From positions 1 through 64,000 of the forward strand of contig NZ_JAHKRR010000005.1 in the NCBI RefSeq assembly GCF_018863395.1: 64,000 nucleotides of DNA. The letters are read 5' to 3'. The translations under genes and the position numbers were made by a program. Shown one piece after another: positions 1-64,000 of this stretch. Positions within the stretch are counted from its first letter, which is position 1, and each line of letters begins with the position of its first letter. This DNA comes from Sinomicrobium weinanense (GTDB taxonomy: Bacteria > Bacteroidota > Bacteroidia > Flavobacteriales > Flavobacteriaceae). The notes below the pieces were generated by a model, which did not search any database, had not been told where the DNA came from, and saw nothing but the letters and a program-made list of their open reading frames with translations.

Positions 1-81
1 CGAACTTCTTATGCTTTTTCTCCTATAAAGACACACCTCCGCGCATCTCTACATGACCTATCCTCTCCGGATAAGCGGGTG

Positions 82-112
82 CAAAAGTAAATACTCTTTT
101 TGACTCTCACAA
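82..112 (-). promoter_or_regulatory. Leftward promoter P1 (TTG-N20-TACTTTTG)
   Basis: On the minus strand a TTG (110-112) is followed after 20 bases by TACTTTTG (82-89), the Bacteroidota -33/-7 pair. The -7 box runs on into CACCCGC. The same box-plus-CACCCGC block occurs again at 187-199. Transcription would leave the window to the left, and no gene starts inside positions 1-81. Confidence 0.6.
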
Positions 113-195
113 CCCTTTTTGAAAAAATTTTTTTAATGAACTTTTTTACTTCGCAATCCTCTTCTTATCTACACTCTTCCTCTGCAAAGCGGGTG

Positions 196-227
196 CAAAT
201 ATAGAACTTGTTTTTTTATTTACGCAA
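196..227 (-). promoter_or_regulatory. Leftward promoter P2 (TTG-N21-TATATTTG)
   Basis: Second of two tandem minus-strand promoters: TTG at 225-227, 21-base spacer, TATATTTG at 196-203, followed by the same CACCCGC start region as P1. Two promoters with an identical initiation region, about 114 bp apart, are usual for rRNA or tRNA operons. The RNA itself lies outside the window, so this is inference. The rest of 1-334 is AT-rich and shows no gene. Confidence 0.6.
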
Positions 228-334
228 GTAAAATTTAATGATTTTTTTGTCCTACCCATCAAAATACTGCCTCACAATATTTTAAGGCAGAAAAAAAGGA
301 TAGCTAATATAACTGATTTCTTCGAACTAAGCAA

Positions 335-1024
335 CTATTTTTTCAGATCGGGCGATTTTTTCCACTTATTGGAAAGGGTCGCATAGTCGAAATCGAGTAC
401 GGAAGGCTGCCTTTCTATCCGGTTTGCAGCAAAGGCCCTTTGCAAAATATCTTCAATAAGGTAGTCTTCGTGCACTGATTCCGGATGATATTCTTCCTTC
501 AGCGATATTTTAAACATCTTTGCAGTATTATTATACCAAAATGCCCGCCAGCCGCTTCGCAGTTCCTTTACCAGGTAAAAAGCCGTAGATCCCGTTTGCC
601 GGTGAATGAGTTTTACGAGTATCTGTCCTTCCGTCCGGGTAAGTTTTTTTAATTCATCCGTAAACTCGTTTTCAATATACTTTTGTATTCTACGGGTATA
701 CCATCTCCTCCTGGATTTGGACTCTATCTTTTCGAGCCTCCTGTTCAACTCTGTCAGCCGTTCAGATGCGAGCTTGGCATAAGGATACACTTTCAGGGTC
801 TTTCGCTTCAATATATAATAACGGACCCTTTCTTCCCTGGAAGAGAACTTAAGACGGTCAAAAATATACACCTCCTCCAGGTCTATGGCTTTACGCGGAA
901 CCGTATCCCCTTCGAGCAAAAAATATTCCTGCCCCAGCGAATCCCGGAAAGTTTCCCGGTCCTGGGCATAGACAAAACTTCCCGAAAACAGGAAGATAAA
1001 GATATATGTCCATTTTTGCATCAT
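335..1024 (-). CDS. DUF4294 domain protein, secreted
   Basis: Protein of 229 residues that I recognise as the DUF4294 family, found mainly in Bacteroidota and of unknown function. Residues 1-20 form a signal peptide ending in FVYAQ, so it is exported to the periplasm or outer surface. The rest is rich in basic and aromatic residues, with a central segment around residues 70-120 predicted to be helical and very rich in Arg/Lys. ATG ATG begins the frame; either Met could start it. It is divergent from the M42 aminopeptidase, an arrangement I associate with flavobacterial genomes. No catalytic motif is visible. Confidence 0.8.
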   Translation of the reverse strand: MMQKWTYIFIFLFSGSFVYAQDRETFRDSLGQEYFLLEGDTVPRKAIDLEEVYIFDRLKFSSREERVRYYILKRKTLKVYPYAKLASERLTELNRRLEKIESKSRRRWYTRRIQKYIENEFTDELKKLTRTEGQILVKLIHRQTGSTAFYLVKELRSGWRAFWYNNTAKMFKISLKEEYHPESVHEDYLIEDILQRAFAANRIERQPSVLDFDYATLSNKWKKSPDLKK

Positions 1025-1189
1025 AATCCCGAGTGTAAATTTACGAACATTCTCTCTGTTACCAACACATCCGTCTCATTTAACGCTCATCCCTATCCTG
1101 TTATTTCCACTTTCCCGCAAATTAATGGCCAGCGCATACAGGAACGTAAATATCCACAATATAAACTATTTAATGTAATTGAATATTGT

Positions 1190-1197
1190 TATTTTCG
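1190..1197 (+). promoter_or_regulatory. Probable -7 box of the M42/NUDIX operon
   Basis: TATTTTCG lies 27 bases before the ATG of the M42 gene and resembles TAnnTTTG with one change. No good TTG is found at the right distance, so this is a weak call. Confidence 0.35.
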
Positions 1198-1223
1198 TGC
1201 GATAAATAAATATTATATGAGTT

Positions 1224-2315
1224 ATGGCTAAAAAAGCGGAAATTATAAACAAGAAATCTTTAACCTTCCTCGAAAAATACCTGAACAACGCCGCCCCCAC
1301 AGGCTATGAGTGGGATGGTCAAAAGCTGTGGATGGAATACCTGAAGCCCTATGTAGACACTTTTATTACCGACACCTATGGAACAGCGGTCGGCGTTATA
1401 AACCCGGATGCTCCTTATAAGGTGGTTATCGAAGGGCACTCTGATGAGATCTCGTGGTACGTTAACTACATCACCGATGACGGACTATTGTACGTGATCC
1501 GCAACGGCGGAAGCGACCACCAGATCGCACCGTCCAAATGGGTGAATATCCACACCAAGAAAGGTATCGTAAAAGGTGTATTCGGCTGGCCTGCCATTCA
1601 CACCAGGAATGCCGCCAAGGAAGAGACCCCGAAACAGGACAATATATTTATAGATATAGGTGCCAAGGACAAAAAGGAAGTGGAAAAGCTGGGCGTGCAC
1701 GTAGGTTGTGTGATCACTTATCCCGATACCTTTCAGGTGCTCAACAAAAACAAATTCGTATGTCGTGCCATCGATAACCGTGCAGGTGGTTTTATGATCG
1801 CCGAAGTAGCCCGGTTACTGCACGAAAACAAGAAAAAACTTCCTTTCGGACTGTACATCACCAACTCCGTTCAGGAAGAAATAGGCCTTCGTGGTGCGGA
1901 AATGATCACCCAGACCATAAAACCGGACGTAGCCATTGTTACCGATGTATGCCACGACACCACCACCCCTATGATCGACAAAAAGAAACAGGGGGAGACC
2001 AGGATCGGGGATGGCCCTGTGATCACATACGCTCCCGCAGTACAGAACAAACTCCGGGAACTCATCATAGACACTGCCGAAGAGAAAAACATACCTTTTC
2101 AGCGTATGGCTTCTTCCAGGTTTACAGGGACAGACACCGATGCCTTCGCTTACAGTAACGGGGGTGTAGCTTCTGCACTGATCTCCCTTCCATTGCGGTA
2201 TATGCACACTACGGTAGAGATGATCCACAAGGAGGACATGGAAAACGTGATCCGGATGATTTACGAAACCCTCCTGAAGATCACCCCGGAAACCAGCTTC
2301 AGCTATTTTGACTAA
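1224..2315 (+). CDS. M42 family metallopeptidase
   Basis: Cytosolic zinc (or cobalt) aminopeptidase of 363 residues, the usual size for the M42 glutamyl aminopeptidase/endoglucanase family. Visible metal ligands and catalytic residues are EGHSDEI (His/Asp near residues 73-75), CRAIDNRAGG (bridging Asp), SVQEEIGLRGAE (catalytic Glu pair), TDVCHDT (Asp) and the late His in RYMHTTVE. No signal peptide. These enzymes form large tetrahedral dodecamers that trim peptides released by proteasome-like proteases; that is family knowledge. The stop codon overlaps the start of the NUDIX gene (TAATG), so the two are translationally coupled. Confidence 0.93.
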   Translation: MAKKAEIINKKSLTFLEKYLNNAAPTGYEWDGQKLWMEYLKPYVDTFITDTYGTAVGVINPDAPYKVVIEGHSDEISWYVNYITDDGLLYVIRNGGSDHQIAPSKWVNIHTKKGIVKGVFGWPAIHTRNAAKEETPKQDNIFIDIGAKDKKEVEKLGVHVGCVITYPDTFQVLNKNKFVCRAIDNRAGGFMIAEVARLLHENKKKLPFGLYITNSVQEEIGLRGAEMITQTIKPDVAIVTDVCHDTTTPMIDKKKQGETRIGDGPVITYAPAVQNKLRELIIDTAEEKNIPFQRMASSRFTGTDTDAFAYSNGGVASALISLPLRYMHTTVEMIHKEDMENVIRMIYETLLKITPETSFSYFD

Positions 2316-2872
2316 TGGATGAATACGTTGACATACTCGACGAAAACGGAAATTATACCGGAAAAGTCCTTTTGAAGTCCGAAGCACATGCAAAAGGGCT
2401 TTTCCATCCTACGATCCATGTCTGGCTTTATACGACTGACGGGAAAGTATTGTTACAAAAAAGGTCCGCCTGCAAAGACACCTTCCCCGGATACTGGGAT
2501 GTTTCCGTAGCAGGGCATATTGGAGCAGGCGAAGCCTCCCTCTCCTCCGCTCTCCGGGAAGTAGAAGAAGAACTCGGGCTTCAACTATCCGAAAAGGCCC
2601 TGGAAAAAACCGGGATCTGCAAATCCGTCACAAAACATCGCGAGGACCTGATCGATTGTGAATTTCACCATATATATATAGGTGAGCTGAATGTTCCCTT
2701 AAGCGAGTTAAAATTACAGGAAACCGAGGTCGATGATGTAAAACTTATGGATATTGATGAGTTTCTTTCAATTGTTAAAGACCCGCCACCGTCATCCCTA
2801 TACGTAATCTCCTGTCCGGACTATTACAAATCAGTCTTCGGAGCTATAAACAAAAAGCTAAAACAGGATTAA
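2315..2872 (+). CDS. NUDIX hydrolase, IPP isomerase-like
   Basis: Protein of 185 residues with a full Nudix box near residues 67-89: G-x5-E-x7-REVEEELGL. The N-terminal part (VDILDENGNYTGKVLLKSEAHAKGLFHPTIHVW) resembles the YfcD/Idi-like branch of the family, but the isopentenyl-diphosphate isomerase catalytic Cys and Glu are not evident, so it is more probably a diphosphate hydrolase of unknown substrate. The start overlaps the stop of the M42 gene by one base, so both are read from one mRNA. Confidence 0.88.
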   Translation: MDEYVDILDENGNYTGKVLLKSEAHAKGLFHPTIHVWLYTTDGKVLLQKRSACKDTFPGYWDVSVAGHIGAGEASLSSALREVEEELGLQLSEKALEKTGICKSVTKHREDLIDCEFHHIYIGELNVPLSELKLQETEVDDVKLMDIDEFLSIVKDPPPSSLYVISCPDYYKSVFGAINKKLKQD

Positions 2873-2905
2873 ACGGATACTGCACCCAAAAGCCGGCACA
2901 CTTCA

Positions 2906-4858
2906 ATGACCGATCATCTAAAAAATACACAAGTGAAGAACACCATCGCCCTTCGTATTGCCGACTTCCTGAAGAACCACCCTCCTTTTGATGTACTCAG
3001 CAAGGAGCAACTCCTGGAAGTATCTTCTCGTGTACAGGTACTTTATTTTGAAAAAAATAAAGTCATTTTTAATGAAAACGACGAAGGCCACAATCAATTC
3101 TACGTAGTACACAAGGGAGCCGTAGCCCTGCAAAAGCGAAAGAACGGCGATTTTATCACCATAGATAATTGCGACGAAGGCGATATTTTTGGGCTCCGGC
3201 CGCTTATAGCCAGGGAAAACTATGTCATCAAGGCCGTCACGCGTGAAGAAAGCATCCTTTATGGTATTCCTCTCGATGTCTTTGACCCTATCGTTAAAAA
3301 GAACCTTAAGGTAGGGAACTTTATCATAGAGAGTTTTGCCTCCAATACCGAGAACCCTTATTCCGAAGAACACCGCAAAAAACTGTATACCGAAAACGGT
3401 ATCGATGTAGCCATCAGCTCCTCTACTGACCTTTACGACCTGCAACCCGCCAGGTATGTAAAAAACGTGATCACCTGTACCCGGGACGACAAAACCAGGG
3501 ACGTCGCCCTTCTTATGCGCGAAAAAAACATTGGTTCCGTAGTAGTTACCGAAGGTGATATCCCTGTGGGAATTGTTACGGACCGGGACCTGAAAAACAA
3601 GGTCGTCACAGGCGATTATCCCATTGACACCCCCATCAGCAACATCATGACCTCACCGGTGATATGCTACCCGAAGAACATCACCATCGCCCAGGCGCAG
3701 ATCGCCATGATGAAATACAAGATAGGCCACCTGTGTATTACCAAAGATGGTACGCCAAAATCCAGGCTCGTAGGTTTTATTTCAGAGCACGACATCACTG
3801 TATCCCAGGGCAACAACCCTTCCGTATTGATGAAAGCCATAAAACGGGCCTCCAGGACCAAACACCTGAAGCGTATCCACGAAAAGATCATGATACTCCT
3901 TCAGGGTTATATCCGTCAGGACATCCCCCTTACCCATATTTCCAGGATCATCACCGAGCTTAACGACGCTACTATAAAACGGTGCATAGAGCTGTCCCTG
4001 AAAAAAATGCCGGAAAGCCCGCCCGTAAAATTCGCCTGGCTCTCTCTCGGCAGCCAGGGCCGTAAGGAGCAGTTATTACATACCGACCAGGACAATGCCA
4101 TTGTATTTGAAAATGCCCCCGCCGATAAGCTGGAAGAAATCAAAACTTATTTTCTGGCCCTGGCCAAAAAAGTGACCAAAAGACTCAATACCCTCGGCTA
4201 TGAATACTGCCCTGCAGACATGATGGCCAGCAATCCCCGGTGGTGCCTGTCCCTGGACGAGTGGAAAACACAGTTCACCCAATGGATCGCCGAACCCGGG
4301 GAAGACGAAATACTGCTCTGTTCTATCTTTTTCGATTTCGACATTTCCTATGGAGACAGCACACTCACCGATGACCTTAGCCGTCATATTTTCGAAAAAA
4401 CCGGCCAGAACACTTATTTCTTCGCCATGCTCGGGAAGAGCGTATTGCAAAATCCATCGCCCCTGGGCTTTTTTCGCCAGTTCCTGGTAGAGCAGAACGG
4501 CGAATACAAGGATTTTTTCGACCTCAAGAAAAGAGCCATCACCCCCATTACCGATGCCGGAAGGGTGCTTATCCTCTCTCATCAGGTGCCACATATTAAC
4601 AATACGGCCGAACGCTTTGAAAAACTCGCCGAACTGGAGCCCGAAAACAAACAGCTATACCTTTCCTGCTCCTACACCTCCAAGGCTCTGTCGAAATTCC
4701 GCACCAAGCACGGCCTTATGCATAATGACTCCGGCAGATATATAGAACTGTCCGCCCTGTCCAAGGAAGAAAAAATGAAACTGAAACGCTGTTTTAAAAC
4801 CATACGGGAAATACAGGAACTCATAAAAATGCGTTATAAACTGACATCGTTTATTTAA
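2906..4858 (+). CDS. cNMP-binding / CBS / DUF294 nucleotidyltransferase-like protein
   Basis: Protein of 650 residues in four parts: a cyclic-nucleotide-binding-like domain (about 20-145); a CBS pair (about 185-305, with GIVTDRDL and GFISEHDI); a DUF294 domain related to the GlnD/KNTase nucleotidyltransferase fold (about 330-480, with GSQGRKEQ and TDQDNAIV carrying the paired acidic residues); and a DUF294_C helical domain (about 500-645). It is cytosolic. In other bacteria such proteins are often beside acetate transport genes; here they are not. The likely role is nucleotide-sensing regulation, perhaps by nucleotidyl transfer, but the target is not known. The gene follows the NUDIX gene after 33 bases. 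Confidence 0.9.
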   Translation: MTDHLKNTQVKNTIALRIADFLKNHPPFDVLSKEQLLEVSSRVQVLYFEKNKVIFNENDEGHNQFYVVHKGAVALQKRKNGDFITIDNCDEGDIFGLRPLIARENYVIKAVTREESILYGIPLDVFDPIVKKNLKVGNFIIESFASNTENPYSEEHRKKLYTENGIDVAISSSTDLYDLQPARYVKNVITCTRDDKTRDVALLMREKNIGSVVVTEGDIPVGIVTDRDLKNKVVTGDYPIDTPISNIMTSPVICYPKNITIAQAQIAMMKYKIGHLCITKDGTPKSRLVGFISEHDITVSQGNNPSVLMKAIKRASRTKHLKRIHEKIMILLQGYIRQDIPLTHISRIITELNDATIKRCIELSLKKMPESPPVKFAWLSLGSQGRKEQLLHTDQDNAIVFENAPADKLEEIKTYFLALAKKVTKRLNTLGYEYCPADMMASNPRWCLSLDEWKTQFTQWIAEPGEDEILLCSIFFDFDISYGDSTLTDDLSRHIFEKTGQNTYFFAMLGKSVLQNPSPLGFFRQFLVEQNGEYKDFFDLKKRAITPITDAGRVLILSHQVPHINNTAERFEKLAELEPENKQLYLSCSYTSKALSKFRTKHGLMHNDSGRYIELSALSKEEKMKLKRCFKTIREIQELIKMRYKLTSFI

Positions 4859-4874
4859 GGCGATGTATATTTAA

Positions 4875-4945
4875 CTACAAAGTACGCGAAGGATTACACA
4901 AAATTCGCAATGTATATGCTTTGTGCTCTCCGTACCTGCTTTGTT
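4875..4945. repeat. Inverted repeat built of CACAAAG/TACGCGAAG words
   Basis: The spacer between the DUF294 gene and the DksA-like gene holds a left arm with ACAAAGTACGCGAAG and ACACAAAATTCGC and a right arm (4918-4945) reading roughly as the reverse complement (CTTTGTGCTCTCCGTACC, CTTTGT). The match is imperfect. A tight hairpin CGAGTCT-CC-AGACTCG follows at 4973-4988. Confidence 0.5.
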
Positions 4946-5034
4946 CCCCTCTGTGGTTGTATAAGCCTGTTGCGAGTCTCCAGACTCGTGACATCATTAT
5001 TTAATAATATTGTTAATCCCAAACCAAAAAAACA

Positions 5035-5367
5035 ATGACCGACCCCACCGACAAACAATGGATGGAATTCCTCCAAAAACAAATCGAACTCACCGAAAAA
5101 CAGGTAGAGCGCTACAAGGAAATGACCAAACCCATAGCTCCTGAAAACGCCATAGGCCGCGTATCGCGTATGGATGCCATAAATAACCAGAGCACCGTAA
5201 AAGCCGCATTGCGACAGGCCGAAGAAAAACTCTCCAAACTAAAGTATGTGCTGGACAAAGTTGGTGACAAGGATTTCGGTATCTGTGTAAAGTGCAAAAA
5301 GCCCATTCCCATGGGCCGTATTATGGCTATGCCGCAGAGTACACTTTGTGTGGGTTGTGCACGATAG
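5035..5367 (+). CDS. TraR/DksA-type C4 zinc finger protein
   Basis: Protein of 110 residues with an N-terminal helical coiled-coil part (about 1-75) and a C-terminal C4 zinc finger, ICVKCKKPI...STLCVGCAR, the arrangement of DksA/TraR proteins. DksA relatives insert the coiled coil into the secondary channel of RNA polymerase and tune transcription with ppGpp. The coiled-coil tip here has RVSRMDAIN, which keeps one Asp-Ala pair where classical DksA has two acidic residues. It is shorter than Escherichia coli DksA (151 residues) and typical of the Bacteroidota form. Confidence 0.88.
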   Translation: MTDPTDKQWMEFLQKQIELTEKQVERYKEMTKPIAPENAIGRVSRMDAINNQSTVKAALRQAEEKLSKLKYVLDKVGDKDFGICVKCKKPIPMGRIMAMPQSTLCVGCAR

Positions 5368-5524
5368 CCAGGTATTCCTCCATAATTTATCTTTAACAAA
5401 TCACCTCCTTTACCAAAGCCATAATATCCCTTTACTTCATTAAAAAAACCATTTAAAAAAGACGCTGTATTTAAAAACTACACAAAAAATCACCTTAACA
5501 TAATTTTTTATTAACTCCTTATAG

Positions 5525-5554
5525 TTGTCACTTCCCTTAAAAGTTATACTTTTG
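5525..5554 (+). promoter_or_regulatory. Promoter of the SulP transporter (TTG-N19-TACTTTTG)
   Basis: TTG at 5525-5527, 19-base spacer, TACTTTTG at 5547-5554, close to the family consensus. It predicts a leader of about 180 bases before the SulP start at 5742. Confidence 0.6.
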
Positions 5555-5565
5555 CCGCTTCATTT

Positions 5566-5613
5566 ATGAAACGCAGGATCACAACATACTTCAAAACCGT
5601 TACTCCGCCTTGA
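5566..5613 (+). CDS. Possible 15-codon leader ORF in the SulP leader
   Basis: ATG at 5566 opens a 15-residue reading frame, MKRRITTYFKTVTPP, ending TGA at 5611-5613. It begins about 12 bases after the -7 box of the SulP promoter and so would be the first ORF on the mRNA. It ends in Pro-Pro, a known ribosome-slowing pair. Short ORFs of this size arise by chance, so this is tentative. Confidence 0.2.
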   Translation: MKRRITTYFKTVTPP

Positions 5614-5636
5614 TGCACGGAGCCATTCCGGTGTTT

Positions 5637-5667
5637 TGCCATTCCCTGTCCTAAGGGGAATACGGCA
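5637..5667 (+). promoter_or_regulatory. Hairpin in the SulP mRNA leader
   Basis: TGCCATTCCC (5637-5646) pairs with GGGAAT (5656-5661) and GGCA (5664-5667), with a 9-base loop and a 2-base bulge. No U-tract follows, so it is not a simple terminator. It lies between the leader ORF and the SulP start. Confidence 0.35.
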
Positions 5668-5741
5668 TTGTTTTCACATATTCAGGCTTTTAGATTTTTA
5701 TCAACCAGTTACATTCCGTAATTCATTTATTATTCATTGCC

Positions 5742-7319
5742 ATGAAAAAAATATTCAATTTGTTTGACCTTTCACAAAAAGTAAATTACAAGACCGAAGT
5801 GCTTTCGGGCCTTACCGTAGCCCTGGCCCTGGTACCAGAGGCCATTGCCTTTGCCATGATCGCAGGGTTTTCGCCGCTTATTGGTCTCTATGCCGCTTTT
5901 ACCATGGGGCTCATAACCTCCATTCTCGGTGGCCGTCCGGGTATGATCTCCGGGGCTACGGGCGCCGTAGCTGTGGTTTTTGTGGGGCTTATTGTAAAAC
6001 TGAAAGAAATAACTCCCGACATCACTCCCGAAGGCATTTTACAGTTCGTCTTTGCCACGGTTATTCTGGCCGGGGCCATACAAATACTGGCCGGGGTACT
6101 GCGACTGGGTAAATTTATCCGGCTGGTGCCGCAACCCGTAATGTTTGGTTTTGTGAACGGGCTGGCCATTATTATTTTCACGGCACAATTCCCTAGTTTT
6201 TACCAAAAAGGAAGTTCGGAGCTCCTGCAAGGTTCTTCCATGTTCATCATGCTGGGGCTTGTATTACTCACCATGCTTATCATTTGGGGGCTTCCCAAAC
6301 TTACCAAAGCCATACCTTCATCACTGGTAGCCATTATCGTAGTTTCTGCCATTGTTATAGGACTGGGCGTAGAAACCACCACCGTAGCCGACACCCTCAA
6401 GGAAGGCGAGACCATCAAAGGAGGTTTTCCTCCGCTTACCATCCCTAACATTCCCTTTACCTGGGAAACTTTTACGCTTATTCTCCCCTATTCTGCCATT
6501 GTAGCCGGCGTGGGCATGATAGAAAGCCTGTTGAGTTTGAGCCTTATCGACGAGATCACAGAAACCCGTGGCCGTGGCAACAAGGAATGTGTAGCCCAGG
6601 GAACGGCCAATATCGTATCCGGTTTCCTTTCCGGTATGGGAGGCTGCGCCATGTTGGGACAAAGCCTTATTAATATCTCTTCCGGAGCCAGGGCAAGATT
6701 GTCCGGTATAGTGGCCTCGGTAGGATTACTTTGTTTTATTATGTTCGGTTCCAGCCTTATCGAAAGATTGCCTATGGCCGCTTTGGTAGGCGTTATGTTT
6801 ATGGTTGCCATCGGAACATTCGAATGGGCCAGCTTAAAGACCTTTAAAAAAATGCCTGCCTCCGATGTTATTGTCATGGTACTGGTAACTCTTATCACCG
6901 TAGTTACCCATAACCTGGCCGTTGCAGTACTTATCGGTGTAGTACTTTCTGCCCTGGCCTATTCCTGGGAAAATGCCAAGCGTATCCGGGCCAGGAAACA
7001 TGTGGATGAAGACGGTGTAAAACACTATGAGATATTCGGCCCCCTCTTTTTTGGCTCCGTACAAGGTTTTGCCGATAAATTTGACGTACTGAACGATCCT
7101 CAGGAGATCATCATTGACTTTGCCGAAAGCCGTGTAGCCGATATGTCTGCCATTGAAGCCCTCAATGCCGTGACCCACCGCTATGCCAAGCAAGGTAAAA
7201 AAGTACACCTCCGCCACCTGAGCAAAGATTGCCGCAGGTTGCTTCAAAACGCCGAAGCTATCATCGATGTGAACATCATGGAAGATCCGAGTTATAAAGT
7301 TATGGTCAATAAGATCTGA
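5742..7319 (+). CDS. SulP family inorganic anion transporter
   Basis: Inner-membrane transporter of 525 residues with 10 or more hydrophobic segments (about 20-410) and a C-terminal STAS domain (about 430-525). The SulP signature region near the N terminus, ALALVPEAIAFAMIAGFSPLIGLYAAF, and the ISGATGAVAVVF segment are clear. SulP proteins move sulfate, bicarbonate or other anions; the substrate cannot be told from sequence. No carbonic anhydrase gene is adjacent. The upstream leader of about 180 bases is unusually long for the window and contains a hairpin. Confidence 0.93.
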   Translation: MKKIFNLFDLSQKVNYKTEVLSGLTVALALVPEAIAFAMIAGFSPLIGLYAAFTMGLITSILGGRPGMISGATGAVAVVFVGLIVKLKEITPDITPEGILQFVFATVILAGAIQILAGVLRLGKFIRLVPQPVMFGFVNGLAIIIFTAQFPSFYQKGSSELLQGSSMFIMLGLVLLTMLIIWGLPKLTKAIPSSLVAIIVVSAIVIGLGVETTTVADTLKEGETIKGGFPPLTIPNIPFTWETFTLILPYSAIVAGVGMIESLLSLSLIDEITETRGRGNKECVAQGTANIVSGFLSGMGGCAMLGQSLINISSGARARLSGIVASVGLLCFIMFGSSLIERLPMAALVGVMFMVAIGTFEWASLKTFKKMPASDVIVMVLVTLITVVTHNLAVAVLIGVVLSALAYSWENAKRIRARKHVDEDGVKHYEIFGPLFFGSVQGFADKFDVLNDPQEIIIDFAESRVADMSAIEALNAVTHRYAKQGKKVHLRHLSKDCRRLLQNAEAIIDVNIMEDPSYKVMVNKI

Positions 7320-7353
7320 CTCTTTGAAACATACATATCGAAAACACAAAAGT

Positions 7354-7386
7354 TAAGGCTGTCTGAAAAAGATAGCCTTAGCTTTT
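7354..7386. terminator. Hairpin terminator between SulP and the methyltransferase
   Basis: TAAGGCTGTCT (7354-7364) pairs with AGATAGCCTTA (7370-7380) around a GAAAA loop, followed by GCTTTTT on the plus strand. It sits between two convergent genes and can serve both. Confidence 0.75.
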
Positions 7387-7392
7387 TATCTT

Positions 7393-8031
7393 CTACTTCT
7401 CAAAAATGATCAGCCTTCCCGAAACAGTCAGCCCGGAAAAGCCCAATGCTTCCCTGACCCACTCCAGAGTCCTTTCCCGGTAAATAAATACGTGGGTGGC
7501 ATCGTCCTTATAATTCCAGCCGTTAAAGTCAATACTATTATCGTATAAACCGGTCATACAATAAAGCTTCCCTTCCGGCAGCAAAAGGGATCTCAGTAAC
7601 CTGAACTCGTTATAAGGCTTGTGAAAATGCTCCATGACCTCACAACAAACAATATAGTGATAGTGCTTTTGCAGCAAACTTTTGTCGTTGGCAAAGAAGG
7701 GGTCGTACTGTACAATATTATAGGCATTGTCCCCCAGTACTTTTGAAATAACCGGCCCTGTCCCCGCACCGAAATCCAGCCCGCTGTGGTATGGCTCAAA
7801 ATCGCGCAGGACCGACGATGTAATCGGGGAAACAAATTGCTGATAGCGCTGGTCAAAAATGTCATTATTGTGTTCTTCGTAACGGGATTTTTCCGCATCT
7901 TTGTCCACATACGTACCTTTCGGGCGGAAAATACCGTAACAACCTCCACAGGAATAAAACACATGATTCCTATCGTAGAACAAACGCACATCTTCGCTAC
8001 TGCACAAGGGGCAGCTTACCCGATCACTCAT
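7393..8031 (-). CDS. Class I SAM-dependent methyltransferase with N-terminal zinc ribbon
   Basis: Protein of 212 residues. Residues 6-42 carry two Cys pairs, SCPLCSS and YSCGGCYG, forming a small zinc ribbon. The rest is a Rossmann methyltransferase with motif I DFGAGTGP (about residues 90-97), and VCCEVMEHFHKP corresponds to the post-II/motif region of methyltransferase 11/12 types. A longer frame begins with GTG at 8058, but that codon lies inside the -7 box of a good promoter, so I prefer ATG at 8031 (MSDRVSCP). Substrate unknown. Confidence 0.85.
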   Translation of the reverse strand: MSDRVSCPLCSSEDVRLFYDRNHVFYSCGGCYGIFRPKGTYVDKDAEKSRYEEHNNDIFDQRYQQFVSPITSSVLRDFEPYHSGLDFGAGTGPVISKVLGDNAYNIVQYDPFFANDKSLLQKHYHYIVCCEVMEHFHKPYNEFRLLRSLLLPEGKLYCMTGLYDNSIDFNGWNYKDDATHVFIYRERTLEWVREALGFSGLTVSGRLIIFEK

Positions 8032-8057
8032 AGGATAATGGTTTTCTGATAGTTTCA

Positions 8058-8088
8058 CAAAGGTATGGGAATTTATCAGGGAATAACA
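8058..8088 (-). promoter_or_regulatory. Methyltransferase promoter (TTG-N20-TACCTTTG)
   Basis: Minus-strand TTG at 8086-8088, 20-base spacer, TACCTTTG at 8058-8065. It places the start of transcription about 20 bases before ATG 8031 and argues against the longer GTG-initiated frame. Confidence 0.65.
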
Positions 8089-8215
8089 AAGCCTTCAGCT
8101 TCATGGTAAGAAAACACATACAGGCAAATACCGGACATCGTCACATCCTGTTAAAATTAAAACCATTTTATCATTTTTCAATCTTCCGCGTTTTACAAGC
8201 TCAAGGCAAATTTAG

Positions 8216-8223
8216 TATCTTCG
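8216..8223 (+). promoter_or_regulatory. Possible -7 box for the M14 gene
   Basis: TATCTTCG, a one-base variant of TAnnTTTG, 209 bases before the M14 start. No convincing TTG upstream. The gap 8059-8431 holds no gene. Confidence 0.3.
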
Positions 8224-8357
8224 TGCAGTTTGTACCATGCCCGCACGGGTTTACAGACTCCCAATATTGAAATCTAAACCAGAAACCGTCTGTTCATGAA
8301 ATGCCTATTAACGGTTCGTGCAAACCATCCGGTAATGTCTTAGGGCATTCCATACCT

Positions 8358-8412
8358 ATGCTGAGCTTGTCGAAGCATGACCTATGAAAATTTATAGTGA
8401 GTTTATCGAACT
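8358..8412. repeat. Copies of the CTGAGCTTGTCGAAGC repeat
   Basis: ATGCTGAGCTTGTCGAAGCAT at 8358-8378 is a nearly palindromic short repeat of a type found dispersed in many bacterial genomes (the words TGAGC and TCGAAGCA). A decayed copy, GTGAGTTTATCGAACTAAC, follows at about 8397-8415. Related sequences occur at 10241-10262 and 13901-13923. Confidence 0.5.
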
Positions 8413-8431
8413 AACAAATAAAAAATAGCAG

Positions 8432-10174
8432 ATGAAACGATATTTTCTATCCTTTCTCCTCCTGTTGGTCGTGGCATGTAACACGATCAATACGGAAGAA
8501 GAACAGGAATTCACCACCTTTTTTGAAAACTCCGGGGGAAAAGAGACCCCTGCTTATACCGGGGTCATGGAATACTACATGAAACTGGCCAGGACATTCC
8601 CGGACATCAACTTACAGACCATGGGAAAGACCGACAGCGGCCATCCGCTTCACATTGTCACCTACAATCCCAAAGGCAATTTTAATTTTGAAAAGATCAG
8701 GAAAGACAAACGCATTCTCCTCATAAACAATGGCATCCACCCTGGCGAAAGCGATGGCATCGATGCTACCATGATGTTATTTCGGGACTATGCCACCGGG
8801 AAACTCACCCCTCCGGAAAATACAGTTATCGTAGCCATCCCTGTTTACAACATCGGGGGAGCCCTCAACAGGAACAGCCACACCAGGGCCAACCAGAACG
8901 GCCCGGAGGAATACGGTTTCCGGGGCAATGCCAGGAACTACGACCTTAACCGCGACTTCATCAAAGCCGACTCTAAAAACGCCCGGGCTTTTGCAGAGAT
9001 CTTCCATCTCGTAAAACCCGATGTCTTTGTAGACACTCATGTGAGTAACGGTGCCGACTATCAATATACCCTCACCCACCTCTTTACACAACACAACAAG
9101 CTGGGCGGCGAACTGGGCAAATACCTGCACCAGGAAATGATGCCGCAACTCGAAAAAGCCCTGGCCAGCAAGGAATGGTATATTACCCCATACGTCAATG
9201 TGTTTAATGAAGTACCAGAAAAAGGATTTTCCCAGTTTATGGATCACCCCAGGTATTCCACGGGCTACACCACATTGTGGAACACTCTGGGCATGATGGT
9301 GGAAACCCATATGCTCAAGCCCTACAAGCAAAGAGTAGAAGGCACTTATGCCCTACTGAAAAACATGGTAGACATCACTGAAAAGGACTACCGCAGGATC
9401 GGGGAGCTCCGGGAACAGGCTTTTAAAAACCATGCCACGGCAAAAACCTATCCCGTACAATGGACTGTTGATTCCACTAAACTATCCACCCTCCATTTCA
9501 GGGGATATGAAGCCGATACCCTGATCAGTGCAGTTACCGGTTTTCCCAGGTTAAAATACGACCGGAACAGGCCGTTTACCAAACCGGTGTCGTACAACGA
9601 TTATTTTAAGCCTTCCAAAGAGGTTACCATACCCGAAGCCTATATCATCCCGAAACAATGGTGGCATGTGATAGCACGGTTACAATCCAACAATGTAACG
9701 TTAAACATCATTCCCCGCGATACCCTGATGGAAGTGGAATGCTACCGCATAGAGGATTACAAAACACAGCGCAATGCCTATGAAGGCCACTACCCCCATT
9801 ACAACACCAGGGTAAGTGCCGAAGTCCGGAAAGTACAATTCCATAAAGGCGACCTGATCGTAAAAACCGACCAGCCTGCCCTCCGTTACCTGCTCGAAAC
9901 CCTCGAGCCCGAAGCTACCGACTCTTTCTTTAACTGGAACTTTTTTGATGCCATCCTCCAGCAAAAGGAGCATTTTTCACCTTACGTATTTGAAGACATT
10001 GCCAGAGAGATACTGAACACGGACCCTGCCCTGAAAGAGAAATTCGAAGCCAGAAAAAAAGAGGATACCCTCTTCGCCGGGAATTGGTACAAGCAACTGG
10101 ACTGGGTTTACAAGCATTCTCCCTATTACGAAAAAGCCCATCTGCAATACCCAGTATATCGCGTTGGGAGTTGA
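8432..10174 (+). CDS. M14 zinc carboxypeptidase lipoprotein
   Basis: Lipoprotein of 580 residues: signal peptide with lipobox VVAC (Cys16), so anchored to a membrane and exposed to periplasm or surface. The M14 domain occupies about residues 40-330. Zinc ligands are His and Glu of GIHPGES (about 108-112) and the His of VDTHVSNG; RNARNYDLNRDF holds the substrate-binding Arg/Asn residues; the catalytic Glu is in MMVETHM. About 250 residues follow with no motif I recognise, probably beta-sandwich. It would remove C-terminal residues from peptides or modified peptidoglycan stems; the substrate is not evident. Confidence 0.9.
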   Translation: MKRYFLSFLLLLVVACNTINTEEEQEFTTFFENSGGKETPAYTGVMEYYMKLARTFPDINLQTMGKTDSGHPLHIVTYNPKGNFNFEKIRKDKRILLINNGIHPGESDGIDATMMLFRDYATGKLTPPENTVIVAIPVYNIGGALNRNSHTRANQNGPEEYGFRGNARNYDLNRDFIKADSKNARAFAEIFHLVKPDVFVDTHVSNGADYQYTLTHLFTQHNKLGGELGKYLHQEMMPQLEKALASKEWYITPYVNVFNEVPEKGFSQFMDHPRYSTGYTTLWNTLGMMVETHMLKPYKQRVEGTYALLKNMVDITEKDYRRIGELREQAFKNHATAKTYPVQWTVDSTKLSTLHFRGYEADTLISAVTGFPRLKYDRNRPFTKPVSYNDYFKPSKEVTIPEAYIIPKQWWHVIARLQSNNVTLNIIPRDTLMEVECYRIEDYKTQRNAYEGHYPHYNTRVSAEVRKVQFHKGDLIVKTDQPALRYLLETLEPEATDSFFNWNFFDAILQQKEHFSPYVFEDIAREILNTDPALKEKFEARKKEDTLFAGNWYKQLDWVYKHSPYYEKAHLQYPVYRVGS

Positions 10175-10184
10175 TTAGTTGTTA

Positions 10185-10236
10185 GTTTTGGAGTCCGGGA
10201 GTTTCATAGCAAATCCAAAAACTCCGGATTTCCAAC
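10185..10236. repeat. Inverted word repeat in a convergent spacer (GGAGT/CCGG words)
   Basis: Arms GTTTTGGAGTCCGGGAGTTT (10185-10204) and its imperfect complement within 10211-10236. It lies between the M14 gene and the convergent ABC gene. It is followed by a decayed CTGCTGAGCATAGTCAAAGCA repeat (10241-10262) and by TAACTTCGTACTTCTAACTT words (10270-10290) just before the ABC stop. Confidence 0.5.
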
Positions 10237-10291
10237 ACTTCTGCTGAGCATAGTCAAAGCATCACACCTCTAACTTCGTACTTCTAACTTT

Positions 10292-12130
10292 TCAATGATA
10301 TCCGACGGCCTGTAAACTGAACAATTCGGCATACAGGCCATTGTTTTCCATAAGCGTTTCGTGCGAACCTTTTTCCAGCACCTTGCCATCTTTCAGCACT
10401 ACGATGGTATTGGCCAGCCGTACTGTACTGAAACGGTGCGAAATAATAATTGCAGTCTTCCCATCCGTTAAACCGATAAATCGTTGAAAAGCCTCATATT
10501 CAGCACGGGCATCCAGGGCCGAAGTAGGTTCGTCCAGAATCGCGATTTTGGCATCTTTCATATAGGCCCTGGCCAGGGCTATCTTTTGCCACTGCCCTCC
10601 GGAAAGGTCCAGGCCGTTGGTAAACCGGCGTCCCAGTTTTTGATCGTATTTTCGAGGCAGGGTAGCGATAACTTCATCGGCAAGGCTTTGTGCCGCTGCT
10701 TCCGAGATCTTCGTTTGGTTATTTACATTTTTAATATTCCCCACGGCAATATTCTCCCCGGCAGAAAAATTGTATTTCACAAAATCCTGGAAGATCACTC
10801 CGAAAAGGTTTTGGTATTCTTGCTTGCCAAATTCCCGAATATCCTTTCCATCCAGCAATATTACTCCTTTTGCAGGTTCGTAAAACCGTAGGGCCAGTTT
10901 TATAAGTGTCGTTTTCCCTGCCCCGTTCTCTCCTACAAAGGCAAGTTTTTTCCCGGCAGGCACTTTAAAGTTCACTCCTTTTAAGACATAATCCTGTTGA
11001 CCGGGATATTTAAACCAGACATCCACAAATTCCAGTCCGTCACGAATATCTTCCGGGACAGGAATAACGGATTTGGAATCTCCCGAAATCGTTTCCAGGT
11101 CCAGAAAATCAAAATAATCCTTTAAATACAGTGAACTCTCCGTGATCTGGCTGAACCGGAAAAAAATGGCCTGAAGCTGGTTTCGAAGCCGGTTAAAGGA
11201 ACCGGAAAGGAAAGTAAGGTCTCCGACGGTAAGCACACCGGCTACCACACGAATAATGATCAAAACAAAAGCTCCGTAATAGGAAAGCACCCCCAAAACA
11301 TTAAAGACTCCTCCCCAGAGGTTTTTCCGAATGGCCAGTTTCCGGGTTACCTTATAGTATTCGTCAGATAGTTTTTTAAAACGATCAGCAATATATCCCG
11401 TAAGCCCGAAGAGTTTCACTTCTTTGGCGGTAACGTCACTCGCCCCTACATACCGCAAGTCGTCCAGCTCTCTGCGCTCAGCGGTCCATCCGCGGGCCAG
11501 GGAATAACTCTTTTGACTGAACTTTATTTCATTGAGGAATGCCGGGATAACGGCCAGGATAAGCAACGCAATCAGCCAGGGTTCAAACACGACCAGGGCG
11601 GTAATGAGGGAAATAACGGTGATACTATCCTGAAACTGTGCCATAATACCGGACATCAGGGAAACCCTCCCTACGGTCTGCCTGCGGGCGCGTTCCAGTT
11701 TATCGTAAAAATCGGTATCCTCGAGCTGGCTCAGCTCTATTTCAGCCGTTTTGTTAATGATCTCTACGGAAGATCTATTGGAGTAGAGATCCCCTATCAG
11801 GGTATCTGTAAGGTTAATGACCCGGCTTATGAGATCGGAAAGCACGGCAAGCCCCAACTCTACTGCTACAAGGCCCCACAAACGGGTAAAGTCCTTATCT
11901 GCTGCATCGATCTGTAACACCACTTCGTCCAGTATCAATTTCCCTACCCATAACAGAAGTACCGGCGTGGCGGAATTGACGATACGAGCAAAGAGATTGG
12001 CATAGAACAGTCGCGGGGAGACATCCCGTATCTTACTGAAAAACCGGGGAATGTACTGAAGGGAACCGAAACGCTCCTTCCAGCTTATTTTTGATGCTTC
12101 CGGACGGGTAGCAGATTTTCTTTGAGGCAT
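10292..12130 (-). CDS. ABC transporter, fused permease and ATPase
   Basis: Half-transporter of 612 residues. Residues 1-330 form the type IV exporter membrane domain with about six hydrophobic segments; residues 365-600 are the ATPase with Walker A GENGAGKTTLIK, Q-loop IFQDF, signature LSGGQWQKIALARAY, Walker B IAILDEPTSALD and the switch His in IIISHRFS. It should work as a homodimer in the inner membrane and export a lipid, peptide or drug; no neighbour reveals the cargo. The membrane domain resembles the HlyB/MsbA-like group without a peptidase domain. Confidence 0.92.
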   Translation of the reverse strand: MPQRKSATRPEASKISWKERFGSLQYIPRFFSKIRDVSPRLFYANLFARIVNSATPVLLLWVGKLILDEVVLQIDAADKDFTRLWGLVAVELGLAVLSDLISRVINLTDTLIGDLYSNRSSVEIINKTAEIELSQLEDTDFYDKLERARRQTVGRVSLMSGIMAQFQDSITVISLITALVVFEPWLIALLILAVIPAFLNEIKFSQKSYSLARGWTAERRELDDLRYVGASDVTAKEVKLFGLTGYIADRFKKLSDEYYKVTRKLAIRKNLWGGVFNVLGVLSYYGAFVLIIIRVVAGVLTVGDLTFLSGSFNRLRNQLQAIFFRFSQITESSLYLKDYFDFLDLETISGDSKSVIPVPEDIRDGLEFVDVWFKYPGQQDYVLKGVNFKVPAGKKLAFVGENGAGKTTLIKLALRFYEPAKGVILLDGKDIREFGKQEYQNLFGVIFQDFVKYNFSAGENIAVGNIKNVNNQTKISEAAAQSLADEVIATLPRKYDQKLGRRFTNGLDLSGGQWQKIALARAYMKDAKIAILDEPTSALDARAEYEAFQRFIGLTDGKTAIIISHRFSTVRLANTIVVLKDGKVLEKGSHETLMENNGLYAELFSLQAVGYH

Positions 12131-12245
12131 ATTTCCTGTGTTTTGAACCTATAAAATTAGGCTTTTTTAAAGTATGCCTTCCTGTTACCACTTCATAAGA
12201 AACCTGGAAAGACGTATCGAAAAGTATTTGCCTCTAAGAAACCGC

Positions 12246-12536
12246 CTATTTCTGCCAGGGTTTCCGGTTCTTAAATCTTGGCCCTGTGACGTCTGCCCTT
12301 TTCTTTCCGGTAATGATTTGGTGGGTGGTATCTTTCCTTTTCCAGATCTTACGATTCCTGGCTTTCGGCCCTGTTACGATCTCTTTTTCCGAAGTGTGAT
12401 ATATTTTTACAGATGTGTTTTCCCTGTTCCAGGCTTTTTTATTTTTAGCCCGGGCCCCGGTCGGTTCGCTTTGCTGGCCGCTTGAGACTGACACAAAGCA
12501 CCATGCGAAGAATAAAGTAAGTACGAGTTTCATCAT
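12246..12536 (-). CDS. Small secreted basic protein with three 29-residue repeats
   Basis: Protein of 96 residues (start ATG ATG AAA at 12536; the frame can be read from 12569, but the hydrophobic signal peptide starts at MMKLVL). Residues 1-21 form a signal peptide ending SSGQQ. The mature part has three copies of the motif TG(A/P)(R/K)xKN(R/K)KxW starting at residues 26, 55 and 84, an exact 29-residue period: TGARAKNKKAW, TGPKARNRKIW and TGPRFKNRKPW. The mature chain is strongly basic and has no cysteine. I do not know the family function. It could bind an acidic surface polymer. It lies between the ABC exporter and a NUDIX gene, all on the minus strand. Confidence 0.75.
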   Translation of the reverse strand: MMKLVLTLFFAWCFVSVSSGQQSEPTGARAKNKKAWNRENTSVKIYHTSEKEIVTGPKARNRKIWKRKDTTHQIITGKKRADVTGPRFKNRKPWQK

Positions 12537-12633
12537 GTCTGTTTTTTGTGATGCTACAAAAATAAGCACTAAAAGAACAGATCCAGGTCAAAACGAATTA
12601 TAAAACTTCAATTAAGAATTGAAAAATTTCCTG

Positions 12634-13221
12634 TCAATTATGAAAAAGCACTTTTATGTTGGCATAAGAGTTCTGAAGGGCTTCCGGGATTTCGGCCGGC
12701 TTTTTCCACTCTACCTTTTCGATCCCTTCTTCGTATTGGGCCTGAAATTTTCCTTTATATGTACTGGTCATACTAAACCAGTGGGTTTCTTTTAGCTTAT
12801 ACGTACCGTTTCGTTTAAAGATATGATAGGTTTTCTGCAACAAGGGCCCCAGTTTCAGCTTTCTTACCCCGGTTTCCTCTTCCACTTCCCGCAAAGCAGC
12901 TTCTTCTATGGATTCTTTCTTTTCCAGCTTGCCCTTGGGCAGGTCCCATTTGCCGTTCCTGTAAATGAACAGCACTTCATTTTCGGCATTGGTCACCAAT
13001 CCCCCCGCAGCTACCACCAGCGGTATTTTTTCACTAAGTTTTTTAATCAACTGCCCCTCTTTCGGATAATATAAATGAGCCGACTGCATTTCTCCCTTGT
13101 TCAGCTGCTTTATAACCTCCTCAATGCTTACACTTTCCAGTAAAAACAATTTATGTTTTACCTCTTTCGTAAGTATATTTGTTAAAATAATTGGATAATC
13201 ATTTACAAAAACTTCATACAT
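12634..13221 (-). CDS. NUDIX hydrolase
   Basis: Protein of 195 residues. The first 70 residues (MYEVFVNDYPIIL...) form an N-terminal extension common in Bacteroidota members of this family; the Nudix domain follows with the complete box G-x5-E-x7-REVEEETGV (about residues 98-120). WDLPKGKLE precedes it. It probably hydrolyses a nucleoside diphosphate derivative; substrate unknown. The gene is divergent from pyrE with only eight bases between start codons, so the promoters of each gene must overlap the other gene or the mRNAs be leaderless. Confidence 0.9.
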   Translation of the reverse strand: MYEVFVNDYPIILTNILTKEVKHKLFLLESVSIEEVIKQLNKGEMQSAHLYYPKEGQLIKKLSEKIPLVVAAGGLVTNAENEVLFIYRNGKWDLPKGKLEKKESIEEAALREVEEETGVRKLKLGPLLQKTYHIFKRNGTYKLKETHWFSMTSTYKGKFQAQYEEGIEKVEWKKPAEIPEALQNSYANIKVLFHN

Positions 13222-13224
13222 TTG
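13191..13224 (+). promoter_or_regulatory. pyrE promoter candidates
   Basis: TTG at 13191-13193 and TACATTTG at 13217-13224 give a 23-base spacer and would start the mRNA at or very near the pyrE ATG (13230), so this would be a leaderless message. A second -7-like box, TATATTTG, is at 13174-13181. Both lie inside or against the divergent NUDIX gene. Confidence 0.45.
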
Positions 13225-13229
13225 TCACC

Positions 13230-13883
13230 ATGGTTTTAGACAAAAATACCGCTAAAAAAACAGCAGAACTTTTATTGCAAATTAATGCAATAAAATTGAA
13301 TCCGAAAAATCCTTTTACATGGGCCTCGGGCTGGGAATCCCCTATATATTGTGATAACAGGGTTGCCCTGTCTTTTCCACCTATCCGGAACTTTATCCGC
13401 GAGAACATGGCCCGGCAGATCGAGGAACATTACGGCAAACCCGACGTTATTGCCGGAGTGGCTACCGGGGCCATCGGCATCGGTATCCTGATAGCCGAAT
13501 ATCTCGGTGTCCCCTTTGTATATGTAAGGCCCGAACCCAAAAAACACGGCAGGAAAAATCAGATTGAAGGCTTTCTGGAATCCGGGCAAAATGTAGTTGT
13601 GGTAGAAGACCTGATCAGTACCGGAAAGAGTAGTCTCAATGCTGTACAAGCCCTGAAAGAACACGGGGCCAACATTAAGGGCATGATGGCCATTTTCTCT
13701 TACGGATTTGATGTGGCCACCCAAAATTTCGAGGAACAGAAAGTCTACCTCACCACCCTGAGCCATTACGACCACCTACTGGAACAGGCTATAGAAACCA
13801 ATTACATCAACGAAAAGGAACTGGAAACCCTCAAGGAATGGCGGAACAATCCCGCCGAATGGGGCCCGAAAGCTATAAAATAA
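13230..13883 (+). CDS. pyrE: Orotate phosphoribosyltransferase
   Basis: Protein of 217 residues that joins orotate to PRPP giving orotidine 5'-monophosphate in pyrimidine synthesis. The PRPP-binding signature VVVVEDLISTGKSSLNA is present, as are NPFTWASGWESPIYCDNR (orotate contacts) and GVATGAIGIG. I start at ATG 13230 (MVLDKNTAKKTAE), not at the in-frame Met at 13191, which would overlap the NUDIX start. Cytosolic. The next gene is an SRPBCC protein, a pairing I associate with flavobacteria. Confidence 0.95.
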   Translation: MVLDKNTAKKTAELLLQINAIKLNPKNPFTWASGWESPIYCDNRVALSFPPIRNFIRENMARQIEEHYGKPDVIAGVATGAIGIGILIAEYLGVPFVYVRPEPKKHGRKNQIEGFLESGQNVVVVEDLISTGKSSLNAVQALKEHGANIKGMMAIFSYGFDVATQNFEEQKVYLTTLSHYDHLLEQAIETNYINEKELETLKEWRNNPAEWGPKAIK

Positions 13884-13892
13884 ATCCAAAAT

Positions 13893-13940
13893 TCCAACTG
13901 TCATTCTGAGCGAAGCCGAAGGATCGGAATAACAGTTGGA
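13893..13940. repeat. Hairpin-forming CTGAGCGAAGCCGAAGG repeat
   Basis: TCCAACTGT (13893-13901) and ACAGTTGGA (13932-13940) are perfect 9-bp arms with a further ATTC/GAAT pair inside. The loop carries TCTGAGCGAAGCCGAAGGAT, a short repeat of a type dispersed in many bacterial genomes. It begins 10 bases after the pyrE stop. Confidence 0.6.
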
Positions 13941-14011
13941 GCTTGAAGCTGCCGGCAAAGACAAAGTTGAGAAAGCAAGTACCAAACACATAACACTAAC
14001 ATACAAGCCTA

Positions 14012-14407
14012 ATGCGAATAGAAAGCCCGAAAACCACTGTAAACAAAACACAGGAAGAACTGTTTCACTTTCTTACCGACATAAAGAACTTCGAAACCCT
14101 GATGCCGGAAAATACCAGCCGGTTCGAAGTGCTGGCCGAAGACAAGTTTGTCTTTGCCCTCAAAGGCATGCCCGAGATCGTCCTGCAACTGAAGGACAAA
14201 AATGAATTTGACCGGATCGTGCTCGGGGCCGCCAGTGACAAACTGCCCTTTACACTTACGGCACATATCAACAGTATCGATGAAGGAAAAAGTGAAGCGC
14301 ACCTGGTTTTTGACGGTGAGTTCAACGCCATGATGGGCATGATGATAAAAGGCCCGATCACCAGCTTTATCGGCACCCTGAGCAACAATATGACAAAAAT
14401 AAGTTAG
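14012..14407 (+). CDS. SRPBCC (START-like) family protein
   Basis: Protein of 131 residues with the helix-grip pattern of the SRPBCC/polyketide-cyclase fold: an N-terminal strand followed by TQEELFHFLTDIKNFETLMP, then a run of alternating beta strands and a long C-terminal helix (MGMMIKGPITSFIGTLSNN). Such proteins bind hydrophobic ligands in a cavity; the ligand is unknown. No signal peptide. Start ATG 14012 (MRIESPKTTVN). Confidence 0.82.
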   Translation: MRIESPKTTVNKTQEELFHFLTDIKNFETLMPENTSRFEVLAEDKFVFALKGMPEIVLQLKDKNEFDRIVLGAASDKLPFTLTAHINSIDEGKSEAHLVFDGEFNAMMGMMIKGPITSFIGTLSNNMTKIS

Positions 14408-14410
14408 ACG

Positions 14411-14495
14411 TACGAAATGCGAGGTTAGAAGTAACAGGTTAAAAACTACTTTCTGATTTTGCACTTCGTATTTCGTACTTCTAATTTCGAACCTC
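14411..14495. repeat. Inverted word repeat in a convergent spacer (TACGAAAT words)
   Basis: Left arm TACGAAATGCGAGGTTAGAA (14411-14430) and right arm 14462-14495 (GCACTTCGTATTTCGTACTT and on) are imperfectly complementary. The structure fills the whole spacer between the SRPBCC stop and the birA stop. Confidence 0.6.
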
Positions 14496-15225
14496 AATAC
14501 ATCAGTTTCACTTCCTTCAGGTCGAATTCCTTTTGCACTTCGTCTTCCAGCAGGATGACCAGCTTTCCGGCTTCAGATATACCCCTGATAAATCCCATAA
14601 ATAGTTCTCCTTCCGTGTTTTTAAAAGTAGAAGGTTTGTCTTTCCGGAAAAGCGCTTCTTCATAACGCGATTTGAGAGGGATAAGCGTCCTATCTGTGAT
14701 CAGCTTTTCGTGGTTTTTCAGTTCCCCTACAATACTATACATCAGCTCATCCAGATTGTAAGTAGTTCCGGTGGCAAGTTTCAGGGACCCGGCATTGGGC
14801 AGGCCGTCAAAATCGGTTTGATTTACATTAAGCCCCATACCAATGACCGCCGCATCCAGCTCTCCTTTTTTAATGATACTTTCTATGAGTACCCCGCATA
14901 TCTTCAGATTGGCTGACAAAATGTCGTTCGGCCATTTGATCTTCAGTTGCGGAACATTGAATTTTTTCAATGCGCTCACAATAGCCAGGGATGTGGCCAT
15001 GCTCAGGTAAAACAGCTCTTCTTTTCGTATACAGGATATTTTCTTATAGACGCTAAACGTCAGGTTTTTACCGGCTTCCGAAGCCCATGAAGTTCCCATC
15101 TGTCCCCTCCCCCGGGTTTGTTGGCGTGTTATCACAACCGTGTAGTCTTCCAAAGTTCTCGTGGCACTGAGTTTTTTCAAATAGGAATTGGTGGAATCAA
15201 TGGCATTAAGTTTGATGATATGCAT
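14494..15225 (-). CDS. birA: Biotin--[acetyl-CoA-carboxylase] ligase
   Basis: Protein of 243 residues that activates biotin to biotinyl-AMP and attaches it to the carboxyl carrier protein of acetyl-CoA carboxylase. The biotin-binding motif RQQTRGRGQMGTSWAS (about residues 34-49) is clear, as is KWPNDIL. There is no N-terminal DNA-binding domain, so it is a monofunctional ligase and not a repressor. Convergent with the SRPBCC gene and divergent from rsfS. Confidence 0.93.
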   Translation of the reverse strand: MHIIKLNAIDSTNSYLKKLSATRTLEDYTVVITRQQTRGRGQMGTSWASEAGKNLTFSVYKKISCIRKEELFYLSMATSLAIVSALKKFNVPQLKIKWPNDILSANLKICGVLIESIIKKGELDAAVIGMGLNVNQTDFDGLPNAGSLKLATGTTYNLDELMYSIVGELKNHEKLITDRTLIPLKSRYEEALFRKDKPSTFKNTEGELFMGFIRGISEAGKLVILLEDEVQKEFDLKEVKLMY

Positions 15226-15277
15226 ATGGAATACGAATGTTCTGTTAAATAGAATAGTTAAAGAAACAAAAAAGTAA

Positions 15278-15285
15278 TAACTTTG
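15278..15285 (+). promoter_or_regulatory. -7 box of the rsfS-ftsH operon
   Basis: TAACTTTG, a full match to TAnnTTTG, 121 bases before the rsfS start. The -33 region is weak. Confidence 0.5.
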
Positions 15286-15405
15286 CGTAATTATAACCAG
15301 TAAAAAAAGACCTTGTCTCCGACAATAAAGCCCGCATAAACAGAATCATCCTGTTCATGACCCGGGGCACAAGGCGCGGATACAAATTTAAACACATGAA
15401 AGTTA

Positions 15406-15777
15406 ATGGCAAAAAAGAACAGTAGTGCAGACCAGTTAATTGCAATAATCTTGAAAGGGATAGAGGATGTTAAAGGAAAAGATATAAATATCTTGGATCT
15501 TAGGGAGATTGAAAACACGGTTTGTGACTACTTTATTATCTGCAACGGTACCTCCAACACCCAGGTCAATGCCATTGTAAACTCCATCCAGAAAACAGTA
15601 AGCAAGGAAATCAAAGACAAGCCCTGGCATGTGGAAGGCACAGACAATGCCGAATGGGTTTTGATGGACTATGTAAATGTGGTGGTACATGTCTTCCAAA
15701 AGCACATCCGCGAATATTACGACATCGAGGGCCTCTGGGGCGATGCCAAGGTAACCTCTGTCCCGACCAATTATTAA
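15406..15777 (+). CDS. rsfS: Ribosome silencing factor
   Basis: Protein of 123 residues of the RsfS/Iojap family, which binds ribosomal protein uL14 and prevents joining of the subunits when nutrients are short. Typical segments are DINILDLREIENTVCDYFIICNGTS and WVLMDYVNVVVHVF. It precedes ftsH with a 30-base gap, forming one operon. Confidence 0.93.
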   Translation: MAKKNSSADQLIAIILKGIEDVKGKDINILDLREIENTVCDYFIICNGTSNTQVNAIVNSIQKTVSKEIKDKPWHVEGTDNAEWVLMDYVNVVVHVFQKHIREYYDIEGLWGDAKVTSVPTNY

Positions 15778-15807
15778 TGTATATTTTCAGACTAAGACGA
15801 ATAATTA

Positions 15808-17748
15808 ATGGCAAAAGACAACCCAAATAACAAAAGACCGAGATTCAGTTCTTACTGGATCTATGCAATCATTTTGTTTGTAATTATAGGAGTTAATCTT
15901 TTTTCCGGCGGTAGCAGCTGGCAAAAACTGACCCCAACCACTCCTTCCGAACTACAGGATTTTCTCAAAAACGGTGATATAGAAAAAATACTTATCATCA
16001 CAAATACCAGGCAGGCCAAGGTTTACCTTACCAAAGATGCACTGGCCAAAGAAGAACACAAGAACGTAGACGATAATTCCCTTTTTCCAACTACGGGATC
16101 TTCTCCCCAATATGAAGTAAAGTTCGGGGACCTTCAGAATTTTGAGAACGAGATCAAAAAGACCATCCAGGACAACAACCTGCAAACCGTTATCGGTTAT
16201 GACCAGGAGTCCAATCTTTTGGGTGATTTTATCATTACCCTTCTTCCGTTTATCCTCATCATCGGTATCTGGATATTCCTGATGCGCAGAATGGCCGGCG
16301 GTGGTGCCGGTGGTGCCGGAGGACAAATATTCAATATTGGTAAATCCAAGGCACGTCTCTTTGACGAAAAAACAGAGACGAAAGTCACTTTCAAAGACGT
16401 GGCGGGACTTGAAGGTGCCAAAGAAGAAGTACAGGAGATCGTAGAATTCCTTAAAAATCCTGATAAATACACCTCCCTGGGAGGTAAGATCCCGAAAGGG
16501 GCCCTGCTCGTAGGTTCACCGGGTACCGGAAAAACCCTGCTGGCCAAAGCAGTTGCGGGTGAAGCCAAGGTACCTTTCTTCTCCCTGTCCGGGTCGGACT
16601 TTGTAGAAATGTTCGTCGGTGTGGGAGCCTCCAGGGTAAGAGACCTGTTCAAACAAGCCAAAGACAAATCGCCCGCCATCATATTTATCGACGAGATCGA
16701 TGCCATAGGACGCGCCAGGGGCAAAAGCAACTTTACGGGTTCTAATGACGAGCGCGAAAATACCCTCAATCAGCTGTTGACAGAAATGGACGGCTTTGAC
16801 ACCAATACCAATGTCATTGTCCTGGCCGCCACCAACCGTGCCGATGTACTGGACAAGGCCCTGATGCGTGCCGGACGATTTGACCGCCAGATATTTGTAG
16901 ACCTTCCGGATATCCGGGAACGAAAAGAGATCTTTGAAGTTCACCTTAAACCCATTAAGACTTCCGAAGCACTCGACCTCGAATTCCTGGCCAAGCAGAC
17001 ACCTGGCTTTTCCGGTGCCGATATAGCCAATGTATGTAATGAAGCGGCCCTTATCGCGGCAAGGAACGGCAAAAAGGCTGTCGATAAACAGGACTTCCTG
17101 GATGCTGTGGACCGGATCATCGGCGGACTGGAAAAGAAAAACAAGATCATTACCCCGGAAGAGAAAAAGACCATCGCATTCCACGAAGCCGGTCACGCTA
17201 CCGTAAGCTGGATGCTGGAACACGCCGCTCCGCTGGTAAAAGTGACTATCGTACCAAGAGGCCAGTCTCTCGGAGCCGCGTGGTATCTCCCCGAAGAACG
17301 CCTTATTGTACGACCAGAACAGATGCTGGACGAAATGTGTGCTGCCCTGGGAGGAAGGGCCGCAGAAAAGGTGATATTCGGCAAGATATCCACAGGCGCC
17401 CTCAGCGACCTGGAAAAAGTGACCAAACAGGCCAAGGCCATGGTCACCATATACGGACTTAACGAGAAGATCGGGAACCTTACCTATTACGATTCCAGCG
17501 GACAGAGCGAATACGGCTTTACGAAACCTTACAGTGAAGAAACTGCCATCGTCATAGACAAGGAGATCTCCAACATCATCGAAGAACAATATATCCGGGC
17601 CGTAAAACTCCTGTCCGAGCAGAAAGACAAGCTCACAGAACTGGCGGAACACCTTCTCGAAAAAGAGGTGATCTTTAAAGACGACCTGGAAAGGATCTTC
17701 GGAAAACGCCCTTTTGAAAAAGAAGAAGAAGAGGTGGTGGAGAAATAA
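15808..17748 (+). CDS. ftsH: ATP-dependent zinc metalloprotease FtsH
   Basis: Membrane-anchored AAA+ protease of 646 residues that degrades misfolded membrane proteins and regulatory substrates. Two membrane segments (about 12-31 and 132-152) flank a periplasmic domain. A Gly/Ala-rich linker leads to the AAA domain with Walker A GSPGTGKT (about 236-243), Walker B IIFIDEID and second region of homology [19 protein letters not shown]. The protease site is HEAGH (about 457-461) with its third zinc ligand later in the domain. The C-terminal tail is acidic ([10 protein letters not shown]). Confidence 0.97.
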
Positions 17749-17892
17749 TTTCCCACCTCTACCCCTGTTTTATATGCATGCGACCGTTTATTTTGCAGAA
17801 CAGCCGTAAATAACCGTATAAACAGTGATTTCTAACAGAATATTTTTAACTTTACATAAAAATAAAAAATCCTTTTTCCCGTTGAACATTGA

Positions 17893-18501
17893 ATGAAGCT
17901 GTTAAAGAAGATTTTAGACATTATAAACAAGCCGCAGGATGCTGAAGATTCCATTGAAGGGAGAGGTAAGTTTATGCCTAATATCGATCTTCCTGTAGAT
18001 GAAAAGTTTACCATAAACTTTAAGAAGAACGGAGGCAAATTCATTTATTGCGACTCTATTGAAGAAATATATGACAGTTTCCGGAGCATTCTCACCGAAA
18101 ACGACTGGATTGATAAGAAGATTTTCTGTGTAAATTCAAGACTCAAGGAAAAATTCCAGAAACTAGGAGGGCACTTTTCCACCAGCCTGCAGGGAAGTTG
18201 TTCTTTTATCACTACCTGCGAAAACCTGGTCGCCGATAACGGTTCTATACTGGTTAGTTCTAACCAGATAGGAGAACTCAAGCTACACGACCTGCCCGAT
18301 AATTTAATTCTGTTTGCCACCACCAGCCAGCTGGTAAACACTATCGGGGAAGGCCTCAGGGGCATCAAAAACAAGAATAAAGACCATATCCCCACCAATA
18401 TCACTACAATCAAGCACTTCAACACACAGGGAGAAAAGAACTTTCTTAACTACGGGAGTAACACAAAAAACCTATATTTGCTCCTCCTGGAAGATTTGTA
18501 G
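17893..18501 (+). CDS. LUD (LutB/LutC-like) domain protein
   Basis: Protein of 202 residues of the LUD domain family, related to LutC of the lactate utilisation system, but without iron-sulfur Cys motifs and without lutA or lutB nearby. Features are ADNGSILVSSNQ and the loop LILFATTSQLVNTIGEGLRG. It lies between ftsH and cdsA, one base from the latter, so its job is probably unrelated to lactate; it is not known. Cytosolic. Confidence 0.8.
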   Translation: MKLLKKILDIINKPQDAEDSIEGRGKFMPNIDLPVDEKFTINFKKNGGKFIYCDSIEEIYDSFRSILTENDWIDKKIFCVNSRLKEKFQKLGGHFSTSLQGSCSFITTCENLVADNGSILVSSNQIGELKLHDLPDNLILFATTSQLVNTIGEGLRGIKNKNKDHIPTNITTIKHFNTQGEKNFLNYGSNTKNLYLLLLEDL

Positions 18502-18502
18502 A

Positions 18503-19315
18503 ATGAAAAACCTCCTTACGCGTTCCATTACGGGAATCCTGTACGTTTTCCTGTTATTATCGGCAGTATTCCTGAGCAGTGATGCTTTCGATTTCCTGTT
18601 CCTGTCTTTCGGGCTGATATGCATATACGAATTTAAAAAACTCATCAAACTAAGCGGATATTACATCTTTATTGCTTTTTTACTGTTGTGGTGGTTATTC
18701 GTTCACCTTGTGCAGGGAGAAACAGCAGTGTTCTTTCTCCTTTTCGTAACCCTTGCGGTAAACCTGCTTCTTATTGCCCTTTTGCTGTCCGGAAAACAGT
18801 TCAAGCTCCCGAAAAACTATTACAAATTCATCATTGCGTTGTTCTATATCGGAGGAGGTTGTATTTTTCTCACCATGATCCCCTATCACAATCATAATAA
18901 TTCCTTTGCCAAGTTTATAATTATTGGTATTTTTATATTGGTATGGGTCAACGACACTTTTGCCTATATTGTAGGTAAGAGTGTAGGAAGAACTAAATTA
19001 CTGGCCAGTGTATCCCCCAACAAAACCGTCGAGGGATTTGTAGGCGGAATGACCTTTTCTCTTATTGCAGCTTATATCATTGCCCTGTATAACCACGACC
19101 TGGAGACAATACATTGGATGATCCTTGCCGCGGTCGTCGTTATCACAGGAAGCCTGGGAGATTTGATCGAGTCTAAGTTTAAGCGGTTGGCAGGTGTAAA
19201 AGACAGCGGGGCTATACTACCGGGGCACGGAGGGCTCCTGGACAGGCTGGACAGCCTTATTTTTCTCGCGCCTTTTACCTATCTGACCTTACAATTATTT
19301 ATCTATGTTTCATAA
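18503..19315 (+). CDS. cdsA: Phosphatidate cytidylyltransferase
   Basis: Integral membrane enzyme of 270 residues with about eight hydrophobic segments; it makes CDP-diacylglycerol from phosphatidate and CTP. The C-terminal signature is intact: SPNKTVEGFVGG and GDLIESKFKRLAGVKDSG, then LPGHGGLLDRLDSL with the metal-binding Asp residues. It overlaps psd by 11 bases, coupling two steps of phosphatidylethanolamine synthesis. Confidence 0.95.
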   Translation: MKNLLTRSITGILYVFLLLSAVFLSSDAFDFLFLSFGLICIYEFKKLIKLSGYYIFIAFLLLWWLFVHLVQGETAVFFLLFVTLAVNLLLIALLLSGKQFKLPKNYYKFIIALFYIGGGCIFLTMIPYHNHNNSFAKFIIIGIFILVWVNDTFAYIVGKSVGRTKLLASVSPNKTVEGFVGGMTFSLIAAYIIALYNHDLETIHWMILAAVVVITGSLGDLIESKFKRLAGVKDSGAILPGHGGLLDRLDSLIFLAPFTYLTLQLFIYVS

Positions 19316-19955
19316 AGAAGGGCATAAAATAATTATTATCACCTTTTTGCTGGTCGTAGCCATTGCATTGGGTGCCGAGTATTTCATTTCCATATCCTGG
19401 CTTCAGGTTGCCGTTCAGATCCTGGCGCTCATTTTGCTTATACTTATTCTCCAGTTCTTCCGGAATCCCAAAAGACAGACCCCGCATAACGACGAACACA
19501 TTATAGCGCCTGTCGATGGCAAAGTCGTGGTCATTGAAGAGGTTTACGAAAAGGAATATTTTAAAGATAAGCGCCTCCAGGTATCCATCTTTATGTCTCC
19601 CATAAATGTACATGTTACGCGCTATGCTCTTGGTGGCGAAGTAGTTTACAGCAAATATCATCCCGGGAAATATCTCGTAGCCTGGCACCCCAAATCGTCC
19701 GAAGACAATGAAAGGACCACGGTAGTCGTAAAAAATCGCATCTGGGGCGAAGTACTTTACAAGCAAATAGCCGGAGCCATGGCAAAACGTATTGTAAACT
19801 ATGCCAAACCCGGCAAACAAGTGGTCCAGGGAGAAGATGCCGGCTTTATTAAATTTGGTTCGCGGGTAGACCTTTTACTGCCTCCCGGCACAAAAATGAA
19901 GGTCAACCTCCATCAACATGTCAAAGGAGGAATAGATGTCATTGCAGAAAAATAA
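19305..19955 (+). CDS. psd: Phosphatidylserine decarboxylase
   Basis: Protein of 216 residues, the short Psd form, which converts phosphatidylserine to phosphatidylethanolamine. Two N-terminal membrane segments (about 9-58). The self-cleavage site giving the pyruvoyl group is FGSRVD (Gly-Ser near residues 184-185). HVTRYALGGEV and HPGK are also family features. It starts inside the end of cdsA. A phosphatidylserine synthase gene is not in the window. Confidence 0.94.
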   Translation: MFHKEGHKIIIITFLLVVAIALGAEYFISISWLQVAVQILALILLILILQFFRNPKRQTPHNDEHIIAPVDGKVVVIEEVYEKEYFKDKRLQVSIFMSPINVHVTRYALGGEVVYSKYHPGKYLVAWHPKSSEDNERTTVVVKNRIWGEVLYKQIAGAMAKRIVNYAKPGKQVVQGEDAGFIKFGSRVDLLLPPGTKMKVNLHQHVKGGIDVIAEK

Positions 19956-19986
19956 CAACACAGTATTGCAACAACAATCCGGTAAA

Positions 19987-20250
19987 ATGACTGACGAAGC
20001 ATTAAACAACGCTTTTGACGAGGCTGTAGAACTCGTAAACAACTACACGGACCCTTTACCTGCCGATTTCTTGTTACGTCTTTACGCCTACTATAAAATA
20101 GCAAACAGGAACTACGACAATCCCGGTAGCCGAAAACCCCTTATCAATGCATTCAAGGCCAATGCTCTTTTCCAGGCCAGGAATATCAGCGAAAGGGAAG
20201 CCAAGGAAAAGTATGTGCGATTGGTGCACGCTCACCTCAAGGACAAATAA
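19987..20250 (+). CDS. Acyl-CoA-binding protein
   Basis: Small four-helix protein of 87 residues that carries long-chain acyl-CoA in the cytosol. The ACBP pattern is clear: LNNAFDEAVELVNNYTDP, LLRLYAYYKIANR and KYVRLV. An in-frame ATG at 19936 would overlap psd and add a 17-residue polar tail; I prefer ATG 19987, which matches the family start. It ends the ftsH-cdsA-psd run. Confidence 0.88.
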   Translation: MTDEALNNAFDEAVELVNNYTDPLPADFLLRLYAYYKIANRNYDNPGSRKPLINAFKANALFQARNISEREAKEKYVRLVHAHLKDK

Positions 20251-20811
20251 ACGGTATTATCTATCATATTCCCTGAAAATAATTCATTGAATAAAACTGG
20301 GATCGACCATCCCGGAACAAACTCACGAGACATTCAAACAAACAAGCCTTAGCTTTAGCTTATTTTGACAAAGCTCACAATACAGCGCATTTCGATGCAA
20401 AGAATCGGGGAATTAAACCCACTTGGTCAGATAACCATCTACACAGCCCTCTTACAATAACTCGCAATACGTCGTATTTTTCACCCGGACAACATAATCT
20501 TGACTTGTAAGCTGTCCTGACATTACAGGCAATAGCCGTTACCCGAAACTGTTTCACAAGACCACAAAGCAATCGCTCCCACCTGTTTTTCCTCTGTGAA
20601 TCTCCGAGTTTCTCTGTGCAACCCCCAGAAGTGTAATGTATTTACCCTGATATTCTCTCCAGGTATTTTGTTTCACTACTCTCCCGTACATTATACACAT
20701 TTTGAAAAATTTCCAGGACAACTAATCCGACCTGCCAACAATTGCGTATAAACACTCTCACTCTTCGATAAAACCTTTATGATCGCATTTCAGCATATGT
20801 TTTTAAAATAA
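20251..20811. other. 560-base spacer without a gene
   Basis: No convincing coding frame or RNA gene. It contains a single-arm word repeat CTCTGTGAATCTCCGAGTTT with CTCTGTG (20591-20617), of the kind described elsewhere in the window, and otherwise nothing I can name. Confidence 0.5.
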
Positions 20812-20844
20812 AAAACCCCCGGGGAATGGATCCCCGGGGGTTTT
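20812..20844. terminator. Strong hairpin terminator after ompA
   Basis: AAAACCCCCGGGG (20812-20824), 7-base loop, CCCCGGGGGTTTT (20832-20844). It has A/T tracts on both sides and lies 23 bases beyond the ompA stop on the minus strand; it can also stop transcription from the left. Confidence 0.85.
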
Positions 20845-20866
20845 ATTTATTTTTTGAAATCAGTTG

Positions 20867-22168
20867 TTACTTCAGTTTGAAAGTAACCCTTCTTACGATC
20901 TGACGTGCATTTGCAGAACCTTTGTCTACACTGCTATCGATACCTTGACCGCTGTAAGACAGTCTAGACTCTTCTATTCCAGAAGAAACCAGTATATCGT
21001 ATACTGCTTTAGCTCTTCTTTCAGACAATGAAGTATTGTACTGGCTATCTCCTCCGATCTCATCAGCATATCCGAGCAGTTCTGCTTGTGCAGAAGGATT
21101 CTCGTTCATATACTTGATCAGGTAGTTGATGGCGTCGAATGAATATACAGCCGGTTTGCTGCTGTTAAATCCGAAGTATACATTTACGTATCCGTCTTCT
21201 ATCAGTCTCTTAACAGGATCTCCTCCGTCGCCAAGACCTTCCAGGCTTTCTTTAGATGCATAACGCATGTCCATAGCGCTTTCGAGATCATCCGGAATAC
21301 CGTTTTCGTTCAGGTCGTTAGCTTTACCGTATCGGTCAACAGAAACTCCTGTAGGAGTATTTGGCTCCTGATCCAGGTAATCCGGCACTCCGTCCCTGTC
21401 AGTATCCTGAAGCATTCCTTCGATATCATCAACACGTGTTGCGAGTTGATTAAGTGCTTCGTTTTCTCTCAGGTACCAGTCAGCATGTTGTTTTGCCTTT
21501 CCAAGGTAGAAAGAAACACCCACTGTTGCATTGAACATAATACCGTCGAAACCACGGGTAGAGGTTTTCTTCATACCATCAAAAGTATAATCCTGGCGGC
21601 TGTGGGCCAATGTAGTAAAATCAGCATTCAATACTACACGATCGCTGAGCTTCACCTGTCCGGTAAGACCGGCGATCCAGTTCATCATTTGGTCGTGGTC
21701 ATCAGAAATAGGACCCTGGTCTGGTCGCAGTTGCGAATAACCGGCACCGGCATGTCCCAAAAGGTTAAAAGTCCTGGTCCATGTCTCCCAGTTCATGATC
21801 CTACCCAGGTTGGCAACACCTTGTAAACTCACCCTGTAATACTTAGTATCAAATTCCTTGGAATCTTCATCATTTTCGAACTTGTCGTACCCTACATCCA
21901 GTTTCAAACCGAATTTTTCGTTGAACATGTATCGTCCCGCCAAATCCAAGTGAAGAAGATCCGGAGTGTTGGTATAATAACCGCTAGCCAAAGGCCTCAT
22001 CGGTTTATTAACCCCGCCGTTGATCTCGATAGACCATTTATTAAAATTGTCTTGAGTCATAACGTCTATACCACCCTCGTCTTGTACATCGGTAGTATCC
22101 GCCTCCTGTGCAGTAACGCCAGTAGCAAATAATCCTACAAACAGTGACGTAAACATTAATTTTTTCAT
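20867..22168 (-). CDS. OmpA family outer-membrane protein
   Basis: Abundant porin-like protein of 433 residues (start at MKKLMFTSL; the frame opens at 22180 with MIMI). Signal peptide about 1-20. Residues 30-220 alternate like a transmembrane beta-barrel. A calcium-binding thrombospondin-type-3 linker follows, DTDRDGVPDYLDQEPNTP and DLNENGIPDDLE. The C-terminal OmpA domain (about 315-433) binds peptidoglycan, with LLGYADEIGG and LSERRAKAVYDIL. Monocistronic, with a strong terminator and a long AT-rich leader, which fits a highly expressed gene. Confidence 0.94.
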   Translation of the reverse strand: MKKLMFTSLFVGLFATGVTAQEADTTDVQDEGGIDVMTQDNFNKWSIEINGGVNKPMRPLASGYYTNTPDLLHLDLAGRYMFNEKFGLKLDVGYDKFENDEDSKEFDTKYYRVSLQGVANLGRIMNWETWTRTFNLLGHAGAGYSQLRPDQGPISDDHDQMMNWIAGLTGQVKLSDRVVLNADFTTLAHSRQDYTFDGMKKTSTRGFDGIMFNATVGVSFYLGKAKQHADWYLRENEALNQLATRVDDIEGMLQDTDRDGVPDYLDQEPNTPTGVSVDRYGKANDLNENGIPDDLESAMDMRYASKESLEGLGDGGDPVKRLIEDGYVNVYFGFNSSKPAVYSFDAINYLIKYMNENPSAQAELLGYADEIGGDSQYNTSLSERRAKAVYDILVSSGIEESRLSYSGQGIDSSVDKGSANARQIVRRVTFKLK

Positions 22169-22434
22169 AATCATAATCAAGTGTTTAGTAAAAAAAATTT
22201 CTTAAATATTGTTTCCTAAATATACGAATGTTAATGCGAATGTAATACAGTTTTCTCAAAATTTAATAACTTTTTTCATCTTTTTTTGACATATTGCCCC
22301 TTACTCAAAGGGATTCAAAATGAAAAAATAAAAATAAAGCACTGTATTACAATGCATTATGAATTGAAAAATGTCAAAGAGCGAAATTCGCAACAATTAA
22401 TACAAATAAACAAAAATTGTAAGAATTATCTTAA

Positions 22435-25074
22435 TTAGTTTTGCAGATTGGACAAACTTTCCCTGATCGTTGTAATCTTGGCAATGGCGTCCGCTTCTTT
22501 TTGTCTTTCCACAGCCACCACTTTTTCCGGCGCATTATTCACAAAACGTTCATTAGACAGTTTGGCCCTTACAGATTTTAAGAAACCTTCCACATAGGAC
22601 AACTCTTCTTTCAGTTTCCTGACCTCACCTTCCACATCTACCGATCCGTTGACCGGGATAAAGTATTCATATGCCCCTACGCGGAATGATACACTTCCTT
22701 CAGTTTTTTCGGTACCGTAATGTATTTCCGAAATATTCCCCAGTTTGCGTATTACCGCATCCAGGAAACCTGCCATATCCGTGCTGTTACCTGCCGTATA
22801 AAGGGATAATTCTTCCTTAAAGGCTATGTTCTTCTCTTTTCTCACCGTACGGATCCCTGAAATAACCTCCATAACCAGGGAAAAACCGTTCAGCAAGGCT
22901 TCGTCGGGCTTTACCGGTTCCGGCCACTGTGCTACCACAAGCGCCTCTTCCGGCTTGCGACTTTCCATGTGCTGCCATATTTCTTCAGTGAGAAAAGGCA
23001 TAAAGGGATGTAATATTTTCAGATTCTCCTCAAATAGCGTTATGGTTTTTTCGTATGTTTCATGGCTTATTGGCTTGCCATATGCCGGTTTTACCATTTC
23101 CAGGTACCAGGAACAGAAGTCGTCCCAGATCAGTTTATAGGTGGCCATAAGCGCGTCGGAAATCCGGTATTTGGAAAAATGATCTTCTATTTCCTTCAGA
23201 GCCTGCCCGAATTTTGACCTGTACCAGTTTATGGCTATTTCTGCCACATCTTCCTGTTTTTCGGTATCAGAAACCTCCCATCCCTTAACCAGCCGGAAAG
23301 CATTCCATATTTTATTGGTAAATCCTTTTCCCTGCTGGCAAAGTGCTTCGTCAAACAGCAAATCGTTGCCCGCAGCGGAACTCAATAGCAACCCTACCCG
23401 CACTCCATCTGCTCCATATTTCTCTATGAGCTTCAGGGCGTCGGGGGAATTACCCAGGGACTTGGACATCTTTCTCCGCTGACTATCCCGCACCAAACCG
23501 GTAAGATAAACATTGGTAAAAGGTTTTTCTTCGCGGTATTCATAACCTGCAATGATCATCCTCGCCACCCAGAAAAACAGGATATCCGGGCCTGTAACCA
23601 GATCATTAGTGGGGTAATAATACTGTATTTCCTTGTTCTCCGGCTCCAGGACCCCCTTAAAAAGGCTGATCGGCCATAGCCAGGAAGAGAACCAGGTGTC
23701 CAGAACATCGGGGTCCTGGGTAAGATCGGAAAGCGAAAGTGAAGGGTTCCCCGTTCTCTCCCGGGCAAGTTCCAACGCTTCTTCACTACTTTCCGCTACC
23801 ACAAAATCTTCTTTGCCTTCTCCATAATAATACGCGGGTACCTGTTGCCCCCACCAGAGTTGCCGGGAAATGTTCCAGTCCCGGATGTTTTCCATCCAAT
23901 GCCTGTAAGTATTTTCAAATTTTTTCGGAAACAGTTTTATTTCTTCATCTTCGAGTACTGCCTTCAGGGCAGGTTTTACCAATTCTTCCATTTTAAGGAA
24001 CCACTGGTCCGAAAGGCGGGGTTCTATAACAGCCCTGGTCCGTTCTGAAGTACCTACTTTATTTATATGGGTCTCGGTTTTTACCAGATATCCCTTTTCT
24101 TCTAATTCACGGGAGATCTCCTTTCTTACAACAAAGCGGTCTTTTCCCCTATAATGAAGGCCGTAATGATTAAGCGTAGCATCATCATTAAAAATATCGA
24201 TAACCTCAAGGCTGTGCTTGTCCCCGAGATTCTTATCGTTCACGTCGTGGGCCGGTGTTACTTTGAGGCATCCGGTACCGAACTCCATATCCACATATTC
24301 GTCTGCAATAATGGGGATTTCCCGGTCACATACAGGAACGATCGCCTTTTTACCTATTAAATGCTGGTAGCGCTCATCATCCGGATTGACACATATGGCA
24401 GTATCTCCCAATATAGTTTCCGGGCGTGTTGTGGCAATAATGACCTTTTCATCCGTTCCTTTGATCGGATAGGCCAGATAATAAAGCAGTCCCTGCCTTT
24501 CCTCGTGGATCACTTCTTCATCAGACAAGGTTGTCTTTGCCTCGGGGTCCCAGTTTACCATACGATGCCCCCGGTAGATCAATTTTTTATTATAAAGGTC
24601 TACGAAAACCCTGATCACAGAGGCTGACATATCGTCATCCATGGTGAACTTGGTCCGCTCCCAGTCGCACGAAGCACCGAGTTTTTTCAATTGTTCCAGG
24701 ATAATACCGCCGTATTCCCGCGTCCATTCCCAGGCTTGTTCGAGGAACTCCTCCCTGCTGAGATCGGATTTTTCCATTCCCTTTTCCTTCAGCCTGGCCA
24801 CAACCTTGGCTTCCGTAGCTATGGAAGCATGGTCTGTCCCCGGCACCCAACATGCATTATACCCCCTGAGTCGCGCCCGGCGGATCAACACATCCTGTAT
24901 GGTATTGTTGAGCATATGCCCCATATGCAGCACACCTGTAACGTTCGGTGGAGGTATAACAATGGTATAGGGCTCGCGATCGTCGGGTTCTGAATGAAAA
25001 TAACGATTCTCTATCCAGTAATTATACCACTTATCCTCTACTTTTGCGGCATCGTATCTTGACGGAATATTCAT
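22435..25074 (-). CDS. valS: Valine--tRNA ligase
   Basis: Class I aminoacyl-tRNA synthetase of 879 residues. The HIGH box reads [16 protein letters not shown] (about residues 36-51) and the KMSKS box [13 protein letters not shown]. The editing domain (about 190-350) and the tRNA-binding and C-terminal coiled-coil arm ([36 protein letters not shown]) are present. I start at ATG 25074 (MNIPSRYD) because the 11 extra residues upstream depend on a TTG codon that lies in the promoter's -7 box. Confidence 0.96.
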
Positions 25075-25104
25075 GTTTTGGAACGATTTTTGACTTTGAT
25101 TGGG

Positions 25105-25112
25105 CAAAAGTA
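25105..25112 (-). promoter_or_regulatory. -7 box of valS
   Basis: TACTTTTG on the minus strand, 30 bases before ATG 25074. It overlaps the TTG codon that would open the longer valS frame. The -33 element is poor. Confidence 0.5.
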
Positions 25113-25195
25113 GTCATATCTGTAATATTATAAAAGCCCGGTAAACAAAGAAAACAAACATAAAAGGGCTGTACCTGACCAGGAAAACAGGTCTT

Positions 25196-25203
25196 TAATT
25201 TTG
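25196..25203 (+). promoter_or_regulatory. -7 box of the DUF1573 gene
   Basis: TAATTTTG fits TAnnTTTG and gives a leader of about 90 bases to the DUF1573 start. No clear -33. Confidence 0.4.
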
Positions 25204-25300
25204 CAGAAGTGGAAAAAGTGTTTAATTTTAGCGCTTGTTACAAACTTAAAAAGTTACAAAAACAGGCTGTTTTTTAAAGACAGCCACAAATTTTAAACTT

Positions 25301-25687
25301 ATGAAAAAGTTAGCAATCTTTCTGTTTGTGAGTACGTTTGCCCTAGCCGTACACGCACAAGAAAAAGTAGCGAAAATTGAATTCAAGGAAGATACCATAG
25401 ACTATGGAGAAATCGCCCAGGGAAGTAACGGTGTTCGTGTATTTGAATTTACAAATACAGGAAATGCCCCCCTGGTCATATCTAACGTTTCCAGCTCTTG
25501 CGGTTGTACAGTACCCAAATGGACCTCTAATCCGGTACAACCCGGTAAAAAGGGAACTATTGAGGTAAAATACGACACCAAGAGAGTAGGCCCGATCAGG
25601 AAAACAGTAAATGTGTCTTCCAACGCGGAAACGCCTACGGTTGCCCTCAAGATCAAAGGAAAAGTTCTCGGAGGTAACAGTAAGTAA
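25301..25687 (+). CDS. DUF1573 domain protein, secreted
   Basis: Protein of 128 residues: signal peptide (residues 1-20, LAVHAQ) and one immunoglobulin-like DUF1573 domain with the conserved FEFTNTGNAPLVISNVSSSC and CGCTVPKW, where Cys residues are characteristic. Common in Bacteroidota, function unknown, probably a periplasmic or surface binding module. Monocistronic, ending in a perfect hairpin terminator. Confidence 0.92.
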   Translation: MKKLAIFLFVSTFALAVHAQEKVAKIEFKEDTIDYGEIAQGSNGVRVFEFTNTGNAPLVISNVSSSCGCTVPKWTSNPVQPGKKGTIEVKYDTKRVGPIRKTVNVSSNAETPTVALKIKGKVLGGNSK

Positions 25688-25715
25688 TATACGTTCACAA
25701 AATACAGACAATAAC

Positions 25716-25742
25716 AAAGCTCCCTTTCCGGGAGCTTTTTTT
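25716..25742. terminator. Hairpin terminator between DUF1573 and the PDZ protease
   Basis: AAAGCTCCC (25716-25724), loop TTTCC, GGGAGCTTT (25730-25738) followed by TTTT. It separates two convergent genes. Confidence 0.85.
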
Positions 25743-25776
25743 ATGCCTGAATCTCCTTTGAAAGCTGGTTTCCAGT

Positions 25777-27132
25777 CTACAACACTTTTTTGAGTGCGAA
25801 AGTAAAATCCAAATGCTGTCCTTCCCTTTCAACCTTTAACCGTATTTTTTTACCGGGTTTTTCATTCAGCATCTCTTTAACCTCATGCAGGGAACGCCTG
25901 TACGTAGCTTTTCCGTTTACAGTCAATATAATGTCTCCCCTTTGCAATCCGGCTATAAATGCAGGGCTCCCATCTCTTATCTCTGCTATTTCAAACGCAG
26001 GATGCAGGGAATATTTAAAAAACCGGTCCAATCTTATTTCCACGCCTTCCCCCGGAGATTCATTGGTCTTGCCCCGTCTGATCCCCGACTCCAGTTCTTT
26101 TACTACCCGTATGCCATTGTGCTGCAATTCTATTCCGCTCATATTGTACTTAAAGGGTTGTTTAAAATAGCGATTGCGCCGCAGGGTGAGCTTCCCTTCC
26201 CCATAGTCAAATACGATATTGAACCGCTTCAGCACTTCAGCCCCGAGGCTACCATCCCTTTCGTTCAGGTTTTGCAGGTGCTGTATGGAAACCGAATCCG
26301 GGAAAGCCACTTTAGCTTCCTTTAATTCAAACTGCCCTATTTGCAATTTTTCCACTCTTGCCCTGTCTCCATAAATACTTCCGCTCAATCCCCTTCCCAG
26401 AAAATCCTCGAAATGATTTTCGGGAGTCACCAGATTTTCTTTTTCCTTCCTAAACAGCCACAAAGCATCGCTACTCCCCGAATCGATAAGGAGTTTTACT
26501 TCCAGATCCTTTTGCTCGTTCAGGTCTACGGTTGCCTTGATATAGGGCTTATCGTGAATAATGTCGAGAGGAAAGGTCTGGCATTTTCTGCATGCCCTGT
26601 ACTTATAAGATCCGGGCCTGTAAAACCTTATCCGTTTTCTGGCATAGTTGATCTCCACCACAAAATCCCGAAAGAGTTCAAACCCAATGATCCCGTGTAT
26701 GGGAACTCCGAGCCGGGGCGAAAAATTGATCCCCTGGTCCAGGATGAGGTAAATGTCTTCATTATAGTTTACCACATCTTTTTTTATCCGGAAGATATTG
26801 CTCCTGGCCTTATATGCTTTTATGGCTTCACCACCGCCCAGGCCTCGTATGTAGATCGCTTCGGTATTTTTAAGTTCCAGCGAATCGGCAGAAGTGAGAT
26901 CAAACAATATGGGCTTATTTACTCCGGTATCCAGGATAAAAGACAATTCCACCCCGTTAATCTCTACCGGAATAACGATCAGATTACTGACCAGCTTAAA
27001 CCTTATCGAATAGTAATCTCTGGTTGAGGTCAGGTTAAAATATGACTGCGCACATGATGAGCCACAAAAAAACAATGTCAAAAAAACAGTCAAAATTACG
27101 TTTTTGACAATATTTAATGTAAAAAAATGCAT
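25777..27132 (-). CDS. Aspartyl protease-like protein with PDZ domain
   Basis: Protein of 451 residues exported by a signal peptide (about 1-30, FFCGSSCAQS). Two retropepsin-like halves have active-site motifs FILDTGVNKPILFD (about residue 65) and LLIDSGSSDALW (about residue 215, DSG instead of DTG). A C-terminal PDZ domain (about 365-445) reads GSPAFIAGLQRGDIILTVNG. It is probably a periplasmic peptidase or peptide-binding quality-control protein; substrate unknown. I start at ATG 27132; the frame extends to a GTG at 27147. A distant relative without PDZ is encoded at 55285-56589. Confidence 0.88.
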   Translation of the reverse strand: MHFFTLNIVKNVILTVFLTLFFCGSSCAQSYFNLTSTRDYYSIRFKLVSNLIVIPVEINGVELSFILDTGVNKPILFDLTSADSLELKNTEAIYIRGLGGGEAIKAYKARSNIFRIKKDVVNYNEDIYLILDQGINFSPRLGVPIHGIIGFELFRDFVVEINYARKRIRFYRPGSYKYRACRKCQTFPLDIIHDKPYIKATVDLNEQKDLEVKLLIDSGSSDALWLFRKEKENLVTPENHFEDFLGRGLSGSIYGDRARVEKLQIGQFELKEAKVAFPDSVSIQHLQNLNERDGSLGAEVLKRFNIVFDYGEGKLTLRRNRYFKQPFKYNMSGIELQHNGIRVVKELESGIRRGKTNESPGEGVEIRLDRFFKYSLHPAFEIAEIRDGSPAFIAGLQRGDIILTVNGKATYRRSLHEVKEMLNEKPGKKIRLKVEREGQHLDFTFALKKVL

Positions 27133-27397
27133 AATACTAAGATACACATAAGTTTTGTCTTATAATAACGTATTAAGAAACTATTAAATATTAAGGAATA
27201 ATAATTATCACTTTGTGTGTTGAGGAAAGTATCGGCAGCTCAAAATTATTTCGCAAATTTGCAAAGCCGTTATTCCGGACAGGAAATGTAATCATGTGCC
27301 AATGTGATAATTTAATAATGAGTCATTATCGAATTAGCCCATTAACGAACCGGTACATTTACCAATTGGCAATTAACCCATAAACCACAAAAGTATT

Positions 27398-28600
27398 ATG
27401 CCAGCAATCTCCGACAAAGGCAGGCAAATGCCGGAATCGCCTATTCGAAAATTGGTACCTTATGCCGAAGAGGCCAGGAAAAAAGGCCGTAAAGTCTATC
27501 ACCTCAATATTGGACAGCCCGATATCAAAACCCCGAAAGTGGCCCTGGACGCAGTGAAAAACAACACCATAGAGATCCTGGAATATTCCAGGAGTGAGGG
27601 TTCCGAACAATACCGGGAGAAGATCGCCGGATATTACAAAAACAAGGGGATCGATGTCACCGCCAAAGAGATCATTGTTACCACCGGAGGCTCCGAGGCT
27701 TTGTTGTTTGCCCTGGGGACCGTTGCAGACTACGGGGATGAAGTTATTATCCCGGAACCTTTTTATGCCAATTATAATGGCTTTGCCACAGCTTCTGGTG
27801 TAAAGGTCGTGCCCGTGGTGTCTTCCATAGAAAACAACTTTGCCCTGCCACCCATTGAAGAATTTGAAAAACTCATTACCCCGAAAACACGGGCCATCCT
27901 TATCTGTAACCCCGGGAACCCCACAGGGTACCTTTATTCCAGGGAAGAGATCCGGAAACTGGCCGGGATCGTAAAAAAACACAACCTGTTCCTGATCTCT
28001 GACGAGGTGTACAGGGAATTTGTCTACGACGATTTAGCGCACTATTCCATCATGCAGGAAGAAGGACTGGAAGAGCATGCCATCATGATCGATTCCGTCT
28101 CCAAACGTTACAGCATGTGCGGGGCCCGTATCGGATGTTTCGTATCCAGGAACAAAGAGGTCATTACCACCGCGCTGAAATTTGCCCAGGCGAGACTGTC
28201 TTCCCCCACCTATGCCCAGATAGCCAGCGAAGCCGCCCTGGAAACCCCGCAAAGCTATTTTGACGAGGTCTCCAAAGAATATGTGTCCAGGCGTAACCTG
28301 CTGGTAAGCGAACTGGAAAAGATAGCAGGGGTACGTGTCGCCAAACCCAAAGGCGCATTTTACTGCATCGCCGAACTCCCGGTCAAAAATACCGATGATT
28401 TTGCGAAATGGCTGCTGGAAAGTTTCGAGCTAAACAATGAAACGGTTATGATAGCTCCCGCAGCCGGGTTTTATTCCACTCCCGGAATGGGCACCAACCA
28501 GGTGCGTATTGCCTATATCCTGAAAAAAGAGGATCTGACAGCGGCCATGAACATCCTGAAAGAAGCCCTGGAAGTATATCCGGGCAGGGAAACGTCGTAA
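27398..28600 (+). CDS. Class I/II pyridoxal-phosphate aminotransferase
   Basis: Cytosolic PLP enzyme of 400 residues. The Schiff-base Lys is in DSVSKRYSMCGARIGC (about residue 236), with the substrate-binding pocket elements NIGQPDIKTP, GGSEALLFALG, CNPGNPTGYLYS and SDEVYREFVYD. It belongs to the aspartate/tyrosine aminotransferase (AAT) subfamily; the exact amino acid partner cannot be read from sequence. It ends 23 bases before murB, so the two may be co-transcribed. Confidence 0.92.
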   Translation: MPAISDKGRQMPESPIRKLVPYAEEARKKGRKVYHLNIGQPDIKTPKVALDAVKNNTIEILEYSRSEGSEQYREKIAGYYKNKGIDVTAKEIIVTTGGSEALLFALGTVADYGDEVIIPEPFYANYNGFATASGVKVVPVVSSIENNFALPPIEEFEKLITPKTRAILICNPGNPTGYLYSREEIRKLAGIVKKHNLFLISDEVYREFVYDDLAHYSIMQEEGLEEHAIMIDSVSKRYSMCGARIGCFVSRNKEVITTALKFAQARLSSPTYAQIASEAALETPQSYFDEVSKEYVSRRNLLVSELEKIAGVRVAKPKGAFYCIAELPVKNTDDFAKWLLESFELNNETVMIAPAAGFYSTPGMGTNQVRIAYILKKEDLTAAMNILKEALEVYPGRETS

Positions 28601-28623
28601 AAAGCATCAACAAACTGAAAAGA

Positions 28624-29637
28624 TTGAATATTCAACACGACATATCGCTTAAAAAGCACAATACTTTTGGTATAGACGTTAAGGCCAGGCATTTTACTTC
28701 CGTATCTGCCACCGAAGAGCTCCGGGACATACTCCGGCAGCCCGGTTATCCGGATAAATTTATCCTTGGCGGAGGAAGCAATATCCTGTTCACCGGCGAT
28801 GTGGAGGCCCTGGTGATCCACATGAATATCAAGGGAATAACAGTAACACAGGAAGGTGAAGATCACGTCTTTATCCGTGCAGGAGCCGGCGAAAACTGGC
28901 ATGAATTTGTACTCTGGACCCTGGAAAAGGGATACGGGGGACTGGAAAATCTTTCCCTCATTCCCGGCAATGTAGGCACAGCTCCTATTCAGAACATCGG
29001 AGCTTATGGAGTAGAGCTCAAAGACGTTTTTTCATCCTGTGAGGCCGTGGAGATCGCTTCCGGGGAAACAAAGAGCTTCCATTTACAGGATTGCCGTTTC
29101 GGTTACAGGAACTCCATATTCAAACAGGAAGCCAAAGGAAAGTATATCATTACCAGTGTTACTTTTAAACTCACAAAGAGGAAACACCATATACATATCG
29201 ATTACGGGGCCATACGTTCCCGACTGGCCGAACAAGGGATAGAAACTCCTTCAATCCGGGACATCTCAGAAGCTGTCATCTCCATTCGCCGCAGCAAACT
29301 CCCGGATCCGGCCGAGATCGGTAATTCGGGTAGCTTTTTCAAGAATCCCGTAATTCCTGCGGAAGATTTTGAAAAGCTAAAAAACAGATACCCGGAAATT
29401 CCCCATTATCCTGTTTCCGAAAAGCATGTAAAGGTCCCCGCCGGCTGGCTTATCGAACAATGCGGATTCAAAGGCAGGCGTTTCGGAGATGCCGGAGTGC
29501 ATACCAAACAGGCTCTGGTACTTGTAAACTACGGAAATGCTACCGGAAAAGAGATCTGGAAACTGGCGCAGGATATAAGGGAAACGGTAAGTGAAAAATT
29601 CGGGATATCCATACATCCCGAAGTCAATGTGCTCTGA
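28624..29637 (+). CDS. murB: UDP-N-acetylmuramate dehydrogenase, TTG start
   Basis: Flavoenzyme of 337 residues that reduces UDP-GlcNAc-enolpyruvate in peptidoglycan synthesis. FAD-binding GGGSNILF and PGNVGTAPIQNIGAYG, the proton-donor Ser in GNSGSFFKNP and the C-terminal Glu in IHPEVN mark the type I form. The only start giving a full N terminus (NIQHDISLKKHNTFGIDVKA) is TTG at 28624; the first ATG lies 66 codons later, inside the FAD domain. No in-frame ATG exists upstream of the TTG after the aminotransferase stop. Confidence 0.94.
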   Translation: MNIQHDISLKKHNTFGIDVKARHFTSVSATEELRDILRQPGYPDKFILGGGSNILFTGDVEALVIHMNIKGITVTQEGEDHVFIRAGAGENWHEFVLWTLEKGYGGLENLSLIPGNVGTAPIQNIGAYGVELKDVFSSCEAVEIASGETKSFHLQDCRFGYRNSIFKQEAKGKYIITSVTFKLTKRKHHIHIDYGAIRSRLAEQGIETPSIRDISEAVISIRRSKLPDPAEIGNSGSFFKNPVIPAEDFEKLKNRYPEIPHYPVSEKHVKVPAGWLIEQCGFKGRRFGDAGVHTKQALVLVNYGNATGKEIWKLAQDIRETVSEKFGISIHPEVNVL

Positions 29638-29645
29638 AATAAAAA

Positions 29646-29676
29646 AACCTCGCCGGAACAGTATCCCGGCGAGGTT
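29646..29676. terminator. Hairpin after murB with U-tract on the minus strand
   Basis: AACCTCGCCGG (29646-29656), 9-base loop, CCGGCGAGGTT (29666-29676): 11 perfect pairs. On the plus strand an A-tract precedes it but no T-tract follows; on the minus strand it is followed by TTTTTTTATTTC, the form of an intrinsic terminator. No minus-strand gene is upstream of it. Confidence 0.7.
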
Positions 29677-29760
29677 CTTCGCTGGCATGGCTAACCCTAA
29701 CACCCACACCAGGCTAAAAAACCATAGCTAAATCAAATAATTTCCACAGTAAGGTTTTTG
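29677..29760 (-). ncRNA. Possible minus-strand small RNA ending at the hairpin
   Basis: If the hairpin at 29646-29676 is a minus-strand terminator, some transcript must approach it from the right. The segment 29677-29760 has a mixed-composition core (GCTGGCATGG, CTAACCCTAACACCCACACC on plus) unlike the AT-rich surroundings, but I find no good minus-strand promoter. Tentative. Confidence 0.2.
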
Positions 29761-29825
29761 CCGTATCTTTTCAAATAACAACAAAATTGTCTTCTATGGG
29801 GCGGGGAACTATCTCATAATTTTAA

Positions 29826-29833
29826 TAACTTTG
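29826..29833 (+). promoter_or_regulatory. -7 box of the ECF sigma gene
   Basis: TAACTTTG, 76 bases before ATG 29902. No TTG at 17-23 bases. Confidence 0.45.
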
Positions 29834-29901
29834 AATAGCCCCATCCTTATATACGATGCACCCGGCCTGTTCGGATGTTTTTTAACAAAAAAACAAGCTT
29901 T

Positions 29902-30438
29902 ATGTCCTCTTTACTGGAAATCAACATCATGAACTTACTCATTGAAAAGGATGAGAAAGGCATGGCTATGCTTTATGATTATTACGGAGATGCCCTTTAC
30001 GGTATAGCCTACAAGATAACACGGGACGAAGAACTCGCCAAGGACGTCTTGCAGGAGGGGTTGGTAAAAATATGGAAAAAGGCGCACACTTACGACGCCG
30101 AAAAGGCCAGATTGTTTACCTGGCTCTACCGGATTATTCGCAATACGGCCATAGACAAGGTGAGAAATGCCAATATAAAAGAAGAACAGGAAATCCAACT
30201 GGATATTTCTAACGTATATAATGTGGGTGTCGATGCCATTAAGCCGGAACACATCGATGTGGAAAAGCACCTTGCATCACTGGATGCAAAATACCAGATT
30301 ATCCTGGATGCCCTGTTTTTTAAAGGAATGACACAACAGGAAGCCAGTGAAGCGCTGGATGTTCCGCTGGGTACCGTAAAATCCAGGCTTAAAATAGGGC
30401 TCCGGGAACTCAGAAAAATTTTTAACACGAATATCTGA
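29902..30438 (+). CDS. RNA polymerase ECF sigma factor
   Basis: Sigma-70 family protein of 178 residues. Region 2 reads LYDYYGDALYGIAYKI and WKKAHTYDAEKARLFTWLYRIIRNTAIDKVR; region 4 is FFKGMTQQEASEALDVPLGTVKSRLKIGLRELR. I start at ATG 29902 (MSSLLEINIMN); ATG 29875 is also possible. The gene lies 89 bases before a membrane anti-sigma factor, so this is a sigma/anti-sigma pair that responds to an envelope signal. Confidence 0.9.
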   Translation: MSSLLEINIMNLLIEKDEKGMAMLYDYYGDALYGIAYKITRDEELAKDVLQEGLVKIWKKAHTYDAEKARLFTWLYRIIRNTAIDKVRNANIKEEQEIQLDISNVYNVGVDAIKPEHIDVEKHLASLDAKYQIILDALFFKGMTQQEASEALDVPLGTVKSRLKIGLRELRKIFNTNI

Positions 30439-30527
30439 TATTTGATTTTACCTTTATATCTGCAAGGCCACGGACCGGAATATCCGTAATACTGATGTAA
30501 TATGCAGACCGACAAAAGACCGAGAAA

Positions 30528-31289
30528 ATGAACCACGATATTAAAACCATGCTGGAAAGTGATTTGCTGGAGAGATACCTCATCGGATCCACCTCATCCA
30601 AAGAAAATTATAAAATTGAAGAATATATAGCTCGTTATCCCGAGGTAAAACAAAAATACACAGAATTACAGGAAGATCTCGAAAGTTACACCATGAGCTT
30701 TTCACGCCCTGCTCCCGACCAGGTGAAGAAAAACGTCATGAAAACCATACGGAAGGAAAAGAAAAGAAGCACCCCCTGGTATTACAATGCCGCCGCCGTG
30801 ATCGCAGTAATCTTCTGTACCTCAACCATCCTCTTGCTGTACCAGAATAAGCAGTTACTGTACAAAAACGGGCTGGTCAATGAAGAGATCGCAGCACTCA
30901 AAAGCGATATCCTGAACACTAATTCCAAGCTGGATGACGTTAAAAACCAGTTCCTCATACTCAACAACCCGAAAACCCAGAAATATATCCTCAAAGGCAA
31001 CCGAAGGGCCAAAAACCTGAAAACCGTTGCGTATATAGACCCCGTTGAAAAACTTTCCATGGTCAATATCGTTTCGCTCCCAGAACTCCCAAAAGAACAG
31101 GTGTTCCAGATGTGGGCAGAAATAGACGGCAAAATGGTGAGCCTTGGTGTACTGGAAAATGCACAGAACAAACTGCTTTCCATTCCGTTCAAGGAAGGAG
31201 CCAAAAGCTATAACATCACCATAGAACCCAAAGGGGGAAATATCAATGCCACTGAAGAAAACATGGTAGCCAGCATTTACCTGAGATAG
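30528..31289 (+). CDS. Anti-sigma factor, RskA-like C-terminal domain
   Basis: Inner-membrane protein of 253 residues: N-terminal cytosolic part (1-85) that should bind the upstream sigma factor, one membrane segment (about 87-107, AAAVIAVIFCTSTILLLY), a coiled-coil stretch and a periplasmic RskA-C domain (about 150-250, with LPELPKEQVFQMWAEIDG). The zinc-binding HxxxCxxC motif of many anti-sigma factors is absent. Release of the sigma factor is likely by regulated proteolysis, as known for RskA. Confidence 0.88.
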   Translation: MNHDIKTMLESDLLERYLIGSTSSKENYKIEEYIARYPEVKQKYTELQEDLESYTMSFSRPAPDQVKKNVMKTIRKEKKRSTPWYYNAAAVIAVIFCTSTILLLYQNKQLLYKNGLVNEEIAALKSDILNTNSKLDDVKNQFLILNNPKTQKYILKGNRRAKNLKTVAYIDPVEKLSMVNIVSLPELPKEQVFQMWAEIDGKMVSLGVLENAQNKLLSIPFKEGAKSYNITIEPKGGNINATEENMVASIYLR

Positions 31290-31311
31290 GCTTGCCGGTA
31301 TTCGGTAGTCA

Positions 31312-31503
31312 GTGGTCGGTATTCAGTATGCGGATGACTTATGTTGAATTTATTGTCATTTGTTGTGTTGCATAGTTATTGTCCTGTAATTCTTTATTCC
31401 TGCCGATAAGTTATCGGATGTCTCTATAAATCCTCTCCCAATATTACTCCCGAATAGATTTTATGTCAAATACCGTGTATACCGAATACTGAATACCGAC
31501 CAC
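31312..31503. repeat. Long-range inverted word repeat (GGTATTCAGTAT words)
   Basis: Left arm 31312-31333 and right arm 31482-31503 are 22 bases long with a single mismatch when paired (core GGTCGGTATTCAGTAT / ATACTGAATACCGACC). About 148 bases lie between them. Further copies of the same word extend each arm. The spacer 31290-31635 holds no gene. Confidence 0.7.
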
Positions 31504-31608
31504 CAAACACTCCCCCTCCTTCTTCAACCTGATCCCAATTTTCTATCGAATGACAGCTTTGTACTGATATTCACCGCTCAATAGTTCGTTATTCATTGTT
31601 TTGTTTTG

Positions 31609-31616
31609 TAACTTTG
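31609..31616 (+). promoter_or_regulatory. -7 box before the 68-residue membrane protein gene
   Basis: TAACTTTG, 20 bases before ATG 31636. Confidence 0.5.
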
Positions 31617-31635
31617 CAGTACAAAGACAGTAACA

Positions 31636-31842
31636 ATGAAACTTATATTACTCACCATAGGATTATTAGCCTTAGCCTTTGCGGGAATAGCCATAAAAAT
31701 ATGGGCAAAGAAAGATGGCAAATTTGCAGGTACATGTGCCAGTCAGAGTCCCTTCTTGAACAAATCCGGCGAAGCGTGCAGTTTCTGTGGAAAAATGCCC
31801 GACGAACAGGAATGCCGTGACCCCAAAACACAACAAAACTAA
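31636..31842 (+). CDS. Small membrane or secreted protein with Cys motif
   Basis: Protein of 68 residues with one N-terminal hydrophobic segment (2-22) and a Cys-containing tail: TCASQSPF, EACSFCGKMPDEQEC, with four Cys residues, two of them as CSFC. Family known in Flavobacteriaceae only as a small membrane or secreted protein. The Cys pair could bind metal or be redox active. Followed after 18 bases by a glycosyltransferase gene. Confidence 0.75.
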   Translation: MKLILLTIGLLALAFAGIAIKIWAKKDGKFAGTCASQSPFLNKSGEACSFCGKMPDEQECRDPKTQQN

Positions 31843-31860
31843 TATGGCAGGATACCGCTT

Positions 31861-32961
31861 ATGCTAACCATCTTACTTTCACTGTTTATTGGAAGTATAG
31901 GTATCCTGGTCATTTATTATGTTTTATTCGGAAAACTGGCTTTTGCCCGGACTTCCGCCCCACCGGAAAACCTTGCTCCCGTTTCTGTTATCGTCCGGAC
32001 GAAAAACAATGCCGAATTACTCCGGCAAACCATCACTTCCATATTAGCCCAGGATTACCCGGTTTTTCAACTGGTACTCATTAACGATGCTTCTTCAGAC
32101 CACACGCTGGATGTCATTGAAGAATTTGCAGGCCGTTATTCCAATATTAAAACAGTAAACGTCATTAGCAACGAAGCCTTCTGGGGGAAAAAGAAATACG
32201 CCCTCACCCTCGGTATCAAGGCAGCAAAATACAACCTCCTGGTATTTATAGAAGATAATTATATCCCGGTTTCTGACCACTGGCTCCGGGAAATGAGCCG
32301 GAATTTTCGTGGCAAAAAAACATTGGTTCTCGGGTACAGTGCCGTAAAACGTGTAAAAAACGTTTTTTTCAATGCACTGATCCGATACGACAACTGGCTT
32401 AGGGCTGTAAAATACCTTTCCTTTGCCCATGCGGGACTTCCCTATTCCGGCCTGGGAAAAAACCTGGCCTATCACAAAAGCGCATTCTATGAGGTAAACG
32501 GCTTTATCGGCCACATGGACATGAAAAACGGCGAGGACGAACTCTTTGTCAATGAAGTATCTACCGCAAAGAACACCACTATAAGCCTGTCTAAATATGC
32601 CCGTACACGGTCTGTAACTACTCCTTCCTACCGCGAATGGATCCAGCAAAAACGTGAAGGCTTCTACGTATTCCGTAATTTTAAACTCGGGCAAAGAGTG
32701 CTGCTGAACCTGTTTTACATAGCACAGTTGCTCTTCTGGCTATTACCCCTTCCCCTGATCTTCCTGGCCCGAAATCCGGTAACCGTGCTCGCCCTTTTTC
32801 TGTTCAAATGGGTGGTACAATTCGTCGTCATGGCAAAATTGGCCCGAAAGCTCGGGGAAAAAGGGTTTATCTGGCTGCTACCCCTTCATGAATTTGCCCT
32901 TATTAGTGTGCAATTTTATATCTTTATAACAAGTTTCAGAAAAAGTACGCGTTGGAAATAA
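31861..32961 (+). CDS. Family 2 glycosyltransferase, membrane-bound
   Basis: Protein of 366 residues with an N-terminal membrane segment (1-24), a GT-A domain (about 40-270) and two or three C-terminal membrane segments (about 283-355). GT2 elements are VSVIVRTKNNAELLRQTITS, LINDASSDHTLDV (metal-binding Asp region) and, in place of the usual acceptor and QxxRW boxes, GEDELFV and the RW-type REWIQQKREGF. It should add sugar to a lipid or polysaccharide at the inner membrane; acceptor unknown. It overlaps the next sigma factor gene. Confidence 0.88.
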   Translation: MLTILLSLFIGSIGILVIYYVLFGKLAFARTSAPPENLAPVSVIVRTKNNAELLRQTITSILAQDYPVFQLVLINDASSDHTLDVIEEFAGRYSNIKTVNVISNEAFWGKKKYALTLGIKAAKYNLLVFIEDNYIPVSDHWLREMSRNFRGKKTLVLGYSAVKRVKNVFFNALIRYDNWLRAVKYLSFAHAGLPYSGLGKNLAYHKSAFYEVNGFIGHMDMKNGEDELFVNEVSTAKNTTISLSKYARTRSVTTPSYREWIQQKREGFYVFRNFKLGQRVLLNLFYIAQLLFWLLPLPLIFLARNPVTVLALFLFKWVVQFVVMAKLARKLGEKGFIWLLPLHEFALISVQFYIFITSFRKSTRWK

Positions 32962-33521
32962 CTTCAGAATTTATCCGAAAAAACATCGAAAAGGCCAGAA
33001 AAGGAGATCAAAAGGCTTTTAATTTTCTTTTAGACCATTACTGGAATGACATTTACGGCTTCCTGCTGATCCGTACCAAGAACGAAAATGATGCAGAAGA
33101 CATCACCATACAGACATTTTCCAGGGCTTTTGACAAGATCGACACGTTCGACAATAGTTACTCTTTTAAAACGTGGCTTACCACCATTTCCAAAAATATC
33201 CATCTCGACCTGGTCCGAAAACGGAAATCGAGCCTTTTCCATTCCACATCCCAGGAAGAAGATACTGTTTATGACGTTCCGGATGACACGCCTTCTGCCG
33301 AGGACAACCTGATCTACGAGCAAAACCTGGCACAACTCAAACGCTATATAAAAAAACTGAAGCCACATTACCAGGACGTGATCAACCTGAGGTATTTCCG
33401 GGAACTGAGCTACCAGGAGATCGCCTCGGAACTGGACGAACCTCTGAACAATGTAAAAGTAAAGTTGTTGCGGGCAAAAAAGCTACTGGCCGAGATCATT
33501 CACAAGAACAAAAATGTATAA
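32952..33521 (+). CDS. Sigma-70 family RNA polymerase sigma factor, TTG start
   Basis: ECF-type sigma factor of 189 residues. Region 2: FNFLLDHYWNDIYGFLLIRTKNENDAEDITIQTFSRAF; region 4: LKPHYQDVINLRYFRELSYQEIASELDEPLNNVKVKLLRAKKLL. No ATG is available before region 2; the start is TTG at 32952, overlapping the glycosyltransferase stop by 10 bases. No anti-sigma gene is adjacent; instead the stop overlaps the Nramp-like gene. Its regulon is unknown. Confidence 0.9.
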   Translation: MEITSEFIRKNIEKARKGDQKAFNFLLDHYWNDIYGFLLIRTKNENDAEDITIQTFSRAFDKIDTFDNSYSFKTWLTTISKNIHLDLVRKRKSSLFHSTSQEEDTVYDVPDDTPSAEDNLIYEQNLAQLKRYIKKLKPHYQDVINLRYFRELSYQEIASELDEPLNNVKVKLLRAKKLLAEIIHKNKNV

Positions 33522-34731
33522 GTATATCAAAACACTGGGCCCTGGCCTGTTATTTGCAGGAGCGGCCATAGGAGTATCGCACCTGGTACAGTCTACAAGG
33601 GCCGGTGCGGATTTCGACTTCGGCCTGCTTTGGGCTTTGTTGCTGGTACACCTTTTTAAATATCCGTTTTTCCGGTACGGTCCCGAATATACAATGGCCA
33701 CAGGCGAATGCCTGCTCGACGGGTATAAGAAACTGGGCAGACCCATCCTCATCGCCTATTTTATACTCACCTTCGCTACGATGTTCACGATACAGACCGC
33801 ACTTACTGTAGTCACTGCGGGCCTCGCCTCTACCCTTTTCGGGATCACCACAGATACCGTACTGTGGAGCGCCATCATCACCGCCGTCTGTATGGTGATC
33901 CTGCTCATAGGCAGGTATAAGCTCCTGGACAATCTGATGAAGATCATTGTACTTACCCTTACCATAAGCACATGTATTACGGTAGTGCTTGCTGTGCCAG
34001 ACACTACCGTATCTCATACTTTTGAGCAGGTATTGCCCAAAAGTGCCGCAGGAATGGCCTTTCTCATCGCCTATATGGGCTGGATGCCCGCCCCTCTTGA
34101 TATTTCCATATGGCATTCTCTGTGGGCTCTGGAAAAGAAAAAGACCATTCCCGATTACAGTGTAAAAAATTCCATTTCCGATTTTAACCTGGGTTTTGGC
34201 AGCACCATTATCCTCGGTTTTTTATTTATGGCACTCGGCGGGTTGGTGATGTTTGGTTCCGGAGAGATTTTCAGCACCAATGCCACCCTGTTTTCAGAAC
34301 AGCTCATTTCTCTTTACACCAGGAACCTGGGAGAAGCCGCCTATATTTTCATAGCCATCGCCGCCTTTACCACCATGTTCAGTACTACACTGACCACGCT
34401 CGATGCCTCCCCGAGGGCAATGTCCTATACCACAAAACTGCTGCTCGGGCAAAAAGACCGGCAGTATTATGCCTTATGGATGGCGATACTTGCTACCGGG
34501 ACCATAGCCATATTGCTTTTCTTCCTGTCCGAAATGAAAACGCTGATCGATATCGCCACCATATTATCTTTCGTCACTGCACCCTTCTATGCTATTATCA
34601 ATTTCCGGCTGATCTGCTCCTCTCATACCCCGAAACAATATCGTCCCGGGATTCTTATGAAAATTGTAAGCTGGCTGGGCATTATTTTCCTGGTAGGGTT
34701 TAGCCTGTGGTATATTATAACATTATTCTGA
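33514..34731 (+). CDS. Nramp family-related transporter, divergent metal site
   Basis: Inner-membrane protein of 405 residues with about 11 hydrophobic segments, of the Nramp/LeuT fold. The TM1 metal-binding motif DPGN is replaced by GVSH (GAAIGVSHLVQSTRAG), and the TM6 MPH motif reads MPAPLD. The overall pattern (GPGLLFAGAAIG start, TM6 Met) is still Nramp. Standard annotation would be divalent metal transporter, but without the Asp and Asn ligands the substrate is in doubt. Its start overlaps the sigma factor stop by eight bases, so it is coupled to it. Confidence 0.85.
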   Translation: MYKYIKTLGPGLLFAGAAIGVSHLVQSTRAGADFDFGLLWALLLVHLFKYPFFRYGPEYTMATGECLLDGYKKLGRPILIAYFILTFATMFTIQTALTVVTAGLASTLFGITTDTVLWSAIITAVCMVILLIGRYKLLDNLMKIIVLTLTISTCITVVLAVPDTTVSHTFEQVLPKSAAGMAFLIAYMGWMPAPLDISIWHSLWALEKKKTIPDYSVKNSISDFNLGFGSTIILGFLFMALGGLVMFGSGEIFSTNATLFSEQLISLYTRNLGEAAYIFIAIAAFTTMFSTTLTTLDASPRAMSYTTKLLLGQKDRQYYALWMAILATGTIAILLFFLSEMKTLIDIATILSFVTAPFYAIINFRLICSSHTPKQYRPGILMKIVSWLGIIFLVGFSLWYIITLF

Positions 34732-34785
34732 TAAAATCACACCGCCTCCCCCTTTAATTTTGCCTTTCCAATCCAGGGATAGTTA

Positions 34786-34803
34786 GGCGCAAAGCATTGC
34801 GCC
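34786..34803. repeat. Palindrome GGCGCAA-agca-TTGCGCC
   Basis: A 7-bp perfect stem with 4-base loop, flanked by TTA and CCTAC. One of three hairpin-type palindromes around lipA (others at 35781-35800 and 35839-35860); they appear to be related interspersed elements of the form GGGCG...CGCCC. Confidence 0.6.
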
Positions 34804-34812
34804 CCTACTTTG

Positions 34813-34838
34813 TACTTCGTACTTCGTACTTCATACTT
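34813..34838. repeat. TACTTCG tandem word array, left of lipA
   Basis: Four copies of a 7-base word: TACTTCG, TACTTCG, TACTTCA, TACTTC. The reverse complement words occur at 35749-35778 on the other side of lipA. Confidence 0.7.
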
Positions 34839-34844
34839 CTTTTG

Positions 34845-34852
34845 TATCTTTG
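34845..34852 (+). promoter_or_regulatory. -7 box of lipA
   Basis: TATCTTTG matches TAnnTTTG exactly, 19 bases before ATG 34871 and immediately after the TACTTCG array, so the array occupies the spacer and -33 region. Confidence 0.55.
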
Positions 34853-34870
34853 TACGACAAAAACATAACT

Positions 34871-35746
34871 ATGAGTGTAGAGACCGTTGCAAAAGCAGCA
34901 CCGCCAAAAGGCAAGCCGAAATGGCTGCGTGTTAAGCTACCAACCGGCAAGAAATATACAGAACTGAGAGGGCTGGTTGACAAATACAACTTACACACCA
35001 TATGTACGTCGGGAAGCTGCCCTAATATGGGCGAATGCTGGGGCGAAGGTACCGCCACCTTTATGATACTCGGAAATATATGTACAAGATCCTGCGGTTT
35101 CTGCGGGGTCAAGACCGGAAGGCCTGAGACCATCGACTGGGAAGAGCCCGAAAAAGTGGCGCGGTCCATCAAGATCATGAACATCAAACACGCCGTGCTC
35201 ACATCCGTGGACCGGGACGACCTTAAAGACATGGGGTCCATTATATGGGCCGAAACCGTAAAAGCTGTAAGGCGTATGAACCCCGAAACCACATTGGAAA
35301 CCCTGATCCCGGATTTCCAGGGTGTAGAACGGAACATAGACCGTATCGTGGAAGTTTCTCCCGAAGTTGTATCGCACAATATGGAAACCGTACGGCGGCT
35401 TACCCGCGAAGTGCGTATACAGGCCAAGTATGACCGGAGCCTCGGTGTTTTGCGCTACCTGAAAGACCAGGGGGCCCGCAGAACCAAATCCGGCATCATG
35501 CTCGGGCTGGGCGAGACTGAGGAAGAAGTGGTACAGACCATGAAAGACCTCCGCGAAGCCAAAGTAGACGTCGTGACCATAGGACAATACCTCCAGCCGT
35601 CTAAAAAACACCTTCCCGTAAAGCAATTTATCCTGCCCGAACAGTTCGACAGGTTACGGGAAATAGGCCTCGACATGGGATTCCGCCACGTGGAAAGCGG
35701 TGCCCTGGTAAGATCGTCATACAAGGCACATAAACACATTGAATAA
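34871..35746 (+). CDS. lipA: Lipoyl synthase
   Basis: Radical SAM enzyme of 291 residues that inserts two sulfurs into octanoyl-protein. The auxiliary cluster motif CTSGSCPNMGEC (C-x4-C-x5-C) and the radical SAM motif CTRSCGFC (C-x3-C-x2-C) are intact, and the C-terminal RSSYKA motif (ALVRSSYKAH) is present. A longer frame from a TTG at 34850 would start inside the promoter; ATG 34871 (MSVETVAKA) is preferred. lipB is not adjacent. Confidence 0.96.
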   Translation: MSVETVAKAAPPKGKPKWLRVKLPTGKKYTELRGLVDKYNLHTICTSGSCPNMGECWGEGTATFMILGNICTRSCGFCGVKTGRPETIDWEEPEKVARSIKIMNIKHAVLTSVDRDDLKDMGSIIWAETVKAVRRMNPETTLETLIPDFQGVERNIDRIVEVSPEVVSHNMETVRRLTREVRIQAKYDRSLGVLRYLKDQGARRTKSGIMLGLGETEEEVVQTMKDLREAKVDVVTIGQYLQPSKKHLPVKQFILPEQFDRLREIGLDMGFRHVESGALVRSSYKAHKHIE

Positions 35747-35748
35747 AG

Positions 35749-35778
35749 TACGAAGTCAGAAGTACGAAGTCGGAAGTA
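35749..35778. repeat. TACGAAGT word array, right of lipA
   Basis: TACGAAGTCAGAAGTACGAA followed by GTCGGAAGTA, beginning two bases after the lipA stop. It is the reverse complement of the array before lipA, so the gene is bracketed by complementary arms about 900 bases apart. Confidence 0.7.
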
Positions 35779-35780
35779 GA

Positions 35781-35860
35781 GGGACACGATATCTTGTGCC
35801 GGAAATATAATGCCCCACAGCTCATACAATATTAGGTAAGGGCGTAAAATTTTACGCCCT
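35781..35860. repeat. Two palindromic elements downstream of lipA
   Basis: GGGACACGATATCTTGTGCC at 35781-35800 is an imperfect palindrome with one bulged A; GGGCGTAAAATTTTACGCCC lies at 35840-35859 inside a perfect 22-bp palindrome (35839-35860). No gene lies between lipA and the GAPDH gene. Confidence 0.6.
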
Positions 35861-35878
35861 AAGACGGAGATCAACACT

Positions 35879-36913
35879 ATGGATAAAATAAAAATAGCGA
35901 TAAACGGTTTCGGCCGTATCGGCAGAACGGTCTTCCGCCTGCTCATCGACCACCCTCAGATAGAAGTGGTGGCCATTAACGACCTTGCAGACCCCAAAAC
36001 ACTGAGCCATCTGCTGAAATACGACAGCATACACGGAGTCCTCTCACAGCATATCGGTTATGATGAAAGTTCCATTACAGTTAATAACGATCACTATCCG
36101 CTCCTCAACACCGCAGACATACAAAAGCTGGACTGGTCATCCTTCCACCCGGATATTGTACTCGAATGTACCGGGAAATTCAAGAGAAGGAAGCAACTTG
36201 AGCACCACCTTCGCAATGGTGCGGGGAAAGTGATCCTTTCCGTTCCCCCGGAAGACGACCATATAAAAATGGTGGTCCTGGGTGTCAACGAACATATCCT
36301 GGATGGTTCTGAAGATATTGTGTCCAATGCTTCCTGCACCACGAACAATGCCGCTCCCATGATAAGGGTCATCCACGAACACTGTGGCATAGAACAGGCC
36401 TATATCACTACCGTACATTCCTACACCTCAGACCAGAGCCTGCACGACCAGCCTCACAGGGACCTGCGGAGAGCCAGGGCGGCAGCACAGTCTATTGTAC
36501 CCACCACCACAGGAGCCGCAAAAGCCCTGACCAAAATTTTCCCCGGACTGAGTGAAGTGATCGGAGGATGCGGTATCCGTGTACCCGTACCGGACGGTTC
36601 TCTCACCGATATTACTTTCAATGTGGCCCGGGAAACTTCTATCGAAGAAATAAAAGATGCCTTTAAACAGGCCGCCCTCGGGGAGTTGAAAGGCATATTG
36701 TCCTATACGGAAGACCCCATCGTATCCATAGATGTGGTTAACAACCCGCATTCCTGTGTCTTTGATGCACAAATGACCTCCGTCATCGGCAAAAAAATGG
36801 TAAAAATAATAGGCTGGTATGACAACGAGTACGGATACAGCAACAGGATCATAGACCTTATATCCTTTATCAGTGCTCCGAAGCGGAAAAATCAGATCCA
36901 GGGGGTACATTAA
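35879..36913 (+). CDS. Type I glyceraldehyde-3-phosphate dehydrogenase
   Basis: Enzyme of 344 residues oxidising glyceraldehyde 3-phosphate with NAD(P). N-terminal Rossmann motif INGFGRIGRTVFR; catalytic Cys in SNASCTTNN (about residue 155) and its His partner in TTVHSYTSDQ; WYDNEYGYS near the end. Slightly longer than the common 330-335. The Asp after the second strand (AINDLADP) favours NAD. Whether this is the glycolytic or an extra copy cannot be told from one window. Confidence 0.93.
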   Translation: MDKIKIAINGFGRIGRTVFRLLIDHPQIEVVAINDLADPKTLSHLLKYDSIHGVLSQHIGYDESSITVNNDHYPLLNTADIQKLDWSSFHPDIVLECTGKFKRRKQLEHHLRNGAGKVILSVPPEDDHIKMVVLGVNEHILDGSEDIVSNASCTTNNAAPMIRVIHEHCGIEQAYITTVHSYTSDQSLHDQPHRDLRRARAAAQSIVPTTTGAAKALTKIFPGLSEVIGGCGIRVPVPDGSLTDITFNVARETSIEEIKDAFKQAALGELKGILSYTEDPIVSIDVVNNPHSCVFDAQMTSVIGKKMVKIIGWYDNEYGYSNRIIDLISFISAPKRKNQIQGVH

Positions 36914-37026
36914 ATTCCCGGGGCCGTGCTAATACCGGTAAACGGACAAAAGCCCCGGAAAAGATTTAAACCCTTTATTTTTGATTTTATAGAGAACCCT
37001 ATTATATTTATGTTAATCTTTTTGCC

Positions 37027-39243
37027 ATGAAGGGACTCTCTTGTTATTTTTTATTTTTCCTGCTCCTGTTGCCGGGCTTTGCATCCGGATTGCCTGGCAA
37101 TGCATCCGAAGACCCCATTAAAGACACCATAAAAAAGGTATACGAACTCAAGAACAATTTCGATTTCGGGGGAGCTGTTACCGAACTGAACCTGGCCATA
37201 GCCATGGCCGATACGGTAAAGCGAAAACGTTCCGATTATTTTTTCAATTGCTACACCCTGTTCATAAAGTTATACCTCGATTTCGACCGGGGAGATGACC
37301 TTGAGGTCTATGAATTCCTGAGCGAATCGCACCTTAAACCCAATTCCCGGGCAGCGAAGGAGATCCAGCTTCTCGTTCTTAAAGCCCTGATCTCGGCCAA
37401 AAAGGGCAACCAGAAGCAGGCCCTGTCGTATATAAACAAAGCAAAATCCATACTCATCCAGAAAGAGGATGCTGTTCTCGACATCATACTCTATTATGAA
37501 GCACAGGTACTCCTCGTTCAGGAAGAATATGCCCGTGCCATTCCCATACTCCAGCGTATATTTCCGCTTAAGGACCCCAATGAGGAAAACTATATCAATG
37601 CCGGGATCCTACTCGATCTCGCACATGCGCACCTCCGGTTACAGGAGCCGGACAGAGCCATGGCCTATATGGAAAAAGTTTCCAAAATGCCTGAATATCT
37701 CGTTTTTCCAAAACTGGAAATACAACGGCATCTCATCCTTTCTGAACTATTCCGTATAAAAAAGAAACCTTTGGAAACGGTAAAACACCGGCAACTGGCG
37801 GACAGTCTAAAGGAAAAATACTTCAATATTCAAAGCATCGAGGAACGAAACAACATTGCCTATCACAACACTTCCGATTTCAAGGACAGGGTGATCGACC
37901 AGTACAAGATCGATGCCGCAAAACAGTCGCGCCAGGTCAATATTGCCAAGATCATTTCCATAATGAGCTCCGTATTGCTCATCATCATCTTCCTGCTCAC
38001 CATATCCCTGTACCGCAACAACAAGATCAAGTTAAAGACCAACAACCTGCTGCTTAAAAAGAACAGGGAATTACAGGCGGCCAAGGAAGAAGCGGAGAGT
38101 GCCCTTCAGGTAAAAGCCAGGTTCCTTTCTACCGTAAGCCACGAACTGCGGACTCCCTTATATGCAGTGACCGGGCTTACCCACCTGCTGCTGGAAGAGA
38201 ATCCCAGGAAAAGTCAGAAAGAATACCTCAACTCGCTAAAATTTTCCGGAGAATACCTGCTGAACTTTATCAATGACATTCTCCAGGTCAACAAATCGGA
38301 AGCCAATCAACTGAAAATAAAAAGAGGGCCTTTTAACATGGAACAGTTACTCGGTAAGGTAGCAGGGTCCCTGGAACATTCGGCCAAGGAGAACAACAAT
38401 ATCATAAAACTGGACCTTGACAAGGATATTCCCGCAGAACTCATCGGTGATTCGTTAAAATTGTCGCAGGTGTTCATCAACCTCATTGGCAATTCGCTTA
38501 AATTTACGGAAAACGGTGAAGTCGTGATCCTCGGCAGAATACTGGAACGTCGCAAAAGCAGTGTTAAAATACACTTTGAGGTCAGGGATGATGGCATGGG
38601 TATCGAGCCGGACATCCTTCCCCGTATATTCGACAGTTTTGCGCAGGGCTCTACCCAAATAAACCGGAAATACGGTGGCACCGGCCTGGGGCTCACCATT
38701 GTAAAAAACCTCCTGAACCTGATGGATAGTGATATCAGGGTAGAAAGCGACCCCGGAAAAGGCAGCACATTCCTCTTTGACCTTACCCTGGAAACCGGGG
38801 ATGAAAAAGGTGTAGAAAAACCCGTGACACCAACCTTACAGGAAGAACTGACCGAAGAAGAGATCGTTTTTGAAGACGTCCATGTGCTCCTTGTAGAAGA
38901 CAATAAGATCAACCAGGTGGTCACCCAGAAAATGCTGGCCCGGAAAAATATTACCTCCGAAGTGGCCAACGATGGTTATGAGGCCATTGACAAGGCCAAA
39001 AACAAAAATTTCGACCTTATCCTCATGGATATTCATATGCCGGGTATCAGTGGCATCAAAGCCACGACCAGAATACGGGAATTCGACAAAAAAGTGCCTA
39101 TTGTAGCCCTCACCGCCATTTCACTGGAAGAAAACATGGACGACCTGTACAACGCAGGCTGCAACGACATTATTACCAAGCCATTCAAGCCTCAGACTTT
39201 CTACAAAAAAATAAAAAACAACCTCGGGGGTAGCTCCCGGTAA
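37027..39243 (+). CDS. Hybrid histidine kinase with TPR sensor
   Basis: Protein of 738 residues. Signal peptide (1-24); periplasmic helical TPR-like repeats (about 30-295); one membrane segment (about 310-332); HisKA with H-box STVSHELRTPL (His near 371); HATPase_c with LSQVFINLIGNSLKFT, DDGMGIEP and GGTGLGLTIV; and a receiver domain (about 618-735) with phosphoacceptor Asp in LILMDIHMPG and the Lys of ITKPF. No HPt or DNA-binding output, so signal output must pass to a separate partner. No response regulator is adjacent: it is an orphan kinase. Confidence 0.93.
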   Translation: MKGLSCYFLFFLLLLPGFASGLPGNASEDPIKDTIKKVYELKNNFDFGGAVTELNLAIAMADTVKRKRSDYFFNCYTLFIKLYLDFDRGDDLEVYEFLSESHLKPNSRAAKEIQLLVLKALISAKKGNQKQALSYINKAKSILIQKEDAVLDIILYYEAQVLLVQEEYARAIPILQRIFPLKDPNEENYINAGILLDLAHAHLRLQEPDRAMAYMEKVSKMPEYLVFPKLEIQRHLILSELFRIKKKPLETVKHRQLADSLKEKYFNIQSIEERNNIAYHNTSDFKDRVIDQYKIDAAKQSRQVNIAKIISIMSSVLLIIIFLLTISLYRNNKIKLKTNNLLLKKNRELQAAKEEAESALQVKARFLSTVSHELRTPLYAVTGLTHLLLEENPRKSQKEYLNSLKFSGEYLLNFINDILQVNKSEANQLKIKRGPFNMEQLLGKVAGSLEHSAKENNNIIKLDLDKDIPAELIGDSLKLSQVFINLIGNSLKFTENGEVVILGRILERRKSSVKIHFEVRDDGMGIEPDILPRIFDSFAQGSTQINRKYGGTGLGLTIVKNLLNLMDSDIRVESDPGKGSTFLFDLTLETGDEKGVEKPVTPTLQEELTEEEIVFEDVHVLLVEDNKINQVVTQKMLARKNITSEVANDGYEAIDKAKNKNFDLILMDIHMPGISGIKATTRIREFDKKVPIVALTAISLEENMDDLYNAGCNDIITKPFKPQTFYKKIKNNLGGSSR

Positions 39244-39300
39244 TCGGTATTCAGTATTCGGTATTTTGTATCAATCACTGACCACCGATCACCGAATACC
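39244..39300. repeat. Inverted word repeat filling the kinase/lpxK spacer
   Basis: CGGTATTCAGTATTCGGTAT (39245-39264) and, on the right, CACTGACCACCGATCACCGA and GAATACC form an imperfect stem. It starts at the base after the kinase stop and ends at the lpxK stop: the entire convergent spacer is the repeat. Confidence 0.65.
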
Positions 39301-40307
39301 TACTCCCCCTCAACATACCTACGGATCAAACGGTTAAATTCTTCCTGTTGTCCGAAGAGAAAAGCAGTTTGTATTCCTATAAAAAAAATGTCCTCCAGCT
39401 TGTCCTTGAGGCGCATAAAATCTTTTTCAGTGGTGAGTATTTTGCCTTTTTTCCGCAAGGTTTCCAGTTCGCTGTCACTAAATTCGTGATGGTCGGGGTA
39501 GTTACAGTGTTCAAAGGAAAGTCTTCTGCTTTTCAGGAACTCCACCAGGGGAGTGGCATTGGCTATACCCGTCACCAGGGTAAAATGTTCCCCTTCCCAA
39601 TCGGCCAGGGGGACAATTTTATGCAGTGACCTGGTCTCTTCACTGTAAGCTATTGAAGTAAAAAAAACCTTTTGATATCGTTTCGGGGCGAGTTGTCCGG
39701 TAATCTCTTGCCGTTCGGTCCCCGTCATATCTTCCCGGCATTTGGTCACCACAATGATATCTGCGCGTTTTGCTTCGCTACGGCTGTCTCTCAGGTTTCC
39801 TGCCGGAAGAAAAATATCCTTTGTGTAGAGGGCATTTTGTGAAGTGAGCAGTATGTTCATTCCGGCTTTTACCCTGCGGTGTTGCATGGCGTCGTCGAGA
39901 ATAACCACTTCGGGATAAGGTTCCTTCTCCATCAGACGGTTTATACCGTTAACCCGGTCAGCATCCACGGCTACGGCCACATCCGGGAATTTTTCGTGGT
40001 ACTGGCAGGGCTCATCCCCCAGTTCATCTACTCCGATTCCGGATCCGGCCAGTACAAAGCCTTTCGACTTTCTCCGGTATCCCCGGCTCAGGGTTGCCGT
40101 GCGGAAATCTGCCTTCAGCAATCGCACCAGGTACTCTACCATCGGCGTTTTACCTGTTCCTCCTACACTTAGGTTCCCTACACAGATTACAGGAATACCA
40201 AAAGAAACAGAACGGAAAATTCCACGGTCATACAAAATATTACGCACCTTTACCACCAGTCCGTAAAGGACGGAAAAAGGCCAGAGTATTTTTCGAAGGA
40301 TGTGCAT
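39300..40307 (-). CDS. lpxK: Tetraacyldisaccharide 4'-kinase
   Basis: Enzyme of 335 residues at the inner membrane that phosphorylates the 4' position of the lipid A precursor. N-terminal membrane-associated helix (ILWPFSVLYGLVVKVRNILYDRG); Walker A VGNLSVGGTGKTPMVE (about 42-57); VILDDAMQHRRV; and ILTTEKDFMRLKD near the C terminus. It shows that the organism makes lipid A and so has a true outer membrane. Confidence 0.95.
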   Translation of the reverse strand: MHILRKILWPFSVLYGLVVKVRNILYDRGIFRSVSFGIPVICVGNLSVGGTGKTPMVEYLVRLLKADFRTATLSRGYRRKSKGFVLAGSGIGVDELGDEPCQYHEKFPDVAVAVDADRVNGINRLMEKEPYPEVVILDDAMQHRRVKAGMNILLTSQNALYTKDIFLPAGNLRDSRSEAKRADIIVVTKCREDMTGTERQEITGQLAPKRYQKVFFTSIAYSEETRSLHKIVPLADWEGEHFTLVTGIANATPLVEFLKSRRLSFEHCNYPDHHEFSDSELETLRKKGKILTTEKDFMRLKDKLEDIFFIGIQTAFLFGQQEEFNRLIRRYVEGE

Positions 40308-40317
40308 GATGTTGTTT

Positions 40318-40396
40318 CCAGTGTTCCAGTGTTCCGGTGTTCGAGGATACAGGTGTTCGAGTTGTTTAAACTACATACTCGAATACTCGTACACTC
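40318..40396. repeat. Inverted word repeat (GTGTTC / GAATACTCG words)
   Basis: Left words CCAGTGTTCCAGTGTTCCGG and TGTTCGAGG; right words TACTCGAATACTCGTACACT. They are partly complementary (GTGTTCGAGGAT / ATACTCGTACAC). It lies between the divergent lpxK and Nif3-like genes, upstream of both. Confidence 0.5.
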
Positions 40397-40521
40397 GCCC
40401 TACAAATAACGGTTATTTTTTTTACTTCGGAAGAATTCCGGATTTTTCACTGTATATTTAGGACCTGAAAACCCGCCTGCCGGGTTCGCCTTTGTTTTTT
40501 TAATCGAAAAGAAGGAACAAC

Positions 40522-41637
40522 ATGTATATCAAGGACGTCATGGCCATGCTGGAGGAACGCTCTCCCCTGGCCTATGCCGAAGATTTTGACAATACCGGGT
40601 TGCTGGTGGGCAGCAGGGACCGTGAAGTTACCGGAATACTCATCACCCACGACACCCTGGAAGAGGTCGTGGACGAAGCCATTGAAAAGGGTTGCAACCT
40701 CATTGTGAGCTTTCACCCCATCATCTTTTCCGGCCTCAAAAAACTGAACGGTTCTTCCTATGTAGAAAGAACAGTGATCAAGGCCATACGGCACGACATT
40801 GCTATCTACGCCATACACACAGCCCTGGACAATGCCTTTAACGGGGTCAATGCCGCCATTTGCGATGCCCTGGAATTACAAAACAGGGAAATCCTGATCC
40901 CTCAAAAAGGAACGATAAAAAAACTGCTTACCTTTGTACCCCGAAAAAATGCCGATCACCTCAGAGAAGCCCTTTTCGCAGCAGGAGCAGGAACTATCGG
41001 AAATTACAGCCATTGCAGCTTTAACCTGGAAGGTACGGGTACTTTTCACGGAGAGGAGAACAGCAACCCCGTAATCGGCGAAAAAGGCGTAACCCGTTTT
41101 GAACCGGAAACACAGATAGGGGTCACCTACCCCAGGCATCTCGAAGGCAGTATATTAAAAGCCCTGTTTGCCAACCACCCGTATGAGGAGGTAGCTTATG
41201 AGGTAACAACACTCGAAAACAACAACCAGCACATTGGCATAGGGATGATAGGGGAATTGGCAGAAGCTGTGCCGGACATGGATTTTTTAAGGCAACTAAA
41301 GCAAAAAATGCAACTGGCCTGTATCCGTCATTCAGGTTTATTGGACAGGAAAATAAAGAAAGTTGCCGTATTGGGAGGTAGTGGCGCTTTTGGCATTTCA
41401 CACGCCAAAAAGGCGGGGGCGGATATTTTTATTACGGGAGACGTAAAATATCACGAATTCTACAAAGCCGAAAAACAAATGATTATCGCCGATGTGGGGC
41501 ACTATGAGAGTGAACAATATACAAAAAACCTTTTGTTTGAGCATCTTACAAAAAAAATTCATAATTTTGCACCTGCCTTACCCGGGGGTAAGGTCGTTTT
41601 ATCAGAGTTCAATACAAATTCCATCAAGTATTTATAA
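40522..41637 (+). CDS. Nif3-like dinuclear metal centre protein
   Basis: Protein of 371 residues, the long form of the Nif3/YbgI family, with a PII-like domain inserted around residues 130-235 (TFVPRKNADHLREALFAAGAGTIGNYSHCS). Metal ligands are the HxxH-type segment SFHPIIF, AIHTALDN and C-terminal DVGHYESEQY. Often labelled GTP cyclohydrolase I type 2, which is unsupported; a toroidal hexamer of unknown function. It is followed directly by the coiled-coil protein, an association well known in Bacteroidota. Confidence 0.9.
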   Translation: MYIKDVMAMLEERSPLAYAEDFDNTGLLVGSRDREVTGILITHDTLEEVVDEAIEKGCNLIVSFHPIIFSGLKKLNGSSYVERTVIKAIRHDIAIYAIHTALDNAFNGVNAAICDALELQNREILIPQKGTIKKLLTFVPRKNADHLREALFAAGAGTIGNYSHCSFNLEGTGTFHGEENSNPVIGEKGVTRFEPETQIGVTYPRHLEGSILKALFANHPYEEVAYEVTTLENNNQHIGIGMIGELAEAVPDMDFLRQLKQKMQLACIRHSGLLDRKIKKVAVLGGSGAFGISHAKKAGADIFITGDVKYHEFYKAEKQMIIADVGHYESEQYTKNLLFEHLTKKIHNFAPALPGGKVVLSEFNTNSIKYL

Positions 41638-41640
41638 CCT

Positions 41641-42420
41641 ATGGCAAAAAAAACCGACGCTACTGTAGAAGAGAAATTAAGAGCTTTGTACGATCTGCAG
41701 TTAATTGACTCCAGAATAGATGAAATAGCTAATGTAAGAGGAGAACTTCCCCTGGAAGTGGAGGACCTGGAGGACGAAGTGGAAGGGCTGAAAACACGGT
41801 TAGAAAAACTGAGCGTAGAACAGGAGAACCTTACCCAGGAGATTGCCAACAAAAAAAATGCGATCGAGGAATCCAAAGGGCTTATCAAAAAATACTCCGA
41901 ACAGCAGAAAAATGTTCGTAACAACAGGGAATTCAACTCCCTGAGCAAGGAAATTGAATTCCAGGAGCTGGAAATCCAGCTTTCCGAAAAACACATTCGG
42001 GAATTCAAGGTGCAGATCGAGCAGAAAAAAGAGGTGATCTCAGAAACCAAAGAACGCCTCAAGGAACGGGAAAACCACCTGAAACACAAAAAAGGAGAGC
42101 TCGACGCCATCCTGGCCGAAACCGAAAAAGAGGAGAACACCCTGAAAGAAAAGTCCGGAGAATTTGAAGAACTCATCGACGACAGACTGGTACAGGCTTA
42201 CAAGCGCATTCGCCAGAACGTTAAGAACGGACTTGCTGTGGTAGCGATAGAAAGAGGAGCCTCCGGAGGTTCTTTCTTCACCATTCCGCCACAGATACAG
42301 ATGGAGATCGCTTCCCGTAAAAAGATCATCACCGATGAACACAGCGGCCGTATTCTTGTAGACCCCAACCTGGCAGACGAAGAAAAAGCAAAAATGGAAG
42401 AACTGTTCCAGTCACTGTAA
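41641..42420 (+). CDS. Coiled-coil zinc-ribbon family protein lacking the cysteines
   Basis: Protein of 259 residues: long antiparallel coiled coil (about 15-175), then the zf-RING_7/C4 zinc-ribbon region. In most members the ribbon has two Cys pairs (CGGC-type and CEHCGR-type). Here the positions read GASGGSFFTIPPQ and ITDEHSGRILVDP, so all four Cys are replaced by Ser or Asp while the remaining fold residues (IPPQ, GRILVDP) are kept. Metal binding is therefore unlikely. The family is cytosolic and of unknown function; it follows the Nif3-like gene by three bases. Confidence 0.88.
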   Translation: MAKKTDATVEEKLRALYDLQLIDSRIDEIANVRGELPLEVEDLEDEVEGLKTRLEKLSVEQENLTQEIANKKNAIEESKGLIKKYSEQQKNVRNNREFNSLSKEIEFQELEIQLSEKHIREFKVQIEQKKEVISETKERLKERENHLKHKKGELDAILAETEKEENTLKEKSGEFEELIDDRLVQAYKRIRQNVKNGLAVVAIERGASGGSFFTIPPQIQMEIASRKKIITDEHSGRILVDPNLADEEKAKMEELFQSL

Positions 42421-42443
42421 AGGACAAGGAACACCACATACAG

Positions 42444-42484
42444 AAAAGGCCGGAAAGTGCGATCGATACTTTCCGGCCTTTTTT
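42444..42484. terminator. Bidirectional hairpin terminator
   Basis: AAAAGGCCGGAAAGT (42444-42458), 9-base loop, ACTTTCCGGCCTTTT (42468-42482) plus TT: 15 perfect pairs between two convergent genes. Confidence 0.9.
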
Positions 42485-42517
42485 ATTTTAAAACAGGTAG
42501 CTTTACCAAAAGCATGC

Positions 42518-45500
42518 CTATAATTTAAGTATCTTTTTAGTTATAGCCCGGCCACCTTCCGGGAGCAGTTTACAGATATAGATTCCTCTTCTGTAACCGG
42601 AAAAGTCAACACCTATACGGTTTCTTCCCTGGCTTATGGTTTTCTCATCCGTATAGACAAGATTTCCGCTCCGGTCATACAATTGTATCTTCACGATGAT
42701 TTCCGCACTGCTCTGCAATACAATGTCGGCATCCCTTATCACCGGATTGGGCAATACGAACACCCCGGAGATCACAGCTTCCGAAGCATCACCACAGGAA
42801 CCGAGCTCAGCACCTAACCTGAGCAATTGTTCAGCGGCTATTTCAGACAGGCAAAGTGCCTTTCCTTTATAACAGATCCGGATCTTGTTAAAAAATCCGT
42901 CGTTACCACACAGGATATCTTCTGCTTCCACGGTGATCTCTCCGGTAGATGTACAACCACCTGCATCAGTAATGGTCAGGGTATACACGGTAGTCTCCTG
43001 GGGTTTTACGGTAATTTCACTTTCGGTATCGCCCGTACTCCACAGATAGGTATAACCCGGGGTTCCTCCGGACACCGTAGCAGACAGGACAGCAGTCTCT
43101 TCCGGGCCATATCCGGGATACACTTTTTCATCTCCTTCCAGGGTAAAGGTTATTGCTTCGGGTTCGCCTATTTCCACCTCGGTTTCCACCTGTGCCCCTT
43201 TTGCATCGGTTACGGTTACGGTATAGGTCCCGGCAGAAAGCCCTTCAACAGTTGCCGTATCCCCGCCATTGCTCCATGTATAGGTATATGGCAGTACCCC
43301 TCCTGAAACTTCAACGGTTGCCCTACCATCTTCATTGCCGTGGCAGGTAGCATCGGTAACCTCCGTCCGTGCCAGCTCCAGGGCCTGCATACGAAACCGG
43401 GCCGATACCGGGAAATGATCGGAAGTAGTATTGGTATAATCGCTGTCGTAAAATTCGTAGCCAACCCTTACGGACCCGTCTATAAAATTATCGTTCAGTT
43501 CATTGGAAACCATGATATGATCGATCATGTTCTCCCGGAATACGTACGACCTGAAATTCTCTTCACTCAGGGATAAAGAAACCACATTATAGCCGGCCAT
43601 ATCGTTCACATAGGTTTCGTAAGTGGTCGTTGTGGTATTTACTCCGTCAGCTACGGTTTCATCCACATCGTCGTTATAATCGCCAAGGACAACGAGATTT
43701 GCATCGGCATACATGGCATCGAGGCTGTCTTTCAGCATTTCCACATCATATTTTCGCATGTCATATCTGGACTGGGCTCCATTGCTGCTGTTAGCCCTGG
43801 CGTGCAGTGCAATAAAGTTTATTTGTTCCGTGGCTCCGCCTATGGTAACATTGGCAGTCATTAAAAAAGGAAGGCGGCCACTGGCAAAAAAACGGGTGGG
43901 GTCGTCCGGATAATCCGCAAGTGCACTGTCGTCCCCACCATTGTAATACGGGTGAACAGAGGCCAACAAGGGTTTAGTCTCCACAGGGCTTACGGTAGAG
44001 GTCTTATAGATAAAACCCACTTTTTGTTTTACGCCCGGATCGTTGGGATAGGACGTATGATCGGACAACACATAGGCGTATCCATCCATTTCACTTACCA
44101 TTTGGGCAAACAGGGCATCATCCGATATTTCTTCTACGGCAATAAGATCAGCATCCATCGCGGCCAGGATGGCTTTAACGCTGTCTTTCTGGATCATATC
44201 CGAATCCGGATCACCGGCTGCCGGGGAATTGGACTCATCTCCAAACCATTCGATATTCCAGGCTGCTACATCCAGGGTTTCATCTTTGGGGATATCGAGG
44301 TCGTCGCCTCCGGGAATATATTCTTCCGCACAGGGCAGATCGGTTTTCATCCTGGGTAATAACTGAAAAATATCCCGGAACCGCCCCACTACCCCTGTAA
44401 TTCCGGAACAGGTGTCCGGTTGTGCCAACCCTACAATCCCTTCCGCGTCATTATCTATACGTAACTCACCGGAACCTGTGCTGTCCGACAGCATATAATT
44501 GGAATTACCGAACAGCATATCGCCGGGAGTGGGAAAAGTGACATTTACAATACGTACCAGCTCTCCCGGATGCTCTCCCATTTCACCAAGGGTGATCTCC
44601 ACAGGCTCAACAGGGGTATTGGCCATGCCATACCCCGTTACCGAAGATACCGGGCTTATTTGCAACTGGTCATTGTAAGAACTTCGCGTTCCGGTCAGGC
44701 TAAGGGAATCCCCTACCTGGAAAACACCGTCACCGTGCACAGACTGATCAAACACTGCTATGGCCCCGGTATTATCTTGGATGTAGGCCGATCCCGCAAA
44801 CTGATCGGACACGGTCAACACTCCCGAAACAGTGACTGTGGTCCCATCCGGAAGGCTCCTCGCTTCGGCTATGGTAACAGATTCCGTAGGTTCATCCGTA
44901 CCTCCGTTCAAAGTTCCCGGTGTAGGTATGGCTGGCATATAGGTTGAAGTATTCCGGGGGCCGCCTTCGCCATTGGGTATCCTTTGCAGGGAATGATTGT
45001 CTTTATCTCCCAGTTCACCCTCGTTTACCTGGGGTTCGCCGGCATTCAGCAGGGTCAGTATTTCCGCATCATCGTCATCATTGGTATCATAAGCAATCGC
45101 GTCTTGCAGGCTGTCTGTGGTGATGGGTGTCCCGTTCGGAAAGTCGGAAGCGCTTCCGGAATACAGTGCTACGGCATCGGCTCCGTTTTGCAGGGTATTT
45201 CCCGGAAATACCAGGGAAACATTAGCTACGGCCTCATTACCCAATACAAAATAGCCATTGGCATCTGTTGAGTATCCGTTCAGGTCAAATGTTGCATAAC
45301 TCACATCGGTAGAACCGTTATACAACACCAGTACCAGTCCGTCCAGGGGGGTATTGCCCGTTCCGCCATCATACAGTTCTATAAACTCCGAGGCGTCACT
45401 GCCCGGGGTATCGGCATCTATCTCATTGATAAAGATTCCCGTTCTACCCGTTCCTCCATTATTATTGGAAGCTCCGGGGGTCGGTATGGCCGGGGAATAG

Positions 45501-46831
45501 GTTGAAGTATTCCGGCCCCCGCCCTCACCATTGGGTATTCTTTGCAGGGAATGGTTGTCCTTATTTCCCAGTTCGCCTTCGTTCACCTGGGGTTCACCAG
45601 GATTCAGCAGGGTCAGTATTTCTGTATCATCGCCATCATTGGTATCGTAGGCAATGGCATCCAGCAGGCTGTCCGTAGTGATGGATGTTCCGTCCGGAAA
45701 GTCGGAAGCGCTTCCGGAATACAGTGCTACGGCATCGGCTCCGTTTTGCAGGGTATTTCCCGGAAATACCAGGGAAACATTAGCCACAGCCTCGTTGCCC
45801 AGTACAAAATAACCATTGTCATCCGTAGTGTACCCGCTCAGATCGAATGTCTTGTAACTTACATCTGTTGAGCCATTATACAATACCAGCGTCAGCCCGT
45901 CCAGGGAAGTATTTCCCGTTCCGCCGTCATATAGTTCTATAAATTCGGCAGCATCACTGCCCGGCGTATCGGCGTCTATTTCGTTGATGAGTACATGGAC
46001 CTCAGGTTCGGGCTCAGGAGAGGGTGTGCCATTCCCAAAACGGTCTTCGGCCTGTGGTCCGCCCCAAACGGAAGTGGCAAAAGCAGGGTTATCGATAAAA
46101 GGGTTCCGGTTGCCCTGTAAATTCTCCAGTATGCCATTGCGGTTCAGTTCGTATTCCGACACCGGGTCTTCCGCATTCCATTCCAGGAAAACATCCATCA
46201 TATCACTGCTGTAGGTTTGCGATCCCACCCCTACGGCAGACGGGAGGCAACGGTCTCCATACCGGAGGTACATATACATAATCATCCGGGCTACATCGCC
46301 TTTCCATTCATCACCGGGATACCAGGAATTATTGATCTTCCTGGCATTCCCGCTGGCATCTTCAAAAGGAAGGTTTCCTCTCTGTGAGTTCATATTTACA
46401 TCTGAAGCCCGCAGATGGTGTGCATCAGAGCCCGGGCCCGAAGTGCCAAGGTTAGGGTTCCCCAACGATTTGGCAAACACGTGTTCACGGTTCCAGTCGC
46501 CCGTATTTCCGCCATTGCGGTCCTTGTCGCGTGTGCGGTCGGTCTGCAGGTTTCCGTCGTTATCGTTATACCCGTAAATGAGGAATACGTTTTCCGGGTT
46601 GTCCGGATCGAGGTCCGTTTGCTTCAATGCTTCCCAGACTCCCGGGGTATAGCTCAATTCGATAGTGTGAGTTCTGGTGATCAATGCAGCAAGTTCGGTT
46701 TTCAGATCATTTCCCGCTTTGGAAATGTCCGTTCCGTTGTAGTAAGAAGGTACTTGTGCCCACAGCGAAAAACTGTTGAGCATAAGGCCCATAGTAAGGG
46801 CACATAATTTGGCAGCGTAAAGTTTCATCAT
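42518..46831 (-). CDS. Secreted multidomain nuclease: EndoI, two LTD, OB fold, EEP, SprB-like repeats, T9SS signal
   Basis: Protein of 1437 residues. Signal peptide (1-25). Endonuclease I domain (about 35-250) with NREHVFAKSLGNPNLG and DAHHLRASDVNMNSQRGNLPF. Two lamin-tail domains (about 279-440 and 465-630) repeat with a period of 186 residues. An OB-fold YhcR-like domain (about 650-845) follows. An endonuclease/exonuclease/phosphatase domain (about 850-1165) has LDVAAWNIEWFGDE, VEEISD, GDYNDD and TSDHFPVSARF. Two SprB/PKD-like repeats (about 1165-1320, CHGNEDGRATVEVSGGVLPY) precede the C-terminal sorting domain (about 1357-1437) of type IX secretion, ending KKILKL. It is exported to the surface or medium and probably degrades extracellular DNA for nutrients. 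Confidence 0.92.
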   Translation of the reverse strand: MMKLYAAKLCALTMGLMLNSFSLWAQVPSYYNGTDISKAGNDLKTELAALITRTHTIELSYTPGVWEALKQTDLDPDNPENVFLIYGYNDNDGNLQTDRTRDKDRNGGNTGDWNREHVFAKSLGNPNLGTSGPGSDAHHLRASDVNMNSQRGNLPFEDASGNARKINNSWYPGDEWKGDVARMIMYMYLRYGDRCLPSAVGVGSQTYSSDMMDVFLEWNAEDPVSEYELNRNGILENLQGNRNPFIDNPAFATSVWGGPQAEDRFGNGTPSPEPEPEVHVLINEIDADTPGSDAAEFIELYDGGTGNTSLDGLTLVLYNGSTDVSYKTFDLSGYTTDDNGYFVLGNEAVANVSLVFPGNTLQNGADAVALYSGSASDFPDGTSITTDSLLDAIAYDTNDGDDTEILTLLNPGEPQVNEGELGNKDNHSLQRIPNGEGGGRNTSTYSPAIPTPGASNNNGGTGRTGIFINEIDADTPGSDASEFIELYDGGTGNTPLDGLVLVLYNGSTDVSYATFDLNGYSTDANGYFVLGNEAVANVSLVFPGNTLQNGADAVALYSGSASDFPNGTPITTDSLQDAIAYDTNDDDDAEILTLLNAGEPQVNEGELGDKDNHSLQRIPNGEGGPRNTSTYMPAIPTPGTLNGGTDEPTESVTIAEARSLPDGTTVTVSGVLTVSDQFAGSAYIQDNTGAIAVFDQSVHGDGVFQVGDSLSLTGTRSSYNDQLQISPVSSVTGYGMANTPVEPVEITLGEMGEHPGELVRIVNVTFPTPGDMLFGNSNYMLSDSTGSGELRIDNDAEGIVGLAQPDTCSGITGVVGRFRDIFQLLPRMKTDLPCAEEYIPGGDDLDIPKDETLDVAAWNIEWFGDESNSPAAGDPDSDMIQKDSVKAILAAMDADLIAVEEISDDALFAQMVSEMDGYAYVLSDHTSYPNDPGVKQKVGFIYKTSTVSPVETKPLLASVHPYYNGGDDSALADYPDDPTRFFASGRLPFLMTANVTIGGATEQINFIALHARANSSNGAQSRYDMRKYDVEMLKDSLDAMYADANLVVLGDYNDDVDETVADGVNTTTTTYETYVNDMAGYNVVSLSLSEENFRSYVFRENMIDHIMVSNELNDNFIDGSVRVGYEFYDSDYTNTTSDHFPVSARFRMQALELARTEVTDATCHGNEDGRATVEVSGGVLPYTYTWSNGGDTATVEGLSAGTYTVTVTDAKGAQVETEVEIGEPEAITFTLEGDEKVYPGYGPEETAVLSATVSGGTPGYTYLWSTGDTESEITVKPQETTVYTLTITDAGGCTSTGEITVEAEDILCGNDGFFNKIRICYKGKALCLSEIAAEQLLRLGAELGSCGDASEAVISGVFVLPNPVIRDADIVLQSSAEIIVKIQLYDRSGNLVYTDEKTISQGRNRIGVDFSGYRRGIYICKLLPEGGRAITKKILKL
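45137..45784. repeat. 558-bp internal duplication in the nuclease gene
   Basis: The two lamin-tail domain segments repeat at a spacing of 558 bp (186 codons). A stretch of 90 bp (45137-45226) is identical to 45695-45784, and the remainder is only slightly diverged, suggesting a recent duplication or ongoing gene conversion. Confidence 0.85.
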
Positions 46832-47151
46832 AAATTAGCGTTTTTTTAACATCATCAAAACTACTAATAATATATCAAAAGCTCTTACAGGAAAGTAAGG
46901 TTTATCCTTAAGATAACATTTGCTTTACACTATTTTCCGGAAATCATTTTTTGTTATATCCCAGGAGGAAATAATCATATAAGACCACCTTATTTCTGCG
47001 GAAATCTGCGATGATCTGCGCTATCTGCGGGAGAAATTTTAGGTCGCAGATCACGCAGATTTATATATTTTTTCGGAGATGCCGTGACTTTTTACGGGCT
47101 GGTTTATTATCACAAAGACACTAAGGTTACGGTTCCGTTCACAAAAATCGC
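46832..47151. other. 320-base spacer; inverted AATCTGCG word repeat
   Basis: No gene. At 46995-47030 the words TCTGCGGAAATCTGCGATGA and TCTGCGCTATCTGCGG form a left arm; 47045-47062, CGCAGATCACGCAGATTT, is the complementary right arm. CACAAAGACACTAAGG (47113-47128) is another typical dispersed word. The rest is AT-rich and unremarkable. Confidence 0.55.
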
Positions 47152-48126
47152 TTATGCGTTTAGCACCACTCCTTTAAACTTTTCGCGATAAGAGATAGGT
47201 GTGGTCCCGGTGTTCTTTCTGAATAGTTTACGGAAAGATTTTTCGTCCCTGTACCCTACTTCGAGCATGACCTCCATAATACTCTTATTGGTCTGTTCCA
47301 GCATTTTCTTGGCTGCCTCCATACGTATTTTTTGCAGATACACTATGGGGGTAACTCCTGTGGCTTTCTTAAAACGGCGTACCATATTGCGACGGCTGGA
47401 CGGCACTTCGCTGACGATCTCTTCTATGGTATGTATTTCGGGATACATTTCGTGTATGTATTGCTCAATACCTTTTACCAGCTCGTCCCCATGGTCGCGA
47501 TTGGGGGTAAACGTTCCGTAGCAGGCCTGTTGCTCGCGGTCCATATCAATGGCGAACATCTTGGAAATATAAATAGCTGTTTCTATCCCGCAATATTTCT
47601 TGATCAGGTGAAGCATCAGGTGAAAGCTGTTGGTTGCCCCACCACTGGTATAAACGCCCCCGTCCTCGGTGAGTATTTCCCTGGCTTGCAACAACACGTT
47701 CGGAAAGCTGTTCGCAAAGGCCGTAGTAGCATTGATATGAGTAGTTGCTTTCCTTCCGTTAAGCAGGCCCGATGCCCCAAGGAGAAAAGCCCCGGTACAA
47801 AAACTGGCGATCTCCACTCCCTGTTTGTACTGCCCATGCAACCACTGGATCATTTCCCGGTTTTCCGAAATGAGCGTTCTGATATCTTCAGATGCAAAAG
47901 CAGGTATGAGGATCAGGTCTGTACGCTCTACCTCCGTTACGGGTTTTGTAATATAATCGCTATATCCATGCTTGTTTCGGCTTTCTTCGCCATAAAGCAG
48001 TTGAATATCGAAAAAAGGTGTTTTGCCAGCTTCCGTAAAATAGCGGTTTACCGACTGAAAAACATCCAGCATGGCAGCCACACTGAGCAGGCGGTGGTGG
48101 GATGTTAATAGAATAGATAATTCCAT
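47152..48126 (-). CDS. GlxA-type AraC regulator with DJ-1/PfpI-like domain
   Basis: Transcription factor of 324 residues: N-terminal class I amidotransferase-like (DJ-1/PfpI) domain (about 1-180), with FCTGAFLLGASGLLNGRKATTH holding a Cys in the nucleophile elbow position, and C-terminal AraC HTH (about 225-320), with EVPSSRRNMVRRFKKATGVTP and EVGYRDEKSFRKLFRKNTGTTP. The likely ligand is a small metabolite. No neighbour on the same strand; it is not part of an obvious operon. Confidence 0.9.
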   Translation of the reverse strand: MELSILLTSHHRLLSVAAMLDVFQSVNRYFTEAGKTPFFDIQLLYGEESRNKHGYSDYITKPVTEVERTDLILIPAFASEDIRTLISENREMIQWLHGQYKQGVEIASFCTGAFLLGASGLLNGRKATTHINATTAFANSFPNVLLQAREILTEDGGVYTSGGATNSFHLMLHLIKKYCGIETAIYISKMFAIDMDREQQACYGTFTPNRDHGDELVKGIEQYIHEMYPEIHTIEEIVSEVPSSRRNMVRRFKKATGVTPIVYLQKIRMEAAKKMLEQTNKSIMEVMLEVGYRDEKSFRKLFRKNTGTTPISYREKFKGVVLNA

Positions 48127-48357
48127 GGGGTGTATTGGTTTTTATTTAGATTGTACGAAATTAAAACTTCGCCCTTTAAATTGAGCTACATTCGGAAATC
48201 TGTTTAATTGTAGTACAAACAATTAAATAACAGTTCTTTATTTCTCCTCAAAAAAGTCTCTAAAGATACAATTTTGTCCCGAATACCCCTATAAAATGGC
48301 GGGATAAGCACCGCAAAGGAAAAGATAACTCCTTTAATTTAGCAAAAAAAGTTATTT

Positions 48358-48762
48358 ATGAAACTCATACCCTACCTTCAATTTCAAGGAAATTGTGAAA
48401 AGGCCCTTCAGTGGTACCAGTCCATTTTTGGCGGTGACATTAAACTGAACCGTTATAGTGAGGCCCCCATGGATATCCCGGAAAACTACAAAAACAAGAT
48501 ATTACATGCCGATTTTACCTTTGAGGATAATACCATACTGGCATGTGACAGTTTTCCCGGGGGACAGATATCCAATTCCAACGGCATTGCCATGACCTTG
48601 CAATTCACCGATGAAAAACAAGCGGAAAAGATCTTCAACAAACTGGCTGAAGGCGGAAAGATCACCATACCCTTCCAAAAACAGTTCTGGAATGCTTACT
48701 TCGGCCAATTGGAGGACAGATATGGCAAATTATGGATGATAAATTCCCCTCAGGAAGAATAA
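48358..48762 (+). CDS. VOC family protein, PhnB-like
   Basis: Protein of 134 residues with the glyoxalase/bleomycin-resistance fold of the PhnB branch: YLQFQGNCEKALQWYQSIFG at the start, GQLEDRYGKLWMINSP at the end. Function unknown; the family includes 3-demethylubiquinone methyltransferase-like and resistance proteins, but no catalytic claim is safe. It begins a run of small enzyme-fold genes. Confidence 0.85.
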   Translation: MKLIPYLQFQGNCEKALQWYQSIFGGDIKLNRYSEAPMDIPENYKNKILHADFTFEDNTILACDSFPGGQISNSNGIAMTLQFTDEKQAEKIFNKLAEGGKITIPFQKQFWNAYFGQLEDRYGKLWMINSPQEE

Positions 48763-48837
48763 ACGGATATACGGGTGTGCCGATGTTGAGGTGTAACCAA
48801 AACCCTTGAAAACGAACAGAAAAGTTTCTGACAAAAC

Positions 48838-48868
48838 TGTAACATTTTCTGAAAATCTATCACTAATA
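48838..48868 (+). promoter_or_regulatory. 31-bp repeated element, copy 1
   Basis: Starts TGTAACATTT and ends ACTAATA; located 40 bases before the AHSA1-like gene (48908). A second copy of the same length (24 of 31 bases identical, no gap) lies at 49719-49749 before another small gene. It is probably a shared promoter or operator. Confidence 0.4.
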
Positions 48869-48907
48869 CTAAGAAAATGTTTAAACCAATTTAATATATT
48901 CACAAAA

Positions 48908-49336
48908 ATGACAAATATTGAACATATCAATTATATTAAGACACCCGCAGCTAAGGTATACGAAGCTCTTACCACCGAGAAAGGGCTCTCCGAAGTATGG
49001 ACCAGGGAACTGAAAGTAAAGCCCGAGATAAATTTTATCAATGAGTTTGATTTCGATGACGGTTACGCAACCAAAATGCAAATAAAGCATCTAACGAAGA
49101 ACAGGAGAATAGAATGGGCCTGTGTGGAGTCCGACCCCGAATGGATAGGTACCTCGGTGATCTTTGACCTTACCGAAAAGAACGGGGTAACCACGGTGAT
49201 ACTCAATCATGCAAACTGGAAGGACGTAACCGAATTCTACCGATGGTGCAACTATAACTGGGGCATGTTTCTCCTGAGCCTTAAAGAATATTGTGAAGAC
49301 GGAAAAGGCACCCCGTTCCAGGAGCGTAAGTTTTAA
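48908..49336 (+). CDS. AHSA1/SRPBCC family protein
   Basis: Protein of 142 residues of the activator-of-Hsp90-ATPase-like SRPBCC group: NYIKTPAAKVYEALTTEKGLSEVWT, FDFDDGYATKMQIKHL, and a C-terminal Trp-rich helix (FYRWCNYNWGMFLLSLKEYC). It probably binds a hydrophobic ligand. The frame opens at 48806 with a TTG, but ATG 48908 (MTNIEHINYIKTP) fits the family. Confidence 0.85.
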   Translation: MTNIEHINYIKTPAAKVYEALTTEKGLSEVWTRELKVKPEINFINEFDFDDGYATKMQIKHLTKNRRIEWACVESDPEWIGTSVIFDLTEKNGVTTVILNHANWKDVTEFYRWCNYNWGMFLLSLKEYCEDGKGTPFQERKF

Positions 49337-49379
49337 ACACAAAAAAACGGGAGCCCCTATCCATAAAAAATGGCAAGTT

Positions 49380-49715
49380 ATGCCCATACTACATTGTTTT
49401 GTAAAGCAAAAAGATGTTCCGGAACTCCTGTTGGATTCCATAGTAAAGGAATGGGGCATGCGTATCGGTGTGGCGGATAATGACATATGTATAAACATGG
49501 TGAGTGGTTTTGTACAGGCGGGAAAGTCCTATGCCATACTGGCCAATCTTTACCTCCCGGCACTCTGGTCCGACCAGGATGTCCGAAACATCCAGCAGAG
49601 CCTCCTGGAAGTCCTTTCCGGGAACTTTCATGTCCGGGAAGAGGATATATTTATCATGACATCCATAATACAATCGGGCCATGTTGTGGAAAACGGACAG
49701 ATTATTACATGGTAA
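49380..49715 (+). CDS. Tautomerase-superfamily-like protein
   Basis: Protein of 111 residues beginning Met-Pro (MPILHCFVKQKDVPE), as in the tautomerase superfamily where Pro1 is the catalytic base. It seems to hold two beta-alpha-beta units: residues 2-60 and 61-111, as in fused-monomer members. I start at ATG 49380; an upstream frame from 49293 would overlap the AHSA1 gene. Family placement is by pattern and not certain; substrate unknown. Confidence 0.5.
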   Translation: MPILHCFVKQKDVPELLLDSIVKEWGMRIGVADNDICINMVSGFVQAGKSYAILANLYLPALWSDQDVRNIQQSLLEVLSGNFHVREEDIFIMTSIIQSGHVVENGQIITW

Positions 49716-49718
49716 AAT

Positions 49719-49749
49719 TGTAACATTTCCCACAAAATTATGACTAATA
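49719..49749 (+). promoter_or_regulatory. 31-bp repeated element, copy 2
   Basis: Same element as at 48838-48868, including TGTAACATTT and ACTAATA. It overlaps an ATG at 49740, which supports the later ATG 49773 as the true start of the next gene. Confidence 0.4.
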
Positions 49750-49772
49750 GATACATCCCAAAAAGTACGACT

Positions 49773-50006
49773 ATGCCTGTATTTCAATTTAAACCCACTG
49801 TGGAGATCTTCCGGACCAATGTCCCCGACAAGACACTGGCCAATAAAGTCATATCGGTATTGTACAATTATTTCCCGGATACACAGATAAATTTCGACCT
49901 GGAAGATTGTGACAGGATCCTGCGGGTGGAGGGAAACATTATTGATGTTAAAAAAGTTACGGATATCCTACATTCCCTCCAGGTTGATGCCGAATTACTT
50001 CCTTAG
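49773..50006 (+). CDS. Small HMA-fold-like protein, paralogue A
   Basis: Protein of 77 residues with the order strand-helix-strand-strand-helix-strand expected of a ferredoxin-like (HMA-like) fold but without the CxxC metal motif. Core: VEIFRTNV, then INFDLEDCDRILRVEG (residues 39-54). A paralogue of the same length lies at 52059-52292 with INFDLEDRDRILRVEG. ATG 49740 would add 11 residues; ATG 49773 matches the paralogue. Function unknown, possibly a small partner-binding domain. Confidence 0.7.
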   Translation: MPVFQFKPTVEIFRTNVPDKTLANKVISVLYNYFPDTQINFDLEDCDRILRVEGNIIDVKKVTDILHSLQVDAELLP

Positions 50007-50052
50007 CGGCCGGAACACATCTTAAGCTGAGCACTAATAGGATTCGAAGTTC

Positions 50053-50119
50053 AAGGTTTAAGGTTGCAGGTTAGAGGTTGAATTAGTAGGAGTTTAACCT
50101 GTAACTTGCAACCTGCAAC
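50053..50119. repeat. Inverted word repeat (GGTTGCA words)
   Basis: AAGGTTTAAGGTTGCAGGTT (50053-50072) on the left and TTAACCTGTAACTTGCAACC (50094-50113) with CTGCAAC on the right. The GGTTGCAGGTT core pairs with AACCTGCAAC. Lies in a spacer before the AraC gene. Confidence 0.6.
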
Positions 50120-50121
50120 AC

Positions 50122-50190
50122 TAAATACCCGATCCAATACCGATCACTGCTTACTGAATACCGACCACTGAATACTGTTCACCGAATACT
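50122..50190. repeat. Word array ACTGAATACCG
   Basis: Degenerate tandem words: TACCGATCACTG, CTTACTGAATACCGACCACT, GAATACTG, TTCACCGAATACT. Same word family as at 31312-31503 and 39244-39300. Confidence 0.55.
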
Positions 50191-50233
50191 ATATCCCGTT
50201 TCTTTTCGTTCTATTGCCATACCCCTTCCGGAC

Positions 50234-51181
50234 ATGGAATACATAGAGTACAAGCCACACCCCTCACTGTCGGAATATATAGAGTGCTTCTGGGCAACAG
50301 ACGTACACAACACGATCTCTTCGAGAGAAGTGGAATCGTTTATCCCGGACGGCAATATAGAACTTGTATTTAACTTCGGGGACGATCTTACGGAGTTCAT
50401 GGACGGCAAACGGGAATCGGTAAGAGGATCACATGTTTCGGGCATTCGAAACAAGTCTGCTCATGTGGTCCTGCCCGAAAGGCTTAAATTCTTTTGCGTG
50501 AGGTTCAAACCCGGTGGTTCTTATCCGTTTTTCGGCATCCCGGCACATTTATTTGCCTATGCCAACTATCCACTCGACGCTTTTCTGGGCAGGGAATACC
50601 GTTTACTGGAAGAACAGGTCTACGAAGCTCCCGACGATACTACCAGGATTGGCCTGATTGAAAATTTTCTGTTGAAAAAGCTGCAAAACACAGGTGTTAT
50701 AGCGGACTATTATTTTGTAAAATCCTGTATGCACAGCCTGTTTCTGGATACTTCACTGAGAATAAACGAACTGAGCCGAAAATTCCATTCCAACTATAAG
50801 ACCATAGAACGCAAATTCAAAAAAGTTACCGGGCTGAGCCCCTCCGAACTGGTTAAAATAAAGCGGGTCAACAATGCCGTGCAGTTCATGCACTCTTCCA
50901 ACGCCATTTCCCTGACGGAAACGGCTTATGCCTGCGGGTATTACGATCAATCCCATTTTATCCGGGAATTCAAACAGGTCACGGAGCTCGCTCCCAGGGA
51001 GTTCCTGAAAAAAGAGTTTGCCGTGGTCCAATCTACCGAAGGTATTGATTTTTCCTGCCGTATCGTTGTCGAAATAGTACAATTTCTGCAATCCACTGAT
51101 TCCTATGTTTGCCTGAAAACTGATAAAAACAGGCAAATTCATGAAAAAACTCATCGCCGTAGCCTTCCTGACGGGTATTAA
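50234..51181 (+). CDS. AraC family regulator (DUF6597 N terminus)
   Basis: Protein of 315 residues: N-terminal sensing domain (1-130) with the pattern YKPHPSLSEYIECFWA...PDGNIELVFNFGD typical of DUF6597, and C-terminal AraC HTH (about 165-270) with LSRKFHSNYKTIERKFKKVTGLSPSELVK and ACGYYDQSHFIREFKQVTELAPREF. Its end overlaps the next gene by 41 bases, so both are probably on one mRNA and the regulator may control it. Confidence 0.88.
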   Translation: MEYIEYKPHPSLSEYIECFWATDVHNTISSREVESFIPDGNIELVFNFGDDLTEFMDGKRESVRGSHVSGIRNKSAHVVLPERLKFFCVRFKPGGSYPFFGIPAHLFAYANYPLDAFLGREYRLLEEQVYEAPDDTTRIGLIENFLLKKLQNTGVIADYYFVKSCMHSLFLDTSLRINELSRKFHSNYKTIERKFKKVTGLSPSELVKIKRVNNAVQFMHSSNAISLTETAYACGYYDQSHFIREFKQVTELAPREFLKKEFAVVQSTEGIDFSCRIVVEIVQFLQSTDSYVCLKTDKNRQIHEKTHRRSLPDGY

Positions 51182-52004
51182 TATCGGCTACGCCCAACTC
51201 AAAGACGGATTGTCCGTCTCATCTTCGCTGCTGTCGAAAAACGACAGAACGGGAATAAACAGATCCGGATTTTCCTTTCAAAAAACCTTTCCCGTAAACG
51301 AAAAAGGGAACGCCATTCTGGTAGGAGCAAACTATACACTTTCGGCATTTGATTTTGAAGAAGGGCGCCAATCTTTTTCAACCTCCACGTTGGAAAGGTT
51401 CCACACTGCTACCCTGAAAGCCGGATACCTCAAGATCTTTAACCCCAAATGGAGCCTTATGGCGGTTGCGGAACCGGGTATTTCCTCCAATCTGGACGGG
51501 GCCGTGAAATTCAGGGACTTTAGTCTCACAGCCTATGTGGTGGCTACCATGTCTAATAAAGACCATACCTCATTTTTTTCCTTCGGGATGGCCTATGACA
51601 TGCAACTGGGATTTCCAGTGGGAGTCGTTTCCTACCACAGGATCGTCAACGAAAAATGGTCGTATCACCTCGGCGTGCCCAGCTTCTATCTCAACTACAA
51701 TATCAGTAAACGCAGTGCCATACAACCCTTTGCCAAACTAGACTGGACCCTGGCCAATATCAGCAAGCCCGTACTGCCCGACCAGGAAAAGAAAAAGAAC
51801 AGGCTCTCCCATCTTGCAGTGATCGGCGGACTGGGATATCATTACAGGATCGGGAAATCTTTTTCCCTGTTTGCCGAAGGGGGATATTCCATTTTCAATG
51901 AATTACAGATACAAAACTATAAGATCGACGACAACACCCTCTACGATTTCGACATGAAAAATTCGCTTTATATAAACGCTGGCATCCGTTATACTTTAGA
52001 CTAA
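51141..52004 (+). CDS. Probable outer-membrane protein (DUF6268-like)
   Basis: Protein of 287 residues with a signal peptide (1-18, GINIGYAQ) and a long run of amphipathic strands (for example LVGANYTLSAFDF, GLGYHYRIGKSFSLFAEGGYS) ending in an aromatic strand (YINAGIRYTLD). This is a beta-barrel pattern. I believe it belongs to DUF6268, function unknown. The gene starts inside the end of the AraC gene. Confidence 0.6.
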   Translation: MKKLIAVAFLTGINIGYAQLKDGLSVSSSLLSKNDRTGINRSGFSFQKTFPVNEKGNAILVGANYTLSAFDFEEGRQSFSTSTLERFHTATLKAGYLKIFNPKWSLMAVAEPGISSNLDGAVKFRDFSLTAYVVATMSNKDHTSFFSFGMAYDMQLGFPVGVVSYHRIVNEKWSYHLGVPSFYLNYNISKRSAIQPFAKLDWTLANISKPVLPDQEKKKNRLSHLAVIGGLGYHYRIGKSFSLFAEGGYSIFNELQIQNYKIDDNTLYDFDMKNSLYINAGIRYTLD

Positions 52005-52058
52005 AATGTATTTCTGATAAAAGCCGGTTTTGACCTTTCCTTTATTTATACTGAAAAG

Positions 52059-52292
52059 ATGAAGATAACTACACATACCATCGTAGAGATCTTTAAAACC
52101 GATGTTAATGACGTCACTACGGCAGACCATTGTATCCTGGTATTGTCACATCATTTTCCCAATACCCGCATCAATTTCGACCTGGAGGACCGGGACCGGA
52201 TACTCAGGGTAGAAGGATATCATATCGATATCCGCAGGATCATTGATCTGCTCGCCGACATGAAGGTACGCTGCTCCCTTTATCTGGGCTGA
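52059..52292 (+). CDS. Small HMA-fold-like protein, paralogue B
   Basis: Protein of 77 residues, paralogue of the product of 49773-50006. Shared core VEIF(R/K)T(N/D)V and INFDLED(C/R)DRILRVEG. The Cys in the first is Arg here. It follows the outer-membrane protein gene by 54 bases, so it may belong to the same transcript. Unknown function. Confidence 0.7.
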   Translation: MKITTHTIVEIFKTDVNDVTTADHCILVLSHHFPNTRINFDLEDRDRILRVEGYHIDIRRIIDLLADMKVRCSLYLG

Positions 52293-52395
52293 CGGGCCCG
52301 TTCTCTAAAAGTTAAAAAGGAGATCGGCTATGGTTATTCTATATAATAATGAATACATTAGCAGGATACAGACCCCATGATCTAAAAAATTTCTC

Positions 52396-53532
52396 ATGAA
52401 ACTATCGTCAATCCTGTTATATCTTATACTGTGTGTTTCCGGTATGGAAAAAGCAGCCGGGCAGGAATATATACAATCTCCGGAAATTCGTATCGGACAC
52501 CTCTCTGAGATGGTCACCATAAACGGAAAAAATACGATTTATTACGAACTTCACCTGACCAATTTTGCAGACCATACCATAAAAATCACTGGTTTAACCG
52601 TTACAGAAGGTGCTTCCGGAACACCTGTATTTTCCGTTGCAGAGAAAGAACTGGCAAACCGGCACAGAATGGCAGGCACCTGGGAGGCAGTCCCCGAAGA
52701 AGTATTGCCCCCGGGCAGTGCAAGTGTCATTTACATGGATTTTACGCTACCTTCGGAACTGAAGAGCAATACACTACGGCATCAACTTCACTTTGTAAAC
52801 CCGGACGGAGATACAGATAATCCGGTAACGATCTCCGGCCCTGTCTTCGGTCTCAGGAAAACAGAGACTGCCCTGGGGCCTCCGTTACGTGGCGGGCCCT
52901 GGGCAGCGATCTATGAATCTTCCTGGGAACGCGGACACCGCAGAGTGTTCTTTACAGTCGACGGAAAAGCACGGATACCCGGCCGATTTGCCATAGACTT
53001 TGTTAAACTGGACCGTGAAGGCAAGGAGTCAAAAGGAGATGAGGACACCATAAAAAACTGGTATGGATATGGCGCCGAAGTCCTCGCGGTTGCAGACGGC
53101 ACCGTGGCATCGGCCAGGGACGACTTTACCGAAAGCCCTACTCTTTCCGGACATCCCCGATACCCGGCAGGGAAAGCCACGGGAAATTATATATCCATAG
53201 CTATCGGCAATAATCGTTATGCGTTTTACGAACACCTGAAACCCGGGAGCATACGGGTAAAACCGGGGCAAAAAGTGAAGAAGGGAGATGTTATCGCCGC
53301 TCTCGGATTTACCGGGCAATCCACAGGGCCACATCTTCACTTCCACGTGGCCGACGCCGACTCTCCTCTGGGGGCAGAAGGCATTCCGTTTTTCCTGGAA
53401 CAATTCTCTCTGCTGGGAAATTATAAAGACTTTTCAAAGTTTGGAAAAGCACCCTGGATTCCTGTAAACAACAGCAATGAAACCAAAATAACCCGGGAAC
53501 GACCGGGGCCGAATACTGTTATCAGTTTTTAA
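52396..53532 (+). CDS. M23 family peptidase homologue, periplasmic
   Basis: Protein of 378 residues: signal peptide (about 1-22, SGMEKAAGQ), an N-terminal beta-sandwich domain (about 30-160) and a C-terminal LytM/M23 domain (about 190-345). The HxH motif is intact: GPHLHFHV. The upstream zinc motif HxxxD reads RFAID, so the usual first zinc His is Arg and only the Asp is kept. KNWYGYGAEVLAVADGTV and GNYISIAIGNNRYAFYEHLKPGS follow. It may be a weak or inactive amidase, or a peptidoglycan-binding relative. Confidence 0.88.
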   Translation: MKLSSILLYLILCVSGMEKAAGQEYIQSPEIRIGHLSEMVTINGKNTIYYELHLTNFADHTIKITGLTVTEGASGTPVFSVAEKELANRHRMAGTWEAVPEEVLPPGSASVIYMDFTLPSELKSNTLRHQLHFVNPDGDTDNPVTISGPVFGLRKTETALGPPLRGGPWAAIYESSWERGHRRVFFTVDGKARIPGRFAIDFVKLDREGKESKGDEDTIKNWYGYGAEVLAVADGTVASARDDFTESPTLSGHPRYPAGKATGNYISIAIGNNRYAFYEHLKPGSIRVKPGQKVKKGDVIAALGFTGQSTGPHLHFHVADADSPLGAEGIPFFLEQFSLLGNYKDFSKFGKAPWIPVNNSNETKITRERPGPNTVISF

Positions 53533-53648
53533 CCATAAATACCCCGAATTCCCCGGTTACCGGTACCCCTCCATTTCATTAAGATTGATAAACGGCATCT
53601 TATTCGGAAATTTTCTTAACTTTAAGTTGTTATTCACCAACCAAAACC

Positions 53649-54353
53649 ATGGATAAATACGCTTACTTATTTATCTCCGTACTGCTATTTGTCCCCTGGC
53701 TGGCTTTTTGCCTTAGCAGACCGGACCTGAAGAAAAAAATACTAAAGACAAGTGTACTCGGAGGGCTGGCCGGGCTTATTGCAGAGTTCTGGTATTTCAG
53801 GGATTACTGGCAACCTCCTTCCCTCTTTGGCAAGGCTACGGTATCACCGGAAGATTTTCTGTTCGGTTTTTTTATTACCGGGATCGCTGTTGCCGGGTAT
53901 GATGTTGCTTTCCGGAAAACCAATGCTACCGGGGCAAAAAAACGCAAAAAATTCTTTGCAGGCCTGTTTGCAACCGGTGTCTTTTCCCTGTTCATTTTCA
54001 ACAACTGGATGGGATTTAACTCTATATTTGTCAGTTCTCTGGCCTTTGTGGCCTTCTCCGTGGTGATGTCCCTTTTCCGAAAAGACCTGTGGCTGCCTTC
54101 GCTAATTTCCGGAATGCTCACCGTACTTATTATCATCCCCGTATATGCGATAATCTTTAACCTTTTATATCCGGATTTCTGGAATAAATACGGACTACTT
54201 TCCGGCTCGGCCTATGGTATTGCTGTACTCGGCCATATCCCTGTCACTGAACTCGTGTGGTATTTCTCCTGGGGCAGTATGGCCGGTATTGCTTACGATT
54301 TTGCTTCAGGGAAGAAGAAAATGACTTATCAAAACAAGCGCTACAAATATTAA
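53649..54353 (+). CDS. Membrane protein resembling lycopene cyclase domain proteins
   Basis: Protein of 234 residues with about seven hydrophobic segments. Two segments recall the CrtYc/CrtYd cyclase repeats: SPEDFLFGFFITGI and IPVTELVWYFSWGSMAG, each with an acidic residue after Pro in a membrane helix. The resemblance is partial and I do not claim the enzyme activity. No carotenoid gene is nearby. The C-terminal tail is basic. Confidence 0.5.
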   Translation: MDKYAYLFISVLLFVPWLAFCLSRPDLKKKILKTSVLGGLAGLIAEFWYFRDYWQPPSLFGKATVSPEDFLFGFFITGIAVAGYDVAFRKTNATGAKKRKKFFAGLFATGVFSLFIFNNWMGFNSIFVSSLAFVAFSVVMSLFRKDLWLPSLISGMLTVLIIIPVYAIIFNLLYPDFWNKYGLLSGSAYGIAVLGHIPVTELVWYFSWGSMAGIAYDFASGKKKMTYQNKRYKY

Positions 54354-54439
54354 TATCACCATTTTTACCGATCTTTGTTTTACACCAGGCAACACAGGCC
54401 CGTAGCAGGTTTCGGGTATAATCCATATGTTGAGAATAC

Positions 54440-55159
54440 ATGATGCACCTCTATAAACTCACAATAAACAGGATGATCTTTAATGTCCTGCCCACACTGA
54501 TCATTTTAATATTGTATATAAAGCTCAGATCGGATCAACCGTTAATGCCACTGCAATCCATCGATTTTCTCCTTATCCCTCTCCTGTTTCTCCTGTTCAT
54601 TACATATAAAGAAAGCCAAAAAATATCGAGCTTTATAAAAAAACGAAGAAAAATGCTCCAAAAACGAGAGCTCCTGTCTGTGCCATCAGATCTATCATTC
54701 TTTAACAGGTTTAATGTGCTGGACAAAAAAATCACGGTTCAGGAGAAAAGTATTAGTGTGACAGGCGAAAAACTGTCTGTCATTGTTTATATCAGTAAAA
54801 CTGACAAGTATATAGAGATCAAAAACAATTTCGGGCACCGTAGGATCGCCTTCAGCGATATTGATTTTATTTTTCTAGAATATTATAACAGCTATTTTTA
54901 TACATTTCAAGGACTCTTTACAAGAGGATATTCTGACAAACAGCTTTGGAAAAATTCGGTCGCCCTGGTCCTCAGATCGGGGAAGATCGTTCCGTTCTTC
55001 GAGGCTCAACTCGACCAGACCTGCTATCGACAATATATAGAGAATTCCGATAATACATCCGTTACAAATGAAAACTATCTGCATTACGGCGAAAAGGCCA
55101 TCCGGGTTTTAAGCCATGCCATCCATAAAAAATATCTTATTATCGATCATACGGAATGA
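54440..55159 (+). CDS. Hypothetical membrane protein with cytosolic domain
   Basis: Protein of 239 residues with two N-terminal membrane segments (about 13-29 and 40-56), a basic linker (FIKKRRKMLQKRE) and a soluble domain (about 75-235) with alternating strands, reminiscent of PH-like domains found in Bacteroidota membrane proteins. Base composition is more AT-rich than in neighbouring genes. No family recognised. Confidence 0.6.
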   Translation: MMHLYKLTINRMIFNVLPTLIILILYIKLRSDQPLMPLQSIDFLLIPLLFLLFITYKESQKISSFIKKRRKMLQKRELLSVPSDLSFFNRFNVLDKKITVQEKSISVTGEKLSVIVYISKTDKYIEIKNNFGHRRIAFSDIDFIFLEYYNSYFYTFQGLFTRGYSDKQLWKNSVALVLRSGKIVPFFEAQLDQTCYRQYIENSDNTSVTNENYLHYGEKAIRVLSHAIHKKYLIIDHTE

Positions 55160-55284
55160 TCCCTCCGGACATCCGAATACCTGTGCTCTTACTTTCAAAA
55201 TGCCAAAACCCCGGAAAAAACTCCTCCACATCGTATAATTCCCTATTTTAGCTTATCGGTAATACATACTAAAAATAACATAAA

Positions 55285-56589
55285 ATGACCTCCGCCCCCC
55301 CCATTTATCAGATAATTACAACGATTTTCTTCCTGTTAACGACAGCAGTGGGATACAGCCAGCCAACCGTTGAAAAAAATGAAAAGATCTACGCTGAGAT
55401 CGATTCGCTCATAGATGCCAAGGATTATTTCCGCGCCAGGGAAAAATACATGGAAAACCTCGATCGCCTTTCCGAACTTCATCGTCTTAAAAGCGGTGTT
55501 TTCCTGGACAATGTATTTAACCATCCTGACTCCTCTATCCACAAAATGAAGTTATTGCTCACCAGGCACGCCTCCGAAATATCAGATAGCCTTAAGTTCA
55601 GGATGCTTTCCATCAATCATGTCAATTATTCCAAATTGTTCGAATATAAAAAAGCAAAGGAAACCCTGGAACGCCTGCTGGCCGAATACCCGCACTGGAT
55701 GACCGGGGAAGAGGAGGAAGACCACAGGAACACCCTGGCCATATGGTCGGCCCTGGAAGATCAGCCCAAACAACAGATCGAGATCGACAACACCGTGAAC
55801 CTGGAAATCACCCGGGACAAGGCACAACTGCAAAACCTCATGGTCACCCGCGATACCGTGAAACAACATTTCGTTTTCGACACCGGGGCCAACCTTTCGA
55901 CCATCACTGAAACCACCGCAAAACGATTTGGTCTAGTATTGATGGATGGTATTGTAAATGTCGATGCCGCAACAGGTAACAAGATAAAATCAAGGATCGC
56001 CATAGCTCCCGAACTTTCCCTGGATGGCCTGACGGTCCGCAATGCCGTCTTCCTGGTTTTTCCGGACGAGGCCCTGGCTTTTCCACAGATAAACTACCAG
56101 ATACACGGTATTATAGGGTTTCCGGTCATCGAAGGCATGAAAGAGATACAGATCACCAGGAACAACCGGTTTATTGTTCCCAAAGAACGGACTTCATCTT
56201 CGCAACGCAACCTTGCCATCGATTTCCTCACTCCCCTGATCTACCTGAAAGACAAGACCGGATGGGGTACATATGCACTGGATACAGGGGCTAAGAACAG
56301 TATGCTCTACGATATATATTTCGCGAAAAATAAAGAAGAACTCAACACCTCTTATAACGAGACTGAAGTCTCTTTTGGCGGAGTCGGCGGAATTGTCACA
56401 AAAAAAGGAATGTATATGACTTTCGAACCGGAGATCAATAACAGGACGATCGGCCTGGATTCCATCGTAGTGCTGAAAGAAGCTGTGAAACCGGACAATC
56501 ACTATCTCGGTAACATAGGTCAGGACCTTATCCGAAAGTTTGAGAAAGTGACTTTTAATTTCCAGGACATGTTTATCAGGTTTGACTGA
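55285..56589 (+). CDS. Aspartyl protease-like protein, secreted
   Basis: Protein of 434 residues: signal peptide (1-26, TTAVGYSQ), a helical TPR-like N-terminal part (about 30-160), then two retropepsin-like halves with FVFDTGANLSTITETT (about residues 192-207) and TYALDTGAKNSMLYD (about residues 328-342). Both have DTG. It should act in the periplasm or at the surface; substrate unknown. Related in active-site arrangement to the PDZ-bearing protein at 25777-27132. Confidence 0.85.
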   Translation: MTSAPPIYQIITTIFFLLTTAVGYSQPTVEKNEKIYAEIDSLIDAKDYFRAREKYMENLDRLSELHRLKSGVFLDNVFNHPDSSIHKMKLLLTRHASEISDSLKFRMLSINHVNYSKLFEYKKAKETLERLLAEYPHWMTGEEEEDHRNTLAIWSALEDQPKQQIEIDNTVNLEITRDKAQLQNLMVTRDTVKQHFVFDTGANLSTITETTAKRFGLVLMDGIVNVDAATGNKIKSRIAIAPELSLDGLTVRNAVFLVFPDEALAFPQINYQIHGIIGFPVIEGMKEIQITRNNRFIVPKERTSSSQRNLAIDFLTPLIYLKDKTGWGTYALDTGAKNSMLYDIYFAKNKEELNTSYNETEVSFGGVGGIVTKKGMYMTFEPEINNRTIGLDSIVVLKEAVKPDNHYLGNIGQDLIRKFEKVTFNFQDMFIRFD

Positions 56590-56635
56590 CTGTGCTCCTG
56601 AGAATACATTATCCGGGATTGAATAAAGGGTTAAA

Positions 56636-56707
56636 AGGAGTTTGGGAGTTTTAAAGTATCTTTTTTTTGTTACCCTCATCAACTCCGAACTCCAAAACTA
56701 AAAAACT
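56636..56707. repeat. Inverted word repeat (GGAGTTT / AACTCC words)
   Basis: GGAGTTTGGGAGTTTT on the left and CAACTCCGAACTCCAAAACT on the right are imperfect complements with a loop of about 25 bases. Similar words occur at 10185-10236. Confidence 0.55.
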
Positions 56708-56841
56708 ATTCCGTATTGGGTACCGGGAATTTAAAATCGTGAAATCTTCGGCCCGGGACTTCCAAGTGGTGTTAATTTTATAAATTGGGCGAAAAATCGG
56801 TTTTTACGAATAGCTATCCGTTCAGACCAACCTTGAAGTCA

Positions 56842-58371
56842 ATGCTAATTTACCGGAAACCTGATATCGTCCGCTTTTCCTTTATGCTCGCCAGCCTTAT
56901 GCTGACGGGGCTTCTCTTTTCCTGTACCGGCCTTAGGAAGGAAAAGGATAAGATAAAGATCGGCTTCTCCCAGGGCATGACCACCGACGACTGGAGAAAA
57001 CAGATGAACAAATCCATGCGGCTGGAGGCCTCTTTACATGACGATGTGGACCTGGCCATACTGGATGCCGATGACGATGTGGAAAAACAGCTTACGGACA
57101 TTGAGACCCTGATCCGGAACAGATCGGATATTATCATTGTATCCCCTATACAATCGCGCCCGCTTACCGCCGTAGTAGAAAAATCCGTAAAAGCGGGGAT
57201 CCCGGTGATTGTCATCGACCGCAAAATTGAAAATGAACGCTATACGGCCTATATCGGGGCAGACAACATCGAGGTGGGAAGAAATGCCGGACGGTATATC
57301 GCATCCGTTATCCCCCATCACGAGGGAGGGATCAGGATCGTGGAAATAAAAGGGCTCAAAGGCTCCTCCCCGGCTTATGAAAGAAGCCTGGGATTTCGCC
57401 AGATCGTCAACCGTTTTGAAAAGCTGAAAGTTGTCGCTTCTATCGACGGAAACTGGGAAAGCGAGTCGGTAAAGGCCCCTTTGAGAAATATCCTGAAACA
57501 GGACAAAGATATCGATTATGTATTCTGTCACAACGACCGCATGGCCCTCAGTGCCTGGGAAGTGGCCCGGGAAAAAGGTGTGGAAAACAAGATAAAATTC
57601 ATCGGTGTAGACGGGCTCAACACCCGGAACGGCGGTATACAACTGGTGCAGGACAAGGTCTTACAGGCCACCATCTTCTATCCCACAGGAGGGAACGAGG
57701 CCATAAAACTTGCCCTTAAGATCCTGAATAAAGATCCCGTATCGAAAAACAATATACTGGGCACCACTGTGATCGACTCCGTAAACGCAGACATCATGAA
57801 AAACCAGCTGGACAAGATAGACCTCCAGCAGGCCAGTATAGAAAACCAACTGCATAAACTCTCCGAACAGGAAAAAAAATATGCCACCCAAACCAATCTC
57901 ATTAAGATACTGACCTTTTCCCTGGTGCTTATCCTGTCACTTGCACTGTACAGTATTTATTCTACTTACGTGATAAGCAAGAAGAAAAAACTGCTGGAAC
58001 TTCAAAGCGAAAAGATCACCCTTCAGCAAAACGAAATAGAAAAGATCACCGGGCAGGAATTCCGTACCAGACTCGACACCATTATAGAGCAGCACCTGGA
58101 TAACCCGCAGTTTACGGTGGAAGAACTCGCCCAAAGGCTAAATCTGTCGCGTGTGCAGCTCTACCGTAAAATAAAAGGGATGTTCGGTATAAGCGTCAAT
58201 GAGTACATCAGTGGCATAAGGCTTGAAAAATCCAGGGAAATGCTCCGGAAGACTTCCCTGAACATTGCCGAAGTTGCTTATGCTTGCGGCTTTTCTTCCC
58301 CCAACTATTTTTCTACTTCTTTTAAGAACAAATACGGTATCACCCCAAAAGAATACAAGAACAATCCGTAG
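56842..58371 (+). CDS. Membrane-spanning sugar sensor/AraC regulator of the fructan locus
   Basis: Protein of 509 residues: signal or anchor with lipobox LFSC (Cys28); a periplasmic-binding-protein domain of the RbsB/LacI type (about 35-320, IKIGFSQGMTTDDW, SPIQSRPLTAVVEKSVKAGI, FCHNDRMALSAWEVA); a membrane segment (about 353-375); a short coiled coil; and an AraC HTH (about 410-509, LAQRLNLSRVQLYRKIKGMF and AYACGFSSPNYFSTSFKNKYG). It therefore senses sugar outside and binds DNA inside, with no kinase. I start at ATG 56842; a TTG at 56785 would add 19 residues. The likely inducer is a fructose-containing sugar, from the genes downstream. Confidence 0.85.
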   Translation: MLIYRKPDIVRFSFMLASLMLTGLLFSCTGLRKEKDKIKIGFSQGMTTDDWRKQMNKSMRLEASLHDDVDLAILDADDDVEKQLTDIETLIRNRSDIIIVSPIQSRPLTAVVEKSVKAGIPVIVIDRKIENERYTAYIGADNIEVGRNAGRYIASVIPHHEGGIRIVEIKGLKGSSPAYERSLGFRQIVNRFEKLKVVASIDGNWESESVKAPLRNILKQDKDIDYVFCHNDRMALSAWEVAREKGVENKIKFIGVDGLNTRNGGIQLVQDKVLQATIFYPTGGNEAIKLALKILNKDPVSKNNILGTTVIDSVNADIMKNQLDKIDLQQASIENQLHKLSEQEKKYATQTNLIKILTFSLVLILSLALYSIYSTYVISKKKKLLELQSEKITLQQNEIEKITGQEFRTRLDTIIEQHLDNPQFTVEELAQRLNLSRVQLYRKIKGMFGISVNEYISGIRLEKSREMLRKTSLNIAEVAYACGFSSPNYFSTSFKNKYGITPKEYKNNP

Positions 58372-58502
58372 TTCCCGATACGGTTTTCCGTGATCCTCGT
58401 GGCCGACCTGTCCTTTTCAGTTTTTCCAACCAGATTTCCACATGAAATACCCTTACTCCGATAAGGTCAAACTAAAATTCGAATAATTCATCATTAAGAA
58501 CG

Positions 58503-58554
58503 TGTTAAAACCATGTAACCTCAGTATAATTTGTGTTACCTGAGTGTAACTATA
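58503..58554 (+). promoter_or_regulatory. Direct-repeat operator candidate of the fructan locus
   Basis: TGTTA (58503) then TGTAAC 11 bases later (58514), and the same pair again at 58534 and 58545. Each pair has spacing 11, and the pairs are offset by 31 bp (about three helical turns). This matches how AraC-type proteins bind direct repeats. It lies between the regulator gene and the transporter gene. Function inferred. Confidence 0.45.
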
Positions 58555-58713
58555 TCGTTGTAGTACATGATTTATAAAAAATAAAGCCCTTGATTTGCAA
58601 CGATTTAAAAAAATAAAGGCATAAAAAATCAAAAACGAAATAATTTGCAACATCATTAAACATAAACCTTGTTTTTTAAGAATAGTTTAGCATTCATCAC
58701 AATAAATTACAAG

Positions 58714-60048
58714 ATGAATAAAATTATTCTTTGGTCTGTTACGGCTGCATTGGCCGGTTTCCTGTTCGGGTTTGACACCGTGGTGATTTCGGGAGCTGAT
58801 AAACAATTACAATTATTATGGAAGTCCTCCGATGCCTTTCACGGTTCGGTGGTCATGGCCATGGCTTTGTGGGGTACGGTGGTCGGCGCCCTGTTCGGCG
58901 GAATACCTACCAACAGGATAGGCAGAAAAAACACCCTGCTGTTGATAGGGGTGCTCTATCTGGCTTCTTCTCTCGGTTCTGCCCTGGCCAATGATCCTTA
59001 TACCTTTGCTTTTTTCCGGTTTATCGGGGGATTGGGCGTGGGGGCATCGACCATTGCTGCACCTGCCTACGTATCGGAAATTGCCCCTGCAAAAAAACGG
59101 GGCCGGCTGGTATCTCTTTATCAATTTAATATTGTGCTGGGCATCTTGATCGCCTTCATCTCTAACTACCTGCTCAGAGACACAGGCCATAACTCCTGGC
59201 GCTGGATGATGGGAGTGGAAACCTTCCCTGCCCTGATATACCTCCTTTTTGCATTCAACCTGCCCAAAAGCCCGAGATGGCTTATTTCCAAAAAACGGAT
59301 AGACAATGCCAAAACAGTACTAAAATTTATTAACCCCGACAAAGATGCCGAACATTTAATCGAAGAGATCCGGAAAGGGTCGGAGACAGAAGATAGCGGG
59401 GAAAGCATACTCATGAAAAAATACAGGTTTCCGCTTATCCTTGCCTTTCTCATTGCCATGTTCAACCAGCTATCTGGAATAAATGCCTTTCTGTACTATG
59501 CCCCCAGAATATTCGAGGAAGCCGGACTGGCACAGAATACAGCCCTACTGAGTAGCGTAGGTATAGGGTTGGTGAACCTGTTGTTCACGCTTTTAGGGGT
59601 GATGCTTATAGATAAGCTGGGCAGAAAGCCCCTGTTGCTGTATGGTTCATTCGGCTATATCCTGTCGCTTTCCATGGTCACGGCCGCATTTTATTTTGAC
59701 TGGGGCGGATATTCGGTGCCCTTGTCACTGTTTTTATTCATCGCATCGCATGCCGTAGGCCAGGGAGCTGTGATCTGGGTTTATATTTCCGAAATATTCC
59801 CCAATCACCTGAGGTCATCCGGGCAGGCTTTCGGATCGTCTGTACACTGGGTGCTTGCCGCTGTTATCCCCTCGCTTATTCCCATGCTTTTCGGCGCCAT
59901 CGGTGCCTGGCCGGTGTTTATGTTCTTTACGGTAATGATGGCGATGCAACTTCTCTTTGTATGGTTCGTCATGCCGGAGACCAAGGGAATTTCCCTGGAG
60001 AACATACAATTACGGATCAGAAGTCAGAAGTCGGAAGTTAAAAGTTAG
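58714..60048 (+). CDS. MFS sugar transporter
   Basis: Inner-membrane sugar porter of 444 residues with 12 hydrophobic segments. Sugar porter marks: GFLFGFDTVVISGA (helix 1), NRIGRKN (loop 2-3), LPKSPRWLIS and MPETKGISLE at the end. Likely substrate is a fructose or sucrose-type sugar, inferred from GH32 and SusC neighbours. Start ATG 58714 (MNKIILWSV); the TTG at 58669 is unlikely. The last residues, RIRSQKSEVKS, are encoded by a dispersed word repeat (60018-60051) that supplies the stop codon. Confidence 0.92.
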   Translation: MNKIILWSVTAALAGFLFGFDTVVISGADKQLQLLWKSSDAFHGSVVMAMALWGTVVGALFGGIPTNRIGRKNTLLLIGVLYLASSLGSALANDPYTFAFFRFIGGLGVGASTIAAPAYVSEIAPAKKRGRLVSLYQFNIVLGILIAFISNYLLRDTGHNSWRWMMGVETFPALIYLLFAFNLPKSPRWLISKKRIDNAKTVLKFINPDKDAEHLIEEIRKGSETEDSGESILMKKYRFPLILAFLIAMFNQLSGINAFLYYAPRIFEEAGLAQNTALLSSVGIGLVNLLFTLLGVMLIDKLGRKPLLLYGSFGYILSLSMVTAAFYFDWGGYSVPLSLFLFIASHAVGQGAVIWVYISEIFPNHLRSSGQAFGSSVHWVLAAVIPSLIPMLFGAIGAWPVFMFFTVMMAMQLLFVWFVMPETKGISLENIQLRIRSQKSEVKS

Positions 60049-60076
60049 AGGTATTGAAGGGGGGGGCACAGGGGGG
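60018..60076. repeat. AGAAGTCAGAAG word repeat in the transporter 3' end; G tracts
   Basis: CAGAAGTCAGAAGTCGGAAG and TTAAAAGTTAGAGG (60018-60051) cover the last codons and stop of the MFS gene and match the word type of 35749-35778. A run of eight G (60059-60066) and one of six G (60071-60076) separated by CACA follow. Confidence 0.65.
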
Positions 60077-60143
60077 TGTTTTCGCCAACCTGATAAAAAC
60101 CTGAAACTACAAAAACGATAAAACAACAAATCAATCAATCCCT

Positions 60144-61751
60144 ATGAAAAAAACAGTAATAACCAAAGCAGCTATACTTCCTGCCTTCCTGTTCTTTCTC
60201 ATCGCATGCGGTCAGAAGAACGGGAAAAAGGAAGCGACGGATTCCGGCGTTCCTGTTGCCGGAGAAGAAGAACGTTACAGACCAAATTTTCACTTCACGC
60301 CCAAAGAAAAGTGGATGAACGACCCTAACGGCATGTTCTATTACAACGGGTATTACCACCTTTTCTTCCAGCACTATCCCGATTCTACCGTCTGGGGACC
60401 TATGCACTGGGGGCATGCAGTAAGCACGGACCTATTGAACTGGAAAGAGCTTCCCATAGCCCTCTATCCCGGTGAAGAAGGATATATTTTTTCGGGAAGT
60501 GCCGTGGTAGATCACGAAAACACATCCGGGCTTAGTACTAACGACGCTCCTCCTGTGGTCGCCATGTATACCATTCACGATCCTGAAAAGGAGGATAAAG
60601 ACCAGGTCGATGTGGAGACCCAGGGCATTGCGTACAGTACGGATGAAGGCATGACCTGGACCAAATACCGGGATAACCCGGTGATACAAAACCCGGGAAT
60701 ACGGGATTTCCGCGATCCGAAAGTGGTACGTGACACCATTCGAAACCAGTGGATCATGGTCCTTGCAGCCCAGGACAGGGCCAAGTTCTATCGTTCTGAC
60801 AACCTTAAAGACTGGGAATTCCTTTCGGATTTCGGAGTGAACACAGGCGCACACGGTGGCGTCTGGGAATGCCCGGACTTTTTTCCGCTGACCGCAGGGG
60901 GCACCGGCGAAACCAAATGGGTACTGCTCCAGAGCCTCAATCCGGGAGGGCCTAACAGTGGTTCGGCTACCCAGTATTTCATCGGGGATTTTGACGGTAC
61001 CACCTTTACACTCGATCCTGAATTTGAAGTCGAATTAAACAAAAGAAAAGCCTTCTGGATAGACTACGGCAAGGATAACTATGCCGGGGTCACCTGGTCC
61101 GGCATTCCCGGCAGTGACGGCAGAAAGCTCTTTATCGGGTGGATGTCTAACTGGGAATACGCTCAGGAGGTCCCCACCACAGCCTGGAGAAGCGCCATGA
61201 CCCTTCCCAGGGAATTACAGCTCGTCAAAAGCGGGACTGCCTATCAACTGGTCTCCCAACCCATCCGGGAACTGAAGGACTTCCGCGCCAAAGCCATTAA
61301 AAAACAGAATATCGCCCTGGATGCCCCATTCGTGTATCGCAGTGAAAAAGGCCCTGCCCTGAGCAGTACCGAAATCAAACTCACCCTCGAAGGGCTTGGC
61401 GACAGTACTTACAGATTTGAGCTGTACAATACCGGGGGAGATACACTTTCTTTCGGACTGAATAACGCCAAAAAAGAATTCTTTATGGACAGGAGAAAGG
61501 CCGGGCAAACAGATTTCTCTGAAAAATTTGCAGCTAAAATATCCACCGCCCCCCGCTTCTCTTCGGCCGATACACTCGACATGCACATCATATTGGATAA
61601 AACCTCCGCCGAGGTCTTTTACGACAACGGCACAACAGTCATGACAGAGGTATTCTTCCTCAAAGCCCCTTTTGACACTTTTAGCCTCAATGCCGGGGAC
61701 CCCGGATCTACCGTGAAATCGATAGCCATTCACCAATTAAAATTCAATTAA
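60144..61751 (+). CDS. Glycoside hydrolase family 32 lipoprotein
   Basis: Lipoprotein of 535 residues (lipobox LIAC, Cys22) with a five-bladed propeller and C-terminal beta-sandwich. GH32 motifs are intact: WMNDPNG (nucleophile Asp60), FRDPK (about residue 190) and WECPDFF (acid/base Glu about 240). It cleaves beta-fructosyl bonds of levan, inulin or sucrose; endo or exo action cannot be told. It is exported to the membrane surface and lies directly before the SusC gene (18 bases), so it belongs to this fructan utilisation locus. Confidence 0.95.
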   Translation: MKKTVITKAAILPAFLFFLIACGQKNGKKEATDSGVPVAGEEERYRPNFHFTPKEKWMNDPNGMFYYNGYYHLFFQHYPDSTVWGPMHWGHAVSTDLLNWKELPIALYPGEEGYIFSGSAVVDHENTSGLSTNDAPPVVAMYTIHDPEKEDKDQVDVETQGIAYSTDEGMTWTKYRDNPVIQNPGIRDFRDPKVVRDTIRNQWIMVLAAQDRAKFYRSDNLKDWEFLSDFGVNTGAHGGVWECPDFFPLTAGGTGETKWVLLQSLNPGGPNSGSATQYFIGDFDGTTFTLDPEFEVELNKRKAFWIDYGKDNYAGVTWSGIPGSDGRKLFIGWMSNWEYAQEVPTTAWRSAMTLPRELQLVKSGTAYQLVSQPIRELKDFRAKAIKKQNIALDAPFVYRSEKGPALSSTEIKLTLEGLGDSTYRFELYNTGGDTLSFGLNNAKKEFFMDRRKAGQTDFSEKFAAKISTAPRFSSADTLDMHIILDKTSAEVFYDNGTTVMTEVFFLKAPFDTFSLNAGDPGSTVKSIAIHQLKFN

Positions 61752-61769
61752 CCAGAAAAACCAAAACGC

Positions 61770-64000
61770 ATGAAACGATTATTGTTTTGCCTTCTGCTTC
61801 TGGCACAAGGCTACCTGTTTGCGCAGGAAACCCAGGTAAGCGGTACGGTGACCTCTTCGGAGGACGGGCTTCCCCTCCCCGGGGCTTCCATCCTCGTACA
61901 GGGGACCACAAAAGGGACCGTGACCGATTTTGACGGCAATTACAGCCTGGACAATGTTCCGGCCGATGCTACACTGGTGTTCAGCTATGTAGGCTTTGTA
62001 ACACAGGAGATCCCCCTGAACGGACAAACACAGGTGGACATTGCCCTGGAAACGGACTCACAGCAACTGGACGAAGTGGTCATTGTTGGATACACCCAGG
62101 AACGAAAAGTGGAAATGACCGGAGCCATCTCGGTAGTAGACCTGGCTCCCCTCGAAGGACAAAGCATGAGTTCGGGGAGTACAATGCAGGCCCTTCAGGG
62201 ACGTGTTCCCGGCCTGTTTGTGGAAAAATCGGGAGACCCGACGGGGGCCAGCAACCGTATCCTTATCCGGGGGGTCAGTACCCTGGGGGACAACAACCCG
62301 CTTTACGTCATTGACGGGGTGCCCACCGTACGTCCGGAAGTCTTTGCCAGCATCAATCCCAGCACCATAGAATCTGTCCAGGTCCTAAAGGATGCTTCCG
62401 CTTCTTCCGTATACGGGGCCAGAGCAGCAAACGGGGTCATCGTGATCAGTACCAAAAACAGGTCCAGAGGTGAAGGTGAAAAATTTACTGTAAATATAAA
62501 TTCCAACATCTCCGTACTTTCCGAAAAGAAACAGCGCTACGATATGCTCAACGCCCGGCAGAGAGGTGAAGTACTGTGGCGTGCCTCGGTAAACGACGGT
62601 GCCGACCCTAACAATGCCTTCGGGGAAATATATGATTTTGACTGGAACGGCGACCTCAGCAATCCGGTGCTCAACAGTGTTGCCGTACAACCTTATGTGG
62701 GCGGGAACACCGACGTTCCCGCAGGAGATACGGACTGGCAAAAAGAAACCTACGAAACCGGATATGTGTACAATAATGACGTCAGCATTTCCGGAGGAAC
62801 GGACAAATCGTTCATGCTGCTTAATCTCGGGTACCTGAAAAACACCGGTATCCTGAAATATACCGGTTATGAACGCTATTCGGCCAAATTTAACGGAAAT
62901 ATCAAACTCTTTGACGACAAGGTAAAAGTGGGGGTCAACACCCAGTTCTATACTTCAAACGAAACCCTGGCCTCTCCCGATGTGGGAAGTGCTCCAACAC
63001 CCGGGCTTGCCATTACCCTTGCACCTACCCTGCCCGTGTTTACCAGCACCGGGGAATACGCGGGACCTCTCGGCTCCGGTTATTCCGACCGGAACAACCC
63101 TGTGTACATGCAGTATATCAACCGTTGGGACAATACCAAAAGGACCACGTTCTTCGGAAATGTATTTGCCGAAATAAACATCCTCAAAAACCTGACGTTC
63201 CGTACTTCCCTGGGGATCGACCACAACCGCTTTCACCGGAAAGATATAGAAACCACTGTGGATAACGGTTTTATTACAAGGGCTACCAACAGGCTCACCC
63301 ATGACACTAATGACTATTCGAGCCTTACGTTTACCAACACCCTTAATTACAACCTGGAGACAGGAGACCATAAAATAGGGGTATTACTCGGTACGGAAGC
63401 CATAAAAACAGACCTGAATTCCATCAGGTCCTCGGCCCAGGACTTCGCCATAGAGACCGAGGACTACTTTACGCTAGGTGCCGCCTCCGGAAAACGCACC
63501 ACGGACGGTACCGTAAGCGGAAGCCGGTTATGGTCGTTATTCGGAAAAGTAAACTACGCCTTTGCCGGTAAATACCTGGCTTCCTTTACCCTGCGAAGGG
63601 ACGGTTCTTCCCGTTTCGGGGAAGACAACCGCTACGGGTACTTCCCGGCCGCAACCGCAGGATGGCGTATTAACCGGGAAAACTTTCTCAGTGAAAGCAA
63701 GCTGATATCCGACCTCAAGATCCGTGCGGGTTATGGTAAAGTGGGGAACCAGTCTATCGGGGATGTCGCCCGTTTTGGCCTCTTCGAAGCGAGATACGGC
63801 CCCAACCAGAACGTATATATGCCCGATTTCTTTAATATCTACTACAATGTAGGCACGGCTTACGACCTTAACGGGGTGAATACCGGGAACCTCCCTTCCG
63901 GCTTCGTATCCATACAGGCAGCGAACAGCGGGTTAAAATGGGAAGAGACCGGAGAAGTGAACATCGGGCTCGACTTTGGCCTGTTGCAGAATAAAATAGC
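61770..64000 (+). CDS. SusC/RagA TonB-dependent outer-membrane transporter (truncated by window)
   Basis: Coding frame from ATG 61770 to the window end, 743 codons without a stop, so the C-terminal part is missing. Signal peptide (1-19, GYLFAQ); carboxypeptidase-like regulatory domain (about 21-95, VSGTVTSSEDGLPLPGASI); TonB-box/plug region (LDEVVIVGYTQERK, SSVYGARAANGVIVISTK); then barrel strands. SusC-type proteins import oligosaccharides together with a SusD lipoprotein, which should be the next gene. The GH32 gene upstream makes fructo-oligosaccharides the likely cargo. Confidence 0.95.
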   Translation, partial: MKRLLFCLLLLAQGYLFAQETQVSGTVTSSEDGLPLPGASILVQGTTKGTVTDFDGNYSLDNVPADATLVFSYVGFVTQEIPLNGQTQVDIALETDSQQLDEVVIVGYTQERKVEMTGAISVVDLAPLEGQSMSSGSTMQALQGRVPGLFVEKSGDPTGASNRILIRGVSTLGDNNPLYVIDGVPTVRPEVFASINPSTIESVQVLKDASASSVYGARAANGVIVISTKNRSRGEGEKFTVNINSNISVLSEKKQRYDMLNARQRGEVLWRASVNDGADPNNAFGEIYDFDWNGDLSNPVLNSVAVQPYVGGNTDVPAGDTDWQKETYETGYVYNNDVSISGGTDKSFMLLNLGYLKNTGILKYTGYERYSAKFNGNIKLFDDKVKVGVNTQFYTSNETLASPDVGSAPTPGLAITLAPTLPVFTSTGEYAGPLGSGYSDRNNPVYMQYINRWDNTKRTTFFGNVFAEINILKNLTFRTSLGIDHNRFHRKDIETTVDNGFITRATNRLTHDTNDYSSLTFTNTLNYNLETGDHKIGVLLGTEAIKTDLNSIRSSAQDFAIETEDYFTLGAASGKRTTDGTVSGSRLWSLFGKVNYAFAGKYLASFTLRRDGSSRFGEDNRYGYFPAATAGWRINRENFLSESKLISDLKIRAGYGKVGNQSIGDVARFGLFEARYGPNQNVYMPDFFNIYYNVGTAYDLNGVNTGNLPSGFVSIQAANSGLKWEETGEVNIGLDFGLLQNKI

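Follow-up and report, generated by a model that had tools for sequence, protein, structure and literature searches.

S23 (PF05635), the 23S-rRNA-intervening-sequence family, is a four-helix bundle protein encoded by a small gene. In Coxiella burnetii an intervening sequence (IVS) with an S23 reading frame lies in helices of the 23S rRNA and is excised by RNase III (PMC4990558; this and the other papers cited are represented here by part of their text). Intergenic heptamers are known from other bacteria, among them GGGAATC in Xanthomonas and GGGGA(T/C)T in Nostoc, and two Xanthomonas genomes have 70 and 75 convergent heptamer pairs (PMC4692102). Direct repeats of TAACTGA occur sporadically between genes in Beggiatoaceae, cyanobacteria and some Bacteroidetes, with one inverted repeat in 170 sets (PMC4679880). 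The origin of heptamer repeats is left open in the available portions of PMC4679880 and PMC4692102, and the function and origin of the S23 IVS are called unclear in that of PMC4990558. The terms 'S23' and 'four helix' are absent from the main text of PMC4692102, and no earlier description of a link between S23 and word repeats was found in the open full-text literature, as covered by titles and abstract openings and with most subscription journals outside it. The present analysis suggests that hairpins made of tandem words in gene spacers and S23 reading frames are parts of the same little-known type of inserted element.

The gene spacers of Sinomicrobium weinanense contain tandem words arranged as arrays and hairpins. 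The window is a stretch of 64,000 nucleotides (contig NZ_JAHKRR010000005.1, positions 1 to 64,000), in ten spacers of which the initial annotation had reported complementary arms built of word repeats. Each spacer was compared with 300 dinucleotide shuffles of itself (p 0.000 standing for none of 300). Both features were supported at four of the sites. Hairpins of TTCGTAC-type heptamers at 14410-14491 (annotated as 14411-14495; tandem p 0.003, inverted repeat p 0.007) and of CGGTATT-type heptamers at 39244-39300 (tandem 15, 0/300; inverted repeat p 0.010) lie between convergent genes, the latter filling its spacer. AGGTTGC-type heptamers form a hairpin at 50037-50138 (annotated as 50053-50119; tandem 0/300; inverted repeat 18, 0/300), and the tandem repeat finder gives a second array, of AATACCG-type words, at 50136-50185, inside a lag-7 array at 50043-50177. 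At the fourth site, annotated as 31312-31503, CGGTATT-type heptamers make up a G-rich left arm shortly past a stop codon (31296-31333; tandem 13, p 0.007), which pairs with 31482-31503 (inverted repeat 20, 0/300); the right C-rich arm of AATACCG-type words lies at 31479-31510, and a loop of 148 nt separates the two arms.

The remaining sites gave partial or no support. At 10184-10239 (annotated as 10185-10236), where the flanking genes converge, words of the AGTTTTGG type form an inverted repeat with the G-rich arm on the left (score 11, p 0.003), but the significant tandem score of this spacer belongs to a short period-7 array (CTAACTTCGTACTTCTAACTT) at 10266-10290 (p 0.023). Period-8 words at 40316-40397 (annotated as 40318-40396), CCAGTGTT on the left and ATACTCGA on the right, are clearly tandem (17, 0/300), while their inverted repeat reaches only p 0.053. 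The pairing proposed between 34813 and 35778 corresponds to two strong arrays (p 0.000 each): TACTTCG heptamers at 34806-34839, adjoining a conserved TTTTGTATCTTTG stretch (tandem 23, 0/300), and AAGTACG/AAGTCGG heptamers directly past a stop codon at 35747-35777 (tandem 12, 0/300). They are complementary across one gene (cross match 18.5, 0/300), but with reverse polarity, the C-rich arm being on the left. Two sites are marginal: TCTGCG words of period about 10 with their complement at 46995-47062 (tandem p 0.047, inverted repeat p 0.053), and two arms of AGTTTTGG-type words at 56639-56708 (annotated as 56636-56707), which are not significant alone (tandem p 0.050, inverted repeat p 0.297) and whose family recurs in the genome. 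The site at 4875-4945 is not supported by the 300 shuffles, either as a tandem (p 0.83) or as an inverted repeat (p 0.57), and a TCAGAAG heptamer array at a gene end, 60017-60052, has no partner (tandem 17, 0/300; inverted repeat p 0.48). Five window sites thus have significant inverted repeats, the kind of complementary ends found in S23-type IVSs. All window sites are in protein-gene spacers and not in 23S rRNA helices, no Rfam family is present in the window at the gathering threshold, and no S23 (PF05635) remnant was found inside the window hairpins.

Word arrays exceed chance expectation in the spacers of this genome. In a 764-kb sample (14% of the genome, 505 spacers), period-7 arrays occur in 55 spacers compared with 1.6 in shuffles, and period-8 arrays in 22 compared with 1.0. 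This excess at lags 7 and 8 rejects a chance origin of the arrays, and the comparison with shuffled spacers that the initial annotation had named as its refutation test comes out in its favor on this sample. The word length of 6 to 11 bases given there is too wide: lag 10 shows a weak excess (6 versus 0.6), while lags 6 (0 versus 1.6), 9 (5 versus 1.4) and 11 (6 versus 1.6) do not support it. Tandem heptamers in spacers above chance are also a mark of STRR-like heptamer repeats. An STRR-like class would in addition have one word family with many near-identical copies; the word families seen in this genome are several and degenerate. Spacers were defined by a simple custom gene caller, which found the same stop for 45 of 50 E. 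coli CDS and missed two S23 genes and a small ORF at 31636. A small E. coli control had arrays in 0 of 27 spacers.

The words are repeated within the genome and nearly private between S23 loci. The view that only the architecture is kept while the words differ does not hold within the genome, where a few word families and whole composites recur. It does hold between S23 loci, where arms of at least 14 form across loci in 1.6% of 2550 pairs. Word order is common between spacers more than by permutation, and the two arms mirror each other's word order beyond permuted words (14.91 versus 13.13, sd 0.44). Independent addition of words at two broken DNA ends was rejected, since the arms mirror each other and the flanking genes are in order at most sites compared.

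S23 genes are often enclosed by word arms. A set of 51 S23 loci from the genus and order was compared with 29 thioredoxin loci, with strands set by profile. An inverted repeat of at least 14 closes around 25 of the S23 loci and none of the thioredoxin loci, the other 26 S23 loci being without one. Arrays lie on either side of 34 S23 loci and one thioredoxin locus, and on both sides of 21 and none, respectively. The polarity of the S23 arms is 27:0, with the G-rich strand first as in the window. The gene is co-directional with both neighbors at 44 of the 51 loci, and the arms begin a median of 5.5 nt past the upstream stop (22 loci). Among 26 further S23 loci from the phylum, 11 have an inverted repeat of at least 14, with polarity 11:0. 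Annotated S23 loci on cyanobacterial plasmids have an inverted repeat in 6 of 13 cases and an array (at least 10) on at least one side in all 13. In the predicted fold of the S23 insert the arms close the insert. Word inverted repeats in the sampled spacers have a G-rich left arm in 68 and a C-rich left arm in 8 of 79 cases; at scores of at least 16 the ratio is 27:0, compared with 115:101 for other inverted repeats, and in the sister species G001 it is weaker (13:7).

Orthologous sites in sister species were compared. One operon carries an S23 gene in three sister species (spacers of 562, 554 and 669 nt) and lacks it in three others (110, 15 and 1 nt). Orthologous S23 elements keep the type of word, and their run length differs greatly. 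At 34806-34839 three sister species have shorter, variant TACTTC words beside the conserved stretch, and the full run is found only in this genome. The spacer of 10266-10290 has related words in G001 and G003, and at the 14411 spacer G001 has a hairpin of AGTTTTGG, a different word in both arms. The insert at 31312-31503 is absent from the orthologous spacers of G001-G004. A conserved array position was not borne out: of 90 spacers with orthologs in both genomes, 19 hold an array in G000, 4 in G001 and 1 in both, which does not exceed chance (p 0.62; laxer thresholds give p 0.05-0.07). No mobility of the S23 element was seen in the genomes compared.

The preferred reading, to which a probability of about 0.55 is assigned, is that spacer word hairpins and S23 loci are one class of inserted element, IVS-like with mirrored ends built by slippage. 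The insert would have at each end an arm of tandem words, 7-8 (10) bases long, with the G-rich strand first. In the full form the S23 gene would lie between the arms, in sense, a few bases past one stop codon and before the next gene, and the gene-less hairpins of the window would be members or relics of the same class. Words would multiply by replication slippage, and template switching at a foldback may keep the arms matched by copying one into the other. S23 might bind the hairpin or its transcript, which is a guess. The G-strand-first polarity together with the S23 gene points to an inserted element rather than a generic repair process. Counting against an element, arrays occur in 75 of 641 spacers of a wider sample, compared with 3 S23 genes over the stretches sampled, and no S23 remnant was found in any other of these 641 spacers. 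Compared with shuffles, the S23 insert folds only slightly better (z -1.73), and polarity is absent from 80 named Bacteroidota loci among the matches listed (17:16), a set in which very near records may be missing. Array density shows no significant relation to the number of S23 genes (p 0.12), and the S23 arms share words with the solo arrays of this genome at only 3 of its own 6 loci, compared with 4 of 16 loci of other genera.

Local building and insertion into existing hairpins account for parts of the evidence. Slippage could multiply a 7-8-mer that arose by chance, and template switching at a foldback could then write its mirror copy nearby, with S23 a bystander. The seed-like words at 34806, the variable run length of orthologous arms and the mirrored word order agree with this, as they do with the replication or repair process proposed in the initial annotation, and template switching that makes or homogenizes hairpins has been described (PMC8794818, PMC8604942). 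The recurring word families and composites and the word order common between spacers speak against building afresh at each site, however, and local building alone does not predict the excess of inverted repeats at S23 loci over the control, the single polarity or the sense orientation, which makes it rather unlikely. S23 cassettes that prefer spacers already holding word hairpins would explain why solo hairpins far outnumber S23 genes, and other repeat cores also sit inside word arms. The word is tied to the S23 copy, though, and the three S23-free operon sites have no word hairpin, those of 1 and 15 nt being too short and that of 110 nt judged by eye; this alternative is improbable.

Selected RNA structures and transposase-driven repeats fit the data less well. 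Terminators or mRNA-stabilizing hairpins in 3' UTRs would agree with the RNA fold at 31290-31520 (z -3.96) and with the position of the word hairpins, 41 of the 49 co-directional ones being closer to the upstream stop (solo hairpins in co-directional spacers lie a median of 15 nt past it). A U-tract follows only 2 of 27 word hairpins, compared with 53 of 105 other hairpins, and on this ground an intrinsic terminator was rejected. Pairing maintained by selection on RNA was likewise rejected, as G.T does not exceed A.C in word inverted repeats (63 versus 66) or in S23 arms (18 versus 34), so there is no G·U signature. With 15 of 79 word hairpins also lying in divergent spacers, a 3' UTR function is very unlikely. 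An origin as REP-like elements that Y1 (RAYT-type) transposases mobilize is hardly credible here. The genome has three Y1 genes, and 5 of 15 Y1 loci have an inverted repeat of at least 14 around them, but these palindromes are not word arrays. Membership in the REP/RAYT system was rejected, as arrays lie beside only 1 of 15 Y1 loci and on both sides of none.

The preferred reading of one inserted-element class can be extended tentatively, and with a good deal of doubt, to the heptamer repeats found in Bacteroidota and cyanobacteria, and perhaps to those of Xanthomonas, all of which would be the self-renewing ends of S23 elements. These elements would conserve no end sequence and only follow a rule: a tandem 7-8-mer word, mirrored, with the G strand leading. 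Each would rewrite its word in the two arms at once, in a telomere-like manner, and shed hairpins without the gene, which fill the host's spacers. If the link between heptamer repeats and S23 is true, each gains a testable partner: binding of the S23 protein to word arms can be assayed, and the gain and loss of the repeat class can be traced by filled and empty sites. The ends of such an element would be recognized by form and not by sequence.

The word arms share features with several known systems and match none of them completely. In profile comparison three of four S23 proteins weakly resemble Avd of diversity-generating retroelements (NCBIfam model, E between 1e-5 and 1e-4, below the cut-off). 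One arm could be copied into the other by template switching between inverted repeats, but as described in the available text this is a mutation process and not an element, and it leaves the word period, polarity and S23 unexplained (PMC8794818, PMC8604942, PMC7202029). REP/REPIN sequences with RAYT are, like the word hairpins, small dispersed intergenic palindromes; in the sections available they have a conserved palindrome and a Y1 transposase, whereas the word arms have no conserved sequence and do not neighbor Y1 genes (PMC3733652, PMC3116915). The TAACTGA repeats are likewise intergenic heptamers, sporadic in these phyla, but they are described as a single word in direct orientation, mostly just upstream of start codons (PMC4679880). 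Convergent pairs in Xanthomonas can be read as having the same G-strand-first order as the word hairpins; in the available text the Xanthomonas and Nostoc repeats differ in having one word per genome and in generally not being associated with mobile elements (PMC4692102). The IVS resembles the S23 loci in having an S23-family gene within an insert of a few hundred nucleotides whose complementary ends form a stem. The S23 loci, as known from sequence, differ from the IVS described in PMC4990558 in that they lie in gene spacers and have arms of tandem words, with nearly every copy having its own word.

Tandem-word arrays are far more frequent in the spacers of the 5.36-Mb Sinomicrobium weinanense genome, whose contig C26 begins with the window (positions 1-64000), than in shuffled sequence. 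Arrays were scored as the self-match of a spacer at a fixed lag, with a threshold of at least 11, and spacers were defined by genes from a simple codon-model caller written for this analysis. The genome sample comprised 505 spacers from 36 stretches (764 kb including the window; five stretches with known hits were excluded). The excess over shuffles that the initial annotation had set as its check was found: 55 of the 505 spacers reached the threshold at lag 7, compared with 1.6 in shuffles. The counts were 22 at lag 8, 6 at lag 10, 5 at lag 9 and 0 at lag 6, compared with 1.0, 0.6, 1.4 and 1.6 in shuffles. With the window excluded, lag 7 was found in 49 and lag 8 in 20 of 463 spacers. The sister species G001 has lag 7 arrays in 6 and lag 8 arrays in 8 of 154 spacers, and a stretch of E. 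coli has arrays in none of 27. Among the 778 spacers of 80 named Bacteroidota loci, 31 have a period-7 and 13 a period-8 array, whereas a single shuffle gave 3 and 5; several of these are concentrated in a few genomes, and the words are mostly different. One 580-nt spacer of G001 (L116:1436) has an AACTCC-word array four times, spaced about 130 nt apart.

The inverted repeats of short words first reported in the window are real, but not at every site. Each spacer was compared with 300 dinucleotide shuffles of itself. The inverted repeats at 10185, 14411, 31312, 39244 and 50053 stood out (p <= 0.01), and 34813 and 35778 are both strong arrays, mutually complementary across a gene. At 40318 the array is strong and the inverted repeat marginal, 46995 and 56636 are marginal, and 4875 is at chance level. 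The array at 60017 has no inverted partner. The RNA fold of 31290-31520 is clearly better than shuffles (z -3.96). Nearby, at 31636-31842 (+), there is a 68-codon ORF outside the gene calls, and four sister species have similar frames in the orthologous spacer. The TACTTCG array at 34806-34849 adjoins TTTTGTATCTTTG, which is kept in three sister species and presumably resembles a Bacteroidota promoter.

The arms of the word inverted repeats have a marked polarity. The 633 of 641 sampled spacers that measure 30-900 nt contain 79 of these repeats, compared with 13 in one shuffled set. G exceeds C in the left arm of 68 and is below it in 8 (binomial p 5.6e-13); at scores of at least 16 the G-rich arm is on the left in 27 and on the right in 0. 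For other inverted repeats the ratio is 115 to 101. The rule is identical whichever strand is read, and by spacer type the ratios are 23:0 and 22:3 (co-directional), 14:1 (convergent) and 9:4 (divergent). Among 88 arrays, with those over 45 nt excluded, a partner in the same spacer scoring at least 16 was inverted in 24 and direct in 3. Word-order agreement is 14.91 in paired arms versus 13.13 for permuted words (sd 0.44, n 34), and 18.26 versus 17.08 between spacers (sd 0.24, 120 arrays). Because word order agrees beyond permutation both within pairs and between spacers, paired arms look like copies of one another, and arrays appear also to have spread among sites.

S23 genes, which encode the 23S rRNA intervening sequence (IVS) protein (PF05635), are tied to word arms. 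The spacer at C26:154462 has an uncalled, broken PF05635 gene between its two word arms (C26:154570-154884, minus strand), with an internal stop in S. weinanense and split in G001; the 380 nt between the arms are still well conserved. Both species have the same word family there. By eye, TTTAAGG is the commonest word in both arms in S. weinanense, and in G001 TTCAAGG has three copies in the left arm and one in the right, a weak hint that both arms may change word together. We compared 51 S23 loci, 28 from the order (one per genome, best-scoring) and 23 from the genus, the latter partly dependent, as one locus is represented by two fragments and two insertions are represented more than once by orthologs. 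The gene is enclosed by an inverted repeat of at least 14 in 25 loci; in the other 26 the score is below 14. A word array (at least 11) is beside the gene in 34 and on both sides in 21, and among 28 loci scoring at least 13, 27 have the G-rich arm on the left and none has it on the right. Thioredoxin controls (29 loci) gave 0 inverted repeats, 1 array beside the gene and 0 on both sides, and 40 small genes of the window's contig had flanking scores of at most 13. Y1 transposase loci have palindromes in 5 of 15 and a word array beside 1 of 15; the Y1 genes at L164, L171, L177 and other loci lie between near-perfect palindromes with no tandem words.

The S23 arms have period 7 (lag identity 0.61) and begin a median of 5.5 nt past the upstream stop (22 loci), and the gene is co-directional with both neighbours in 44 of 51 loci. 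Arms from different loci match at 14 or more in 1.6% of 2550 pairs, making the word nearly private to each copy. The fold of one insert is closed by the arms and weakly better than shuffles (z -1.73). The proteins match PF05635, TIGR02436 and the solved chain 2gsc (XCC0516), and three of four match the Avd model weakly.

The association extends through the phylum and to cyanobacterial plasmids. Of 148 sampled genomes of the phylum, 105 contain S23 matches at E <= 1e-15. Among 26 further loci, one per genome, 11 have an inverted repeat of at least 14, with a polarity of 11:0; 16 genes have an adjacent array, and 19 are co-directional. All 13 annotated S23 loci on cyanobacterial plasmids, some of them closely related to one another, are flanked by an array (at least 10) on one or both sides; 6 of them have an inverted repeat of at least 14, for example with GGGAACA words in Nostoc edaphicum. 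In the Nostoc sp. HK-01 plasmid the two arrays are direct, not inverted. Ten of the 13 lie between same-direction genes, some within cas or tra runs. Array-bearing S23 genes at L287, L292 and L298 are among CRISPR genes, two between cas6 and cas4 and one between cas10 and Cmr3.

Related species differ in the presence and length of these structures. Between what we take to be metallo-hydrolase and menC genes, the gap measures 562, 554 and 669 nt in three species of the genus, where it contains an S23 gene and GAGACTTGG-type arms; in three it is S23-free and measures 110, 15 and 1 nt. The pattern fits gain or loss alike. The filled sites keep the word type and differ greatly in run length, as slippage would do. 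Across 90 orthologous spacers, S. weinanense has an array in 19, G001 in 4, and both species in 1. Spacers with an array only in S. weinanense are a median of 24 nt longer there (n 18), compared with -2 for those without arrays (n 68; p 0.005). In the spacer orthologous to 14411, the G001 hairpin is built of a different word.

Intrinsic terminators do not explain the hairpins, as a U-tract follows 2 of 27 word hairpins (loop up to 15) versus 53 of 105 others. Mismatches gave no RNA-pairing signature in word arms (63 G·T, 66 A·C) or S23 arms (18 G·T, 34 A·C). In co-directional spacers 41 of 49 word hairpins and 86 of 131 other hairpins are closer to the upstream stop; for word hairpins the median distance from it is 15 nt.

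The initial annotation held that only the architecture, not the sequence, is preserved. This fits best around S23 genes, where the word is nearly private. It fits less well at recurrent composites, in which other repeats occupy the loops of word arms, so words are not freely generated at each site. AGTTTTGG arms enclose CACCCCTCTGCCTTCGGCATCTCCCC, AGATTGATGG arms enclose CCCGCTACGCGGG, and the core CCCTGAGCGAAGCCGAAGGG adjoins several word families. This REP-like core is found at 13884-14011 and in 17 more sampled spacers, often directly after GGT and within or next to arrays of differing words; at L143:14558 the flanking words look duplicated. Another dispersed repeat, possibly a MITE (L014:7953, L018:12758, L018:17911, L131:7115, L134:1018, L143:8839 and L017:8236), has up to about 230 matched nt, is 72-85% alike in most pairs, and has some copies between word arms.

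These results are explained most economically by an IVS-like S23 element with tandem-word ends, of which the window's hairpins would be gene-less members or relics. Several observations weigh against this account, among them the 26 S23 loci with an inverted repeat below 14, the mismatch counts in S23 arms and the weak fold of the S23 insert. S23 arms match solo arrays of S. weinanense (period-10 words excluded) at 14 or more in 3 of 6 of its own loci, 6 of 12 in sister species and 4 of 16 in other genera. No S23 remnant was found in the window's hairpins, and arrays occur in 75 of 641 sampled spacers versus 3 S23 genes in the same sample. Ten S23-rich genomes have arrays in 13 of 207 spacers (shuffles 2.7) and twelve S23-free genomes in 7 of 170 (shuffles 3.7), five of these seven in two very AT-rich genomes; per genome, array density did not differ significantly (p 0.12). 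Arms would be copied in mirror fashion, and the element may be mobile. Earlier papers describe Xanthomonas heptamers that include convergent pairs (PMC4692102), TAACTGA repeats (PMC4679880), satellites arising from heptamers (PMC6749651) and the S23 IVS of rRNA (PMC4990558), with the heptamer repeats and the S23 IVS as separate subjects.
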